64,000 nt of DNA from Myxococcales bacterium (GTDB lineage: Bacteria; Myxococcota_A; Polyangia; Polyangiales; Houyiibacteriaceae). The stretch lies in contig JAHBWH010000019.1 of assembly GCA_019637115.1 (NCBI GenBank), positions 1 to 64,000 of the forward strand, given 5' to 3'. The position numbers and the translations under genes are program-made. Below the pieces are notes generated by a model. That model saw only the letters and a list, made by a program, of their open reading frames with translations, was not told the DNA's origin and made no database searches. This document shows, one piece after another, positions 1 through 64,000 of this stretch (position 1 is the first letter of the stretch; each line of letters opens with the position of its first letter).

Positions 1-254
1 CGACTCGGGGGCGGCGTTCTTAGCCGCGGCCCCTCGGCTTGTCTAGCTCTTTTTCAGCGACCGGCGGCAGTTCCGCGCGGCTTCTCGGCGAGCTCGGCTC
101 TCCGAGGGGCGCGGATCTAACACCTCGGGTTGGGGTGTCCAGAAGTTTTTGGGTCCGTCCCCATGCTGGGGGTCGTTTCTGGCTGGGCGGGGTCCCACGT
201 CGGACGTCGGACGTCGGACGTCGGCTACATGTCGCGGGGGTCTGGTTCACTGGT
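1..254. other. gene-free left edge with a 7-bp array
   Basis: I see no convincing gene here. Open frames on both strands lack a plausible start signal and look like GC-rich shadows. At 197-224 the heptamer ACGTCGG is repeated four times without a mismatch, just upstream of the longer 13-bp array. The window may begin inside an intergenic region. Confidence 0.5.
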
Positions 255-549
255 GTCGCGGGACTCGGTCGCGGGACTGGGTCGCGGGACTCGGTCGCGG
301 GACTGGGTCGTGGGACTCGGTCACGGGACTCGGTCGCGGGACTCGGTCACGGGACTCGGTCGCGGGACTCGGTCGTGGGACTCGGTCACGGGACTCGGTC
401 GCGGGACTCGGTCGCGGGACTCGGTCGCGGGACTCGGTCGTGGGACTCGGTCACGGGACTCGGTCGCGGGACTCGGTCGCGGGACTCGGTCGCGGGACTC
501 GGTCGCGGGACTCGGTCGCGGGACTCGGTCGCGGGACTCGGTCGCGGGT
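255..549. repeat. 13-bp minisatellite, about 22 copies
   Basis: The unit GTCGCGGGACTCG is repeated head to tail about 22.7 times. Two variants, GTCGTGGGACTCG and GTCACGGGACTCG, are interspersed, so the array has expanded in blocks. Because 13 is not a multiple of three, each forward frame reads the same 13-residue periodic peptide and stays open. This explains the long overlapping ORFs across the array, and I do not regard them as genes. The array ends about 75 bp upstream of the start of the PQQ-repeat gene and could influence its promoter. Confidence 0.95.
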
Positions 550-625
550 CAGTGTTGAAGGCACGACTTGGTCACCGTACGCGGGGGTCGTGACGCGCCG
601 TCGCATTGGATGCTATGGCCCGCGG

Positions 626-1867
626 GTGTCTCGTCGAACGCTCCTCTTGGTGGCCATGTGGCTCGGCGCTGGCGCCGCGATGCTGGTGCTCTGGCTCGGG
701 CGGCGTGACGACGCGACCGTCGCGCCCGCCCGCTCGGCGCCCGGCGCACCCGTCGCGGGGGAGGCTGCGGAGCGCGAGCTGACTCCCGTCGCGGTGGTCG
801 AGGAGCCAGCCGGTCCCCCGCGGATGTATCGGGGCGATCGTCGGCATACGGGGCGCAGCCCCTTCGTCGGGCCGAGCGCGGCGACCGTCGTCTGGTCGTA
901 CGAGGCGGCGGGGCGAATCACGGCGCAGCCGGTGGTCGGCCCGAGCGGCGAGGTCTACGTGGCCGATCACGCGGGGAGCCTTCATGCGCTCACGCCCTAT
1001 GGGAGGCGCCGCTGGGTGCGGGAGCTCGGGGGGCCGATCTACTCGACGCCTCTCGTCGACGAGCGCGGCCACGTCTATGTCGGCAGCGACGCGCGTCACT
1101 TTTCGAGCTTCACCACCGAGGGAGAGCTCCGCTGGCGCATCCCCACCGAGGGCGACGCCGACACCGGCGCGACGCTCTCGCCCGAGGGGCTGCTGCACTT
1201 CGCGGCAGGCCGCGAGCTCTTCGCCGTGGCCACCGACGGGACCATCCGGTGGCGCTTCCGCGCGGGGGGCAAGATCTTCACGACGCCTGCGGTGGCCGAT
1301 GACGGGACGGTCTACGTCGGCGCGCAGGACGACCACCTCTACGCGATCGCGAAGGACGGCACGGAGCGCTGGTCGTACCGCACGAACGGCGACAACGACT
1401 CGTCGCCCGTCATCGGGGACGACGGCACCGTGTACTTCGGTAGCGACGACCGGCACGTCTACGCGCTCTCTCCCGAAGGCCAGCTCCGCTGGTCGAAGGA
1501 GCTCGGTGGCATGGTGCGCGCGCCCGTCGCGCTCGGTCGAGATGGGAGCCTCTACGTCGGCGTGTTCGGGCCCCGGCCGCGCGTCGTCTGCCTCGACCAG
1601 CGTGACGGCGCCGAGCGGTGGCACTTCGCGGTGACGATCGCCGACACGTCCGAGATCGGTGTCGCGTCGGGCGTGCTCGTCGACCGCGACGGCAACCTCT
1701 ACTTCGGCGCACACGACGACTACCTCTACGCGCTCACGCCGGACGGCGAGCTTCGCTGGGCCTTCGAGGCGCGCGCCGATGTGGACGCCCCGCTCGCGCT
1801 GGCGCCCGACGGTACGCTCTACGCGGGGAGCGACGACAAGCACCTCTACGCCCTGCGCACGGAGTAG
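626..1867 (+). CDS. membrane-anchored PQQ-like beta-propeller protein
   Basis: The 413-aa product starts with basic residues and a hydrophobic segment (about residues 5-24), followed by an Ala/Pro/Glu linker. From about residue 85 it consists of repeated blades of the type DGTVYVGAQDDHLYAI followed by a W-x-F/Y strand, the signature of PQQ-enzyme-like/outer-membrane-assembly-type propellers. About eight blades can be counted, enough for one closed propeller. No catalytic residues of quinoprotein dehydrogenases are evident, so a structural or binding role outside the inner membrane is likely. The GTG at 626 places the hydrophobic anchor at the N terminus; the frame stays open upstream only because of the 13-bp array. 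The next gene starts 10 bp after the stop, suggesting an operon. Confidence 0.8.
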   Translation: MSRRTLLLVAMWLGAGAAMLVLWLGRRDDATVAPARSAPGAPVAGEAAERELTPVAVVEEPAGPPRMYRGDRRHTGRSPFVGPSAATVVWSYEAAGRITAQPVVGPSGEVYVADHAGSLHALTPYGRRRWVRELGGPIYSTPLVDERGHVYVGSDARHFSSFTTEGELRWRIPTEGDADTGATLSPEGLLHFAAGRELFAVATDGTIRWRFRAGGKIFTTPAVADDGTVYVGAQDDHLYAIAKDGTERWSYRTNGDNDSSPVIGDDGTVYFGSDDRHVYALSPEGQLRWSKELGGMVRAPVALGRDGSLYVGVFGPRPRVVCLDQRDGAERWHFAVTIADTSEIGVASGVLVDRDGNLYFGAHDDYLYALTPDGELRWAFEARADVDAPLALAPDGTLYAGSDDKHLYALRTE

Positions 1868-1877
1868 CCGCGGCACG

Positions 1878-2465
1878 ATGCTCCGTCGCTGGACCCTGGC
1901 CTGCGCGCTCGGCGCCGCCCTCGCTGCGCTGCTGACGACGCTCCTCGGCGCGCTCGTCTCGCAGCTCGCCCCCGAGGATGGCGCGGCCCCTTGGGCGCTC
2001 GCGCTGCTCCTTCCGCTGGTCGGTGTGCTCGAAGGCGCCACGGTTGGGGCGGTGCAGGCGCAGGCGCTCCGCCCGCTCGGCATCCCCCGCGCGCGCTGGA
2101 CAGCCGGGACGGCGGCCGCGTTTGGCGTGGTCTGGCTCGCAGGCGGTGTGTTGAGCGCGCTCGAGCCGGCGCGCCCACCCTCGATCGCGCTCGTGTTGGT
2201 CGCCGCAGCGCTCGCCGGTGGCTTGGTGGGTGCCGCGGCAGGGCTGGCGCAGGCGCGGGTCGCGGCGTTCGAAACAGCACCGTGGGTGGGCGCGAGCGCG
2301 CTCGCGTGGAGCGCAGCGATGGTCGTCGGCGCCCTCGTCAGTGAGCACATCTGGGGCGGCTTCTCGCCGGCGGTGCTCGGGATGGAGGTCGGCAAGGGCG
2401 CCCTTGGAGGGTTGGCCGTCGGCGCCACCTCGGGGCCGACCCTCCGTCGGCTCGTGCTGCGCTGA
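1878..2465 (+). CDS. small polytopic membrane protein, unknown function
   Basis: The 195-aa product is almost entirely hydrophobic, with five or six predicted membrane helices rich in Ala, Leu, Gly and Val and short charged loops. Glycine-rich helices such as AALAGGLVGAAAGLAQA suggest tight packing. I recognise no family. It lies 10 bp downstream of the PQQ-repeat protein and is probably co-transcribed, so a role in the same envelope process is possible but unproven. Confidence 0.7.
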   Translation: MLRRWTLACALGAALAALLTTLLGALVSQLAPEDGAAPWALALLLPLVGVLEGATVGAVQAQALRPLGIPRARWTAGTAAAFGVVWLAGGVLSALEPARPPSIALVLVAAALAGGLVGAAAGLAQARVAAFETAPWVGASALAWSAAMVVGALVSEHIWGGFSPAVLGMEVGKGALGGLAVGATSGPTLRRLVLR

Positions 2466-2485
2466 CCCGAAGAAACGGACCCGGG

Positions 2486-2568
2486 CACGAGCGCGGACGC
2501 GGACGCGGGGGACGAGCGCGGACGCGGACGGGGGACGAGCGCGGACGCGGACGGGGGGGACGAGCGCG
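2486..2568. repeat. 23-25 bp tandem repeat
   Basis: The unit GACGAGCGCGGACGCGGACG plus a run of G occurs three times, with a partial fourth copy ending directly at the stop codon of the leftward 91-aa gene. It fills the gap between two convergent genes and may replace a conventional terminator; no hairpin with a T-tract is visible. Confidence 0.85.
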
Positions 2569-2569
2569 A

Positions 2570-2845
2570 TCAGCGGCTGCCGCTGATCATCACGACCACG
2601 ACCAGCGCGAGGCCGAGGAGGACACCCGTGGCGATCCCGAGGACGCGCACCGCGCGGGCGCCGAGCCGATCCGCGAGCCACATGCCACCGAAGGCGCCGG
2701 CCACGAAGAGGCCGAAGCTGGTCGGCGCGACTGGGTAGCCCTCGCCGAAGATCTGGAAGAGCACGAAGTTGAGCAGCACCGCGGCGCCGCCGCCGACGAG
2801 CCACCCGAGGACGGTCGCCGTCTTCGCCTGAGAACGCGAGGGCAT
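2570..2845 (-). CDS. 91-aa protein with two membrane helices
   Basis: The product has a short basic N terminus and two hydrophobic segments (about residues 8-28 and 36-55, the latter Gly-rich), followed by a third apolar stretch near the C terminus rich in Val and Leu. The ATG at 2845 gives a compact membrane protein; the frame extends upstream to 3007, but that extension runs into the tandem-repeat region and is compositionally unlike protein. No family is recognised. Confidence 0.6.
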   Translation of the reverse strand: MPSRSQAKTATVLGWLVGGGAAVLLNFVLFQIFGEGYPVAPTSFGLFVAGAFGGMWLADRLGARAVRVLGIATGVLLGLALVVVVMISGSR

Positions 2846-2954
2846 CGGGCGAGCTTGACCGAAGCGCCAGGGCGGGGCCAACCGTGACGCGAAGGCGTCG
2901 CGCCACGGGCGTGTGCGCTCGGGGACGGATGGGAAGCGGCTCTCGTGCGTCCCG

Positions 2955-3235
2955 GCGACCTGGTCACGGGTAGCGGGTCTGGTGTGGCGCCGCGCCGACC
3001 TGCTCATGGGTAGCGGTTCGCGTGCGCCCCGGCGACCTGGTCACGGTAGCGGGTCTGGTGTGGCGGCGCGACCTGCTCATGGGTAGCGGTTCGCGTGCGC
3101 CCCGGCGACCACGTCATGGGTAGCGGTTCGCGTGCGCCCCGGCGACCACGTCATGGGTAGCGGTTCGCGTGCGCCCCGGCGACCACCGCATGGGTAGCGG
3201 TTCGCGTGCGCCTCGTGGAAGCGCACCGTGACGGG
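2955..3235. repeat. 37-bp tandem repeat with a 73-76 bp higher-order unit
   Basis: Units beginning ATGGGTAGCGGTTCGCGTGC start at 3079, 3116, 3153 and 3190, exactly 37 bp apart. Another copy starts at 3006. Left of it, a longer unit of about 75 bp alternates TAGCGGGTCTGGTG with TAGCGGTTCGCGTG. The right edge (3214-3235) is a degenerate copy of the 3' end of the following leftward gene (native copy 3248-3270). Copies are contiguous with no unique spacers, so this is not a CRISPR array. Confidence 0.9.
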
Positions 3236-3243
3236 ACACGCCC

Positions 3244-4308
3244 TCAGCGTGGCAGGCGCACCGTGACGGGCGCCGCCACGAGGCGGGCTTGCGCGGCCTG
3301 CAGGCCGAAGGGGCGCATGGCGCCGACCTCGTAGGGTCCCGGCCGCAGGCCGACGTAGTGGGCGCTCGTGCCAGCGTCGAGCCAGCCGATCGGGGCACCT
3401 TGGACGGTGACCATGATGCGGGTGGGCGCCCGGTTCTCGACCAGGATGCCTTCGCTCGGCGGCTCGTGGCCCAGCGTCGAGGGGTGCGGCTCCGAGGGAC
3501 CGCGACCCCGGCGTGGGTCGATGCGGAGCATCATCTCGGGGGTGAGGAACGCGCGGTTGGCGGCACGTGGGATGGGCGGTGGCGGGTCGACGTGGTCGGC
3601 GCGGAGGGCCGAGCGTGGGAGATCGACGCCGACGTCGGCCGTGCGGTCCGCGCGCCACAGGCCAACCCGGAAGCTCGGGGGGGAGCCGCCCTCGCCGCAT
3701 CGGCGACTGACCGCATCAGGGGGGGCGCTGCTCCACTCGGCGATCAGCCGGCAGATGAGGTCGCCTGGCCCGGACTGCTCTCGGGTCGGGGGGATCGTCA
3801 CGCGGTGACCGGGCGAGGCGCGCAACCTCCCCCCCTCGAACCAGTGGGCGAGCTGACCTGGTCCGAGCGGCCGCCCTCCCTCTCCGTCGAAGACGTACAC
3901 GCCGGAGGCGTCGCGCCGCAGGCGCACCTCCGAGCCCGCGTGGACCGGCCAGCCGGTCCCGCCGAAGCGCGCGCGCAGGCGGTCCCGCCCGACGTCGACG
4001 TAGAGCTCCGCGGTCGGGCGCGGGATCGCGGGGGACGGAGTCCCGAGGCTGCGCGGGACGATCAGGCTTACGCGGTAGACGATGCGCCGCGCCTCGGCGG
4101 GCGCGGCGCTCGCGTACTCGGAGTCGTCGTGGAACGCAGGGGCGATAGGCCAATCGACGTCGCCCTCACGGTGGATGGGCTCGGCGACGACCTGCTCGAT
4201 GGAGGGCGGTTCGAGCTCGAGCGAGGGCTCGGGCGGCGGGCGGATGGGCGGCTCCTCGGCGCACGCGAGGGCGACGAGCAGCACGACCGGCCAATGACGG
4301 CGCGCCAT
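3244..4308 (-). CDS. predicted lipoprotein, unknown function
   Basis: The 354-aa product begins with a lipoprotein signal peptide; the lipobox LVALAC places the acylated Cys at residue 16. A Pro/Glu-rich linker follows, then a mostly beta-type domain with paired Cys near residues 200 and 217. The C-terminal 70 residues (GAPIGWLDAGTSAHYVGLRPGPYEVGA region) resemble a PEGA-like or carboxypeptidase-regulatory-like fold, but I cannot assign it firmly. Its ATG overlaps the stop of the upstream PEGA gene (TGATG), so translation is probably coupled. It is the last gene of a leftward envelope operon. Confidence 0.75.
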   Translation of the reverse strand: MARRHWPVVLLVALACAEEPPIRPPPEPSLELEPPSIEQVVAEPIHREGDVDWPIAPAFHDDSEYASAAPAEARRIVYRVSLIVPRSLGTPSPAIPRPTAELYVDVGRDRLRARFGGTGWPVHAGSEVRLRRDASGVYVFDGEGGRPLGPGQLAHWFEGGRLRASPGHRVTIPPTREQSGPGDLICRLIAEWSSAPPDAVSRRCGEGGSPPSFRVGLWRADRTADVGVDLPRSALRADHVDPPPPIPRAANRAFLTPEMMLRIDPRRGRGPSEPHPSTLGHEPPSEGILVENRAPTRIMVTVQGAPIGWLDAGTSAHYVGLRPGPYEVGAMRPFGLQAAQARLVAAPVTVRLPR

Positions 4309-5585
4309 CAGAACCGGAAGACGACCTGACCGTTCGAGTCCTGACCGATGGGATCCGAACGTCCCGCCACGACCGCGATGGTCACCACGGCGCCGACGAC
4401 CACGACGGCGCCGATCGCCGCCCAGAGCCACCACTTCTTGTAGAGCGGGTCGCGCTCGACGGGCGTCTCGGGGACCGTGGGCGTGAGGTCGACGAAGGTC
4501 GGGTGCTGCTCGTCCACGGCCTGCGGGCTGAGCACGTTCTCGATCGATTGCTGCACGGCGCGGGCGACGACCTCCTCGAGCTCGCCGAGCGCGCGGGGCG
4601 CCTGCACCTCACCGCGGAGCACGCGGCGACGGTTGTGCACGTCGAAGACGACGAGCTCGAGCTTCACGGTCTCCTGCGAGTCCCCGTAGGAGACGCGGAT
4701 GACGCCGATCTTGTCGAGGTCGAGGATGCGACCGACCTCGCCGATCGGGCCGTCGGCGGTGCGCATCTCGTGGCCCGCGATGCCGTTGACCGCCTCGTCG
4801 AGCCCCTCGTTGCCGTCGACGGGCAAGAGGAAGGCGTTGACGCTGGCGGCGCCTCGGCGGCCCCCCGTCTCCGCGTTCTCGATGTAGGGGGTCGAGCCCG
4901 GCGAGACGACACGGATGGTGTGCTCGCCACGCGGCAGATCGCCGATGGTGACGGGGGTGAGCCCGCGGGGGATGAAGTCGACGTAGGCCATCGAGCCGGG
5001 CGGGTCGCTCTCCACCGTCACCTGGCCGTCCCGGGCGCGAACGGCGGCTTGGTTGTAGCGGTCGATGACGTCGGGCGGGAAGAGGTTCGGGTCGGGGACG
5101 AGGTGCGGCATCTGGACGTGCAGCCGGGTGAAGGTGCGCGCCGCGCCGCGTCGGTCGTTGTTGTAGGTCTGGGCGGCGCCGAGGAAGAGGAGCGCCGTTC
5201 CGAGATCGGCCGGGTCCTCGAGCGCAGACATCGCCTGGTCGAAGTTCTCGACCGCCTCGACGAGCAATGTGGTCGCCTCGTCGAGCCGCAGATCGAGGTA
5301 GGCCGTGCGCCCCTCCTCGAGCTTCACGCGCGCGATCCGCAGCTTCTCGAGGGTGTTGTCGTCGTAGCCGAGGAAGCGCTGGTCGGCGCGCTGCCAGTCC
5401 GCGCCGTCGACCCGCCGGAGGGCCGCCCGGGCTGCGGCTCCGACGCGGCCGGCGATGGCCTCGAGCTCGGGGTCGACTGCGGTCGAGACCACGTAGACGC
5501 GCTGCATCGCGACCGGCTGGGCCTGCGCGGCCCACGCCGAGGCGAAGGTGATCGAGAGCGCCAAGAGAAGAGTGTGTTTCGGCAT
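4308..5585 (-). CDS. secreted PEGA-domain protein with C-terminal membrane anchor
   Basis: The 425-aa product has a Sec signal peptide (cleavage after AQA near residue 22). An alpha-helical middle resembles tetratricopeptide-type helices, and a PEGA domain at about residues 188-235 carries the typical VTVESDPPGSMAYVD and GLTPVTIGDLPRGEHTI motifs. A membrane helix lies near residues 386-408, preceded by KKWW. PEGA proteins are surface or periplasmic modules common in myxobacteria. The gene sits between the 120-aa gene and the lipoprotein gene it overlaps by one base, consistent with joint assembly in the envelope. Confidence 0.85.
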   Translation of the reverse strand: MPKHTLLLALSITFASAWAAQAQPVAMQRVYVVSTAVDPELEAIAGRVGAAARAALRRVDGADWQRADQRFLGYDDNTLEKLRIARVKLEEGRTAYLDLRLDEATTLLVEAVENFDQAMSALEDPADLGTALLFLGAAQTYNNDRRGAARTFTRLHVQMPHLVPDPNLFPPDVIDRYNQAAVRARDGQVTVESDPPGSMAYVDFIPRGLTPVTIGDLPRGEHTIRVVSPGSTPYIENAETGGRRGAASVNAFLLPVDGNEGLDEAVNGIAGHEMRTADGPIGEVGRILDLDKIGVIRVSYGDSQETVKLELVVFDVHNRRRVLRGEVQAPRALGELEEVVARAVQQSIENVLSPQAVDEQHPTFVDLTPTVPETPVERDPLYKKWWLWAAIGAVVVVGAVVTIAVVAGRSDPIGQDSNGQVVFRF

Positions 5586-5601
5586 GCCCCTCGGTTTCGT
5601 C

Positions 5602-5964
5602 TCAACGCTCGAGGTCGCGCACGAGCGCGGCCAGGTTCGGGTCGTCCTCCAGCGTCGCGCGGAGGTGGGCTTCGAGCGCCGCGCGACCCCGATCGTCGAG
5701 GCCCGCGGCCATCGGTCCGCTCAGGATGTCGGCGAGCAGGCGCTCGACGGCGGCGGCGGCGTCGAGGCGCCCCTCGGCGAGCTCGCGGGCGACCTCGCCC
5801 GGCAGCGCGGACTGCGTTGCTCGCTCGGCGCCGGACGCCTCGGTCTGGCCCATGACCTCGTCGAAGCGCTCGCCACGGACTCGCTCGCCCGGCCCAGCTT
5901 CGGGGCGGGCGGCGTCGGCCGCGGAGGGCGGTCGGCTGCCCGGGGGTTTGATGGAGGAACTCAT
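5602..5964 (-). CDS. 120-aa soluble protein, unknown
   Basis: The product is charged and helical. A disordered Pro/Ala-rich N terminus (about 30 residues) precedes a region with Leu/Ala heptad-like spacing (residues 55-118). There is no signal peptide, so it is probably cytoplasmic. The C-terminal half, with LEAHLRATLEDDPNLAALVRDL, looks like a small helical domain found in some myxobacterial regulatory proteins, but I do not recognise it. It is the second ORF of the leftward operon, 16 bp upstream of the PEGA gene. Confidence 0.65.
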   Translation of the reverse strand: MSSSIKPPGSRPPSAADAARPEAGPGERVRGERFDEVMGQTEASGAERATQSALPGEVARELAEGRLDAAAAVERLLADILSGPMAAGLDDRGRAALEAHLRATLEDDPNLAALVRDLER

Positions 5965-6077
5965 CGGACGCTCCGGAGACTACCGAAGTGGCGACGATTC
6001 GCGCAAGGCGCGGTTCGGCAGGGGGTGCGGGAGGCCGCCGAGGGCCGGGTGCCGCGAGTCGAGATGGAGTGGGTCAT
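5961..6077 (-). CDS. possible 38-aa leader peptide or small protein
   Basis: An ATG at 6077 is preceded on the minus strand by GGGAGG at ideal spacing (six bases), one of the best Shine-Dalgarno sequences in the window. The frame encodes 38 residues rich in Ser, Thr and Arg (starting MTHSISTRGTRPSAAS). It ends in a TGA overlapping the ATG of the 120-aa gene (ATGA). This is the arrangement of a translationally coupled leader. Composition is not strongly protein-like, so it could merely relay ribosomes to the next gene. Confidence 0.4.
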   Translation of the reverse strand: MTHSISTRGTRPSAASRTPCRTAPCANRRHFGSLRSVR

Positions 6078-6223
6078 GGCTTGCCTCCCGAGAGCGAAGT
6101 CGTGCTTCGACGAGGGGTCCTCGGTCGCCCGCGCGCCCAGTTGCGTGGCTTCGTAAAAAAAAGTGAAGCTCCACCATCTTCGTGAACGGCTCGCCGCCCA
6201 CTCGTGGGATTTGGGTCCACGGC

Positions 6224-6252
6224 TTGACGTCCCACCTGCGTTCCCCATAAGT
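6224..6252 (+). promoter_or_regulatory. candidate sigma-70-type promoter of the MerR gene
   Basis: TTGACG (6224-6229) is followed after 17 bp by ATAAGT (6247-6252), about 20 bp upstream of the GTG start of the MerR-family gene. The -35 match is good and the -10 match moderate. The surrounding sequence (6140-6180) is locally AT-rich for this genome. Confidence 0.4.
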
Positions 6253-6271
6253 CTCCCTCGGAGCCCCTCTC

Positions 6272-6784
6272 GTGTGTCCCCCCAACGACTCTCACGCGCG
6301 CCTCGACATCGTCGATCCCGATGAGCCGACGCTCACCACGGGGGACATGGCCCGGCTCAGCGACAGCACGCTGCGGACGGTGCGTTTCTACGAGCAAGAG
6401 GGCCTGATCAAGCCCCGCGAGCGCGCAGGCGGGCGGCGGATGTTCACGCATGACGAGCTGCAGAAGCTGCAGCTCGCGCTCGACCTCCGGGAGGCCGGGC
6501 TCTCGCTGCAGGACATCAAGGAACTCTTCGAGCTGAAGAGCCGCTACGCCACCCCACAGCAGGCGAGCCACGAGATCACGGACATGCTCTCGCGGCAGAT
6601 CCTCTCCATGCAGGAGAAGATCGCCAAGCTGCGCAAGCTGCGCGAAGAGCTCGCGACGATGGTCACCGTGATCTCGGAGTGCTCGGACTGCGACGGCGCG
6701 AATTTCCCCGCGGGCTGCGGGGACTGCGATGTGCTCGAGCAGCCCGGGCTCCCGCGCGCGATGCGCGTCTTGTGGAGCCGCTGA
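6272..6784 (+). CDS. MerR-family transcriptional regulator with C-terminal four-Cys cluster
   Basis: The 170-aa product carries a MerR winged-helix domain (TTGDMARLSDSTLRTVRFYE at about residues 22-41, then the conserved GLI-KP-R and GGRR-F wing). A long dimerisation helix spans residues 100-135. The C-terminal effector region contains Cys in a CX2CX8CX2C pattern (CSDC...CGDC), suitable for a metal ion or an iron-sulfur cluster. This spacing differs from SoxR (CX2CXCX5C), so the signal sensed is unknown. The GTG at 6272 is preceded by GGAG. The downstream flavoprotein gene is a plausible target. The last 54 bases of the gene are duplicated downstream. Confidence 0.85.
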   Translation: MCPPNDSHARLDIVDPDEPTLTTGDMARLSDSTLRTVRFYEQEGLIKPRERAGGRRMFTHDELQKLQLALDLREAGLSLQDIKELFELKSRYATPQQASHEITDMLSRQILSMQEKIAKLRKLREELATMVTVISECSDCDGANFPAGCGDCDVLEQPGLPRAMRVLWSR

Positions 6785-6945
6785 GCGCCTCAACGACCCG
6801 GCTGGCGGTGTTCGAGCAGCCCGCTCCCGGGCGCGATGCGCGTCTCATGGAGCCGCTGAGCGCCCCGGCGACCCGGCTGGCGGGTGCTCGAGCAGCCCGC
6901 TCCCGCGCGCCGCGCCTCGGAACGCTTCGGCGACCCGGACGTGGG
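6731..6945. repeat. 77-bp direct repeat derived from the merR-like gene 3' end
   Basis: A unit starting GTGCTCGAGCAGCCC covers the last 18 codons of the MerR-type gene, its TGA and 23 downstream bases (6731-6807). It is repeated at 6808-6883 with few changes and again, more decayed, at 6884-6945. The extra copies lie outside the gene because the first stop codon is retained. Confidence 0.85.
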
Positions 6946-7031
6946 CTGCGCGGGCCCCTCGCGACGGGCGCGTGGAGGTGTCTGGTGATCGTCTCGTGCG
7001 CTGCTTGGCGCGACGTGGAAAGGTCCGCGCG

Positions 7032-8273
7032 ATGGCGAAGATAGCGATCGTCGGCGGTGGACCGGGCGGGAGCTCGTTCGTGCTCTGGGCCCTGCGCGCC
7101 GGGGTGCAGCCCGAGGACCTCGTCATCTTCGACAAGGCGCGGTTTCCGCGGCCCAAGCTCTGCGGCGGAGCGCTCACCACCCGGGGGACCGAGGCGCTCG
7201 ACGAGCTGCTCGGGCGCCCGCCTGGCGGAGGAGAGACGAGGCGACTCGAATTTCGCAGTGTTCTCGGTAGCTTTCCGGTGCAGGAGCGCGGCTCGCAGTG
7301 GCTCTACGACCGGGCGCTCCTCGACGACCAGCTGCTCTCGGCGTGCGTCGCCGCGGGGGTGGAGGTGCGACAGGGTTGCGCCGTGCGCGAGGTGGAGGCC
7401 GCGCCCGAGGGGTGGCGGCTGCGCTTCGGGCGCGACGAGGTCGAGCGCTTCGAGTGGGTCGTCGGCGCCGATGGAGCCAGGGGCATCGTCGGCCGCAGCG
7501 CGGGGCTGCGGGGTGGGGTCGTCGGGCGGCTCGTGGAGGCGGTCTTCGAGGCCACGGACGACTCGCTCGATCCGGCGACGCTCTACTTCGACTTCGACCC
7601 GATCGTGGATGGAATCCCAGGCTACGCTTGGCTCTTCGCGTATCCCAAGCCGGGGACGGCGTTCGCGGCCGAGGCGGGGCCTCCGCTCCGCGCGACGGAC
7701 GGCCTGTGGAAGCTGGGGATCATGGACGGGCGGGGCGTGACCGGCGGTGGCGCGCTCCGCGACTGGACCTCGCGCTTCGCCGACCGGCACGGCTTCCGGC
7801 TCGTGGACGAGAAGATCCAGGGTTGGCCCGAGCATTATTGGTCACCTCGCGCCGAGGCCCATCGTCCGGGGCTACTCCTGACGGGGGAGGCGTGGGGGAT
7901 CGACCCGCTCCTCGGCGAGGGCATCGCGCCTGCGATCGAGCTCTCGCGCTACGCCGCTGGGCGGCTGAAGGGGGCGCTCGACGCAGGCCGAGCGACGATC
8001 CCCGGCTACGAGGCGGGGCTGCTGCGGACCGAGGAGGGCGCGAACCTGCGCTTCCAGTGGCGGTTGGCGGAGCGCCTCTACGGGCCGAACGGGCGCCGCT
8101 GGATGCGGGTGCTCTTCGACCACCGCTACATGCGCGAGCTCGCGGCCTCAGGGACCGAGCGCTACGGGCGTCTCCAGAGGCTCCAGTGGAGGCTCATCTG
8201 GCGCTACGTGCTGCAGGTGCTGCGCGGCGGCCTGCCTTCGAACGCCCCGCTGCTCTCCTCGCCCGCCGAGTGA
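7032..8273 (+). CDS. geranylgeranyl-reductase-like FAD-dependent oxidoreductase
   Basis: The 413-aa product begins with a Rossmann dinucleotide-binding motif (IAIVGGGPGGS, residues 4-14). It continues with KLCGGALTTRG near residue 37, a Cys-containing motif typical of the geranylgeranyl reductase/digeranylgeranylglycerophospholipid reductase branch of the p-hydroxybenzoate hydroxylase superfamily. The second FAD motif VVGADGARG lies near residue 150 and the DPLLGEGI motif near residue 295. Such enzymes hydrogenate isoprenoid chains of lipids, quinones or pigments; the substrate here is unknown. GGAAAGG precedes the ATG at 7032. It follows the MerR gene on the same strand. Confidence 0.8.
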   Translation: MAKIAIVGGGPGGSSFVLWALRAGVQPEDLVIFDKARFPRPKLCGGALTTRGTEALDELLGRPPGGGETRRLEFRSVLGSFPVQERGSQWLYDRALLDDQLLSACVAAGVEVRQGCAVREVEAAPEGWRLRFGRDEVERFEWVVGADGARGIVGRSAGLRGGVVGRLVEAVFEATDDSLDPATLYFDFDPIVDGIPGYAWLFAYPKPGTAFAAEAGPPLRATDGLWKLGIMDGRGVTGGGALRDWTSRFADRHGFRLVDEKIQGWPEHYWSPRAEAHRPGLLLTGEAWGIDPLLGEGIAPAIELSRYAAGRLKGALDAGRATIPGYEAGLLRTEEGANLRFQWRLAERLYGPNGRRWMRVLFDHRYMRELAASGTERYGRLQRLQWRLIWRYVLQVLRGGLPSNAPLLSSPAE

Positions 8274-8342
8274 CCTCGGGCGTCGAACGCGCTGCTCCTC
8301 GCCCGCCGAGTGAGCCCGGCGGCTCTCCTCGCGCGCCGAGTG
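8238..8342. repeat. tandem copies of the reductase gene 3' end
   Basis: The last 37 bases of the reductase gene region (8238-8274, ending GCCCGCCGAGTGA) recur at 8282-8313 with the stop triplet intact, and again in truncated form at 8318-8342. The offset is 40 bp, so the copies do not preserve reading frame. Confidence 0.85.
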
Positions 8343-8434
8343 CGCTCGTCTTCGGAGCGTCCCCGCATCGAGCGCGCTGCGGCCCTCGCCCCGAGGCAGC
8401 GAGCGCGCCCCGCGGTGCTATGGTGCTCCGCCTC

Positions 8435-16219: not shown

Positions 16220-17427
16220 CTCGACCGCGGGGGCTCCGACGATGGGCGCGCCTCGTCGCGCTCGCCGCCGTGATCGGCGCAGCGAGCCCGCGCGCCTCGA
16301 TGGCCCAGACGGGGGAGACGAGCGAGATCGGCGGCGATGACGCCACACCGCCGCTCGGCGCTCCGACGAGGGACTCCACCGGCGAGCGCGATCCGGCAGC
16401 GTCTCTGGGTTCGACGGAGGCCTCCGCGGAGGGGAGCGCTCCGACGGCGGCCTCCTCCCCGGAGCACGATCCCGCGGCTTCTCTGGGTTCGACCGTGGCC
16501 TCCGCGGAGGGGAGCAGCGCGGGCGATCCGGCGGCGCCTCTCGGCTCGACGGGGCCCACCGAGGGCGCCGAGGAGGAGGAGCTTCCCGTCATCCCGCCAC
16601 CGCCCACGTCCGACGGCCCGGTGCCGGTCCCGCTTCCGCTCGCGCGCCCCGTCCCGCTCCCGCTCCCGACGGGCGCGGGCGGCGGAGCGCCGCGCTGGCG
16701 ACCGCGCGCGCAGCTCTCGCTGCGAGGCGCCGCGCTGCGGAACGTCGAGGGAGAGGGCGGGCTCGTCATGGGTCTCCTCTCCGCGCGGGTCTGGTTCGGA
16801 GACGTCGAGAGCGCGCTGCAGTGGACGGTGGAGGTGGAGGTCGGCCCTCTCTGGGCCGCGCCGCGCGAGGGCATCGGCCAATCCACCTTTGGACTCCGGC
16901 TTGGCCTCGAGATCGGCGACGAGAGCAGGCTCGGCCTCGAGCTCTATGCTCGGCGCACGGGGCGCGCGTTCAGCCCGACGGAGGTCGGTAGCCATCACAT
17001 CGTGGGCCTCGCGACCTCGCTGCAGCTCGAGCGCGGGGGCATGCGCGTGCAGATCGGTCTCGGACCGACGAGCCATTTCGGCTTCGGCTTCGTCGCCGCG
17101 CTCACCTCCCGCCTGGCCCTCGTGTTCGAGACCGAGACGTTGTTCGGGATCGCCCCGATCGCGATCAACGCTTCGCGCACGGAGCTCGGTGTGCGCGCGC
17201 AGCTCACGTCACCGGACAGCCCGAAGCTGAAGGTCTCGGTCGACCTCGGCGTCTCGCGCGGCCGCGTCGCGTTCTACCCGCACTGTGAGCTCGTCGCGTG
17301 CCCCGAGGAGCTCCGGAGCGCCGCGGGCTTCGGGGGGTTCGTCGGGCTCGTGATCGAGCGCCAGCGCCACACGCGCAGCGCGACGCCTCGGTCGCTGGCG
17401 CGCGTCGTCGAGCGCGAAGCGTGGTGA
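16216..17427 (+). CDS. outer-membrane-like protein with repetitive linker
   Basis: The 403-aa product has a signal peptide (ending SMAQ near residue 30). A low-complexity linker follows, in which DPAASLGST occurs three times, then a Pro-rich stretch (PVPLPLARPVPLPLP). A C-terminal domain of about 240 residues is made of alternating amphipathic strands, suggestive of a beta barrel. Two Cys near residue 360 (CELVAC) may form a disulfide. Translation is coupled to the haem lipoprotein upstream; the two may form an outer-membrane porin-cytochrome type module, but this is inference. Confidence 0.7.
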   Translation: MTRPRGLRRWARLVALAAVIGAASPRASMAQTGETSEIGGDDATPPLGAPTRDSTGERDPAASLGSTEASAEGSAPTAASSPEHDPAASLGSTVASAEGSSAGDPAAPLGSTGPTEGAEEEELPVIPPPPTSDGPVPVPLPLARPVPLPLPTGAGGGAPRWRPRAQLSLRGAALRNVEGEGGLVMGLLSARVWFGDVESALQWTVEVEVGPLWAAPREGIGQSTFGLRLGLEIGDESRLGLELYARRTGRAFSPTEVGSHHIVGLATSLQLERGGMRVQIGLGPTSHFGFGFVAALTSRLALVFETETLFGIAPIAINASRTELGVRAQLTSPDSPKLKVSVDLGVSRGRVAFYPHCELVACPEELRSAAGFGGFVGLVIERQRHTRSATPRSLARVVEREAW

Positions 17428-17445
17428 GAAGGCCGCTTGTCGAGT

Positions 17446-17572
17446 GCGCCGCGAGTCGAGTGCGCCGAGTGCGCCGCGAGTCGAGCGCGCCGCGAGTCGA
17501 GAGCGCCGCGAGTCGAGAGCCGCGAGTCGAGAGCCGCGAGTCGAGAGCCGCGAGTCGAGAGCCGCGGGCGCC
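17446..17572. repeat. 12-18 bp tandem repeat between convergent genes
   Basis: Variants of GCCGCGAGTCGAGAG and GTGCGCCGCGAGTCGAG are repeated about nine times, with the last four units almost identical (AGAGCCGCGAGTCG). The rest of the 17428-17642 gap holds nothing recognisable. Confidence 0.9.
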
Positions 17573-17642
17573 ACGTGTCGAGAGACGAGCTCACGAGGTC
17601 GCAGGGTCGAGAGGCCAGCAGCGCAGGAGGGGTGGCCCGTGA

Positions 17643-19223
17643 TCAGCGCGCGGCGCGGAGGGCGGGGTCGTGCGTGCGCCACTCGGAGAGGCGCGCGCCG
17701 GGGTGGCGGTCTTCGCGCGCCGCGCGGTCGCGGACGCGACGGAGGCTGGTCGCGCCGTCCGTGACGACCGGCACGTGGCGAAAGGAGATCGCGCCGTAGA
17801 ACATCCGGTAGTGGAAGAAGTTCTTCTGCACGATGATGTCGGCCTGGCGCGGGTCGAGGTCGAGGTCGCGCCAGAAGCGCGGGTGGATGGGCAGCGGCGG
17901 GGACTCGCCGACCGCGAGGTGCACGGAGCCGACGTCGAGGCGGACGTAGCGCCCGAGCTCGCCGTCGACGCGCGCGGCGACGATCGCGCGGAGCGGCACC
18001 TCGGGCTGGTCGTAGCCGGGCGTGCCCCGCAGCACGAGCGTGTGCTCGCTGCCGAGCGGGAGATCCCAGGTGTGGGCGACGAGCGCGGGATCGTGCACCG
18101 GCACGTAGGCGCGCGGCGGGTCGTCTCGCCCGAGGAGCGCCTCGACGATGCGCGTGTTGCCGCCCGGCGCGCCCGCGCCGACGATGTCGTCGACGTCGAC
18201 GAAGGTGACGGGGCCGAGCTTTCGCCAGGGCGTACGCGCCGCCTCTTCGAGCGCTTCGGGCACGGTGTGCATCTTCGGGAGCGCGCGGTCACGCTCGGCC
18301 CACGCGCGCTCGGCGAGCGCGTCGGCCAGCTCGGCCGCGAGCGCCGGGTCGTCGTCGGTGCAGACGTGTGCGGCCCAGCCGAGGTCGGGCGCGTTGGTGT
18401 AGGGGTGCACCATGAAGAGGCTGGCGCTGAGCACCCGCGGGTCGCGCTCGAGCGCGCGCATCCAGCCGAAGACGCCGCGCATGGGTGGGAGGAAGTCGAT
18501 GGTCATGCCCCCGCCGAGCACGAGCGGGAGCTTGCGCCAGGCGTGGGTCGGACGGATCTCGGCGCGGAGCGCGCGGATGAGCCGGTTGCCGGCGCGCCAG
18601 CCGGTCGGCGCGAGGTCCCAGTGCGGGTTCGTTCGGTAGCCGACGAGCACGTCGAGGGGCTCGACGAGGCCGGCGGAGAGGTTCGCGTGGAGGTCGAAGC
18701 TCGCGGCGATCTTCACGTCGGGGCCGACGAGCGCGCGCACCCGGCGCAGGAGCGAGGCCTCGGGCGCCTCGTCCAGGCCGCGCACCTCCATGGAGCCGTG
18801 CAGCGCGAGGTAGACGCCGTCGAGCGGGCCGGCCGCTCGAAGGCGCGCGAGCTGGTCCTCGACGAGGCCCTCGAAGCAGTCGCGGTCGAGCGGCCCGCTC
18901 GGCACGGCCAGGTACGAAGCGAGGGGGACGGTCTCGACCTCGCCCGCTGCGCGGGCGGCCTGCGCGAAGCCCGTCAGCTCCGCGTGCGGCATGAAGCCCT
19001 CGAGCTCCTTGCCGCGGAGGGTGGTGGCACGCGCGAGCGCGTCGCCGGTGAGCGCGAAGGCGTTGTCGAAGGCGTCGCGCGTCGTGACGAGCGGCGAGAA
19101 GGTGTTCGCCTCGTGGAAGAGCCGACCGTAGGCGATGCGCAGCGGGCGGCCCCCGCGGCCGAGCGAGAGGCCGACGCGGTGGAGGCCCCGGCGCGGGCGC
19201 CAGGACGCGGGGGTCCCGTTCAC
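17643..19223 (-). CDS. MlrC-like (M81) metallopeptidase family protein
   Basis: The 526-aa product matches the MlrC family, named for the last step of microcystin degradation but widespread as putative Zn-dependent amidohydrolases. Recognisable motifs are GRLFHEANTFSP (N-terminal metal site), SFDLHANLS and GYRTNPHWDLAPTGWRAG, which supply the conserved Asp and His ligands. The C-terminal half carries DDIVGAGAPGGNTRIVEALL, typical of the second family domain. I chose the GTG at 19223 because it overlaps the stop of the upstream lyase gene (GTGA), giving a 32-residue lead before the conserved core. It is the last gene of a TetR-controlled operon, so its substrate may be a product of the lyase. 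Confidence 0.82.
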   Translation of the reverse strand: MNGTPASWRPRRGLHRVGLSLGRGGRPLRIAYGRLFHEANTFSPLVTTRDAFDNAFALTGDALARATTLRGKELEGFMPHAELTGFAQAARAAGEVETVPLASYLAVPSGPLDRDCFEGLVEDQLARLRAAGPLDGVYLALHGSMEVRGLDEAPEASLLRRVRALVGPDVKIAASFDLHANLSAGLVEPLDVLVGYRTNPHWDLAPTGWRAGNRLIRALRAEIRPTHAWRKLPLVLGGGMTIDFLPPMRGVFGWMRALERDPRVLSASLFMVHPYTNAPDLGWAAHVCTDDDPALAAELADALAERAWAERDRALPKMHTVPEALEEAARTPWRKLGPVTFVDVDDIVGAGAPGGNTRIVEALLGRDDPPRAYVPVHDPALVAHTWDLPLGSEHTLVLRGTPGYDQPEVPLRAIVAARVDGELGRYVRLDVGSVHLAVGESPPLPIHPRFWRDLDLDPRQADIIVQKNFFHYRMFYGAISFRHVPVVTDGATSLRRVRDRAAREDRHPGARLSEWRTHDPALRAAR

Positions 19224-20635
19224 GAGAAGAGCTCCCCGACGAAGAGGATGAGCAGCTTCTCGCGGACCTCCGGCGGGGCCGCGTCGAGCAGGCGGTGGAT
19301 GGTCGCCGCGCGCGTCGGGAGCTGACCGTTCGTGATGCCGAGCGACGCCATGAGCGCGCCCGAGTCGAGGCCGGCGGGGGCGCCGTCGCCGAGCTGCGAG
19401 AGGAGCGCGAGCACCTGCGCGGGCGGCGCGGCGGGCGGCGGGAGGTCGGCGGCGCACGCGCGCAGGTCGGCGATGAAGGCGTCGACGCGGCCCGCGTTGC
19501 CCGGATCGATCGTGAAGTGGATGTGGGCGGGCGAGCGGCCGAAGGCGTAGGTCGGCTGCACGAGCCAGCCGCGCTCGGTCAGGCGGTCGGCGAGCTCGAA
19601 GACGTCTCCTTCGCTGGTCATCGCGAAGAGGTTCATGTCGGGCTTCGCGAGCAGGCGCAGGCCCGGGATCGTCTCGATCGCGGCGAGGAGGGTCTGCGTC
19701 GCGTCCCACATGCGCTTCGCGTTGGCGCGGTAGCCCACCTTGCCGAGGTGGCTCATCACGGCGAGCGACGCGGCCATCGCGGCGATCGACTTCGAGCCGA
19801 GCGTCGTCGAGTTCACGATCGAGTAGCCGCTCCATCGCGCGCACGCGTAGTACTGCGCGTCGCGCAGCTCGCGACGCCGCTGGATGAGCGCCGAGACGCC
19901 CTTGGGCGCGAAGCCGTATTTGTGCAGGTCCATCGAGAGGCTCGTCACGCCCTCGACCGCGAAGTCGAAGGGCGGCACGTCGAGCCCGACGTCGCGCAGG
20001 AAGGGGAGCACCCAGCCGCCGACGCAGGCGTCGACGTGCATGAGCACGCCGTGCTCCTGGGCGAGGGCCGCGAGCTCGGGGATCGGGTCGATGACGCCGT
20101 GCGCGTAGCTCGGCGCGGAGCCGACGACGAGGACCACGTCGTCGTCCATCTTGGCGCGGGCGTCGGCGGGGATGGCGCGGAACGTCTCGTCGACGTCGAC
20201 CACGACGACCTCGACGCCGAGGTACGCAGCGGCCTTGTGAAAGCAAGCGTGCGCGGTCTCGGGGAGGAGCATCTTCGGCTTCGTGATGCCCTTGGCGCGG
20301 CGCATGAAGTCGCGGGCGGACTTCACGGCGAGCATCACGCTCTCGGTGCCGCCCGCGGTGGCGGTGCCGCACGCGCCCTCCGGCGCCTGGACGAGCTCGA
20401 GGCACGCGCTCACGACCTGGTTCTCGATGAGCCGCGCCGAGGGGTAGACCGTCGGGTCGAGGCCGTTGACCCCCATGAAGGCCCCGAAGGTCTCGCGCGA
20501 GAGCGCCCGCAGCTCCTCGCCCGCGTCATAGACGAACGCGAAGGCGCGCCCGTCGCTCGGGAGATCGCGGGAGCGGTGGTCGGCGAGAGCGGCGACGATC
20601 TCGTCGCGTGAGAGGCCTTGCTCGGGGAGGGTCAT
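19220..20635 (-). CDS. PLP-dependent decarboxylase/sphingosine-1-phosphate lyase-like enzyme
   Basis: The 471-aa product is a fold-type I PLP enzyme of the group II decarboxylase superfamily, closest in motifs to the sphingosine-1-phosphate lyase branch. It has TAGGTES (93-99, phosphate binding), TAHACF with His129 (ring stacking), HVDACVGG with Asp202, and the Schiff-base Lys239 in MDLHKYGFAPKG. No N-terminal membrane helix is present, unlike eukaryotic lyase. The C-terminal 80 residues form a helical extension. The gene overlaps both neighbours (ATGA upstream, GTGA downstream). Cleavage of a phosphorylated amino-alcohol or decarboxylation of an amino acid are both possible. Confidence 0.85.
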   Translation of the reverse strand: MTLPEQGLSRDEIVAALADHRSRDLPSDGRAFAFVYDAGEELRALSRETFGAFMGVNGLDPTVYPSARLIENQVVSACLELVQAPEGACGTATAGGTESVMLAVKSARDFMRRAKGITKPKMLLPETAHACFHKAAAYLGVEVVVVDVDETFRAIPADARAKMDDDVVLVVGSAPSYAHGVIDPIPELAALAQEHGVLMHVDACVGGWVLPFLRDVGLDVPPFDFAVEGVTSLSMDLHKYGFAPKGVSALIQRRRELRDAQYYACARWSGYSIVNSTTLGSKSIAAMAASLAVMSHLGKVGYRANAKRMWDATQTLLAAIETIPGLRLLAKPDMNLFAMTSEGDVFELADRLTERGWLVQPTYAFGRSPAHIHFTIDPGNAGRVDAFIADLRACAADLPPPAAPPAQVLALLSQLGDGAPAGLDSGALMASLGITNGQLPTRAATIHRLLDAAPPEVREKLLILFVGELFS

Positions 20636-21297
20636 CGGAGGGCTCCTTGGGGGTCGTTGAGGGGTTCGGCGGGTCGGGGCGGGGCAGGTTCGGTCGGTCG
20701 CAGGCTCGGCGCGAGCTTGAGCGGGGCGAGCACGCGCTCCCAGAGGAGCGCATGAATCGGGGCGAGGTCGATGCCTTCGGTCACTCGTTGGAACATGAGG
20801 CCGTCGACGATCGCGCGGACGAGCTGGACGAGGGCCTCGGGGTCGCAGGGCGCGACGACGCCCGCCTCGATGCCGGCGCGGATGCGCGCGGCGTTGGCGC
20901 GGCGCTGGGCCTCGAAGACGCGGGCTGCGCCCTCGACCATCGCGTTCATCTGGGCGCCGCCGGTCGCGGCGAGCGCCTGGGTGAGGAAGAGGATGCGCGC
21001 CTCGCGCCCGTGGTGGAACTCGTGGACGGCGCGGACCTGCGCGTAGAGGCGGTCGATCGGGTGGTCGACGGACTCGATGCGCTCGAGGACGAAGCGCGCC
21101 TGCTCGACCATGAGCTCCTCGAGCGCCGTCTGGACGATCTGGGCCTTGGTGGGGAAGTGGTAGAGCAGCGTCGGGCGCTTGAGGCCGAGCGCCTCGGCGA
21201 GGCGGCTCATGGGCACGTCGAGGCCCTCGCGTTGCATCAGCGCGACCGCCTCGTGGGCGAGGGCGCGTCGTTTCTCGTGCTCGGGAGGTCTACCCAT
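20632..21297 (-). CDS. TetR-family repressor of its own operon
   Basis: The 221-aa product begins MGRPPEHEKRRALAHEAV, followed by a TetR helix-turn-helix (about residues 27-50, MSRLAEALGLKRPTLLYHFP) and a helical ligand-binding domain, with a Pro-rich C-terminal tail. The ATG at 21297 lies three bases from a palindromic operator, and the predicted transcription start leaves only about eight untranslated bases. It is the first gene of the TetR-lyase-MlrC operon, coupled by an ATGA overlap. It most likely represses the whole operon until a substrate binds. Confidence 0.9.
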   Translation of the reverse strand: MGRPPEHEKRRALAHEAVALMQREGLDVPMSRLAEALGLKRPTLLYHFPTKAQIVQTALEELMVEQARFVLERIESVDHPIDRLYAQVRAVHEFHHGREARILFLTQALAATGGAQMNAMVEGAARVFEAQRRANAARIRAGIEAGVVAPCDPEALVQLVRAIVDGLMFQRVTEGIDLAPIHALLWERVLAPLKLAPSLRPTEPAPPRPAEPLNDPQGALR

Positions 21298-21300
21298 GAC

Positions 21301-21339
21301 TGACGAAGTGTCAGATAACATTTGCTGACGCATCGTCAA
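21301..21339 (-). promoter_or_regulatory. TetR operator pair flanking the operon promoter
   Basis: Two 13-bp palindromes are visible: TGACGAAGTGTCA (21301-21313) and TGACGCATCGTCA (21326-21338), centred 25 bp apart. On the minus strand TTGACG (21339-21334) and TATCTG (21317-21312) form a -35/-10 pair with 16-bp spacing. One operator covers the -35 and the other abuts the -10 and start site, so binding would block RNA polymerase directly. Confidence 0.82.
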
Positions 21340-21378
21340 TAAACTTTCTGCGAGGGGGCGGCTTGCGCCGGTCGTTCA

Positions 21379-21404
21379 ATCACTTCATCATTCATTCAAG
21401 TGAT
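21379..21404 (+). promoter_or_regulatory. ArsR-type operator overlapping the regulator start codon
   Basis: ATCACTT (21379-21385) and AAGTGAT (21398-21404) form a perfect inverted repeat with a 12-bp AT-rich spacer. The right arm contains the ATG of the ArsR-family gene (21403). A weak promoter (TTGCGC at 21363, CATCAT at 21386, 17 bp apart) would be covered, consistent with autorepression. Confidence 0.65.
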
Positions 21405-21741
21405 GACCGAAGCGCCCCACTGCCAACACGACGCCCCGCTCGCTCACGAGCCGCTCTCGGCGGACGTCTTGGAGCGGGCGGCTGCGATCTTCCGCGCCGC
21501 GGGCGACCCAGGCCGGCTGCGCATCCTGCACTGCCTCCTCTGCGGCGAGCATTGCGTCTCGGACCTCGCCGCCGAGTCCGACGAGGGCCTGAGCACGATC
21601 TCGCAGCGGCTGAAGGTGCTGCGGGCGGAGCGGCTCGTGAGCCGACGACGCGAGGGCAAGCACATCTACTACGCGCTCGCCGACGACCACGTCGCCGAGC
21701 TCGTGCGCAGCGCGCTGGATCATGCGCGCCACGATCACTGA
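21403..21741 (+). CDS. ArsR/SmtB-family metal-responsive repressor
   Basis: The 112-aa product has the ArsR winged helix (residues 25-95, with SDEGLSTISQRLKVLRAERL as recognition helix). The C-terminal helix carries Asp94, His96, His107 and His110 with the exact spacing of the SmtB/CzrA alpha-5 Zn site (D-x-H-x10-H-x2-E/H). Additional Cys44, Cys47 and Cys51 near helix 3 could form a second, CadC-like site. Zn or a similar divalent ion is therefore the likely signal. The adjacent GTG at 21400 is a less likely start. A His-rich protein gene follows after 24 bp and is presumably its target. Confidence 0.9.
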   Translation: MTEAPHCQHDAPLAHEPLSADVLERAAAIFRAAGDPGRLRILHCLLCGEHCVSDLAAESDEGLSTISQRLKVLRAERLVSRRREGKHIYYALADDHVAELVRSALDHARHDH

Positions 21742-21765
21742 CCCACTCGAAACGAGGAGCGAGCC

Positions 21766-22104
21766 ATGACCCATCACCACCACGACCACGACCATGACCA
21801 CGGCCCCGGCTGTGGGCACACCGCCATCCAGCACGGCGATCACGTCGACTATCTCCACGACGGCCACCTGCATCACCCCGCGGGCGACGGCGTCGAGGAG
21901 CACGCGCTGGAGGTGAGCGCGGACAACCCCGCGGGCTGTCAGCCGCACTCCTGTGGCGCGCACGCCACGGACCACGTGCATGGGCCCGGCTGCGGCCACG
22001 AGGCGGTCCCGCATGGGGATCACGTCGACTACCTCGTCGACGGGCACCTCCACCACCCGCATGGGGATCATTGCGACGACCACGGGCCGGTGGAACTGCG
22101 CTGA
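21766..22104 (+). CDS. His-rich metal-binding protein with internal duplication
   Basis: The 112-aa product is about one quarter His. It starts MTHHHHDHDHDHGPGCGH and contains two copies of GPGCGHxAxxHGDHVDYLxDGHLHHP, at roughly residues 13-38 and 72-97. It has no signal peptide, so it is probably a cytoplasmic Zn/Ni buffer or chaperone. Proteins with GDHVDYLHDGHLHH occur beside zinc transport genes in other bacteria, but no transporter is adjacent here. A GGAG Shine-Dalgarno supports the start, and the ArsR-type gene 24 bp upstream is its likely regulator. Confidence 0.85.
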   Translation: MTHHHHDHDHDHGPGCGHTAIQHGDHVDYLHDGHLHHPAGDGVEEHALEVSADNPAGCQPHSCGAHATDHVHGPGCGHEAVPHGDHVDYLVDGHLHHPHGDHCDDHGPVELR

Positions 22105-22383
22105 AGTAGTCCCCTGCCCCTGCCCGTGCCCCTGCCCGAACGGGAGAGCCGCTGCGTCACCCCACGCGGTCGCCCCACGGCCAGGGGTGCGAGGGCGCGA
22201 CTTGGGAAGCAGCGCGGTCCACACGATACCGTCGGGCCCCGTGAGTCAGCTCGAGCCCCGCGGAAGGTGCGCACAAGCACGCCGCGGCGGGGCCGCGTAG
22301 CAGGCAGGGACAGGGGCAAGGGCGGGGGCACGGGCCGGATGTGGCCTTTTGACTCGGCACGGGACGTGCACGTTTCCAGACGC

Positions 22384-22758
22384 ATGGAAACGAGACCCTC
22401 GAAAGTCCGCTCCTTCGCAGCGCAAGGCATGCATCCCGTGCAAGCCATGCGTGCGACGCGGCCCTACCTCCCAGGGCTGCTCGCGAGCGCGGAGGAGCTG
22501 ATCCGAGCGCTACAATGGGAGCTGGAGGAGCTCTGGCGAGAGCGCGACCTCACGCCAGAGGAGGCCCAGGCCAAGTTCCACGTCCACATCCGCCGCCGCC
22601 GAGGCTGGCCACGCCCGGACGTTCACCACGAGGTAGTCGTGGGCATCGGCTCGCTCGAGTGGACCTTCGCCGATTTGGACTTGGATCGCGCGATCTTGGG
22701 CGCCTACCAGCTCGCGTTCGACTACGTCTCGCCCATCCGCAACCGGCGCGCGGGCTGA
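22384..22758 (+). CDS. 124-aa hypothetical protein
   Basis: The product has no signal peptide; it begins METRPSKVRSFAAQGMHPVQ. A helical segment (ELIRALQWELEELWRERDLT) is followed by a beta region containing HVHIRRRRGWPRPDVHHEV and ends SPIRNRRAG. I recognise no family. Codon choice in the second half resembles neighbouring genes, supporting a real gene. The frame extends upstream to 22126, but that part is low-complexity. The region 22105-22383 before it holds G- and C-rich runs (22113-22140 and 22301-22335) that are roughly complementary. Confidence 0.5.
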   Translation: METRPSKVRSFAAQGMHPVQAMRATRPYLPGLLASAEELIRALQWELEELWRERDLTPEEAQAKFHVHIRRRRGWPRPDVHHEVVVGIGSLEWTFADLDLDRAILGAYQLAFDYVSPIRNRRAG

Positions 22759-22803
22759 GCGCTGCGGCAGCGAAGACGCATCGCGCGCGCCGTGCGTCCC
22801 CTG

Positions 22804-22882
22804 GCCCAACGGTCGGGCCCAACGGTCGGGCCCAACGGTTCGGGCCCAACGGTTCGGGCCCAACGGCTCGGGCCCAACGGGC
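22804..22882. repeat. 14-15 bp tandem repeat GGGCCCAACGGTTC
   Basis: Six near-identical copies follow the stop of the 124-aa gene. Each contains the palindrome GGGCCC. No other terminator is visible there. Confidence 0.9.
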
Positions 22883-22886
22883 CGAA

Positions 22887-23383
22887 GCAGCGAGCCCCGG
22901 CTCCTGACAACGACACCAACGGCGAGCCGCGGGGAACGACGACGAGCCCTCCCAGAGCTCGTGGGCCCGCCGACCTGGCACTTCGCGTTCAACCGCTACC
23001 GCCACCCATCCGCCTCATCGCCGCGCCGAAGCGCCGACCTCCGCAGTCGCCAGTGTCAACGAACTGGTTACACCTCGAGGCGCGCCGCTGCCCTCGTCGC
23101 CGCGAGCGCACGGGTCGTGAGCCCCCGTCGCGCGTGATCATTCGCCTCGCGTGTGGCGGACTGACGCCGCTCCTCGGGTCCACGCTCGCGCGCGGTGCGC
23201 GACGAGCGATCGCTCGACCGTGGCGCTCCGTCCACTCCGCTTCATCCGCCTCGAAACGCGTCGAAACGCTCGCTGCGCGACACGCGGCGTTTGCGAGCTC
23301 GCGGAGCCAACGACGCACATCGCGGACGCCATGCGCGACGCGCAGCGCGACGCTTGCGAGAACGCAGAGCTCTCAGAGCACGT
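22887..23383. other. intergenic stretch without recognisable gene
   Basis: Overlapping ORFs on both strands here have no good start signals and an Arg/Ser/Ala composition typical of shadows. I see no tRNA cloverleaf and no known riboswitch core. The stretch leads into the 118-bp nested inverted repeat. Confidence 0.5.
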
Positions 23384-23501
23384 CGGAAGTTCGTGACCAG
23401 ATGCAAAGAGGTGCCCGTCCAGCAAGGCGCGACGAGGGAGCGGGCTGTTGGCCCGTGACTGAGGAGCAACGCAGCCGGACGGGATGGCTCACGAACTTCC
23501 G
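23384..23501. repeat. 118-bp nested inverted-repeat element (REP/MITE-like or structured RNA)
   Basis: The termini CGGAAGTTCGTGA (23384-23396) and TCACGAACTTCCG (23489-23501) are perfect 13-bp inverted repeats. Inside them CCCGTCC pairs with GGACGGG, and in the centre CGGGC-TGTTG-GCCCG forms a small hairpin. The whole element could fold into one long cruciform or RNA stem. It lies 11 bp after the stop of the leftward TPR gene and would form part of its 3' untranslated region. No transposase gene or target duplication is seen. Confidence 0.75.
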
Positions 23502-23512
23502 GGGAGCTGTAC

Positions 23513-25978
23513 TCAGGCCCGCGACTCGGCCCCGCCGAGGCGACGCGAGGTCTCGTTCTCGCCGAGCAAGGCGGTCTGCTCTTCGAGGCGCTCGTCGAGC
23601 ACCCGCCGCCACCGCGCGGGCAGATCGCCGAGCTGCTGGCAGCGGGTGACGGCCTCCGGCTCGTCGAGGGCCGCGAGGTAGAGCACCAGCTCGACCCGCC
23701 GCGCGGGCTCGTTTGGATGCGCCTCGACGGCGACGCGCGCGAGGCCGACGGCCTCGCGGAGCGCTTCGCGCGACGCCTCGACGTCGCCCGCCCCGTGCGA
23801 CGCCACGGCGAAGGCGTGGTGCATCGCGGCGACCTCGGGGAAGCGCTGCAGCGCGTCCCGCGCGGTCGCTTGCGCGGCCTCGAAGCGCCGGGCGCGCACC
23901 AGGACAACGACCTTGCGGTAGAGGGCCTCGCCGAGGGAAGCCTCGACCTCGATGAGCGCCTCGAGGTCGCGCAGCGCGTCGTCGAAGCGCTCGATGGCGA
24001 CGTAGACCCGCGCGCGCTCGAGCCGAGAGGCGTGGTGCTCGGGGCTGGTCTCGAGGGCCTGGTGCAGATCCGCGAGCGCCTCCATCGGCCGGCCCTGGTC
24101 GAGCAGCACGCTCGCGCGTCCGGCGAGCAGGCTCGCGTCGGCGCTGCGCTGGATGGCCGCGTCGAAGCGCGCGAGCGCGTCGTCGAGGCGCCCGAGCCGC
24201 CGCAGGGTGTCGGCGAGGCCGGCGACGGCGCGGCGATGCTCGGGCTCGAGGTCGAGGACACGCTCGAAGTCGGCGAGGGCCCCCTCGAGCTCGCCGAGCT
24301 CGGCGCGCGCCTCGCCGCGGCCGAGGAGCGCGAGCGGCTCCGCGCCGTCGAGCTCGAGCGCGCGCTCGAAGTCGGCGATCGCGTCGGCGGGGTGGTCGAG
24401 GCTCGCGTGGCACTCGCCGCGGCGCACGTAGCCGAGCGGGTTCGGCTCGCTCTCGAGCGCCTTGTCGAGCGCGACGAGGGCCTCGCGGTGACGACCGAGG
24501 AGGCGGAGGGCGTTGGCGCGACCGTAGATGGCGTTCGTGTGCTTCGGCTCGTACCAGAGCGCCTTGTCGTAGTCGTCCAGCGCCTTCGCGGGCTGCTCGA
24601 GCGCGACCAGCGAGTCCGCTCGCATCCGGAGCAGGCGCGCGGACTTCGGCTGCTTCTGCAGCAGCCAGTCGAGGTCCGCGATGGCGTCCTCGTGCCGCTC
24701 GACCTTCTGGAGGCTGCGGGCGCGCCCCTCGCGCGCCCAAGGGTAGTCGGGCTGCAACGTGATGGCGCGGTCGAAGTCTTCGACCGCCTCCTCCTCGCGG
24801 CCGAGCATGTGGTAGGTCTCGCCACGCGACGCGAGCGCCCACGAGTAGTCGGGCTTCATCTCGATCGCCCGATCGAAGCCGGCGATCGCCTCGAGGAAGC
24901 GCTCCATCAGCCGGAGCGTGTCGGCGCGATGCGCGACGGCCCAGCTGTCGGTCGGGTCCCGCATCAGGAGCTTCTCGAAGTCCATCAGCGCTTGCTCGTA
25001 GCGACGCAGCTCGACGAGGGTCTCGGCCCGGCGGCCGAGCGCGAAGGGGTTGGTCGGATCGAGCGCGATGGAGCGGTCGAGATCCTCGATGGCCTTCTCG
25101 TAGCGGTGCATCTCGAAGAAGACCATGCCGCGGTTCGCGAGCGCCCAGGCGTAGCGGCCGTCGAGGTGGATCGCCTGGCTGAGGTCGGCCCACGCCTCGT
25201 CGAGCCGACCCGTCGAGCGATAGGCCGCGCCCCGGCTCGCCCACGCCCAAGCGTTGGCGGGGTCGAGCGCGATGGCGCGCGAGAGGTCGCTGGTGGCGCG
25301 CCCGAGGTCACCCTGCAGGCGGAGCAGCTCGCCTCGCTGGGCCAGCGCCCACGGGTAGTCGGGCTGCAGCTCGATCGCGCGGTCGTAGTCGGCGAGCGCC
25401 TCGTCGCGACGGTCGAGGATGGACTTGCTCTTGCCGCGCGAGGCGAGGACCCACGAGACGTCCTTCTCGAGCTCGAGCGAGCGGTCGAAGTCGGCGATGG
25501 CCTCCGGGTGGCTGCCCTTGAGGCGGAGGGCCTCGCCGCGCGTGGCGAGCACGGCCGCGCGCTCGGGCTCGAGCTGGTGGGCCTTCGTGAGGTCGGCGAT
25601 GGCGTCGTCGTAGCGGGCCTCGTCGAGGAGGACCTCGCCGCGCCGGAAGAGCGCCCACGAGTAGCTGCCGTCGAGGGAGATGGCGGCGTCCAGGTCGACG
25701 AGCGCGAGCGGCCGATCGCCGAGGCGCGCGTGGGCGTCACCGCGGCTCGCGAGCGCGAAGGCGTAGCGTGGGTCGGCGGCGATGGCCTGGTTGAGGGTGG
25801 TCACGGCCTCGCGGTAGCGGCCGAGACGGCGGAGCGCCTCGCCCTTCTGCCCGAGCGCCTCGGTCTGACCGGGCTCGAGCTGCAGGACCCGGTCGAGGTC
25901 TGCGAGGGCCGCCTCGTTGCGGCCGTGCTGCATGTGCTCCTTCGCGCGGAGCAGGAGCTTGTCGGCGGTGTCGTCCAA
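23513..25978 (-). CDS. large tetratricopeptide-repeat protein
   Basis: The 821-aa product consists almost entirely of about twenty 34-residue TPR units (pattern WALAxRGELLRLQGDxxxA and DFDRAIxLxPDYPWA), beginning near residue 5 and becoming more divergent after residue 600. There is no signal peptide or enzymatic domain, so it is probably a cytoplasmic protein-protein scaffold. The repeats between residues 130 and 420 are so similar that recent internal duplication is likely. It is transcribed leftward, away from the 170-aa gene. Confidence 0.88.
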   Translation of the reverse strand: MDDTADKLLLRAKEHMQHGRNEAALADLDRVLQLEPGQTEALGQKGEALRRLGRYREAVTTLNQAIAADPRYAFALASRGDAHARLGDRPLALVDLDAAISLDGSYSWALFRRGEVLLDEARYDDAIADLTKAHQLEPERAAVLATRGEALRLKGSHPEAIADFDRSLELEKDVSWVLASRGKSKSILDRRDEALADYDRAIELQPDYPWALAQRGELLRLQGDLGRATSDLSRAIALDPANAWAWASRGAAYRSTGRLDEAWADLSQAIHLDGRYAWALANRGMVFFEMHRYEKAIEDLDRSIALDPTNPFALGRRAETLVELRRYEQALMDFEKLLMRDPTDSWAVAHRADTLRLMERFLEAIAGFDRAIEMKPDYSWALASRGETYHMLGREEEAVEDFDRAITLQPDYPWAREGRARSLQKVERHEDAIADLDWLLQKQPKSARLLRMRADSLVALEQPAKALDDYDKALWYEPKHTNAIYGRANALRLLGRHREALVALDKALESEPNPLGYVRRGECHASLDHPADAIADFERALELDGAEPLALLGRGEARAELGELEGALADFERVLDLEPEHRRAVAGLADTLRRLGRLDDALARFDAAIQRSADASLLAGRASVLLDQGRPMEALADLHQALETSPEHHASRLERARVYVAIERFDDALRDLEALIEVEASLGEALYRKVVVLVRARRFEAAQATARDALQRFPEVAAMHHAFAVASHGAGDVEASREALREAVGLARVAVEAHPNEPARRVELVLYLAALDEPEAVTRCQQLGDLPARWRRVLDERLEEQTALLGENETSRRLGGAESRA

Positions 25979-26089
25979 GGGGCCTTCCTTCGAGCTGACG
26001 TCGCCCGGTTCTACCGCGTCCGCGCCCCAGGATCACGTCCCGAAGTCGAGGCGCTCGCCCGGGGGGTCGACCGTGACTACAGTACGTCC

Positions 26090-26602
26090 ATGGGAGAACC
26101 CCGCCCCAAGAAGGCGCCCGCCCGGCGGCCCCGGTCGACGGGCGCCTCCACGACGCCCGCCCGCCGCGCGGCCTCCCGCGCCCCGCGGGTCGCCGAGACC
26201 CGCTCGACGACGGCCGCAGAGACCCGCTCGCCGCGCGAGACGCCGCCCACCGAGATCCGCTCGCCGCGCGAGGCGCCGCCCGCGAAGGGGACCGAGGACA
26301 TCGTCCTCGTGCACGGCAAGACGGAGGACGGCGCGCTGAAGATCCTTCGCAAGAAGGGCGACGAGCTGAGCGCTGGTGAGCTCCGGCCGGTCGAGGAGGG
26401 CAAGCCGCTCCGCGGCAACCTCTTGCGGCTGCGGCCGCGCGAGGACCTGCCCTTCGTCGCCGACGTCGAGGAGGAGATCGACCTGTCGTCCGCGACCCCG
26501 ATGACGAGCACGGGTCCTGCGAAGGTCGCGACGACCTCCTACCGCAAGGGCTGGGACGGCATCTGGGGCAAGCGCAAGCGCACCGACCCGACCCTGAACT
26601 GA
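26090..26602 (+). CDS. 170-aa protein with disordered basic N terminus
   Basis: The first 70 residues are Arg/Pro/Ala/Thr-rich and contain the short repeat RSPREAPP/RSPRETPP. The C-terminal 100 residues form a folded domain with DIVLVHGKTEDGALKILRKK and a tail YRKGWDGIWGKRK. The basic tail suggests nucleic-acid or ribosome contact, but I recognise no family. The ATG at 26090 is chosen because upstream sequence in the same frame is antisense to the TPR gene. Confidence 0.65.
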   Translation: MGEPRPKKAPARRPRSTGASTTPARRAASRAPRVAETRSTTAAETRSPRETPPTEIRSPREAPPAKGTEDIVLVHGKTEDGALKILRKKGDELSAGELRPVEEGKPLRGNLLRLRPREDLPFVADVEEEIDLSSATPMTSTGPAKVATTSYRKGWDGIWGKRKRTDPTLN

Positions 26603-26718
26603 CGCGGCGCGCGGGACGCATCCTCCGTGTGACGGGATGTCGGAATGCGGGATGCGCCTCGCACCTCGCGCGTCGCGAACGCCCCTGACGGACGGCCTCA
26701 CTGCGGCGTCGGACCGGG

Positions 26719-27204
26719 TCAGTCCCGGAAGTTCGTGTAGCTGAGCGGCAGCCCGAAATCCTCGCCCCTCAAGAAGGCGATGCACTCCTGCAGGTCGTCC
26801 TTCTTCTTGCCGGTGACCCGCAGCGAGTCGCCCTGGATCGCGGCCTGGACCTTCAGCTTCGAGTCCTTGATCGACTTGACGATCTCCTTGGCCTTGTCGG
26901 TCTCGATGCCCTCGCGCAGCTTGATCAGCTGACGGTAGGTCGAGCCGCCCGCGGGCTGGATCTTCTGCGGGTCGAGGCTCTTCAAGCTGACCTTCCGCTT
27001 GATCATCTTCTGCTCGAGCACGTCGCGGGCGCCGTCGATGCGCCCCTCGCTGCTCGAGCGCAGGACGATCCCGTCGTCGGTCAGCTCGACCGTGCTCCCG
27101 GTCCCCTTGAAGTCGAAGCGCTGGGAGAGCTCGCGGCTCGTCTGGTCGATCGCGTTGACCACCTCCTGGCGGTCGAGCTTGCACACCACGTCGAAAGAGG
27201 GCAT
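26719..27204 (-). CDS. yajQ: YajQ-family nucleotide-binding protein
   Basis: The 161-aa product matches YajQ throughout. It has the N-terminal MPSFDVVCKLDRQEVVNAID, FDFKGT near residue 32, KRKVSLKSLDPQ, and the C-terminal LQECIAFLRGEDFGLPLSYTNFRD region. YajQ proteins bind nucleotides, and some act as cyclic di-GMP effectors through interaction with transcription factors. Length and ends are exactly those of the family. It stands alone between convergent and divergent neighbours. Confidence 0.95.
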   Translation of the reverse strand: MPSFDVVCKLDRQEVVNAIDQTSRELSQRFDFKGTGSTVELTDDGIVLRSSSEGRIDGARDVLEQKMIKRKVSLKSLDPQKIQPAGGSTYRQLIKLREGIETDKAKEIVKSIKDSKLKVQAAIQGDSLRVTGKKKDDLQECIAFLRGEDFGLPLSYTNFRD

Positions 27205-27450
27205 CGACGCGAAGGTACCCCGACTGCTCGGAAGTTCAACGCGCTCCTCGATGCCAGCGACGTCGCCTGCGTGGTGACGCCGCGAGGCGAGCAAAACGTG
27301 GCCGGTCAGACACGAAGGCGCCGCTTCCGAGCCGCGGCCGAGGACGTCTCCTCGCTCGTTCGGCGGGACGGATCGTGGGCATTTTTCGGCACGATCGGGT
27401 CCTCGTGGCCGAGCGCTCGCGGTGGCCCGCTCCTTGAGAGGTCGAGCGGC

Positions 27451-28194
27451 ATGACCCGCCTCGCCCTCCTGACCCTCGCGCTCCTCTGCGTCTCGAGCAC
27501 CGCGTCCGCCACCACCGAGCCGTCGCCGCGCGCGCCGGAGGCGGGGGAGGTGCGCGACGAGCTCGGCGCCGTGGTCGCTTCGGCCTCGACGCGTTTCCGG
27601 ACGCGAGGGCGCCATCGAGACCGCGCCGTGAACGTCGAGCTGGCAGCGAAACTCCTGGACGGGGCCACCCTCGCCCCGCACGAGGTGCTGAGCTTCAACG
27701 AGCGGGTCGGGGAGCGGAGCGCCGCGCGTGGCTTCCGGTTGGCCCCCGAGCTCGCCAACGGAGAGCTGCGGCGCGGCCTCGGGGGAGGCGTCTGCCAGGT
27801 GTCGAGCACCCTTCACGTCGCCGCGCTCCGGGCGGGGCTCGAGATCGTCGAGCACCGGACGCACAGCGTCCCCGCGCCCTACGTGGACCCCGGCCTCGAC
27901 GCGACGGTGTCGTGGGGACGCATCGACTATCGGGTGCGTAACCCGCACGACTTCCCGGTGCGCGTGCGTGCCGACTCCACGGGTGGCGTGCTCCGCGTCC
28001 GGATCGAGGGTGCGACGGAGCTCCGGTACGAGGTCCACACCGAGATGGTGCGAGAGCTCCCACCCCCCGCGCTCGACGAGGCCGGCGACCCATCCACGCA
28101 GGGACGACCCGGCCTCGTCATCCGGGTCGTCCGCGTGAGCCCGGAGGGGCGGCGCGAGGTGATGCTCCGCCGATACGCACCTCGCGCCGCGTGA
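27451..28194 (+). CDS. secreted VanW-family protein
   Basis: The 247-aa product has a signal peptide (residues 1-20) and a VanW domain recognisable by GGGVCQVSSTLHVAAL and the downstream HRTHSVPAPYVDPGLDATV motif. VanW proteins are envelope proteins of unclear biochemical role, first noted in vancomycin-resistance clusters but widespread elsewhere; no other van gene is nearby. The next gene on the same strand starts 279 bp later. Confidence 0.88.
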   Translation: MTRLALLTLALLCVSSTASATTEPSPRAPEAGEVRDELGAVVASASTRFRTRGRHRDRAVNVELAAKLLDGATLAPHEVLSFNERVGERSAARGFRLAPELANGELRRGLGGGVCQVSSTLHVAALRAGLEIVEHRTHSVPAPYVDPGLDATVSWGRIDYRVRNPHDFPVRVRADSTGGVLRVRIEGATELRYEVHTEMVRELPPPALDEAGDPSTQGRPGLVIRVVRVSPEGRREVMLRRYAPRAA

Positions 28195-28473
28195 CGTCGC
28201 TGCTGCGGATCGCGACCAGGCTTGCACACGAGGTGCGAGGTCGCTGCGCTCGAAGCGCGAGCCCCGCCGCTCGATCGACGCCGATCGGCGGGATCTCGAG
28301 GTGGCCCGGGACGTGCTTGGGAGGTGCGTGGTGGCGCGCGGAGGTGGTCCTCGTGCGCGTCTCGAGGGCTCGTGGCCCGCGAGAGAAGAGGAGCCGGCGC
28401 AGAGCCGGCGAAGAGGCCCGGCGTAGGGGCCGACACATCGAGGCCTGCGGGCCGTGACGAGGATGGGGGGACG

Positions 28474-30708
28474 ATGAGCAGCTGGCAGTTCGGATACATC
28501 GACCGGAGCGGAGAGCTCGTGGTGCCGCGCACGCTGCGCATGGCGCAGCGCTTCGAGGACGGCTTCGCGGCCGCGGCGCCCTTCGACCGCGACCAGTTCG
28601 GCATCCTCGGCCCGACGGGCGCGTGCCTCGTCGAGCCGGTGCTCGACTACCTCGGCGCGCGCTCGAACGGCGCGCTGGCCGTCAACGTCGGCGGCCAGTG
28701 GGGCGACGGCCGCGTGAACGGGGGGCGCTGGGGCGTGGTCACGGCAGAGGGCCTCGTCATCGCCCCGCGATGGGAGGACCTCGGGGCGCTGGGCGACGGC
28801 TTGATGCCGTTCATGGAGGCGGGTCGCTGGGGCTACGCAAACCTCCGCGGCGAGATCGTGATCCCGCCGAGCTTCGAGTGGGCAGGCCAGTTCGTGGATG
28901 GGCACGCGCCCGTCGCGGTCGGCGGCCGTGACCGCTACCTCCGACCGGACGGCAGCTTCGCGATGGAGGCCTCATTCGAGCGGGCCTCGAGCTGGTCGAG
29001 CGGCCGGGGCCGCGTGAAGGTCGAGGGGCAGTGGCGCCTCGTGGACGGACAGGGCGAGGAGCTCTCGGAGGGCTTCGACGAGATCTGGCCGGTCGTCGAC
29101 GGCATGGCGCAGGTGCGACGCGGGGATCGCGTCTCGTTCATCGGCGTCGACGGGCGCCTGCTCACGCCCGAGTGGTTCGACGACGCCCGCGTCTGGGCGG
29201 ACGGTCTCGCGCCCGTGCGGCGCGGGAACGACTGGTTCTTCCTGCGCGCGACCGGCGAGCTCCTGGGCCCTTATGCGGTGGCGATGACGCCCAACGAGGG
29301 GCTCGCGCGGTTCGTACCACGGGATGGTGAGGTCGGGTTCCTCGACGCCAACGGCGCCGTGGCGATCGCGCCGACCTTCGAGACGGCGCAGGGCTTCACG
29401 GAGGGGCTCGCGCCGGTGAAGCGCGAGGGGAAGTGGACGTGGGTCGACCGCGAGGGACGCGAGATCGCGCCGCCTCGCTTCGACCACGCGGGCGTGTTTG
29501 GGCGCGATGGGCTCGCCGTCGTGCGCGTCGGTACACGCTTTGGCCTGGTCGATAGGGAGGGCCGCGAGGTCGTCGCGCCGCGCTTCGACGCGCTCGACAA
29601 CATGAGCGGCGGCCTCGCCCGCGCGCAGCAGGCCGACTGGCCCTCGGGGCCGCGCACGCCGCCCGCGGCTTGGGTCACGACGCCCGCCGAAGGGCTCGCG
29701 TTTCGGGGCTTCGACGACGTCGGCGCCTCCGATCACGTCCGCGCGATCCTCTGCTTCGAGCCGACCGCCGACGAGCAGACGCTCGCGCGCGCCTCGCGCA
29801 TCTACAACCTCTGGAAGACCGCGATGGAGGCGCGCGCGGACGGCGCCAACGTGATCGTGGGCGAGACCTGGCTCGTCAGCTACGCGCTGGCGTTGCGCCT
29901 GACGAACATCCCCGATCCGATCCCAGCGCTGCACGCGCTCGTCGCGGAGCTCGTGGCGATCGGTCTCCCGATCAAGGAGGCCGTCTTCGGGGCGTTCCGC
30001 GACGATCCCTCGCACCCGCGCGAGTGGAACATGCTCTCCAAGGTCATCCCCGCCGTGCCCCATCCGGACGACCCGCGCGGGAGCTGGTGGTTTTCGACCT
30101 GGGACGAGTATTGGGACGCCGTCTGGAGTGGGGATCGGCCGCCCGCGAGCGAGTCGTTGCAGCACCTGCGCGCGGGGCGCTGGAACCCTCGGACGCGGAC
30201 TCACGTCTTCGACGAGCGCATCTTCTCGCTGCACCACCCGACGGTGCGGATCGCCTACGGCGTCTACCAGGACCAGGGCATGTTCGCCCCGCCCGCCACC
30301 ATCGACACCGGGCGCCGGGACGCCGTGCAGGCCGCGCTGGACGCGGCGCTCGCCTCCACCTTCGATCGCTCGCGCATCTGGGTCTTCCCGGGCAACCAGC
30401 AGTGGCGGCCGCCCTTCGTGATGGACCGCGACTGGAAACACGCGATCGAGGTGATCGAGTGCCGTGGCCGCCGCGGCTACTACTTCGCGTTGGACGCCGC
30501 GCCCTTGCTCCACGACGTCGGCCCGGAGGCGTTCCGCTACCGCGAGCCCGAGCTCATGGGCGCGCTGGCGCGGGTGATCGAGCAGACCGGCCTCGCCCCC
30601 GTGATCCTCTGGCAGCGCTTCGGCGACCCGCTGAACCTGCCCTCGATGGCTGGCGCGGCGCACCCGATGAACCCGTCCTTCTATTTGATCGAGCTCTGGG
30701 AGCCCTGA
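28474..30708 (+). CDS. WG-repeat protein fused to an unknown C-terminal domain
   Basis: The 744-aa product starts with MSSWQFGYIDRSGELVVP, the first of about eight WG/KWG beta repeats spanning residues 1-400 (for example GKWTWVDREGREIAPPRFD). Residues 420-744 form a different alpha/beta domain with SASDHVRAIL-type helices and many Trp (SWWFSTWDEYWDAVW), which I cannot assign. No signal peptide is present. GGGGGG six bases upstream supports the ATG at 28474. WG repeats are generally binding platforms; the C-terminal domain may hold the specific activity. Confidence 0.8.
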   Translation: MSSWQFGYIDRSGELVVPRTLRMAQRFEDGFAAAAPFDRDQFGILGPTGACLVEPVLDYLGARSNGALAVNVGGQWGDGRVNGGRWGVVTAEGLVIAPRWEDLGALGDGLMPFMEAGRWGYANLRGEIVIPPSFEWAGQFVDGHAPVAVGGRDRYLRPDGSFAMEASFERASSWSSGRGRVKVEGQWRLVDGQGEELSEGFDEIWPVVDGMAQVRRGDRVSFIGVDGRLLTPEWFDDARVWADGLAPVRRGNDWFFLRATGELLGPYAVAMTPNEGLARFVPRDGEVGFLDANGAVAIAPTFETAQGFTEGLAPVKREGKWTWVDREGREIAPPRFDHAGVFGRDGLAVVRVGTRFGLVDREGREVVAPRFDALDNMSGGLARAQQADWPSGPRTPPAAWVTTPAEGLAFRGFDDVGASDHVRAILCFEPTADEQTLARASRIYNLWKTAMEARADGANVIVGETWLVSYALALRLTNIPDPIPALHALVAELVAIGLPIKEAVFGAFRDDPSHPREWNMLSKVIPAVPHPDDPRGSWWFSTWDEYWDAVWSGDRPPASESLQHLRAGRWNPRTRTHVFDERIFSLHHPTVRIAYGVYQDQGMFAPPATIDTGRRDAVQAALDAALASTFDRSRIWVFPGNQQWRPPFVMDRDWKHAIEVIECRGRRGYYFALDAAPLLHDVGPEAFRYREPELMGALARVIEQTGLAPVILWQRFGDPLNLPSMAGAAHPMNPSFYLIELWEP

Positions 30709-30823
30709 GGCGCCCCTCGTAACCGCTTCTTGGTCCGGGGAGGCAGGGAGCGGCTCGAGGGGCGGGCTCGCAACCCGGCCCGAGAAGCGGCTCCGCTTCG
30801 ACTTCCGCTGCGGACGTCTCCCC

Positions 30824-30893
30824 GTCGTGGGTGGGCCTCCGGCGGGGTCGTGGGTGGGCCTCGCGCGTGAGTGGGCCTCGCGGCGGGTCGTGC
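30824..30893. repeat. about 22-bp tandem repeat
   Basis: Three imperfect copies of GTCGTGGGTGGGCCTCGCGC lie between the convergent WG-repeat and AstA-like genes. No conventional terminator is visible. Confidence 0.75.
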
Positions 30894-30927
30894 TGCGGGG
30901 CCCACGAGCGAAGCCGGACCTCGGTGC

Positions 30928-31953
30928 TCAATCCAGCGGCAACACCCACACCGCGGCGCCCTCGTGGAGGCCGAGGCGCTCGGCGACCTCCGGGTCGATC
31001 GTGACCCGATCGTCCTCGGGCGCGAAGGGCGCCGCGATCGCGCGGAACCACGGCGAGGACTCGTGCTCGGTCGCGAAGAGCGCGCGGCGCGTGCTGGTCG
31101 GCGCGCCGAGCGCGGCCGTGGCGACGTAGGCCCGCTGCACGAGGCTGACCTCGGCGGTCGGCGCCGTGAAGTGCGGCCCGCCGTCGAAGGGGTCGATCCG
31201 CTGCACGTAGCGGAAGCCGATCCGGCGCAGCATCTTCTCGACCCCCTTGGTCTGCGGGCCGACCTCGCCGATGACCCCCTGCGCCTCGTCCGAGAGGAGC
31301 GAGGCGTAGATGTCCCCCTCGGGGAAGAGGCCGCGGATGAACTCCTTGTTGCGCTTCGAGAGCTTGTCCGCGTCGCGATACGTCATGTCCGTGAAGCGAC
31401 GGCCGACCGCCTCCCAGAGGTGGGAGGTGCCGTCGGGCTCGAGCGGCGGGAGCAGCTCCGCGAGGAGCTCGTCGCGGAAGAGCGAGCGGCGCATCGCGAT
31501 GAAGAGGAAGCGGACGTAGCTGATCTGCAGACCGAGCTTGTCGGCGACGCGGCGATACGCCGGGTTCATGACGAGACCGCCGATCTCGGTGGGACCGTCG
31601 TACGAGTAGCCGATCGAGAGCACGCGGTGGACGAAGTGCTTGTCGAGGGATTGGCTGTAGCGCTCTTCGGTGCGTACCTGGAAGTAGATGTAGGGGGCGT
31701 CGCGTCGCCCGAGCTGCGCGACGATGAGCGACGTGCCGATCGCGCGGTCTTCTTCGAGGTCGCGGAGCACGAAGCGGTACTCGCGCTTGGCGGGCTCGAT
31801 GAGGCCGGCGAAGCTCCGCTCCGAGCGCTCGATGATCGGGGCGATCTCGGCGGGGTCGTGGGGGAGGTTGACCGAGTCGAGGAAGCTCGCGAGCTCGGCG
31901 AGGTCTTCGGCGTCGTCGGGGCTCACGGCCCGGATCTCGTAACGAGGCGTCAC
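30928..31953 (-). CDS. arginine N-succinyltransferase (AstA)-family acyltransferase
   Basis: The 341-aa product matches the AstA family in length and motifs. It has YEIRAVSPDDAEDLAELA at the N terminus, YSYDGPTEIGGLVMNPAYRR in the middle, SYVRFLFIAMRRSLF, and the C-terminal GGPHFTAPTAEVSLVQRA. AstA transfers succinyl from succinyl-CoA to arginine in the ammonia-yielding AST pathway. The other ast genes are not in the window, so the role could differ. The GTG at 31953 has GAGGAG nearby and is preceded by a duplicated RBS/start segment. Confidence 0.85.
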   Translation of the reverse strand: MTPRYEIRAVSPDDAEDLAELASFLDSVNLPHDPAEIAPIIERSERSFAGLIEPAKREYRFVLRDLEEDRAIGTSLIVAQLGRRDAPYIYFQVRTEERYSQSLDKHFVHRVLSIGYSYDGPTEIGGLVMNPAYRRVADKLGLQISYVRFLFIAMRRSLFRDELLAELLPPLEPDGTSHLWEAVGRRFTDMTYRDADKLSKRNKEFIRGLFPEGDIYASLLSDEAQGVIGEVGPQTKGVEKMLRRIGFRYVQRIDPFDGGPHFTAPTAEVSLVQRAYVATAALGAPTSTRRALFATEHESSPWFRAIAAPFAPEDDRVTIDPEVAERLGLHEGAAVWVLPLD

Positions 31954-31989
31954 GTCTCGCTCCTCGGTGCCACGTCTCGCTCTTCGGTG
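31950..31989 (-). promoter_or_regulatory. duplicated RBS/start creating a 7-codon minicistron before the AstA-like gene
   Basis: On the minus strand the 20-bp segment ending GAGACGTG, containing the Shine-Dalgarno and GTG start of the AstA-like gene, is repeated in tandem with one mismatch. The upstream GTG (31973) opens a seven-codon frame whose TGA overlaps the real start (GTGA). Ribosomes loading on the first copy would therefore end exactly at the second. Confidence 0.65.
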
Positions 31990-32097
31990 CGCGCGCTCGC
32001 GGGCGCGATGGGCGTCGTGCTCCGCGGTGGCGCGAACGAGATCGCGGCGCGACTCGTCGCGAGCAGGCTCCACATGGCGGTCATTGAGGCACCATCG

Positions 32098-32378
32098 ACC
32101 TCAGAGGACGTCCGGCTCTCGAGCAGGGTCATCGCGTACGTCCTCGCCTCGGCCTCAGAGGACTTCTGGCTGTCGGGCAGGATCATCGCGTCGATCCTCG
32201 CCGAGGCCTCAGAGGAAGCTGCACGCGAGCGCTCCAGACGAGGCGACTTCTGGCCGTCGGGGAGGGTCATCGCGTAGTCCTCGCCTCGGCCTCAGAGGAC
32301 TGCTGGCTGTCGGGCAGGGTCATCGGTCCTCGCCTCGGCCTCAGAAGGACTTCCGGCTGTCGAGCAGGATGGTGACAG
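32098..32378. repeat. tandem copies of the dtd gene 3' end
   Basis: The last bases of dtd, read on the plus strand as CTCAGAAGGACTTCCGGCTG, are repeated as CTCAGAGGACTTCTGGCTG and variants. The stop triplet TCA lies at 32101, 32155, 32209, 32292 and the native 32341. Spacings are 54, 54, 83 and 49 bp. All outside copies follow the native stop codon. Confidence 0.9.
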
Positions 32379-32790
32379 GGCCCGCGACCCGCGCGTCGAC
32401 GGCCATGGTGGTGCGGAAGCGGCCCGTCGCGACCTTCAAGCCTCGCGCGCGGAGCTTCTCGACGACCTCGAGGTAGAGGCGCTCGGCTTCGGCGGGCTCG
32501 GCGGCCTGCGTGAACGAGGGGCGCCGGCCGCGGCGCACGTCGCCGAAGAGGGTGAACTGCGAGACCACGAGCACGCCTCCGCCGACCTCGGCGACGCCGC
32601 GGTCCATCTTGCCCTCGTCGCCCTCGAAGACCCGCAGACCGGCGATCTTCGACGCGCAATAGTCGACGTCGGCGGCGCCGTCGCCACGCTCCGCGCCGAG
32701 GTAGACGAGCAGGCCCGGCCCGATGGCGCCGACGACCTCCCCCCCGACCTCGACCGACGCTCTCGCCACCCGTTGCACGACGGCGCGCAT
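32341..32790 (-). CDS. dtd: D-aminoacyl-tRNA deacylase
   Basis: The 149-aa product matches Dtd over its full length. It has MRAVVQRVARASV at the N terminus, the catalytic VVSQFTLFGD (about residues 77-86), RPSF, and the C-terminal GPVT motif. Dtd removes D-amino acids and glycine mischarged on tRNA. In the usual NxGPVT motif the Asn is replaced here (RVAGPVT); the Gly-Pro pair that excludes L-amino acids is kept. It is a single leftward gene with extensive 3'-end repeats. Confidence 0.95.
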   Translation of the reverse strand: MRAVVQRVARASVEVGGEVVGAIGPGLLVYLGAERGDGAADVDYCASKIAGLRVFEGDEGKMDRGVAEVGGGVLVVSQFTLFGDVRRGRRPSFTQAAEPAEAERLYLEVVEKLRARGLKVATGRFRTTMAVDARVAGPVTILLDSRKSF

Positions 32791-32893
32791 GGCGGTGTCG
32801 TATCAGCGGCCCGTGGCCAGGTTCAACCGCCTTCTTCGCGGCGCGTGCGGGGGGCGGATGGAAGTACCCATGAACCAGCGCGCGGGTCCGCGG

Positions 32894-33030
32894 TGCCACC
32901 TCGTGCGGGCCAGCTCGTGCGAGCCACCTCGTGCGGGCCACCTCGTGCAAGCCACCTCGTGCGAGCCACCTCGTGCGAGCCACCTCGTGCGAGCCACCTC
33001 GTGCGGGCCACCTCGTGCGGGCCACCTCGT
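32894..33030. repeat. 15-bp tandem repeat GCCACCTCGTGCGAG
   Basis: About nine copies with one- or two-base variants (GCGGG, GCAAG, GCGAG endings) lie between dtd and coaE. Fifteen is a multiple of three, so frames stay open, but no start signal precedes them. Confidence 0.92.
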
Positions 33031-33045
33031 GCGGCGCGACGTCGG

Positions 33046-33657
33046 CTATCGCGGCCCGAGCCGCGCCAGGAGGGCGGCGTGGACCTCATCGACCTGCGCC
33101 CGCGTCTGCTCGAGGGAGCCGTCGTTGTCGATGACGTAGTCCGCGACCTCGACCTTCTTCGCGAGCGGGAGCTGGGACGCGATCCGCGCGCGCGCGTCAG
33201 CCTCGGAGGTGCCGTCGCGCGCGACGAGGCGCGCGAGCTGGGTCGCCTCGTCGACCCGGACGACGACGAGGGCGGCGAAGGCCTTGGTGAGCCCGTTCTC
33301 GACGATGAGCGCGGCCTCGTAGAGGGCATAGGGCGCCGGGTGATCGGCGAGCGCGCGGAGGCGCTCGGCGCCCGCCTGCGCGATGCGGGGGTGCGTGATG
33401 GCGTTCAGCTTTCGCCGCGCCTCCGGATCGGCGAAGACGAGGGCGCCGACCCGCTTGCGGTCGAGGGTGCCGTCTGGGAGCAGGACGTCTTCGCCGAACG
33501 CCGCCACGATCTCGGCGAGGCCGGGGCTGCCCTTGGCGACCACCTCCCGCGCGAGCGCGTCGGCGTCGACGACCGGGATCCCCTTGTCGGCGAAGAGCGC
33601 CGCGACCGTGCTCTTCCCGCACGCGATGCCGCCCGTGAGGCCCACCGTGGGTTTCAT
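33046..33657 (-). CDS. coaE: dephospho-CoA kinase
   Basis: The 203-aa product has the P-loop GLTGGIACGKST (residues 6-17), VVDADALAREVV for substrate binding, the LDRKRVGALVF and HPRI motifs, and the lid region. All are characteristic of CoaE, which phosphorylates dephospho-CoA in the last step of coenzyme A synthesis. The ATG at 33657 gives the standard start two residues before the conserved core. Confidence 0.96.
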   Translation of the reverse strand: MKPTVGLTGGIACGKSTVAALFADKGIPVVDADALAREVVAKGSPGLAEIVAAFGEDVLLPDGTLDRKRVGALVFADPEARRKLNAITHPRIAQAGAERLRALADHPAPYALYEAALIVENGLTKAFAALVVVRVDEATQLARLVARDGTSEADARARIASQLPLAKKVEVADYVIDNDGSLEQTRAQVDEVHAALLARLGPR

Positions 33658-33687
33658 GGGTCCCGCCCTACCCCTCGCCCGGGGGTC

Positions 33688-33840
33688 GGGCAACGTCACG
33701 CCCTTCATGGCCGCCCGCTCACGTGGGGCTCCGTCGCGCGGGGGGCTCCGGCAACGTTACACCCATCTTGGCCGCCCCTCGCTCGGAGCTCGGGGAGCGT
33801 CACACCCATCCCACCCCACGTGGCGCGAGGGCGACGTCAC
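33688..33840. repeat. about 60-bp tandem repeat upstream of coaE
   Basis: CGGGCAACGTCACGCCCTTC (33688) recurs as CCGGCAACGTTACACCCATC (33748) and, shortened, CGGGGAGCGTCACACCCATC (33791). The first two copies continue with TTGGCCGCCC or ATGGCCGCCC. They lie in the divergent region between coaE and the fibro-slime lipoprotein gene and may carry promoter sites. Confidence 0.75.
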
Positions 33841-33935
33841 ACGAGGTCCGTCGAGGTCACACATCGTCCTGCAAAAATTCGCCATCACTGTTGGTTCATG
33901 TGGTGAATCTCACTCGCGTCGGTGAGAATGCCCCC

Positions 33936-35966
<2,031 letters not shown>

Positions 35967-36139
35967 CGCGGCCGACTCGCTCCTGACGACGCGCGAGCGC
36001 ATCACGAGCCGCCCCGCGATGTGGTGCCGCCTCGAGCTTGCCCGATGGACCTTCTCCGGCCGGGCATCCTCGTCGCGGAAGAGCCCCCGAGCGCGACGCC
36101 GCTGGCTTCACGAGCCTGGGCGCGAGCGGCGCAATTAGT

Positions 36140-36169
36140 GAGGCCCGCGCAGGGTGATGCGCGGGCCTC
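36140..36169. terminator. strong 12-bp stem-loop between convergent genes
   Basis: GAGGCCCGCGCA (36140-36151) and TGCGCGGGCCTC (36158-36169) are perfect complements with a six-base loop. There is no T-tract. Its position between convergent stops suggests a bidirectional terminator or mRNA-stabilising hairpin. Confidence 0.75.
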
Positions 36170-36230
36170 GGGGTGCGGGATGCGACGGCCGGGTTGGGGT
36201 GAGATCCGGCCGTGGGCTCAGGGTCGGCGG

Positions 36231-37367
36231 CTACTGGCGATAGCAGTGCCGCTCGGTGCTGCCGGGCTGGCAGGCGTAGCCGGAGGGGCAGGTGAGGAAC
36301 TCGGGGGTGCGACCCTCGATGCAGCGCACGAACTGCGCGCCGCCCTGCCGGCAGGTGTACTCGGGGAAGCCGTTCCACGGACCGCAGGTGCTGCGCGAGG
36401 TGTTGCTGGCGCAGTCGCCCTGGTAGAGGCGGAAGCCCCAGGCGCACGGCTCGAGCGCCTCGTTGTACGCGCCGGTGCGGATGCCGCGACCCGTGGCCTC
36501 GCACCAACCGCAGCCGAAGAGCCCCGTGGCCTCCTCGCAGGTGCGGCGGTCGCAGGGGTTGGTGCTGGGCGGCGGCGGGGGCGGCGGTTGGTAGGTGCCG
36601 GCGTCCGGGCTCGACGGGGGCGGGGGCGGCGGCTCGGCGGAGCCCTGGCCGAACGAGTCGCCCCAGCCACGCGCGGTGCTCTCGAGCTGCGCGTAGAGGC
36701 GCGGGACGCTGCCGAAGATGTCGACGCCGCTCTGGAGGTAGTAGCCGCTGTTGATGCGGATCACGTCGCCGCTCGCGCCGAGGGTCGGGCCGCCGCTGTC
36801 GCCGGGGCAGAGGTTGGTCGTCGTGCGGCCCCACGACGAGTTGATCTTCTGCTTGGCCCAGGTGCTCCGCGTGCCGCGCGCTTGGCAGCCGTAGCCATAG
36901 ATGGCGATCGACGCGCCGTTGCTCGGGTTCGCGCGGGCGAGGCGGGCGGGCGTGGCCACCGCCGCCGGGACGGGGGAGGCGAGCCGGATCAGGGCGATGT
37001 CGTCGGGGCCGACGGCGCGGCCGTAGCTGACGAAGCGCTCGATCGTGTAGCGCTGCGCGTTGCTGGCGGAGCGGCGGATCTCGAAGGTGCCGTAGTTGCC
37101 GGGGGTCGTCCGGGTGGCGTAGTTGAGGCAGTGCGCGGCCGTGATGACGAGCCGCGGCCCGACGAGGGTGGCGGTGCAGCCGCTGATGGAGCCGACCTCG
37201 GGGCGCTCGTAGGTGTAGACGCCGCCGATCAGCTCGTCGGTCGTGCCCTCGATCGGCTCACGGCTGCCGAGCTCGACGGGCGCGCAACCGAGCGCGAGCA
37301 AGAGCCCCACCCGAAGACAAAGACTGCCCCTGACGCGCGTCGCGCGCCCTTGATCCGTCACCCGCAT
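36231..37367 (-). CDS. surface lipoprotein serine protease (S1 family) with Cys-rich C-terminal domain
   Basis: The 378-aa product has a lipoprotein signal (lipobox LALGC, Cys28) and a chymotrypsin-fold domain with the catalytic triad His79 (TAAHC), Asp123 (DIALI) and Ser191 (GDSGGP). A Pro-rich linker (about 250-280) and a C-terminal domain with about ten Cys follow. The residue six positions before the catalytic Ser is Asn185, corresponding to chymotrypsin 189, so trypsin-like Lys/Arg specificity is not expected. GGGAGG precedes the ATG at 37367. Probably an extracellular protease anchored in the outer membrane. Confidence 0.9.
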   Translation of the reverse strand: MRVTDQGRATRVRGSLCLRVGLLLALGCAPVELGSREPIEGTTDELIGGVYTYERPEVGSISGCTATLVGPRLVITAAHCLNYATRTTPGNYGTFEIRRSASNAQRYTIERFVSYGRAVGPDDIALIRLASPVPAAVATPARLARANPSNGASIAIYGYGCQARGTRSTWAKQKINSSWGRTTTNLCPGDSGGPTLGASGDVIRINSGYYLQSGVDIFGSVPRLYAQLESTARGWGDSFGQGSAEPPPPPPSSPDAGTYQPPPPPPPSTNPCDRRTCEEATGLFGCGWCEATGRGIRTGAYNEALEPCAWGFRLYQGDCASNTSRSTCGPWNGFPEYTCRQGGAQFVRCIEGRTPEFLTCPSGYACQPGSTERHCYRQ

Positions 37368-37577
37368 GTTCACACCTCCCGACGCGCCGAGGCGCATCAG
37401 CCATCCACTTGCTGACCCCCTAGTGCATGCCGGCGCCGAGAAGCGATCACTGGTTCATGATCTTTTTTTCGGAGGCAGGACGAGGACGGTTCGCGGGGGT
37501 TGGAGACACGAACGCGCGCGGCCGTGCGGCGCGCGCGCGTCGTTCGTCGCCGCGGGCGCTGGCGCCCGCGGTCCGTC

Positions 37578-38396
<819 letters not shown>

Positions 38397-38449
38397 GCCA
38401 GGGGGCATGGAGCGCCGGGTGACGACCGTCAAGCGATGGAAAGGTGCGT

Positions 38450-39094
38450 TCACGCCTCGATCGCGAAGACCAGCTCGCGCGCGCTCTTCACGCCGCGGCT
38501 GAGGAGCGAGGTCGAGACGAGCTCCTCGTGTTGACCGAGGAGCGTCAAGCGACACCCTTCGTAGAGCGCGCGCACCTCGGCCTCGGGAACCGAGAAGGGC
38601 GGCGAGTCGGGGGGCGCGTCGTGGACGAAGGTGACGAGCAGCGTGCGCGCCCCAGGCGCGAGCAGCCCGCGCTGGTGCGCGACGTAGCGCGGCCGCTGCG
38701 CAGGGGGCATCGCGACGAGCGCGGCGCGGTCGAAGCAGGCGTCGAAGTGACCGAGCACGTCGGCGCCGAGCGCGAAGTAGTCGCCGACGACGATCTCGAT
38801 CGAGCCTCCACGGTAGCGGATGACGCCGTCCTCCTCGACACGCTCGGCGGTGAGGCCGTGCTCCTCGAAGAGCTCGCGCGCGGCGTCCTCGACCAGCTCG
38901 ACGCCCACCACGGCCGGGGCGTGGGGCCTCGCGGCGATCCAAGCGAGGTCGAGCGACTTGCCGCAGAGCGGCACGAAGACCCGCCGCGCGCGGTCGAAGA
39001 GCGCCGCGTGCGCGACGAGGTGGGCGTTCGGTGCGTCTTGATGCCAGCCGATGCGGCCTTCGGCCCAGCGCGTGCGCCAGAAGTCGGGATCCAT
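38450..39094 (-). CDS. thiopurine S-methyltransferase-family protein
   Basis: The 214-aa product matches the TPMT family. It has MDPDFWRTRWAEGRIGWHQ at the N terminus, RVFVPLCGKSLDLAWIA (SAM motif), VVGVELVEDAARELFEEHG and GDYFAL with FDRAALVAMPP. Bacterial members methylate thiols, selenium or tellurium compounds. There is no signal peptide, so it acts in the cytoplasm. It lies between a radical SAM gene and the exported methyltransferase-like gene, all leftward. Confidence 0.88.
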   Translation of the reverse strand: MDPDFWRTRWAEGRIGWHQDAPNAHLVAHAALFDRARRVFVPLCGKSLDLAWIAARPHAPAVVGVELVEDAARELFEEHGLTAERVEEDGVIRYRGGSIEIVVGDYFALGADVLGHFDACFDRAALVAMPPAQRPRYVAHQRGLLAPGARTLLVTFVHDAPPDSPPFSVPEAEVRALYEGCRLTLLGQHEELVSTSLLSRGVKSARELVFAIEA

Positions 39095-39164
39095 CGTCGC
39101 GGGATATCGCGGCCGCCGCGCCATCGCCAGTCCCGGCCCCGCTGCGGCTGGCTCACCGTCCGGG

Positions 39165-40460
39165 TCAGTCGCGTCCGGGCTTCTCCATCCGCACACCGAG
39201 CGCCTCGGCCTTCGCGGCCTCCTTGCGGCGCTTGGCCTCGAAGAGGCGCTGGCCGCGCTCGGTGACCTGGCCGACCGGGGGCGCGCCGGGCTCGCGAAGC
39301 TCGGGGGGCGGCATCTCCCCGTGCGTTGTACGTAGGGCGGCGCGCTCCTTCGCGCGAGCGCGCGTCTCCTCGATGCGTACGTCGAAGTCTCGCTGCCACG
39401 CGACGAGCGACGGGTACCGCTCGCGGTAGCTCGGGTCGCTCGGATCGTCGAGGATCGCGCGGACGACGCGATCACGGTCGATGAAGACGGGCGCGAGCTC
39501 CGCGGGATCGTAGCCGGCCCCGCGGTCGAAGAGGCCGCCGCAGATCATGCGCAGCGAGCAGGCGTCGCAGGCGTCCGCGTAGACGTGCTCCCAATCCGTC
39601 TGCCGTACGGTCTGCTTGGCGTCGAGGAAGTGGACGATGCGCTCCTCGCCCTTGACGATCTTCCGCGTCTCGGTGCTCGCCCACGGGAAGTCGCTCATGT
39701 AGCAGAGCGGCACCTTCTCCACGCGGAAGGTGCGGCCGCTCTTGTGCAGGAAACGCATGGCGCGCGCGAGCGAGAGCTCGAAGTCGGCGAGGCGCGGCGT
39801 GAACTGGTCCTGGTTGACCTCGGCGCGGCCCATCGAGGGGTCGAGGTTGTTCCAGACGAAGTGGCGGATGTGGGGATGGCGCGCGACGAGCGTCTTCACG
39901 TTCTCGTCGAGGTGGTCCGCGTTCAGGCGGTTGATCACGCAGTTGACGTTCGCCTCGATGCCGAAGCGGCCCGCGTTCTCGAGCGCGGCGTGCGCGCGAT
40001 CGAGCGTGCCCTCGGTGCCACGCAGCCGGGCCTCGACGTCGGCTCGGACCGAGTAGATGGAGACGTGCACGAGCTGCAGCCCGGCGTCCGCCATCGCGCG
40101 GGCGAAGCCGGCGTCGGCGAGCCGGTGGCCGTTGGTGATCATCCGGACGTGCAGGCCCTGCGCGCGGGCGTAGGCGCAGATCTCGGGGAGCTCGGGGTGC
40201 AGTGAGGGCTCGCCGCCCGTGAGGATCACGCCGAAATAGCCGCGGGCGACGAAGTCGTCGACGAGCACCTTCATCGACGCGAAGTCGTGCGTATAGGGTG
40301 TCGTCGGGTTGGAGCAGAACCCGCAGAAGTGGTTGCAGTGGCGGACGACCTGGATGTAGCCGATGTTGGCCAAGCCGCCGAAGGGTAGCGCATCCGCGCT
40401 CGAAGCGGCCGAGCGCGCCGCCCGTCCCTCGCCGTCTGGATCGACTGCCTCAGCAATCAC
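39165..40460 (-). CDS. radical SAM/SPASM-like enzyme, unknown substrate
   Basis: The 431-aa product carries CNHFCGFC, the CX3CX2C iron-sulfur motif (Cys42, Cys46 and Cys49 from the chosen start), then ILTGGEPSLHPE, the GGE motif that binds the SAM amino group. A C-terminal Cys set (CDACSLRMICGG, about residues 305-316) recalls SPASM or twitch auxiliary-cluster domains. A basic helical tail follows. The GTG at 40460 is preferred; a TTG at 40502 would add 14 residues. No precursor-peptide gene of classical type is adjacent, so the substrate is unknown. Confidence 0.8.
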   Translation of the reverse strand: MIAEAVDPDGEGRAARSAASSADALPFGGLANIGYIQVVRHCNHFCGFCSNPTTPYTHDFASMKVLVDDFVARGYFGVILTGGEPSLHPELPEICAYARAQGLHVRMITNGHRLADAGFARAMADAGLQLVHVSIYSVRADVEARLRGTEGTLDRAHAALENAGRFGIEANVNCVINRLNADHLDENVKTLVARHPHIRHFVWNNLDPSMGRAEVNQDQFTPRLADFELSLARAMRFLHKSGRTFRVEKVPLCYMSDFPWASTETRKIVKGEERIVHFLDAKQTVRQTDWEHVYADACDACSLRMICGGLFDRGAGYDPAELAPVFIDRDRVVRAILDDPSDPSYRERYPSLVAWQRDFDVRIEETRARAKERAALRTTHGEMPPPELREPGAPPVGQVTERGQRLFEAKRRKEAAKAEALGVRMEKPGRD

Positions 40461-40601
40461 CGCAGGGGTCAGGGGGTGAACGCTTACGCGCTGTCTGCAC
40501 AAATGTGGACTTCCGTAGCCCCGTATGCGCAGGTCCTAGGCCCGAACGGGTCGTACAGGACCGCCCATTCCGATAGCCAACTCGATGCCAAGGATGATCT
40601 C

Positions 40602-40874
40602 ATGAAAGATCGATTGATGGTTTGTCTCATGACGTTGTCGCTCGGGGCTGCGTACCTGATCGGCTGCGCGACCGCACGCTACGACTCGCCGACCGCTTCC
40701 GCGCAGCCAGCTCCCCCCGGCGTCCAGCAATGGGAGTACTCCTGTACCGATGGCTACAACGCCCAGACAATCATGGAGCGGGCGAATGCTCTGGGGCGTG
40801 CCGGTTGGGAGATGGTCGCTGGGGTCGGGAGCGAGCGGGTTCGGGGGCTCTGGTGCTTCAAGCGGCCGTTGTAA
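40602..40874 (+). CDS. 90-aa DUF4177-like lipoprotein in a low-GC patch
   Basis: The product begins MKDRLMVCLMTLSLGAAYL with lipobox LIGC (Cys22). It ends in WEYSCTDGYNAQTIMERANALGRAGWEMVAGVG and CFKRPL, the layout of DUF4177 (W-E-Y start, GWE centre, KRP end; shown here only as key fragments of at most twenty residues each: WEYSCTDGY, GRAGWEMVAG). AAGGA precedes the ATG. The region 40480-40880 is clearly less GC-rich than its surroundings, suggesting recent acquisition. Confidence 0.75.
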   Translation: MKDRLMVCLMTLSLGAAYLIGCATARYDSPTASAQPAPPGVQQWEYSCTDGYNAQTIMERANALGRAGWEMVAGVGSERVRGLWCFKRPL

Positions 40875-40900
40875 CTGACCATCACGCGACTTTCGCGGCT

Positions 40901-42250
40901 CTAGAAGCAGGCCATGCTCGTGCAGCCCTGCGGCGGTCCGCAGCACGTCTGGCCGGCCCCGCACACCGACTGCGGGATGCCGCAGCTCCCGCCCGAGCAC
41001 ACGAGCTGGAAGCAATCGCCGGATTCGGGGAGCTGACAGACCACGCCGTTGGTATTGCGCACGCAGGTCACGTCGTCGCGGTCGACGCGGGGCACGCCCG
41101 TGCAGGCCCCCGCCCGACACAGCTGGTCCGTACACGTCCGCGTGCGCGTGCCCATGTTCGAGCACGTCCCGCGGAAGTCGCAGAGCCCGAAGGGGCCGCA
41201 GGTCGGGTCCCCACATACGACGTTCTCGGTCGTGCGGTTGCACGGCTCCGACTCGACGTCGTCCGTGGGGACGCAGGCGTTGTCCTCGCAACGGAAGTTG
41301 CGGACGGTGCGGGTGCGCGTGCCGGTCTGGCTGCAGGTCGTCCCGTAGGCGCACGCGCCCCAGCCCCCGGCGGAGGAGGGCGGGCAGTCCGCGTTCGTCA
41401 GGCAGCCGAGGCATCGCCCCGTCGCTTCGTCGCAGACCGTCCCGCCCCCGCACGGGTTGCCCGCGTGCTCGGAGCAGGTGCCTTCTCGGCAGGTGTCGAA
41501 GCCGTTGCAGAAGAGGCCGTCGTTGCACGGGCCCTCGCGGGGCTCCTGCCGACAGCCGGCGATCCGATCGCAGACACCCACCATGCACGGGCCGGCGTCG
41601 TCACAGAGGGCGTCGTCGGGGACGTGCTCGCAACCAACCTCCGGATCGCAGCGATCTCGCGTGCAGGGGTTGCCGTCGTCGCAGCTCGAGGCCGTGCAGA
41701 GCGGCCCGGCGTCACCGGAGGCCCCGTCGACGCGAGCGTCGGCGGGGACGTCCGCGTCCGTAACCCCAGCGTCCTCGATGCCTGCGTCCGCGCCGATCGA
41801 GGGTGGCGTCCCGGTCCACGGCGGGAGCGAGCTCCGTCGCCGTGACTCGCAGCCCTCGTCGCCGCAGGTCTCTTCACCCTCGCAGACGACCTCGACGCAG
41901 TCGGCGAGCAAGAAGAGCGGGAGCACCCGCGTCTCGTCGCGGACGAGCGTGACGATCGCGCTCCTTCGCACGATCTCGCGTCCGGCCAGCCGGCCCACCG
42001 CCTCGACCTCGACCGGCCCGAGCGCCGCCACCGGCACGAGGCTGGCGGTCATCGGGAGCGTCTCGCGGCTCGCGAGATCGAGTCGTCGGATCTCCTGACC
42101 TCCGCTCGGCCCGCGCACCACGAGCTCCACCGAGTCGATCTCGGTGGGCACGTGGAGATCCGTGTCGACGGAGACGATGAGCTGCGTGACGGGGCTGACC
42201 CCGCAGCCGCAGATGACGACGAGCATCCACGACGGCGCCTTCGACCACAT
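40901..42250 (-). CDS. Cys-rich surface lipoprotein
   Basis: The 449-aa product has a lipoprotein signal (VVICGC), a beta-type N-terminal domain of about 100 residues (VDTDLHVPTEIDSVELVVRG) and an Asp/Ala-rich spacer. A C-terminal region with more than forty Cys follows, including CDDGNPCTRDRCDP units and two GTRTRT segments resembling thrombospondin-type or myxobacterial disulfide repeats. Probably an outer-surface structural protein. Confidence 0.82.
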   Translation of the reverse strand: MWSKAPSWMLVVICGCGVSPVTQLIVSVDTDLHVPTEIDSVELVVRGPSGGQEIRRLDLASRETLPMTASLVPVAALGPVEVEAVGRLAGREIVRRSAIVTLVRDETRVLPLFLLADCVEVVCEGEETCGDEGCESRRRSSLPPWTGTPPSIGADAGIEDAGVTDADVPADARVDGASGDAGPLCTASSCDDGNPCTRDRCDPEVGCEHVPDDALCDDAGPCMVGVCDRIAGCRQEPREGPCNDGLFCNGFDTCREGTCSEHAGNPCGGGTVCDEATGRCLGCLTNADCPPSSAGGWGACAYGTTCSQTGTRTRTVRNFRCEDNACVPTDDVESEPCNRTTENVVCGDPTCGPFGLCDFRGTCSNMGTRTRTCTDQLCRAGACTGVPRVDRDDVTCVRNTNGVVCQLPESGDCFQLVCSGGSCGIPQSVCGAGQTCCGPPQGCTSMACF

Positions 42251-42337
42251 GAGACGGAGGATCACCCCCGAATGGGGTCCGCGCAATCCCAGGCGTTCGC
42301 ACCTGCGACGACGAGCGCCGCCCCAGCTGGCAGACAT

Positions 42338-42497
42338 CGTTCAGGCGCGCGGCACGATGGCCTGGCTGGCGCGCGTCGATCACGGGGGCGGCGCGACGGG
42401 GTGGTTGGCGCGCGTCGTCGTTCAGGCGCGCGGCGCGAGGGGGTGGCTGGCGCGTCGTTCAGGCGCGCGGCGCGATGGACGGCTGGCGCGTCGATCA
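42338..42497. repeat. tandem copies of the egtD-like gene 3' end
   Basis: The 3' end of the next leftward gene, read on the plus strand as GATCAGGCGCGCGGCGCGAC, is repeated four more times. The stop triplet TCA lies at 42341, 42380, 42422, 42459 and the native 42495 (spacing 36-42 bp). All five copies keep TCA followed by a GC-rich block and TGGCTGGCGCG. Confidence 0.92.
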
Positions 42498-43529
42498 GGC
42501 GCGCGGCGCGACGGAGTGGCCGCCGCGCTTGACGCGCCAGAGGGCGTCGAGGAACCAACCCCTCGAGTCCTCGAAGCGCCCCGCGACCTCGAAGCCGGTG
42601 TCGTGCGCGAGCGCCTCGACGTCGCTCCGGAGGTATTTGTAGCTGTACTCGGTGTGCACGGGCTCCCACGCGTCGAAGGCGAAGCGTTGCTCGAGCGCCT
42701 CGACCTCGACGACCTGCGGCTCGAGGCTGACGAGGTAGCTCTCCATCGCGCCGCTGAAGACGTTGTAGGTCCCGTAGTGACGCCACCGGTCGAGGTCGAA
42801 GCTCGCGCCGAGCTCGCGGTTGATGCGCCGGAGCAGCCCGAGGTTGAACGCGCTCGTGACGCCCTCGCGGTCGTTGTAGGCCGCGAGCAAGACCTCGATG
42901 TCCTTCTTGAGGTCGAAGCCGAGGAGCGCGTAGTCGCCCTCCCCGAGCGAGCTCCAGAGCCGCAGCAGGAAGGACCGCGACTGCACGCGGTTGAAGTTCC
43001 CGATGTTCGAGCCGAGGAAGAGCACGAGGTTGCGCCGGTCGCGCTGCTCGCGCCCGAGGTGGTGCACGCCCTCCGTGTATTCGCAGACGAGGCCCTCGAT
43101 CGCGACGTCCGGCATCTGCGCGCGGACCCGCGCGACCAGCTCCTTCATCGCGCCCTCGGAGATGTCGATCGGGACGAAGGTGAAGTCGGCCCCCGCCCGG
43201 CGCAGCGCGTCGAGCACGATCATCGTCTTCTTCCCGTCGCCCGCGCCGAGGTCGACGAGGTTGATGGGGCCTCCGCCGAGGAGCGGCGCGACGATCTCGT
43301 CGGCGTAGCGCTCGAGCACCTCGGTCTCGCAGCGCGTCGGGTAGTACTCGTCGAGCGACATGATGCGCGAGAAGTGCTGGCTGCCCTCGTCGTCGTAGAT
43401 GTACTTCGACGGAAGGCGCTTGGGCTTCTCGGAGAGGCCGACGAGCACGTCGTAGGCGAAGTCGCGCCGCGGGTCGTGCAGCGCCTCGAGGGTGGCCGGC
43501 CCGAGGACCGTGTATCCGCTGCCCGTCAT
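42495..43529 (-). CDS. EgtD-like histidine/amino-acid N-methyltransferase
   Basis: The 344-aa product belongs to the EgtD (DUF2260) family of SAM-dependent enzymes that trimethylate L-histidine to hercynine in ergothioneine synthesis. It has SKYIYDDEGSQHFSRIMSLD, VDLGAGDGKKT (SAM binding), LVLFLGSNIGNF and VHTEYSYKYL, where Glu and Ser match the substrate-binding EgtD residues. GGAGGAGG precedes the ATG at 43529. No egtB-like gene is present nearby, so the product may be another betaine. A flavoenzyme gene lies 57 bp upstream on the same strand. Confidence 0.88.
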   Translation of the reverse strand: MTGSGYTVLGPATLEALHDPRRDFAYDVLVGLSEKPKRLPSKYIYDDEGSQHFSRIMSLDEYYPTRCETEVLERYADEIVAPLLGGGPINLVDLGAGDGKKTMIVLDALRRAGADFTFVPIDISEGAMKELVARVRAQMPDVAIEGLVCEYTEGVHHLGREQRDRRNLVLFLGSNIGNFNRVQSRSFLLRLWSSLGEGDYALLGFDLKKDIEVLLAAYNDREGVTSAFNLGLLRRINRELGASFDLDRWRHYGTYNVFSGAMESYLVSLEPQVVEVEALEQRFAFDAWEPVHTEYSYKYLRSDVEALAHDTGFEVAGRFEDSRGWFLDALWRVKRGGHSVAPRA

Positions 43530-43586
43530 CTCGACCTCCTCCGGCGACGATACCACCCGCGCGATCGGAGATCGCCACGCCAAACC

Positions 43587-45167
43587 TCAGTCGCGCGCGA
43601 GCGCGGGCGGGATCGGCAGCGCGTCCCCGAGCGCCGCCTTCACGAGGCCGAGGCCCCCGAGCGCGACGCCGGCCGCGAGCACGCCGCCCATCGCGGCGCC
43701 CGCGATCCCGTGGAGTCCGACGTCAGCGCCGGTGAGAAAGAGACCGCGGATCGGCGTGCGCGCCGAGAGCCAGGGCAGGCGGAAGCGCGCCGGGGTGGCG
43801 GGGAGGCCGTAGATGGCGCCGCGATCGTGACCGGTGAAGCCCTCGACGGTGATCGGGGTCGAGAGCTCTCGGTACGCGACGAGCTCGCGGAAGCCGGGGG
43901 CGTGCGCCTCGACGCGCTCGAGCATGCGCTCGGCGAGGCGCTCCTTCAGCGCCTCGTAGTCGGCGCCGCGGCGACGCCAGCTGGCCTGTCGCCACGCGGC
44001 GACGCTCGCGTAGTCGAGCGGCATGATGATCTCGGCCGTCGGCGCCTCGGCCCGAGGGTTCCGCGCCGCGGGGAAGCTCAGGTAGCAGACGCCGCGTCGA
44101 CCTCGGAGGGGCTCGATGGGGGCGTCGTGATCGTAGTCGTCGAAGAGCCACACGTTGCCCCCGGAGAGGCCGACCTCGCTCGCGGGGCGGCGCAGGCCGA
44201 GGTAGAGCGTCGCGACGGAGCACGGCGGCGGCATCGCCGCGAGGTCCTCGCGGATGGTGCTCGGCACGAGCTCGGGGGGCAGGAGCTCGCCGTAGGTCTT
44301 CGCGGCGCCGGCGTTCGAGAGCACACGCTTGGCCGTGATCGTGACGGTGCGCGCGCGCCGTCCGCTCCCTTCCTCCGCGACGACGCCGATGGCGCGCCCG
44401 TCCTCGACGAGGATTTCGCGTACCCGCACGTTGGTGCGCAGCTCGCCGCCCGCCCGCTCGATGACGGGCGCGATCGCGTCGGCGATCGCGCCACCGCCGC
44501 CGACGGGGTACCAGCCGCCGTGGTCGTAATGGCCGCTCACGGCGGCTTGTACGCCGAAGGCGCTCTCCGCCGGAGGGACGCCGTAGTCGCCCCACTGCGA
44601 GACGAGCACGGCGGCGAGGCGTGGATCGCGGATCGTGTCCGCGAGCACCTCGCGCGTGGTCCGCAGCGCGTGGCGCACGAGCGGGAGGGCCGCGCGGCCG
44701 GCGAGGCGCCCGACGTGCTTGGCGGCGATGAGCGCGCCGAGCTCGCTCGCGGCGCGCCGCCGCAGCGCGAAGAAGCGCGCGAGCCCCTCGCGCTCGGCGG
44801 GGAAACGGTCGGCGAGCGCGGCCTGGAAGACGTCGACGTCGTCGGGCACGTCGACGATCAGATCTGGGTACACGAAGCGGTCGAAGGGGGCGGGGAGTCG
44901 CTCCCACGCGAGGCGCCCCTCGGTGAGGGACTCGTAGAGCTTGCGGGTGCCACCCTCGGCGTGGAGGTCGCCCACGTAGTGCAGGCCGACGTCCCACTCG
45001 TACTTCCGTCCCTCGCCCGCGGGCCGGTGGAAGGCGTGCGTGAAGCCGCCGAGGCGCCAATGACGCTCGAGCACGAGCACCTTCGAGCCCCCGAGCTTCG
45101 CGAGCAGCGCCGCGCTCGCGAGCCCGCCCATCCCCGAGCCGATGACGATCGCGTCGTAGTCCGCCAT
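43587..45167 (-). CDS. carotenoid/retinol-type FAD-dependent desaturase or saturase
   Basis: The 526-aa product begins DYDAIVIGSGMGGLASAALL, a FAD-binding Rossmann motif, continues KVLVLERHWRLGGFTHAF, and ends with the C-terminal FAD motif GLFLTGADVGLHGIAGAAMGG. This is the pattern of the CrtI/RetSat superfamily, closest to all-trans-retinol 13,14-reductase-like proteins. The YPVGGGGAIADAIAPVIERAGG motif supports this. The substrate is a polyene or lipid. It is probably co-transcribed with the EgtD-like gene. Confidence 0.85.
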   Translation of the reverse strand: MADYDAIVIGSGMGGLASAALLAKLGGSKVLVLERHWRLGGFTHAFHRPAGEGRKYEWDVGLHYVGDLHAEGGTRKLYESLTEGRLAWERLPAPFDRFVYPDLIVDVPDDVDVFQAALADRFPAEREGLARFFALRRRAASELGALIAAKHVGRLAGRAALPLVRHALRTTREVLADTIRDPRLAAVLVSQWGDYGVPPAESAFGVQAAVSGHYDHGGWYPVGGGGAIADAIAPVIERAGGELRTNVRVREILVEDGRAIGVVAEEGSGRRARTVTITAKRVLSNAGAAKTYGELLPPELVPSTIREDLAAMPPPCSVATLYLGLRRPASEVGLSGGNVWLFDDYDHDAPIEPLRGRRGVCYLSFPAARNPRAEAPTAEIIMPLDYASVAAWRQASWRRRGADYEALKERLAERMLERVEAHAPGFRELVAYRELSTPITVEGFTGHDRGAIYGLPATPARFRLPWLSARTPIRGLFLTGADVGLHGIAGAAMGGVLAAGVALGGLGLVKAALGDALPIPPALARD

Positions 45168-45539
45168 GCCGCGCACGATCGCATGGCGACGTCGCCCGAG
45201 CCATGCCCCCACGCAAGCGCCGGAGCGCCGTGAAGAGCGGTGGCGTCGGGCGCGGCGCAGCGCCTGGGGTCGGACGCGAACAGCGCGATCCGGATCACCG
45301 CGACGGGGAAGCGAGACGGCCCCGAGGGGGCGCGCAAACCATGCGCCGACGGGGGCGCGCAGCCATGGCTTCGGCACGCCCTGGCACGCGAAAGGGCCCG
45401 CCCGCAGGCGTCTGCGGATGGCCCACGGCTTGCACCGACTCGGCGTGGGTTTGCGTTGCTTTCACGTGTGTGTGGGGGGGGGGCCGGGGGGACGCGCTTC
45501 GTCCTCGCCGGGCCCGAGTCCCCGCCGATGGGTGATCAC
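45168..45539. other. divergent intergenic region, partly repetitive
   Basis: This 372-bp gap separates the leftward flavoenzyme and the rightward giant lipoprotein. It holds two roughly 25-bp copies of GGGGGCGCGCAACCATGCG (around 45325 and 45350) and a long G-tract near its right end. I see no gene in it. Confidence 0.5.
45474..45491 (+). promoter_or_regulatory. G10-CC-G6 tract upstream of a surface lipoprotein gene
   Basis: Ten consecutive G (45474-45483), CC and six more G precede the giant lipoprotein gene by about 50 bases. Homopolymeric G tracts are prone to slippage and may alter promoter spacing or, if translation starts further upstream, reading frame. The tract could also form a quadruplex. 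Confidence 0.45.
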
Positions 45540-48500
45540 ATGACTTCGACTCGATCGCGGTTCGAGGGCGCTCGCGCCTCCTCTCCCGTGGCCTCCCTGG
45601 AGGCGTCCGACACAACGCCGAGGGTGGGCGCGCGCTCCTGGGTCGGCGCCTGGGCCGGCGCGCGTCGACGCGCGCTCGTCGGTTGGGCCGCGCTGCTCGC
45701 GCTCGGGGCGTGCGTCGACGCCGAGCGCGACCCTCGCTACGACACCACCGACTTCGAGTCGGCGGGCTTCGCGGGGAGCGGCGGGAGCCCACCGGCGGCG
45801 GACGCGGGCGCTGGTCGCCCCGACGAAGACGGCGCCGACCGCGTGGTGGAGGAGGCGGACCTCTACCGCGTGATCGGGGATCGGCTCTACGTCCTCAACT
45901 CGTACCGCGGGCTCTTCGTCTTCGACGTCAGCGATCCCGACGCGCCGCGCGAGCTCGGCCGCATGCCCCTCGTCGGTCAGCCGGTCGAGATGTACGTCCG
46001 CGGCGGCCGCGCCTACGTGATCATGAGCGACTACTTCACGTACTGGTACCTCGACGACGCCTTCGCCGAGGCGGGCCTCGCGCCCTACTTCGGCAGCCGC
46101 ATCGTGGCGATCGACATGAGCGATCCCACCGCGCCCTTCGAGATCGGCGACGTGCTCCTCGACGGCTACGTCGCCGACACGCGGCTCGTGGGAGACGTCC
46201 TCTACGCGGTCGCCAACCGCTACGCCTGGTGGGGCCACTACGGCGTCCGCGAGACCGAGACGCGCGACCTCACGGCGCTCACGTCGATCGACGTCGGCGA
46301 CCCGACCCGGATCCGTCAGGTCCAGCAGCTCACCTTCGAGGGCAACGGCTGGCACGTCCACGCGACGCCCGACGCCTTCATCATCGCGGGCAGCGCAGAC
46401 GCGGGGGGCTGGGGATGGCGCGGCGACACGGAGGTCCGCTACGTCGACATCTCCGACCCCGCGGGCGCGATGGCGGCTCGTGGCGCGGTCGCGTTCCCGG
46501 GCTCGATGCGCGACGACACCTCGTTGCACGTGCACGACGACGAGATCCGCGTGCTCCTCCGAGAGCACGACGGCCTCACGACGCGGCTGCGGATCCTCGA
46601 TGGCGCCGATCCCGACGCGCTGCCCGTGCTCGGCGAGATGACCTACGAGTACCCGGGCCAGGTCTTCGGCACGACCTTCACCGCGGACCGCCTCTACATG
46701 ATCCACTACGAGGTGATCGACCCGCTCGAGATCGTCGATCTCCGCGACCCGACCGATCCGCACATCACCGCCATCCTCGAGATGCCGGGCTGGGTGGAGC
46801 GCATCGCGGTCGACCGCGACGAGCGGCTCATCGGCCTCGGCGTCGACGACTCCGAGGGCACGCGGCGCACCTCGCTGACGCTCTTCGACGTCTCCGACCC
46901 GGGGGCCCCCGAGCTGTTGGCCCGCGAGAACGTCGAGGCGACGTGGTCCTGGTCCGTGGCGACGTGGGAGCGCAAGGCGTGGACGGTCGACTGGGAGGAG
47001 GGCCTCGTGCTCTTCCCTTGGTCCGGCTGGGAGGCCACCGAAGATCCCACCGACGGTCCCTGGGGTGGCCGCTACCATCACGCGCTCTCGATCGTCGAGA
47101 TCGGCGACGCGGCGCTCACCACGCGCGGCGCGATCGAGGCCCCGGCGACGGTGGAGCGAGGGTTCCTCCACGAGGGGCGTGTCTATGCGCTCTCGCAATC
47201 CGCGCTGCAGGTCGTCGACATCCGAGATCGCGCGCGGCCGGCCGCGGGCGCCACGCTCGAGCTGGCGCGCAACATCGGGGACTACGTCCGCACGTCCCGG
47301 GCGGGCGTCGAGCTCGTGCAGCGTGGGCTCGACGGGTGGTACGGCGCCTCGCAGGGCGCGTCGCTCCGCCTCTCGCCGCTGGACACGCCCGACGGCGCCG
47401 AGGAGCTCGCGCGCGTGGAGCTCCCGCGTGGGACGGGCGCGCTCGTTCCGCTCGACGACGACCACGTCGCCGTCCTCGCGCTCGGACGACAATCGTACGA
47501 CGCGCGCGGCGCGAGCCAGGGCGGGGTGACCGTGGTGAACGTGCGCGACCCAGGGGCGCCGCGGATCGTGGGTGACGTCGCGCTGCCCCCGACGCCGACC
47601 ATGGTCTACGAGCCCGTCGGGCACGGCTGGATCTACGACTACACGAGCTGGCAGGCCGGCTACGGCGCGCCCTGGGGATCGTGGGGCGGCGTGGGCGAGC
47701 CGATGCTCGCGCTCGGCGGCGGTCGCTACGGCCTCGTCCGGACACGCAGCTGGCATTGCGGCGGCCTCGAGGCGTGCCGCTCGGTCGGCATCGACCCCAC
47801 CAGCTCCGAGAGCTGGGGCGGCGAGCGCTGGTACTACGGCACGCGCTATCAGAACGAGCTGGTCGTCGTCGACCTGGCAGACCCCGGGCGCCCCGTCGTG
47901 CGCGGCCCCTTCTCGCTCGGCGAGGGCCTCATCGAGCGCCCCTACGTGGACGAGGGCGCGCTCGTGCTCTCGCATGCCTTGCCGTCGCGGGTCGACGAGG
48001 AAGGCCGGACCTGGGTGCGGTGGTTCTACGAGCGGTGGTCGCTCGACGGGCCGCGCCCCTCGCTCGAGGAGGTCGTGAACGTGCCGGGCGTGGTGCTCGA
48101 CGTCCGCGGCCGAGAGCTCATCACCGTCGACCAACGCTGGGCTGACGGGTACTCGACGCAGCTCGCGCTGGCGGGGCTGGTCGTCGAGGACGGGCGCGCT
48201 CGGCTGCGCTCCGAGCTGACGCTGGGGGCGGGCTGGGTGTCGGGGCTCGTGGTGGATGGGAGCGTGGGCTACGTGGTCCGCGCGAGCGACCGCGGGGAGA
48301 CGACGCTCGACACCCTCGATCTCGCCCGCGTCGACGCGCTGCGGGTCGGTCAGACGCTCCGGCTCGACACGTCGGGGTGGTGGAGCATCGCCGCGCTGAC
48401 CGAGCACGCCGCCGTGCTCCGCGGCGGGTGGGGCAGCGGGCTCGCGCTCTTCGATCGCGCGCCCACCGGCCTCACGTTCCGGCGCCACGTCCGGACGCAT

Positions 48501-48587
48501 GGCTGGAGCACGAGCCTCCGAGAGATGAACGACGTGCTCTGGCTGTCGAAGGGCCCGTGGGGCCTGCAGGCCGTGCCGCTGGAGTAG
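45540..48587 (+). CDS. giant lipoprotein of the secreted beta-propeller type
   Basis: The 1015-aa product has a hydrophobic stretch ending in lipobox LALGAC (Cys near residue 58), an unusually late position. It then shows the pattern of the secreted C-terminal beta-propeller family (PF09826-like): EEADLYRVIGDRLYVLNSYR, GLFVFDVSDPDAPRELGR and many repeats of VDISDP/DVSDPGAP. Two propellers' worth of blades can be counted. Trp- and Gly-rich loops occur near residue 740. An in-frame ATG at 45528 is an alternative. It is a surface protein with binding or structural role. Confidence 0.82.
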   Translation: MTSTRSRFEGARASSPVASLEASDTTPRVGARSWVGAWAGARRRALVGWAALLALGACVDAERDPRYDTTDFESAGFAGSGGSPPAADAGAGRPDEDGADRVVEEADLYRVIGDRLYVLNSYRGLFVFDVSDPDAPRELGRMPLVGQPVEMYVRGGRAYVIMSDYFTYWYLDDAFAEAGLAPYFGSRIVAIDMSDPTAPFEIGDVLLDGYVADTRLVGDVLYAVANRYAWWGHYGVRETETRDLTALTSIDVGDPTRIRQVQQLTFEGNGWHVHATPDAFIIAGSADAGGWGWRGDTEVRYVDISDPAGAMAARGAVAFPGSMRDDTSLHVHDDEIRVLLREHDGLTTRLRILDGADPDALPVLGEMTYEYPGQVFGTTFTADRLYMIHYEVIDPLEIVDLRDPTDPHITAILEMPGWVERIAVDRDERLIGLGVDDSEGTRRTSLTLFDVSDPGAPELLARENVEATWSWSVATWERKAWTVDWEEGLVLFPWSGWEATEDPTDGPWGGRYHHALSIVEIGDAALTTRGAIEAPATVERGFLHEGRVYALSQSALQVVDIRDRARPAAGATLELARNIGDYVRTSRAGVELVQRGLDGWYGASQGASLRLSPLDTPDGAEELARVELPRGTGALVPLDDDHVAVLALGRQSYDARGASQGGVTVVNVRDPGAPRIVGDVALPPTPTMVYEPVGHGWIYDYTSWQAGYGAPWGSWGGVGEPMLALGGGRYGLVRTRSWHCGGLEACRSVGIDPTSSESWGGERWYYGTRYQNELVVVDLADPGRPVVRGPFSLGEGLIERPYVDEGALVLSHALPSRVDEEGRTWVRWFYERWSLDGPRPSLEEVVNVPGVVLDVRGRELITVDQRWADGYSTQLALAGLVVEDGRARLRSELTLGAGWVSGLVVDGSVGYVVRASDRGETTLDTLDLARVDALRVGQTLRLDTSGWWSIAALTEHAAVLRGGWGSGLALFDRAPTGLTFRRHVRTHGWSTSLREMNDVLWLSKGPWGLQAVPLE

Positions 48588-48893
48588 TGCACCCAAAGTG
48601 CGTTCCAGACACGGCCCTGGACGCGGGGCTCGCTCGCCGACCTCCGCGATTAGGCTTCACCTCCTTGGTCGCCGCGGCAAGCCACATCCAACGGCATCGT
48701 GACGGCACCGCAATGGTGTCGTCGGCCGGGTCTCAGGTGTCGAGGCTGATCCGTCGGGAATCCCCGACAAGCACCGTCGGGAGAGACTGACAGATCTTGG
48801 ACGCAGCGCGTCAAGCCAGCGGAATTCGCAGGTATTTTCGATGCGAGGGCGCGGAATTATCTATCGGTCCGACTCTTGCAGAGTTGGGGCGAC
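48588..48893. other. intergenic region without recognisable gene
   Basis: The 306-bp gap is less GC-rich than its surroundings. It contains GGAATTATCTATCGG (48852-48866), which could include a -10 element (TATCTA) for the downstream lipoprotein gene. No repeat array is seen here, unlike most gaps in this window. Confidence 0.4.
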
Positions 48894-49457
48894 GTGCAGG
48901 TTCGCCTTCTACTCGTCCGATTCCTCCGTGTCTTCGTGACGAGTCTCCTCGTCGCGGCGGTGGGCTGCGGCGCCGACCCCGAAGAGGCGCTGCTCGGCTG
49001 CTGGTCGGAGACCGGCTGGACCTACGAACGCGCGGACGAGGGCACGGCGCCCAAGTCCCGCTGGAACGACGGCGTCCGCTTCCGTCAGTACCCCGACCGG
49101 CAGGTGGTGCGACACGAGGCGGAGCTCTGGGAGTTCCGCCCGCGTGGACAGCTCGCCATCGGCGACCTGGACGGGACGCTCGATCAGGCGCGCTGGCGGC
49201 TCAAGGGCCGTGGTCACGTGCTCACGATCCGGCACGCCGAGAACAGCTTCGAGGTCTACGACATCAAGGAGCTGAGCCCGCAGCGCCTCGTCCTGCACTT
49301 CGACATGGGCATGGAGGTGCGCGGGATCGCGCGCCTCGAGTTCTCGCGGACGAGCTGCAACGCGGCGATGCGCGCGGGGCGGCTGAAGCCGTCGGCGGAA
49401 GACCTCGCGCTCGCGGCCGAAGAAGCGCGCGCGGACGAACCGGGGAACGCGTCATGA
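48894..49457 (+). CDS. 187-aa predicted lipoprotein
   Basis: The product begins VQVRLLLVRFLRVF and has lipobox AAVGC (Cys25). The mature part contains LLGCWSETGWTYERADEG and a beta-rich domain ending in a helical Ala/Glu tail, resembling small lipocalin-like domains, although I cannot confirm this. The GTG at 48894 is chosen over a TTG at 48876. Its stop overlaps the ATG of the DUF1275 gene (ATGA). Confidence 0.75.
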   Translation: MQVRLLLVRFLRVFVTSLLVAAVGCGADPEEALLGCWSETGWTYERADEGTAPKSRWNDGVRFRQYPDRQVVRHEAELWEFRPRGQLAIGDLDGTLDQARWRLKGRGHVLTIRHAENSFEVYDIKELSPQRLVLHFDMGMEVRGIARLEFSRTSCNAAMRAGRLKPSAEDLALAAEEARADEPGNAS

Positions 49458-50212
49458 TGTTGCTCGAGCGCGCGGAGAAGCGAGAGCGTCACCACGACCT
49501 CTGGCTCGGCGGGTCGACGGCGGCGGTCGCGGGCTTCGTGAACGTCTGCAGCGTGATCGCGTTCTTCGCCTTCGCCTCGAACGTCACCGGCCACGTCGCG
49601 ATCTTCGCCGAGGAGCTCGTGAAGGGGCACACGCACCAGATCGGCGTGGTGGGCGCGTGGCTCGGCGCGTTCATCGGCGGCGCGTTCGTCGCGAACCTCT
49701 GCGTGACCTTCATCGGCGACCGCAACCCACGCATCGGCCGCGCGATCCCGCTGGTGCTCGAGATCCTCGCGCTCGTGGGCGTGGGCTATTACGGCCATCA
49801 GTACTACGCGGAGACGCTGACCGAGACCGAGTACCTCGTGGGCATCTTGCTCTTCACGATGGGCCTGCAGAACAGCATGGTCGCCACCGTCTCGAACGGC
49901 ATCGTGAAGACGACTCACCTCACGGGCTTGTCGACGGATCTCGGGATGGAGCTCTCGATGATGCTCCAGCAGCGCTATCGGCGAGACGACCGTCTGCGCT
50001 TCAAGCTGAAGCTCCACCTGCTCATCTTCGCGATGTACATCCTGGGCGGCGTGCTCGGCGGCGTGCTCTTCCTGCGCATCGACTTCCAGGCGTTCCACTT
50101 CGCCGCGCTCGGGCTCGCGTTCATCCTCGTCCACGATCTCGTGATCGCGCGGCTGACGGCGGCGGAGTCGCTCTTGCAGCGCGAGTCCGAGGTCCCGCGC
50201 TTCCGCAACTGA
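49454..50212 (+). CDS. DUF1275 (YoaK-type) membrane protein
   Basis: The 252-aa product has six predicted helices and the family's N-terminal pattern GGSTAAVAGFVNVCSVIAFF and FASNVTGHVAIFAEEL, the latter with the conserved N-x-T-G. LLFTMGLQNSMVATVSNGIVKTTHLTG in the middle of the protein is also diagnostic (key fragment GLQNSMVATVS). DUF1275 proteins are inner-membrane proteins of unknown transport activity. Translation is coupled to the upstream lipoprotein. Confidence 0.88.
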   Translation: MMLLERAEKRERHHDLWLGGSTAAVAGFVNVCSVIAFFAFASNVTGHVAIFAEELVKGHTHQIGVVGAWLGAFIGGAFVANLCVTFIGDRNPRIGRAIPLVLEILALVGVGYYGHQYYAETLTETEYLVGILLFTMGLQNSMVATVSNGIVKTTHLTGLSTDLGMELSMMLQQRYRRDDRLRFKLKLHLLIFAMYILGGVLGGVLFLRIDFQAFHFAALGLAFILVHDLVIARLTAAESLLQRESEVPRFRN

Positions 50213-50452
50213 CCTCGTCGTCCGTAGAAACACGTTCGCCTCGAACGCTCGGGTCGAGACGCGTCTGCGAGCGACGGGTCTCGCGTCTCCGCCCGGCGTC
50301 GCCCGTGCGGCGACCCCCGACGCTCCGGCGCATCAGCGCTCGTGTGTGCGCGCGGTGAACACCGTGCGTCCATCGTGTCGATCGCGATCGCTGCGCTCGG
50401 CCTCGACCTCGCCAATTCGCGAGCCGTCGCCAGCTCCGGCTTGACCACAAAG

Positions 50453-53400
50453 ATGCATTCGAGTTGGAATGCGCTCATGGCCATTGGGGTGGAGCAGGGG
50501 CTGGCGCCGCGCGCGTCATCGTGGGGCGTCGTGCGGGCCGGGCAGATCGGTCGAAGACTCGGTTGGTTCGCGGCCATCTTTGCGCTCGGCTTCAGCTCCG
50601 TGGCGTCCGCCGAGACGCTCCGGCTGACCGTCGACAACGTCGTCGAAGAGGTGCTCGTCGACGGGGTGCCCTTCACGCTCGGGCCGAACTCTGGCAACTG
50701 GACGATCCCCGACGACTACCTGCTCGACCTCGCACCAGGGCGCCACGTCGTCGCGATCCGCGGCCGGGACGAGGGGGGCATCTCGGGCATGATGGCCGTC
50801 GTCTACGCCGATGACGGCGTGACGCCGATCGCCATCACCTCGCCGAGCAGCGTCCGCACCGTGCGTGTCGACCCCGGGGCCGGCTGGGGCGCGCTGGCGT
50901 TCGACGACTCGGCGTGGCCAGCCGCGGGTGCGTGCGCGAACCCAGGCCCTTGGGGCGGCAGCGTGACGTGGGGACGGAACGCGGGCGCCGACATGGTCTG
51001 GGGCCCCGAGCGCTGCGACGGCGACGAGGTGAACATCACGCGCTGGTTCCGCTTCGAGGTCGTCGTGCTCTGCGCCGACGCCGCCGACTGCCCGAGCGAC
51101 GGGAACCCCTGCACGGCCGCGACGTGCGGAGCGGGCACCTGCGGCCAAGCGCCGCTCGGCTCGGGCGCCCTCTGTCCGGGAGGCGCCTGCGACGGCGCGG
51201 GCACCTGCGTCGAGTGTGTCGACGACAGCACCTGCGACGCGCCGCGATCGATCTGCGACGTCGGCATCAACACGTGCGTCGAGTGCCTCGGCGCCGAGGA
51301 CTGCAACGACGGCAACGCCTGCACGACCGACACCTGCGCGCTCGGCGCGTGCGGCTTCCCGACCGCCCCGGCGGGGACGAGCTGTCCGGGCGGCGTCTGC
51401 CTCGGGAGCGCGCCGGCGTGCGTCGCGTGCCTCGGCGCTGGCGACTGCGGCGGCGCCACCCCCGTCTGCGACACCGGCACCAACACCTGCGTGGCGTGCC
51501 TCGGCGCTGGCGACTGCGGCGGCTCCACGCCCGTCTGCGACACCGGCACGAATACCTGCGTCGCGTGCCTCGGCGACGGCGACTGCAGCGGCACGACGTC
51601 GTTCTGCGACACCAGCGCGCGGACCTGCGTCGAGTGCCTCGACGCGAGCACCTGCGACGACGGCAACCCCTGCACCGTGGGCGCGTGCGACGTGGGGAGC
51701 TGCGCCCACGCCCCCGCGGCCTCGGGCGCGAGCTGCCTCGGCGGGGTCTGCGATGGCGGGGGCGCGTGCGTGGCGTGCGTCGGCGACGCGCAGTGTCCGG
51801 GCGCGCGCTGCGACGTCACCACGAACACGTGCGTCGCGTGCCTCGGCGCGGGGGATTGTGACGACGGCGACCCGTGCACCGTCGGCACGTGCGAGGCGGG
51901 GAGCTGCGCGCAGAGCCCCTCGGCCGCGGGCACCCCCTGCGCCGACGGCGTGTGCGCGGGGACGTCGGCCACGTGCGTGACCTGCGTGGGCGAGGCGCAG
52001 TGCGCGGCGCCCACGCCCTGGTGCGTCGCGAACGACTGCGTGGCCTGCCGCGACGCGGACGACTGCGACGACGGCAACGAGTGCACCGTCGACACGTGCG
52101 AGGCGGGCGCCTGCGGCGGCACGCCGCGCGAGGCCGGCGCGGCGTGCGGGCTCGGCGTCTGCACGCCAGCGGCGGTCTGCGCCCCGGTCGCCGTCGCGAT
52201 CACCTCGCCGCCCGATGGGCTGCGAACCGCGATGACCACCCTCACCCTCACGGGGACGGCGACGCCGGGGGTCGAGGTCACGGTCCGCGTCGACGGGGTC
52301 GTCGTGGGCACCGTGGTCGCAGCGGCGGACGGGAGCTGGTCGCTCACGCTCACGACGCCGCTCGACGACGGCGAGCGCGAGCTCGGCGCGAGCGTCGCGA
52401 CGGCAGGCGGCGCCGCGAGCGCCACGATCAGCGTCACGATCGACACGACGACCGAGGTCACGATCACGGCTCCCGAGGACGGGAGCACGATCGACGACTG
52501 GACGCCGAACGTCCGCGGCACGGGCGAGCCCGGCGCGACGGTCGTCGTCACGCTCGACGGCGAAGAGGTCGGCACGACCACGGTCGAGGGCGACGGCACC
52601 TGGCTCGTCGCCATCGACGAGCCGCTGGCGGACGGCACGTACACGGTCGAGGCGACCGCGACCGACGTGGTCGGCAACGTGGCGACGGCCTCGTCCTCCT
52701 TCGACGTCGCGGCGGGCACCGAGATCTCGATCACCACACCGGCGAATGGCTCGGTGACGAGCGACGACACGCCGACGATCACGGGCACCGCCGCGCCGGG
52801 CGCGACGGTCGTCGTGACGATCGAGGTCGCGGGAGAGACCGTCGAGGTCGGGACCGCGACGGCTGACGGCGAGGGGTTGTGGTCGGTCGAGGTGAGCGAG
52901 GCGCTGCCCGAGGGTCGCCACACCGTGACGGCGCGCGCGACCGACGACGCGGGCAACACGGCGAGCGACGAGGCGGTGTTCACCGTCGACCGGACGACGA
53001 ACGTCTCGATCGAGGAGGTCGACGCGAGCGGGGTCGTGACCGGCACGGGCGAGCCTGGCGCCACGGTGGTGGTCACCGTGGACGGCGTGGAGCTCGGACG
53101 CGCGACCGTCGCCGAGGACGGAACGTGGCGCGTCGAGGGCGACGCGCTCGAGCCCGGGGAGCGCGAGGTCGTCGCCACCATCACGGACGCCGCGGGGAAC
53201 ACCGCGACCGACGTGACGACCGTGACGGTCCCGGCGCCCGCCGACGCGGGCGTGGCGGATGGGGGCGTTGACGCTGGCGTCACGGACGCGGGCATCTCGG
53301 ACGCGAGCGTCCCTGTGGACGCGATCACGGTGGACGGGGGCGGCGAGGACGCGGGGACGGCGGGCCGCCACAGCGGCGGCGGGTGCTCGTGCCGGACGTC

Positions 53401-53473
53401 GGGCGACGGGCGCAGTCCGCTCGTGTTGGTCGTGTTGGTCGGCTTCGCGCTGCTGCGTCGACGGCGGCGCTGA
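50453..53473 (+). CDS. MYXO-CTERM surface protein with Cys-rich and Ig-like repeats
   Basis: The product of about 1006 aa has a signal peptide (ending SVASA) and a beta domain (residues 45-200). A Cys-rich region of about 380 residues follows, with units such as CLGAGDCGGSTPVCDTGTNT, then four Ig-like repeats of about 90 residues (each with GxPGATVVVTVDG and DAAGNTA). An Asp/Ala/Gly-rich linker leads to the C-terminal sorting signal GGGCSCRTSGDG, a hydrophobic helix and RRRRR. MYXO-CTERM proteins are cleaved and anchored by a myxosortase. The start is uncertain; ATG 50477 and GTG 50531 are alternatives. Confidence 0.92.
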   Translation: MHSSWNALMAIGVEQGLAPRASSWGVVRAGQIGRRLGWFAAIFALGFSSVASAETLRLTVDNVVEEVLVDGVPFTLGPNSGNWTIPDDYLLDLAPGRHVVAIRGRDEGGISGMMAVVYADDGVTPIAITSPSSVRTVRVDPGAGWGALAFDDSAWPAAGACANPGPWGGSVTWGRNAGADMVWGPERCDGDEVNITRWFRFEVVVLCADAADCPSDGNPCTAATCGAGTCGQAPLGSGALCPGGACDGAGTCVECVDDSTCDAPRSICDVGINTCVECLGAEDCNDGNACTTDTCALGACGFPTAPAGTSCPGGVCLGSAPACVACLGAGDCGGATPVCDTGTNTCVACLGAGDCGGSTPVCDTGTNTCVACLGDGDCSGTTSFCDTSARTCVECLDASTCDDGNPCTVGACDVGSCAHAPAASGASCLGGVCDGGGACVACVGDAQCPGARCDVTTNTCVACLGAGDCDDGDPCTVGTCEAGSCAQSPSAAGTPCADGVCAGTSATCVTCVGEAQCAAPTPWCVANDCVACRDADDCDDGNECTVDTCEAGACGGTPREAGAACGLGVCTPAAVCAPVAVAITSPPDGLRTAMTTLTLTGTATPGVEVTVRVDGVVVGTVVAAADGSWSLTLTTPLDDGERELGASVATAGGAASATISVTIDTTTEVTITAPEDGSTIDDWTPNVRGTGEPGATVVVTLDGEEVGTTTVEGDGTWLVAIDEPLADGTYTVEATATDVVGNVATASSSFDVAAGTEISITTPANGSVTSDDTPTITGTAAPGATVVVTIEVAGETVEVGTATADGEGLWSVEVSEALPEGRHTVTARATDDAGNTASDEAVFTVDRTTNVSIEEVDASGVVTGTGEPGATVVVTVDGVELGRATVAEDGTWRVEGDALEPGEREVVATITDAAGNTATDVTTVTVPAPADAGVADGGVDAGVTDAGISDASVPVDAITVDGGGEDAGTAGRHSGGGCSCRTSGDGRSPLVLVVLVGFALLRRRRR

Positions 53474-53484
53474 GGCGCATCCCT

Positions 53485-53511
53485 CCGGGGAGGCGTACGG
53501 CGCCTCCCCGG
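53485..53511 (+). terminator. 11-bp perfect stem-loop after the MYXO-CTERM gene
   Basis: CCGGGGAGGCG (53485-53495) pairs with CGCCTCCCCGG (53501-53511) across a five-base loop, 12 bp after the stop codon. There is no U-tract, as for the hairpin at 36140. Confidence 0.7.
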
Positions 53512-53563
53512 CTCATCGCGCAGAATCTCGGCGCGAGCCTGCGAACGCTCTACCCTCGGTGTC

Positions 53564-54232
53564 GTGAGCGCTCCGTCCGAAGCCTGGCTCGCCTACCTCG
53601 GCGAGCCCATCCCTTGGCGCCCGCCGAGCCCGCTCCCGCGGACGACGACCGCGCGGCTCGTCGTCAGGCCCTATGCACGCGGCGACGGCCCCGCGCTCTT
53701 CGCCGCCATCGACCGGTCCCGCGCGGGCCTCCTGCCCTGGATGCTCTGGGCGTCGACCGACCACCGACACGTCGAGGACTCGATCCATTACGTCGAGCGA
53801 CATCGCCGCGCGTACGGGACGTCGAGCTGCCGCGACTACCCGCTCGGGATCTTCGATCGCACCTCCGGGGAGCTCGTCGGCTCGACGGGTCTGCACGACG
53901 TGCGGGTGGGGACGCGGCAGGCCGAGGTCGGCTGGTGGGTGGCGCCCTCGCATCAGGGCAAGGGGATCGCCACGGAGGCGATCGACGGGCTCGTCGAGAC
54001 CGCCTTTCAGCCGGTGGACCAAGGGGGCTGGGGGCTCCGGCGCCTCGTCGTCTACGTGGTCACCGACAACCACCCCTCGCGGCGGGTCGCGGAGAAGGTC
54101 GGCCTGAGGCTCGAGGGCACGCTCCGCGCGGAGCGCTTCATCGGGTACCCCCCCGACGCCCCGCGGGGCTACGTCGACGTGCTCGCGTACGCGCTCCTGG
54201 CTGGAGAGCCACGCGCGCGCGCCGCGCCGTGA
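53564..54232 (+). CDS. GNAT acetyltransferase of the RimJ/RimL type
   Basis: The 222-aa product matches GNAT N-acetyltransferases that modify ribosomal protein N termini or small amines. It has TTTARLVVRPYARGDGPALF, AEVGWWVAPSHQGKGIATEA (acetyl-CoA binding, Q-x-x-G-x-A/G) and a C-terminal NHPSRRVAEKVGLRLEGTLR. The start is the GTG at 53564. The target is unknown. It follows the stem-loop after the MYXO-CTERM gene and is probably an independent unit. Confidence 0.88.
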   Translation: MSAPSEAWLAYLGEPIPWRPPSPLPRTTTARLVVRPYARGDGPALFAAIDRSRAGLLPWMLWASTDHRHVEDSIHYVERHRRAYGTSSCRDYPLGIFDRTSGELVGSTGLHDVRVGTRQAEVGWWVAPSHQGKGIATEAIDGLVETAFQPVDQGGWGLRRLVVYVVTDNHPSRRVAEKVGLRLEGTLRAERFIGYPPDAPRGYVDVLAYALLAGEPRARAAP

Positions 54233-54274
54233 TCCGAGACGGCCGTCGACGCGAGGCACACAGGAGTCGGCCAG

Positions 54275-54346
54275 CGGCCACGTGCGTCTCACGCGGGCCG
54301 GAGGCGTCCGCGTCCAGCCATGACCCGGTCACCGGCCACGTGCGTC
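54275..54346. repeat. two copies of CGGCCACGTGCGTC
   Basis: The 14-mer occurs at 54275-54288 and 54333-54346, 58 bp apart, downstream of the GNAT gene and upstream of the secreted-protein gene. Its core CCACGTG is palindromic (CACGTG), so it could bind a regulator. Confidence 0.5.
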
Positions 54347-54468
54347 GATGTGCGGGTCCACGCATCGGCGCGGGCGGGGTGGCCGGCGGTCACCTCGTTG
54401 AGGTGGCGGAGAGCCCACGAGGCATCCCACCACGAGCCTCGACGCCGGACCCGCGCAAGACTGTCGGC

Positions 54469-55815
54469 GTGATCCGCTCGCTCTCCTTGGTCGGTGTCCT
54501 CTTGGCCGCGACGCTCGCCGGTCGCGCGCACGCGGCGCTGATGACCCACACCGACCTCGCCTCGCTCGCGCTCCTCAGCGACGCCGTCCTGAAGGTCGAG
54601 CGCCTCGATCCTTTCGGCGACGGAATGCGCGCGCGCGTGGTCACGAGCTTCCGCGGGCCGCTGCGGGAGGGCCGCGTGCTCGTGCTCCCGGCGGGCGCCT
54701 ACTCGCTGACTCGCGCCTCCGGCCCGCTCGCGACGAGCGAGACCATGTACGTCTTCCTCCAGCGTCGCGGCGGCGGGTGGGCGATCGTCCCCTCGGGGCT
54801 CCGGGTCGTGGACACGAGCGGCCGGGTCCATCGCTTCGCCCAAGAGCGCAACCCGGGGCTCTACGTCCCCGTCCCGCAAGGGGTCGATCCCGATGACGTG
54901 CGCGAGGTCGTCGGCGCGGACGTCCCGCAGCAAGTGGCCGACTTCGAGTCGCGGCTCCGCGCAGCGCTCGCGCGCGCGGACGAGGCCCGCGGCGCGCTCG
55001 ACGATCCCGACCCCATCGGGCGCCGCGCGCGCCTGCTCGCCGTGCTCGGCGCTCCGGCGGAGCGCCGCATGGTCCTCCCGCTGACCACGCCCTATGTCGA
55101 CGAGCTCGCCGAGCGCGCGTTCCGCCGACTCCGAGACGCAGGAGACGTCGAGGGGGCGCTCGAGGTGGTCGCCCGGTCGCGCCCCGGCAGCCTGCAGAGC
55201 GCGCTGCGCGACAAGGCCGCGCTGCTCCGGATCGCGCTCGACGACGCCGCGCCCGCGCACCGACGCGTGGCCGCGCTCGAGCAGGTCTTCGACAGCGTGG
55301 AGCTCCCCACCGAAGCGGAGACCACCGCGGTGCTTCGCCTCCTCGACGACGCGTCGCCCGAGCTGCGCGCCGCGACGCTCCTCGCGCTCGACGCGCCCGG
55401 CAGCGTGCAGTCCGGCGTCGAGGGTTGGATCGGTATCCAGCGGCGACTCCGCGCCGCGGTGGGGGCGGCGTTGACGCGGCGATGGGACCGCGAGACGGAT
55501 GGCTTCGTGCGCCTGCGCATGATCCGCGCGCAGGCGCTCTGGCGCGCGACCGTGCGCAACGCGCCGCGCGCGGCGCTCGTGGCGAGCCGCGAGGCTCAGA
55601 CGCTCCGCGTCCGATGGGAGCGCCGTGACGAGGGCTCGGGCGCCGAGGTCGTCGTCCGCGGCGCCGACGCCGCGGTCTGCGAGCTCCGCCCCGAGCAGGT
55701 CTCGCACGGCGCCGACGGCGGTCATGGCGTGTACGCGGTCGGGAGCTGCGCCGCGCCCTGGCAGGTGATCCTGCGCGAGCGGCGCTCGGAGCTCGCGCGG
55801 CAAGCGCTGCCCTGA
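54469..55815 (+). CDS. secreted 448-aa protein of unknown function
   Basis: The product has a signal peptide (VIRSLSLVGVLLAATLAG, ending AHA). A domain of about 130 residues resembles a beta sandwich (AVLKVERLDPFGDGMRARVV), followed by a helical region of about 250 residues with Ala/Leu/Arg periodicity suggestive of HEAT-like repeats. Two Cys near the C terminus may pair. The GTG at 54469 is the only start giving a clean signal peptide. Confidence 0.7.
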   Translation: MIRSLSLVGVLLAATLAGRAHAALMTHTDLASLALLSDAVLKVERLDPFGDGMRARVVTSFRGPLREGRVLVLPAGAYSLTRASGPLATSETMYVFLQRRGGGWAIVPSGLRVVDTSGRVHRFAQERNPGLYVPVPQGVDPDDVREVVGADVPQQVADFESRLRAALARADEARGALDDPDPIGRRARLLAVLGAPAERRMVLPLTTPYVDELAERAFRRLRDAGDVEGALEVVARSRPGSLQSALRDKAALLRIALDDAAPAHRRVAALEQVFDSVELPTEAETTAVLRLLDDASPELRAATLLALDAPGSVQSGVEGWIGIQRRLRAAVGAALTRRWDRETDGFVRLRMIRAQALWRATVRNAPRAALVASREAQTLRVRWERRDEGSGAEVVVRGADAAVCELRPEQVSHGADGGHGVYAVGSCAAPWQVILRERRSELARQALP

Positions 55816-55854
55816 AGCACGGCCGGTGTGCGTGGGCGTGGGCGGGACGCTGTC

Positions 55855-55985
55855 TCGTCCGTGTCCGTGTCCGTGTCCGTCCGGGTCGGGGTCGGGGTCG
55901 GTGTCGGCCGGGTCCGGGTCCGGGTCCGGGGTCCGGGTCCGGTCCGGGTCCGTGTCGGTGTCCGGGTCGGTTCCGGTTTAGGGTC
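55855..55985. repeat. hexameric GTCCGG/GTCCGT satellite
   Basis: Runs of GTCCGT, GTCGGG and GTCCGG hexamers fill most of the gap between convergent genes (55816-56021). It is imperfect and strongly strand-asymmetric (G+T on the plus strand). Confidence 0.92.
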
Positions 55986-56021
55986 CAGTCGATGTCCGCG
56001 GAGACGTGCGCGGACGTGGGC

Positions 56022-56786
56022 TCAGCTCGGCAGGCCGAGGAGGTACCCGATGCCGCCCACCGGCACGCCGGGCACGGGCGCCCTCCCGTGCTCCCACGCG
56101 AAGCGTCCGTCCGGATCGGCCTCGGCGATGAGCTCCTCGAGATCCTCGCGCCCGTAGAGGCGCATCATCGACGCGAGCCCATCGTAGAGCAGCACGGCGG
56201 GCACGGCGGGGATCGCCCACGAGAGCGCGAGGCGCTCCCAGCGGAAGGGCTTGACGAAGGGCGCCGCGAGGGCGCTGGTCACGGCCGCCAAGCTGACGAC
56301 GCCCATCCCGATGCCGCGGTGGTCGCTCGCCTCGACGACGAGCACCGGCTGCGCCTTCTGGACCGCGTCGCGCAGCACCCCGAGGGCGACCGGACGCGGC
56401 AGGTGGTGAAAGCCGTTGAAGAGCGTGCGCACCCCCGTGACCCGCACGTCGGTCGCGTCGAGCGGCTCGCGTCGACCCCTCACGCGCCCCCCGGTCAGGC
56501 GCTCGACGTCGGCGAAAGCGACCAGGTTCGGGTAGCGATCCGTCAGCGTCACCGAGACCCCGGGGAGCGCCGGCGCGAGCGCGACCCACGGCCCGCCGCC
56601 GCCGCTGCAGAGGTCGACGATCTCGGAGCGCCCGCTCGCCTCGAGCGCGCGGCGCAGGAGCGGCAAGACCGGCTCGAAGCCGCGGGTGACCTCCGCCAAG
56701 AAGCGCAGGTGGTCCGTCAGCAGATCCCGGAGCACACGCGGGAACCACGGTTGATCTTCGAGCTCGGGGATGTCGATTCGACGCAT
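56022..56786 (-). CDS. class I SAM-dependent methyltransferase
   Basis: The 254-aa product has EIVDLCSGGGGPWVALAPAL, a variant of SAM motif I, followed by VTLTDRYPNL (acidic residue for ribose) and a hydrophobic C-terminal segment (AAVTSALAAPFVKPF). The pattern matches uncharacterised methyltransferases in which a membrane-associated tail follows the core. The start ATG 56786 diverges from the next gene by only 24 bp, so their promoters overlap. Confidence 0.78.
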   Translation of the reverse strand: MRRIDIPELEDQPWFPRVLRDLLTDHLRFLAEVTRGFEPVLPLLRRALEASGRSEIVDLCSGGGGPWVALAPALPGVSVTLTDRYPNLVAFADVERLTGGRVRGRREPLDATDVRVTGVRTLFNGFHHLPRPVALGVLRDAVQKAQPVLVVEASDHRGIGMGVVSLAAVTSALAAPFVKPFRWERLALSWAIPAVPAVLLYDGLASMMRLYGREDLEELIAEADPDGRFAWEHGRAPVPGVPVGGIGYLLGLPS

Positions 56787-56810
56787 CGAGCACGATGGTA
56801 TGCTCCGCGC

Positions 56811-57245
56811 GTGCCGATCGTCATCGAGGACGCAGCGTTCCCGTTGGTCGTGGTCACCCTCCCGAAGGTGTGGACCGAGACCGAGTGGGACACCTATCTG
56901 GCGCAGATGCGTCGCTTCCCCGCACGGCGGCGGGCCTACGTGACGCTCACGGACGCGCGCGGCGCGGGGACCCCCAGCGCGGCGCAGCGTCGGCGCGCCG
57001 CGGAGGTGATGGCCGAGGACGCGGAGACCTCGCGCGCCTACAACGTCGCGAACGCCCTCGTCTTCGACTCGGCGATCCTCCGCGGGATGGTCACCGCGAT
57101 CACCTGGCTGACCCCACCGCCGGTCCCGATGCAATCGTTCGCAACGCCCGCGCTCGCGCTCGCGTGGCTCGACGACACGTTCGTCGCGCGCAAGGGCGTC
57201 CGCCTCGAGAGCTGGGGCCCCTTCGAGACGGACCGCCCCCGGTGA
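56811..57245 (+). CDS. 144-aa protein, possibly STAS/SpoIIAA-like
   Basis: The product is a small alpha/beta protein starting VPIVIEDAAFPLVVVTLPKV, with a central helix and a strand FDSAILRGMVTAITWL. It ends FVARKGVRLESWGPFETDRPR. Similar short proteins in myxobacteria are often annotated as STAS/SEC14-like; I regard this as tentative. No Ser phosphorylation motif is recognised. Confidence 0.55.
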   Translation: MPIVIEDAAFPLVVVTLPKVWTETEWDTYLAQMRRFPARRRAYVTLTDARGAGTPSAAQRRRAAEVMAEDAETSRAYNVANALVFDSAILRGMVTAITWLTPPPVPMQSFATPALALAWLDDTFVARKGVRLESWGPFETDRPR

Positions 57246-57318
57246 GCGTGCGGTGTCGTGCGCCGCGATGACGCCGCCGTCACCCGGCCCTGACGCCCCG
57301 CGGAGCCGCCCACCCGCC

Positions 57319-59181
57319 TCACCCCATCAGACGAAATCGGAGCGCGGCGAGCTGATGCCCTAGCTCCCTGGGCATCGCTGGGCTCGCGAGCAGCGCCTCG
57401 AGGAGCCCGACGAGGGCGTCGCTTCCTTCCGGTGCGCGGTCGAAGCCGCGATCGGCGGCGACCCGTCGCGCGAGCTCTGCAAGGGGAGGCAGGTCGTGAG
57501 CGCCGAAGCGGCCCTCGCGCAACCCCGCCGCCAGCGCCACCAGCTCCGCGTCGCGCGCCCCCGACCGCCCGAGCGCGCTCATCGCTTCACGCCGCACCGC
57601 CGGGCTCTCGTCCGAGAGCGCGCGCGAGAGCAGCTCGCGGCGCCCCAACTCTCCGCCGATCCGTCCGAGCGCGCGTAGCGCGGCGGCGCGCTCTTCGGAG
57701 TCGTCGCTCCCCGCCGATCGGAGCACCTGCCGCTCCGCCTCTCGCGCCTGCGCGTTGCCGAGCGCCATCAGGAGCGCGCGTCGATCGAGCGGGTCGCGCG
57801 CTTGCTCGAGGTTCCGGGAGAGTCGGGCCACCGATGGGCCGCCGCCTTCGGGGTCGTGATCGCGCGCGCGACGGACCAAGCCGCCGAGCGCCACCGCCGC
57901 CGATCGGTGCGCCGCCCCGTCGAGCGTGTCCATGCGCTGCTCGTAGAACGCGAGCGTCGCCGCCTCGGGGTCCTCCACGAGCACGGCGCGCTGAAGGAGC
58001 GACGGGTAGTCCTCGCCCCCTGCGACGCCACCATCGGCGAGCACGGCTCGGAGGGCCGCTTGCGCCTCGGCGTGACCCACGTTGGCCAAGAGATCGAGCG
58101 CGAGCGAGCGGGCTGCCCCCTCGAGCGTCCCGTCGGTGCACGCCTGCCCCAGCTCGCCCGCTCGTTCCGGCTCGAGCGCCAGGAGGCCCGTCGCCCGCCA
58201 GAGCCAGCGCGAGTGCTGCGGCATCACCCCGCCCGGCCCATAGCGCTCGAGATCCTGCAGGAGCTGCGCGAACGTGAGGCCCGCGACGCGCGTCTCGAGG
58301 GCGCGGCGGCCCGCCGCCGAGGCCACCTGCGCGGCCGCGACCCATCGCGTGGCCGCCCACGACAACGAAGCCACGACTCCCTCATGGGGCTCGACGTCGA
58401 CCTCGAGGGTCGTCGCGATCGCGGGGTGCGTGCTCTCGGCGGCGACGACCGCCAGACGCTCGCGGTAGCGCGCCCGCACGAGCCCTCGCGCGTCCCGCTC
58501 GTAGACGTGTGTCCCCTCGCCGTCCGCCCGCGCGTCGGCGCTCGCGCCCGCGATCCGCTCGTAGTCCGTGGCGCGCCAGCGCACCTCGACGCGACGTGTC
58601 GCCCGCGGCCCGCTCCCGAGCGGGCTCGCTTCGGAGCGGGCTCGCACCCGCCCGAGTGGCACCTCGATCACTTGGTCGCTCGCCTCCGGTTCGATGGCCT
58701 GGAGCGAGAGCGCGAGCATCCGCAGGAGACGCGCGACCTCGGGGCGCGTCTCCTCGGGGACCTCGACGTCCCGGACCACGCCCGCGCCGTCACGGACGAT
58801 CTCTGCGCGCGCCCCCGCGAGCGACGCTTCACCCTCCTCGACCTCTTGCCCCTCCACCGTCCACGAGAGCTCCTCGACCTGCTCGACGAGCAGCCGCGTG
58901 CGACGTGTGCTCGTGTCCTCGGCCAGCGCGAGCGTCGCGCGCAGCGCGATCCCCCCGCCGAGCTCCGCGCCCGAGAGCGAGACTGACGAGCGCTCGTCGA
59001 GGCGCAGCGCGTAGCGGCGCGCGAGCGGCGCCGCGCGGCTCGCGTCGTCGCCTGCGGGCGCGTCGCCGCCTGCGGGCGCGTCCTCGCTCGTCAGTGCGAA
59101 GAGCCCCGCGAGCGCCCCGATCGTGACGAACGCTCCCGCAGCGAGCGCTCTGCGGCCACCTCGCCCCTCGCTCAACGGCAT
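57319..59181 (-). CDS. HEAT-repeat protein with N-terminal membrane anchor
   Basis: The 620-aa product has a signal-anchor helix (LAAGAFVTIGALAGLFAL) and a beta-rich domain of about 230 residues (residues 55-285). HEAT-like helical repeats follow from residue 300 to the end, for example SLLQRAVLVEDPEAATLAF and AALRALGRIGGELGRRELL. The order beta sheet then HEAT helices recalls the N-terminal part of lipid-transfer vitellogenin-like proteins, but I cannot prove it. Its start overlaps the upstream giant gene's stop by 10 bp. Confidence 0.7.
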   Translation of the reverse strand: MPLSEGRGGRRALAAGAFVTIGALAGLFALTSEDAPAGGDAPAGDDASRAAPLARRYALRLDERSSVSLSGAELGGGIALRATLALAEDTSTRRTRLLVEQVEELSWTVEGQEVEEGEASLAGARAEIVRDGAGVVRDVEVPEETRPEVARLLRMLALSLQAIEPEASDQVIEVPLGRVRARSEASPLGSGPRATRRVEVRWRATDYERIAGASADARADGEGTHVYERDARGLVRARYRERLAVVAAESTHPAIATTLEVDVEPHEGVVASLSWAATRWVAAAQVASAAGRRALETRVAGLTFAQLLQDLERYGPGGVMPQHSRWLWRATGLLALEPERAGELGQACTDGTLEGAARSLALDLLANVGHAEAQAALRAVLADGGVAGGEDYPSLLQRAVLVEDPEAATLAFYEQRMDTLDGAAHRSAAVALGGLVRRARDHDPEGGGPSVARLSRNLEQARDPLDRRALLMALGNAQAREAERQVLRSAGSDDSEERAAALRALGRIGGELGRRELLSRALSDESPAVRREAMSALGRSGARDAELVALAAGLREGRFGAHDLPPLAELARRVAADRGFDRAPEGSDALVGLLEALLASPAMPRELGHQLAALRFRLMG

Positions 59182-62100
59182 CGCTCACCGGTTCCGCAGA
59201 AGTCGACGAGCGGCTGGAGCTCGTACGTGTAGCTCTTGCCGAAGACCGGGATCGTCCATTGGTAGCCGTCCCACCGGAAGATGGTCTTGCGGTAGGTGTC
59301 CCAGAAGGTCTTCAGGTAGACGTAGAGCCGCCCCGAGAGCGCCCCGATCTCGACCCGGCTGCCGACGTCGATGGAGATGCCGGCGCGGCCCAGGGCCTGG
59401 AGCGGTCCCGCGGTCCGCCCCCGGATGCTCGCGTTGAGCGGCGCCGAGACGTCGAGGAGCCGCAGCTCCCCCCCGATGCCGACCTCGACGAGCCAGAGGT
59501 CGATGCCGAGCTGAGCGTAGCCGTTGAACTCCAAGAACGGTCGCACATCGCCGGTGAGCCCGAGATCGAGCCCCGGACCGCACCCGTCGGCGTCGTTCAC
59601 CCAGAGCCGGAGATCGCCGCGCACGTCCAGCCCGAGCCGTCCGCTCGCGCCGACCTCGATGACGATGTCGAAGCCAGCGAGCGTGAAGACGGGCACCCGC
59701 AGCGGACCGGCGCTCCGCTCCACCTGCTCGCGGGTGTTCAGGAACACCACATTGAAGTCGTAGCCGCCGAGGTCGAAGCCCGCCCCGGCGGAGCCCGCCG
59801 CCGTCTGGAGGTTCTCGTCCCAGATGTCGACGCCTAGCACCTCGAAGTGCGTCGCGAAGCGCTGGTCGCGTGCGCCGGCGTCCAGGCTCGCGGCGATGAG
59901 GTCGCGTCGGTTTCCGAAGAGGTAGGTGTACGCCGACATCGAACCCCCGGCGCGCGCGTCGATCCCGCAATACCCCGCCGCCTCGGGCGGGACGTCGAGC
60001 GCCCACGAGAACCCGGCCTCCCAACCCGCGGCGAAGTAGTCGCGGTCCCCCATCTCTGCGCCGTCGCTCCAGCTCTGCCCCCAGAGCGGGCGCCGCGTCT
60101 CGTCGACCGCCCCCAGCGCCTGGCCGAGCAGATGCAAGGTCCGCTCACGTCGCTGGAGATAGGTGTCGAAGTCCGCCGAGGTGCGGGTGTGGTCGGCGCC
60201 CTCGGTGCGCCACACCGGCTCGGGCATCCCGGGAAGCAGGTACGAATAGCCGCTCGCGAGGGTCGAGAAGTCGGCGGGCGCGAATCGCTGGCAATACGCC
60301 AGCGACTCTTCGCGACGCCGCTCGAAGACCGCGTCGACGTCCTCGGTGAAGTCACGAGGCGACCAGTCGCACGGGGCGGGGATGGGCCGCCCGCTCGCGT
60401 CGCGCCGATCCACGAAGCAGTGCCGCTGGTCGGCGTCGAGGAGCAGCGACTCGATCTCGTCGTCCGCGGCGTCCAGCCAGAACGCGGCCTCCGCGCGCTG
60501 CGACTCGTTCCGGGCCCGCGCGAGCGCCGCCGCGCGGGACCGCCGCAGCGCGAGGAGCTGTTGGAAGCGATCGCGGCGCACGTGCAACACCGCGAGCTCC
60601 TCGTCGGTCACGCCCTGGCGCCCGAGCGAGTCGCTCATGTCGGGGTGCCAATGCCAGCCGTCACGGCTGCTGAAGCCGCTGCCGAGCTCCCAATAGCTCT
60701 GCACCGCCTCCATGTTCGTCGTGATGCGGCGGTTCAGGCTCTGGCGACGACTCCGGTCCAAGGGGTTTCGCTCTCGGCCGACGTTCCGGAACGCCTCGAG
60801 GGCGCCGGCGTTCTCGGGCAGCAAGAGCTCGACGAAGTCGTTCTTCGGTCGCCACCGGCCGACGCGCGGCGTCAGCCCGTAGCTCACCCCGGGATCCCAG
60901 AGGAAGGGCTGGTGTCCCGGGTAGTGACCGAAGCCGAGGTCGCTCGGGAACATGCCGCGCGTGCCGATGGCGTAGTCCTCGGTGCCGGGGCCGAAAGCGT
61001 ACGCGGCCTGGAGGACGCGGCGCGCGTCGTGAGAGAAGAAGCGCGTGTAGGCCTTGAAGGCGCGGTACGACCAGTAGCGCTGGTCGACGTACTCGACGCA
61101 GCTGCGCACGCTCGAGCCGCCGAGACGCCGTCGCTCGGCGAGGAGCTCGAGATCGCCCGCGAACGCTTCGGTCGACGTGGGCGTGAACGAGAGCATATCC
61201 GGCCGCACCATGAGCCGCTCCGACACCGAGCAGTCGAAGCGGGTGGGCTCGGTCACGCCCTCGGAGACCGAATAGACATAGCCCTCGGCTTCCTCGACGA
61301 CGTGGGTGCGACAGAGCGAGGTGGACGGCTGCGCGAGGTGCGCCTGGACCCGCTCGGTGACGAGCCGCTCGCAGGTCGCCTCGAGCCACGGGTGGCACTC
61401 GGCCCGACGGTCGCTCCGGAGCACGTCGTACGAGGTGAGGCAGTTGTCGGCGTCGAGTCGCGGTCGGCCGATGAGGTCGCCGCTGCAGTAGCGATCCTCC
61501 CAGCCCACGCAGGCGGTCGTCAGGCGCTCGGCGCAGACGGGGTGGAGGGTGGGGACCACCGCGGCGAGGGTGGCGCAGCGCTCGAGGCTGCGCGTCGGGC
61601 AGGTCGCGAGGATGCCAGGGCAGCCTTCCGCTGCCCACCACGCGCACTCGGTTGGGTAGGAGCTCCGGTCGCGAGCCCAAGCGCCGCACGTCGAGAGGTC
61701 GAGCGTCGGGCACTCGGTCCGCGCGATGGCGTCGCATTGGGCCCCGACGAAGGGAGCGCAGCTGCGCAGGTAGCGGGCCCCGTTGGTCTGGCTGCGGAAA
61801 CCATCGTCGGCGCAGAGGGCCAACGTCGCCGTCGGGCAGCTGCTCGTGGCGGTGTCGACACACCCGCGCTGGATCTCGTTCCGGCAGATGTTCAGCATCA
61901 GCGGGCGGTCCAGCAGCTCGCAGACCTCGATCGGGTACTCCCGCGCCAGGCGAATGCAGGGACAGAGCGCGCTGGAGCAGGTGGGCAGATAGTGCTCGAT
62001 GCACGCGTCGGTCGAGGCGCTGTTGACCGTGATGCTCAGCGTCTGGATGCCTGGGTGCGCGCGGTACGCGGCGATCGAAGCCGAGCTGGCGAGCACTTGG

Positions 62101-63209
62101 CAGATCGACTGGGTGGTGCCGGGCACCGTGGTGGTGTGCGGGTGACACGTGATGGGCCGCGTGGGTGGGCAGGTCCACGCGCGACAGAGCGAGTCACAGC
62201 CGTCCTGGTCGTTGGTGTTCCCGTCGTCGCACTCCTCGCGCGAGTCGACGATGCCGTCGCCGCATCGAGGTCGGACGCAGCCGGGGCGGCACGCGTCTGG
62301 GGCGAATGCGTTCGCCGCCCCCTGGTCACACTGCTCGGTGTCTTTGTTCCAGACCCCGTCGCCGCAGAAAGGCACGCGGCAGTTGGTGCGACACGTGCCC
62401 GCGGCGGTGTCGCTGTTGAGGGCCCCCTCGTCGCACTCCTCGCCGGTGTCGATCACCCCGTCGCCGCAGCGCGCGCTCACGCACGTCGTTCGGCAGGCGT
62501 CGGGGCGGACGTCGGAGGCCGCCGCGCCCTGATCGCACTGCTCGCCGGGATCCAGGGTGCCGTCGCCGCAGGTCGGCAGGGTGCAGGTCGTGCGGCAAGC
62601 ACCCGGGATCCGGTTGCTGTTGGCGAAGCCCTCGTCGCAGAGCTCGCCTGGGTCGACCACGCCGTCGCCACAAGCCGGCAGGGCGCACCAGCTCCGGCAC
62701 GCGCCGGGAGCCTCGCCGTTCGCGGCGCCCTGATCGCATGGCTCGCCAGGATCGACGACCCCGTCCCCACACCACGGGAGCCGACAGTCGGGGCGGCAGG
62801 CGCCAGGTGCGGAGCCATTGGCCGACCCTCGGTCGCATTGTTCACCTTCGTCCGTGACGCCGTCGCCGCACGACGGGAGGCGGCAGTTGGTACGGCAGGC
62901 GCCTGGGTCGACGTCGGAGTTCGCTTCCCCGTCGTCACATTCCTCCCCCTCGCCGGGCTCGCCGTCGCCGCAGCCGGGGGGCGCCGCGCCGTCGAGGAGC
63001 GCGCCGCCGTCCGATGGCGCGTCCTCGGGGGCGCCGCCGTCTTCGTCGGAGGCGCCGTCGAAGGCCCCGTCCAGCGCGGCGTCTGCCTCACCGCCCTCCG
63101 CTGGCCCGCAGGCGAGCATCGCGAGCGAGGTCAGCACCAGCCATCGCAGGCTGGCCCCCCTCGTCGGTGAGCCTGCCACACCGCACGCCCGAGCCCTCTC
63201 CGGATCCAT
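59172..63209 (-). CDS. 1345-aa lipoprotein with eight Cys-rich repeats
   Basis: The product has a lipoprotein signal (lipobox LAMLAC) and an Asp/Gly/Ala-rich spacer. Eight tandem myxococcal Cys-rich repeats follow (CGDGVVDPGEPCDQGAANG..PGACRxxC type, residues 80-345), then a Cys-containing region to about 700. A long C-terminal part with helical (about 850-1000) and beta-rich (1100-1345) sections ends GTGERCR. I recognise no enzymatic motif in the last 900 residues. It is translationally coupled to the downstream HEAT-repeat gene, suggesting a two-component surface complex. Confidence 0.8.
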   Translation of the reverse strand: MDPERARACGVAGSPTRGASLRWLVLTSLAMLACGPAEGGEADAALDGAFDGASDEDGGAPEDAPSDGGALLDGAAPPGCGDGEPGEGEECDDGEANSDVDPGACRTNCRLPSCGDGVTDEGEQCDRGSANGSAPGACRPDCRLPWCGDGVVDPGEPCDQGAANGEAPGACRSWCALPACGDGVVDPGELCDEGFANSNRIPGACRTTCTLPTCGDGTLDPGEQCDQGAAASDVRPDACRTTCVSARCGDGVIDTGEECDEGALNSDTAAGTCRTNCRVPFCGDGVWNKDTEQCDQGAANAFAPDACRPGCVRPRCGDGIVDSREECDDGNTNDQDGCDSLCRAWTCPPTRPITCHPHTTTVPGTTQSICQVLASSASIAAYRAHPGIQTLSITVNSASTDACIEHYLPTCSSALCPCIRLAREYPIEVCELLDRPLMLNICRNEIQRGCVDTATSSCPTATLALCADDGFRSQTNGARYLRSCAPFVGAQCDAIARTECPTLDLSTCGAWARDRSSYPTECAWWAAEGCPGILATCPTRSLERCATLAAVVPTLHPVCAERLTTACVGWEDRYCSGDLIGRPRLDADNCLTSYDVLRSDRRAECHPWLEATCERLVTERVQAHLAQPSTSLCRTHVVEEAEGYVYSVSEGVTEPTRFDCSVSERLMVRPDMLSFTPTSTEAFAGDLELLAERRRLGGSSVRSCVEYVDQRYWSYRAFKAYTRFFSHDARRVLQAAYAFGPGTEDYAIGTRGMFPSDLGFGHYPGHQPFLWDPGVSYGLTPRVGRWRPKNDFVELLLPENAGALEAFRNVGRERNPLDRSRRQSLNRRITTNMEAVQSYWELGSGFSSRDGWHWHPDMSDSLGRQGVTDEELAVLHVRRDRFQQLLALRRSRAAALARARNESQRAEAAFWLDAADDEIESLLLDADQRHCFVDRRDASGRPIPAPCDWSPRDFTEDVDAVFERRREESLAYCQRFAPADFSTLASGYSYLLPGMPEPVWRTEGADHTRTSADFDTYLQRRERTLHLLGQALGAVDETRRPLWGQSWSDGAEMGDRDYFAAGWEAGFSWALDVPPEAAGYCGIDARAGGSMSAYTYLFGNRRDLIAASLDAGARDQRFATHFEVLGVDIWDENLQTAAGSAGAGFDLGGYDFNVVFLNTREQVERSAGPLRVPVFTLAGFDIVIEVGASGRLGLDVRGDLRLWVNDADGCGPGLDLGLTGDVRPFLEFNGYAQLGIDLWLVEVGIGGELRLLDVSAPLNASIRGRTAGPLQALGRAGISIDVGSRVEIGALSGRLYVYLKTFWDTYRKTIFRWDGYQWTIPVFGKSYTYELQPLVDFCGTGERCR

Positions 63210-63523
63210 CTCGCGAGGGTGCAAAATTCGGTCACTGGCGCGGTGCGCAAGATCCGCTCGAATTGTGCTCACCCGGCGCTCGCGACCTTCCGGAGCGTGG
63301 TCGCGCCCCACGGCCGCCTTGGCCGTCCACGTTCAGCCCGACGGCCGTCGATCTGCTGGCCCGTCTGCGAGCCGAAGCCGATCTCGGGAGGCGAGCACCG
63401 AACGAGCACCGAACGGGCGTCGTGGACGCACGAGGCCAGCGATACTCGCGCCCCACGTCGCCCGCTCGCGACGAGCACCTCGTCATCTCGTCTCGGAGCG
63501 CGCGGGACGAGGGGAGCCCCCCG
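63210..63523. other. divergent intergenic region
   Basis: This 314-bp gap between two lipoprotein genes contains GAGCACCGAACGAGCACCGAACG (two copies of an 11-mer near 63398) but no gene. On the minus strand TTGCGC-17 bp-ATTTTG upstream of the giant lipoprotein gene could be a weak promoter. Confidence 0.4.
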
Positions 63524-64000
63524 ATGCCTCGTTGGATGACTCGCACACTCGCGGCCACGGCCCTGCTCGCCGTCGTCGGACTCGGATGCGGCTCCGAAGC
63601 CAGCCCCGAGACGCCAACCCCTGAGACCCCGGAAGCTCCGCCGGCCGAGCCGGTGCCGCCGCCCGAGCCCGAGGGCCCCTGCCCTTCGACCAACACGCTC
63701 ACGATCCAGAACGGCGCGCAGAGCCCACACCTCGAGGGAGTCCCCGCGACCTTCTCTCCGACGATGGCGTTCGCGAACGTCTCGTTCGGCTCGAACCTCT
63801 CACTCGCGCTCACGACCTACACCATCGAGCGCGGCCAGTTCGGGCTCTCGGTGCCCACCGGCAACCCGACGGTGCCCGAGGGCGGCCTGATCTTCCGGAT
63901 GGACCTCTCGGCGTCTCCACTCGCGGCTGGCGAGTACACCGAGGCCGGCGGCGCGGCGGGGCGGGTCTCCGGCTCGTCGCTCTACCACAGCCGCGGGCGC
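63524..64000 (+). CDS. lipoprotein, truncated by the window edge
   Basis: An open frame from the ATG at 63524 (GAGGGGAG upstream) runs off the right edge after 159 codons. It encodes MPRWMTRTLAATALLAVVG and lipobox GLGC (Cys20), then a Pro/Glu-rich linker. A Cys-containing domain with NTLTIQNGAQSPHLEGV and beta strands follows (SFGSNLSLALTTYTIERG). Family unknown. Confidence 0.75.
   Translation, partial: MPRWMTRTLAATALLAVVGLGCGSEASPETPTPETPEAPPAEPVPPPEPEGPCPSTNTLTIQNGAQSPHLEGVPATFSPTMAFANVSFGSNLSLALTTYTIERGQFGLSVPTGNPTVPEGGLIFRMDLSASPLAAGEYTEAGGAAGRVSGSSLYHSRGR

What the first reader, a model, noticed from the sequence alone, without database searches (positions are those of the whole stretch)
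3214..42497. Intergenic tandem repeats made from the 3' ends of neighbouring genes, stop codon included
At six loci the array beside a gene is a decayed copy of that gene's own 3' end: lipoprotein (3214-3270), merR-like (6731-6945), reductase (8238-8342), sirtuin (9076-9165), dtd (32098-32378) and egtD-like (42338-42497). At merR, the reductase, dtd and egtD the stop triplet is copied as well. The units are unrelated between loci, so this is not one dispersed element; it looks like a process acting on gene ends. Copy offsets (40, 36-42, 76 bp) mostly do not preserve frame, which argues against a protein-level role. Possible explanations are replication slippage provoked at transcription ends, or selection for redundant stop or termination signals. 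The sequence shows the copies; the mechanism is inference.
Basis: partly seen in the sequence, partly recalled or inferred. Interest (0 to 1): 0.78.

Follow-up and report, generated by a model that had tools for sequence, protein, structure and literature searches.

The report
Tandem duplications spilling over gene ends
In this bacterium short stretches of DNA between genes keep getting duplicated head to tail, and because a gene's tail can be copied outward without harming the gene, some gaps carry decaying copies of the neighbouring gene's own end, often with the stop codon; the pattern is real but looks like ordinary duplication plus selection rather than a special device.

Summary
In 1.64 Mb, 36 of 685 gene 3' ends have a copy of part of their last 100 bp in the adjoining gap, against 4 of 797 gene 5' ends and 7 of 3425 mismatched end/gap pairs; a held-out 360 kb gives 8 of 155 and 0 of 178.

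The interpretation, a process acting on gene ends, is only partly supported. The chance that a repeat pair spans a point is 6% at the stop codon and 21-23% at 100-150 bp downstream: the gene end is the shoulder of an intergenic distribution, not its peak. Uniform birth of duplications predicts 27.0 crossings of 3' ends in two genomes (31 seen) and 31.2 of 5' ends (6 seen). So duplication occurs in noncoding DNA at large, runs over stop codons because the first copy keeps the protein intact, and is purged near starts. At four of six loci relatives keep the gene end; none of 12 orthologous ends has such a copy, so arrays are young. A 1.7-fold excess of births near stops in this genome leaves room for a mild 3' bias.

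The parts
3248..3270 (-). 3' end of the 'lipoprotein' gene (3244-4284, -), source of the copy
   Evidence: orthologues in G001 and G006 end at the same residue (VRLPR in G001, VSLPR in G006)
3214..3235 (-). copy of that end, stop not copied
   Evidence: 95% identity over the aligned bases
6731..6784 (+). 3' end of the merR-like gene (6272-6784, +) with its TGA
   Evidence: alignment reaches residue 169 of 170 in five of six relatives and 168 in the sixth
6808..6859 (+). copy of the merR 3' end including TGA; the array (period about 75) runs on to 6910
   Evidence: 92% identity, offset 77
8238..8273 (+). 3' end of the FAD-binding 'reductase' gene (7032-8273, +) with its TGA
   Evidence: the last 3-6 residues do not align to three relatives
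8283..8313 (+). copy of the reductase 3' end including TGA
9137..9165 (-). 3' end of the Sir2 gene (9126-9866, -)
   Evidence: the G001 orthologue, the only one compared, ends at the same residue
9078..9106 (-). copy of the Sir2 3' end, stop not copied
   Evidence: 86% identity
32341..32370 (-). 3' end of dtd (32341-32790, -) with its TGA
   Evidence: orthologues in G001 and G006 end at the same residue
32095..32340 (-). decayed array of dtd-end copies; best copy 32155-32183, with TGA
   Evidence: TRF reports 32095-32216 of it
42495..42527 (-). 3' end of the egtD-like gene (42495-43529, -) with its TGA; this tail lies beyond the conserved domain
   Evidence: Pfam match ends at residue 332 of 344
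42337..42494 (-). array of egtD-end copies; best copy 42422-42454, with TGA

Best explanation
Short tandem duplications (units mostly 12-80 bp) arise de novo, at unrelated places, through the noncoding DNA of this genome, then expand or decay. When the duplicated unit happens to span a stop codon, the first copy still ends the protein correctly, so the event is near neutral and the gene's tail, with or without the stop, is laid out as noncoding DNA that then decays. Units spanning a start codon or the 50-75 bp upstream are mostly removed by selection, probably because they disturb translation initiation or the promoter, and units inside genes survive almost only if in frame. Shown: the 3'/5' asymmetry, the density profile, the gene end as the older copy at four of six loci, no such copy at the orthologous ends tested. 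Inferred: that slippage or short-range unequal recombination makes the first copy, and that selection rather than mutation spares starts.
For: Copies at 36/685 3' ends, 4/797 5' ends, 7/3425 mismatched pairs. Repeat-pair rate: 6.0% at stops rising to 23.4% at +150 bp; 0.7% at starts, 6.9% at 100 bp and 18.0% at 200 bp upstream. Uniform-birth expectation for 3' crossings 15.7 (bootstrap 12.2-20.6) with 25 seen in this genome, and 11.3 with 6 seen in G006; for 5' crossings 18.2 with 5 seen and 13.0 with 1 seen; pooled 3' 31 against 27.0 (P 0.24), 5' 6 against 31.2 (P 4e-8) (the P values take the expectation as exact). Arrays inside genes have periods that are multiples of 3 in 145 of 159; intergenic ones in 84 of 158, still above a third because hexamer-based periods are common. 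Orthologues in G001 and/or G006 of the lipoprotein, Sir2 and dtd genes end at the same residue and merR aligns to its penultimate residue, yet none of the 12 orthologous gene ends tested (G001, G006, G008; all six genes) has a copy of itself in the next 300 bp (highest score 23); G001 has different arrays beyond Sir2 and the reductase. One convergent gene pair (contig C2, genes 76720-78018 + and 78130-79482 -) shows the process whole: a unit of about 108 bp covering both tails and both stops was doubled, turning a spacer of 2-3 bp into 111 bp, and the junction carries 7 bp (CGCGATG) common to both source places, as slippage or recombination between short direct repeats would leave.
Against: In this genome births within 60 bp of a stop are 1.7 times as dense as in mid-gap (58 in 28.8 kb, 40 in 34.2 kb, P 0.008), and 25 crossings exceed the expected 15.7 (P 0.018); G006 shows neither (2.6 against 2.2 per kb, P 0.74; 6 seen, 11.3 expected). 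Birth is not uniform between gap kinds: convergent mid-gap DNA has 0.41/kb here (3 arrays) but 3.73/kb in G006 (9 arrays). The repeat-pair rate falls again to 9.0% at +300 bp (8 of 89). Gene-end crossing is rarer in the sampled relatives: 1/62 in G001, 3/150 in G006, 0/52 in G009, 0/39 in G013. Genes and starts come from my own caller. The slippage step was not observed, and a general microhomology test was not clean.
Confidence: 0.8

Rival explanations
1. A mutational process favours gene 3' ends: replication stalls or R-loops where transcription ends provoke slippage, so tails are copied more often than other DNA.
For: 1.7-fold denser births within 60 bp of stops than mid-gap in this genome (P 0.008) and 25 crossings against 15.7 expected (P 0.018); dense convergent gaps in G006 (3.1-3.7/kb).
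Against: The repeat-pair rate rises with distance from the stop up to 150 bp; divergent gaps over 100 bp from starts reach 1.77/kb against 1.97-2.06 near stops; G006 shows no excess near stops. DNA far from genes may hide unannotated elements that lower its rate.
Confidence: 0.13
2. Selection keeps the copies as redundant stop or transcription-termination signals.
For: The stop triplet is kept in 16 of 17 copies that cover it.
Against: Expected about 0.78, P 0.08, and local alignment favours matching ends; offsets are multiples of 3 in 9 of 28; no consistent hairpin or strand-composition signal in array-bearing 3' flanks (mean z -0.66 against -0.46 without arrays here, -0.15 against -0.80 in G006); none of 12 orthologous ends has a copy.
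Confidence: 0.04
3. The arrays came first and rewrote the gene ends: a gene lost its stop and now ends inside an array.
For: At the reductase the last 3-6 residues, and at egtD the last 11 (against G008; 31 against a more distant homologue in G006), do not align to relatives; the egtD Pfam domain ends at residue 332 of 344.
Against: At the lipoprotein, Sir2 and dtd genes a relative ends at the same residue, and at merR within a residue or two.
Confidence: 0.1
4. Staggered breaks are filled in and joined by Ku-dependent end joining, doubling the overhang.
For: Some fresh two-copy duplications show little or no microhomology (not clean).
Against: No Ku gene was found in this genome, G001 or G006, the three repeat-rich ones, while 5 of 18 genomes searched have it (these are draft genomes, G001 89% complete). 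The C2 junction has 7 bp of microhomology.
Confidence: 0.03

Closest known systems
Tandem repeat regions of Borg extrachromosomal elements (PMC9879509; abstract and passages read)
   Same: Units that arise independently and recently; in ORFs unit lengths divisible by 3, in intergenic DNA mostly not; [quoted passage not shown]
   Different: Borg repeats are near perfect, A-enriched and on an archaeal element; here they are in a GC-rich bacterial genome and largely decayed. In the passages I saw, 3' and 5' gene ends were not compared against a null.
Bacterial minisatellites or VNTR loci (general knowledge; a review is named in the reference list seen, not read)
   Same: Head-to-tail arrays of units of some 10-100 bp attributed to slippage or recombination.
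   Different: Here arrays cover about 10% of the intergenic DNA sampled, and a subset is built from gene tails. Copy-number variation between strains was not testable.

Membership tests
Minisatellite / tandem-duplication arrays | head-to-tail copies of a local sequence, more than chance | tested here: met
   133 of 583 gaps against 1 of 583 shuffled
Minisatellite / tandem-duplication arrays | copy number varies between strains | not testable with these tools
   one genome per species is held
Borg-type tandem repeats | units differ between loci, arise independently, absent at orthologous sites | tested here: met
   96 of 125 arrays share nothing with another; 0 of 12 orthologous ends have a copy
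Borg-type tandem repeats | near-perfect, A-enriched units on a Borg element | tested here: not met
   GC 0.71 genome sample; median match 88% in intergenic arrays
Dispersed intergenic element (REP/ERIC/MITE-like) | one sequence family at many loci | tested here: not met
   the merR region finds only two weak partial matches elsewhere in its own genome; of the six loci, the arrays in the all-against-all set share nothing with others
Integrase attachment-site duplication at gene 3' ends | two copies flanking an inserted element | tested here: not met
   at the six loci the copies lie 35-187 bp apart, with no room for an element; larger spacings were not searched for

The most novel reading that the evidence does not exclude
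Transcription ends are mild hot spots for tandem duplication in this lineage, so that gene tails are a preferred raw material for new intergenic DNA, and convergent gene pairs grow spacers out of their own ends.
Probability: 0.15. Interest if true: 0.65.

Novelty: new member of a known kind. Interest (0 to 1): 0.4.

Why it matters
It gives a measured case of how intergenic DNA is made: local tandem duplication, tolerated across stops and purged at starts. Decayed gene tails with stop codons can mislead gene callers and searches for terminators or small RNAs. The stop/start asymmetry is a simple yardstick for how much DNA upstream of a start is under selection (about 50-75 bp here).

Tried and rejected
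Hairpin and strand-composition tests for a terminator role gave no consistent signal. Microhomology at fresh duplications could not be judged in general: most exact runs are pieces of longer arrays; one clean junction has 7 bp. MutS-family genes are found in 18 of 18 genomes searched, this one included, so absence of MutS is not the cause; Ku was not found here. A table of births by place over all gap lengths seemed to show very low rates far from all genes; long gaps may hold uncalled genes, so I restricted to gaps of at most 300-600 bp. The first print of the convergent junction picked the wrong gene pair and was redone. The script labels the held-out set 380 kb; it is six contigs of 60 kb, 360 kb, of the 400 kb fetched. 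Papers: eight answered searches; from their listings I recognised one paper with this anatomy, PMC9879509, of which I read the abstract and passages; the others were seen as listings only. I make no claim that the pattern is unpublished elsewhere.

Full report
WHAT WAS CHECKED. The window is the first 64 kb of a 70,558-base contig (C101) of an 8.88 Mb, 434-contig genome. GC of the sample is 0.71 and the four best named dtd relatives are Myxococcota. I fetched 1.64 Mb of the genome (with the window), about 18% of it, wrote a codon-usage gene caller (1196 genes in 1.64 Mb), ran Tandem Repeats Finder, and aligned each gene's last 100 bp to the following gap (up to 250 bp) and each gene's first 100 bp to the preceding gap. 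Left out before counting: genes under 300 bp, gaps under 60 bp, genes open at a stretch end.

THE SIX LOCI. Pfam confirms MerR, an FAD-binding protein, Sir2, D-Tyr-tRNA deacylase and histidine-specific methyltransferase; the 'lipoprotein' has no Pfam match.

GENOME-WIDE TEST. 36 of 685 3' ends score 32 or more, against 7 of 3425 mismatched pairs; 4 of 797 5' ends do, against 7 of 3985. Without the window: 30 of 649 and 3 of 763. In six contigs (360 kb) fetched after the test and threshold were fixed: 8 of 155 and 0 of 178, Fisher P 0.002. The reverse-complement control in the first 1.24 Mb gives 2 of 513 at 3' ends and 3 of 598 at 5' ends.

IS THE GENE END SPECIAL? The rate at which a repeat pair spans a given point was followed along gene and gap. 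In this genome (1.24 Mb) it is 0.9% at 100 bp inside the 3' end (right side trimmed at the stop), 6.0% at the stop, 14.2% at +50, 21.5% at +100, 23.4% at +150, 18.5% at +200 and 9.0% at +300; at starts 0.7%, then 1.3% at 50 bp, 6.9% at 100 bp and 18.0% at 200 bp upstream. Stops are thus a shoulder, and starts are shielded for some 50-75 bp. Collapsing each array to one unit and counting births per kb (gaps up to 450 bp): within 50 bp of a start 0.49; at 50-100 bp 1.31; divergent gaps over 100 bp from starts 1.77; tandem gaps away from both ends 1.25; convergent mid-gap 0.41 (3 arrays); within 60 bp of a stop 1.97-2.06. Uniform births would give 15.7 crossings of 3' ends (25 seen) and 18.2 of 5' ends (5 seen); in G006 11.3 (6 seen) and 13.0 (1 seen). 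Pooled, 3' ends agree with uniform births (31 against 27.0, P 0.24) and 5' ends do not (6 against 31.2, P 4e-8). Against this reading, the present genome alone shows a 1.7-fold excess of births near stops (P 0.008) and more crossings than expected (P 0.018); G006 does not, but its convergent gaps are dense (3.1-3.7/kb).

DIRECTION. Orthologues show which came first. The lipoprotein, Sir2 and dtd genes end at the same residue as an orthologue in G001 and/or G006, and merR aligns to its penultimate residue in five of six relatives and one residue shorter in the sixth. There the gene end is old and the array new. For the reductase the last 3-6 residues and for egtD the last 11 or more do not align, so there the array may have shaped the tail. 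None of 12 orthologous gene ends in G001, G006 and G008 has a copy of itself in the next 300 bp (best score 23); G001 has unrelated arrays beyond Sir2 (13-bp unit) and the reductase (16- and 18-bp units). Arrays thus look young and independent.

A CLEAR EXAMPLE. On contig C2 two convergent genes (76720-78018 + and 78130-79482 -) are parted by 111 bp. That spacer is 3 bp, then 43 bp of the second gene's tail, then 70 bp of the first gene's tail overlapping it by 7 bp, each with its stop, then 2 bp: one duplication of about 108 bp across both stops made almost the whole spacer out of an original 2-3 bp. The 7 bp at the junction, CGCGATG, occur in both source genes, as slippage or recombination between short direct repeats would leave.

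FUNCTION? Offsets are multiples of 3 in 9 of 28, as by chance. Stop retention (16 of 17) is not clearly beyond expectation (P 0.08). Array-bearing 3' flanks are not consistently more structured than others and have no clear strand skew. I see no evidence of a role.

HOW COMMON. Arrays with a period not divisible by 3, a sign of noncoding arrays that needs no gene calls, number 86 per Mb here, 75 in G001, 90 in G006, 15 in G009 and 15 in G013; 0 in 110.6 kb of eight other Myxococcota loci; 8-16 per Mb in 69 loci of other phyla with GC below 0.66; but 109 per Mb (5 arrays in 45.7 kb) in three loci with GC of 0.66 or more. So this lineage is rich in arrays, and high GC may contribute. Gene-end crossing itself is lower in the sampled relatives (1/62, 3/150, 0/52, 0/39). 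Ku was not found in the three repeat-rich genomes and MutS is present, which leaves replication slippage or short-range unequal recombination as the likely, unobserved, source.

VERDICT. Real and well supported as an observation; best explained by tandem duplication plus selection; precedent for arrays that start in gene ends exists in Borg elements (PMC9879509, abstract and passages).

Noticed in passing
window 55857-55976; 34 loci in the 1.64 Mb of the own genome: A hexamer family (YGGACN)n: 38 of 64 period-6 arrays belong to it and 34 loci have four or more exact units (27 noncoding); none in the sampled 160 kb of G001, 400 kb of G006, 194 kb of G009 or 199 kb of G013. It also accounts for 18 of the 29 arrays that share sequence with another. 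Looks like a species-specific microsatellite expansion of unknown cause.
   Followed up: partly
G006, convergent gaps: In this same-family genome arrays fill 50% of convergent gaps of 300-600 bp (10 gaps) but 10% of divergent ones (7 gaps); a possible convergent-transcription effect, small sample.
   Followed up: partly
window 16358-16515: A 78-bp unit, two copies, crosses the called start of the gene at 16495: one of the few 5'-end hits; the start may be miscalled.
   Followed up: no
window 51419-52107: Repeats of 69 and 207 bp, multiples of 3, inside a large gene (50477-53473), with consensus units rich in TGC codons in the gene's frame.
   Followed up: no
window 255-548: A 13-bp unit repeated 22.6 times some 100 bp upstream of the gene called at 656.
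   Followed up: no
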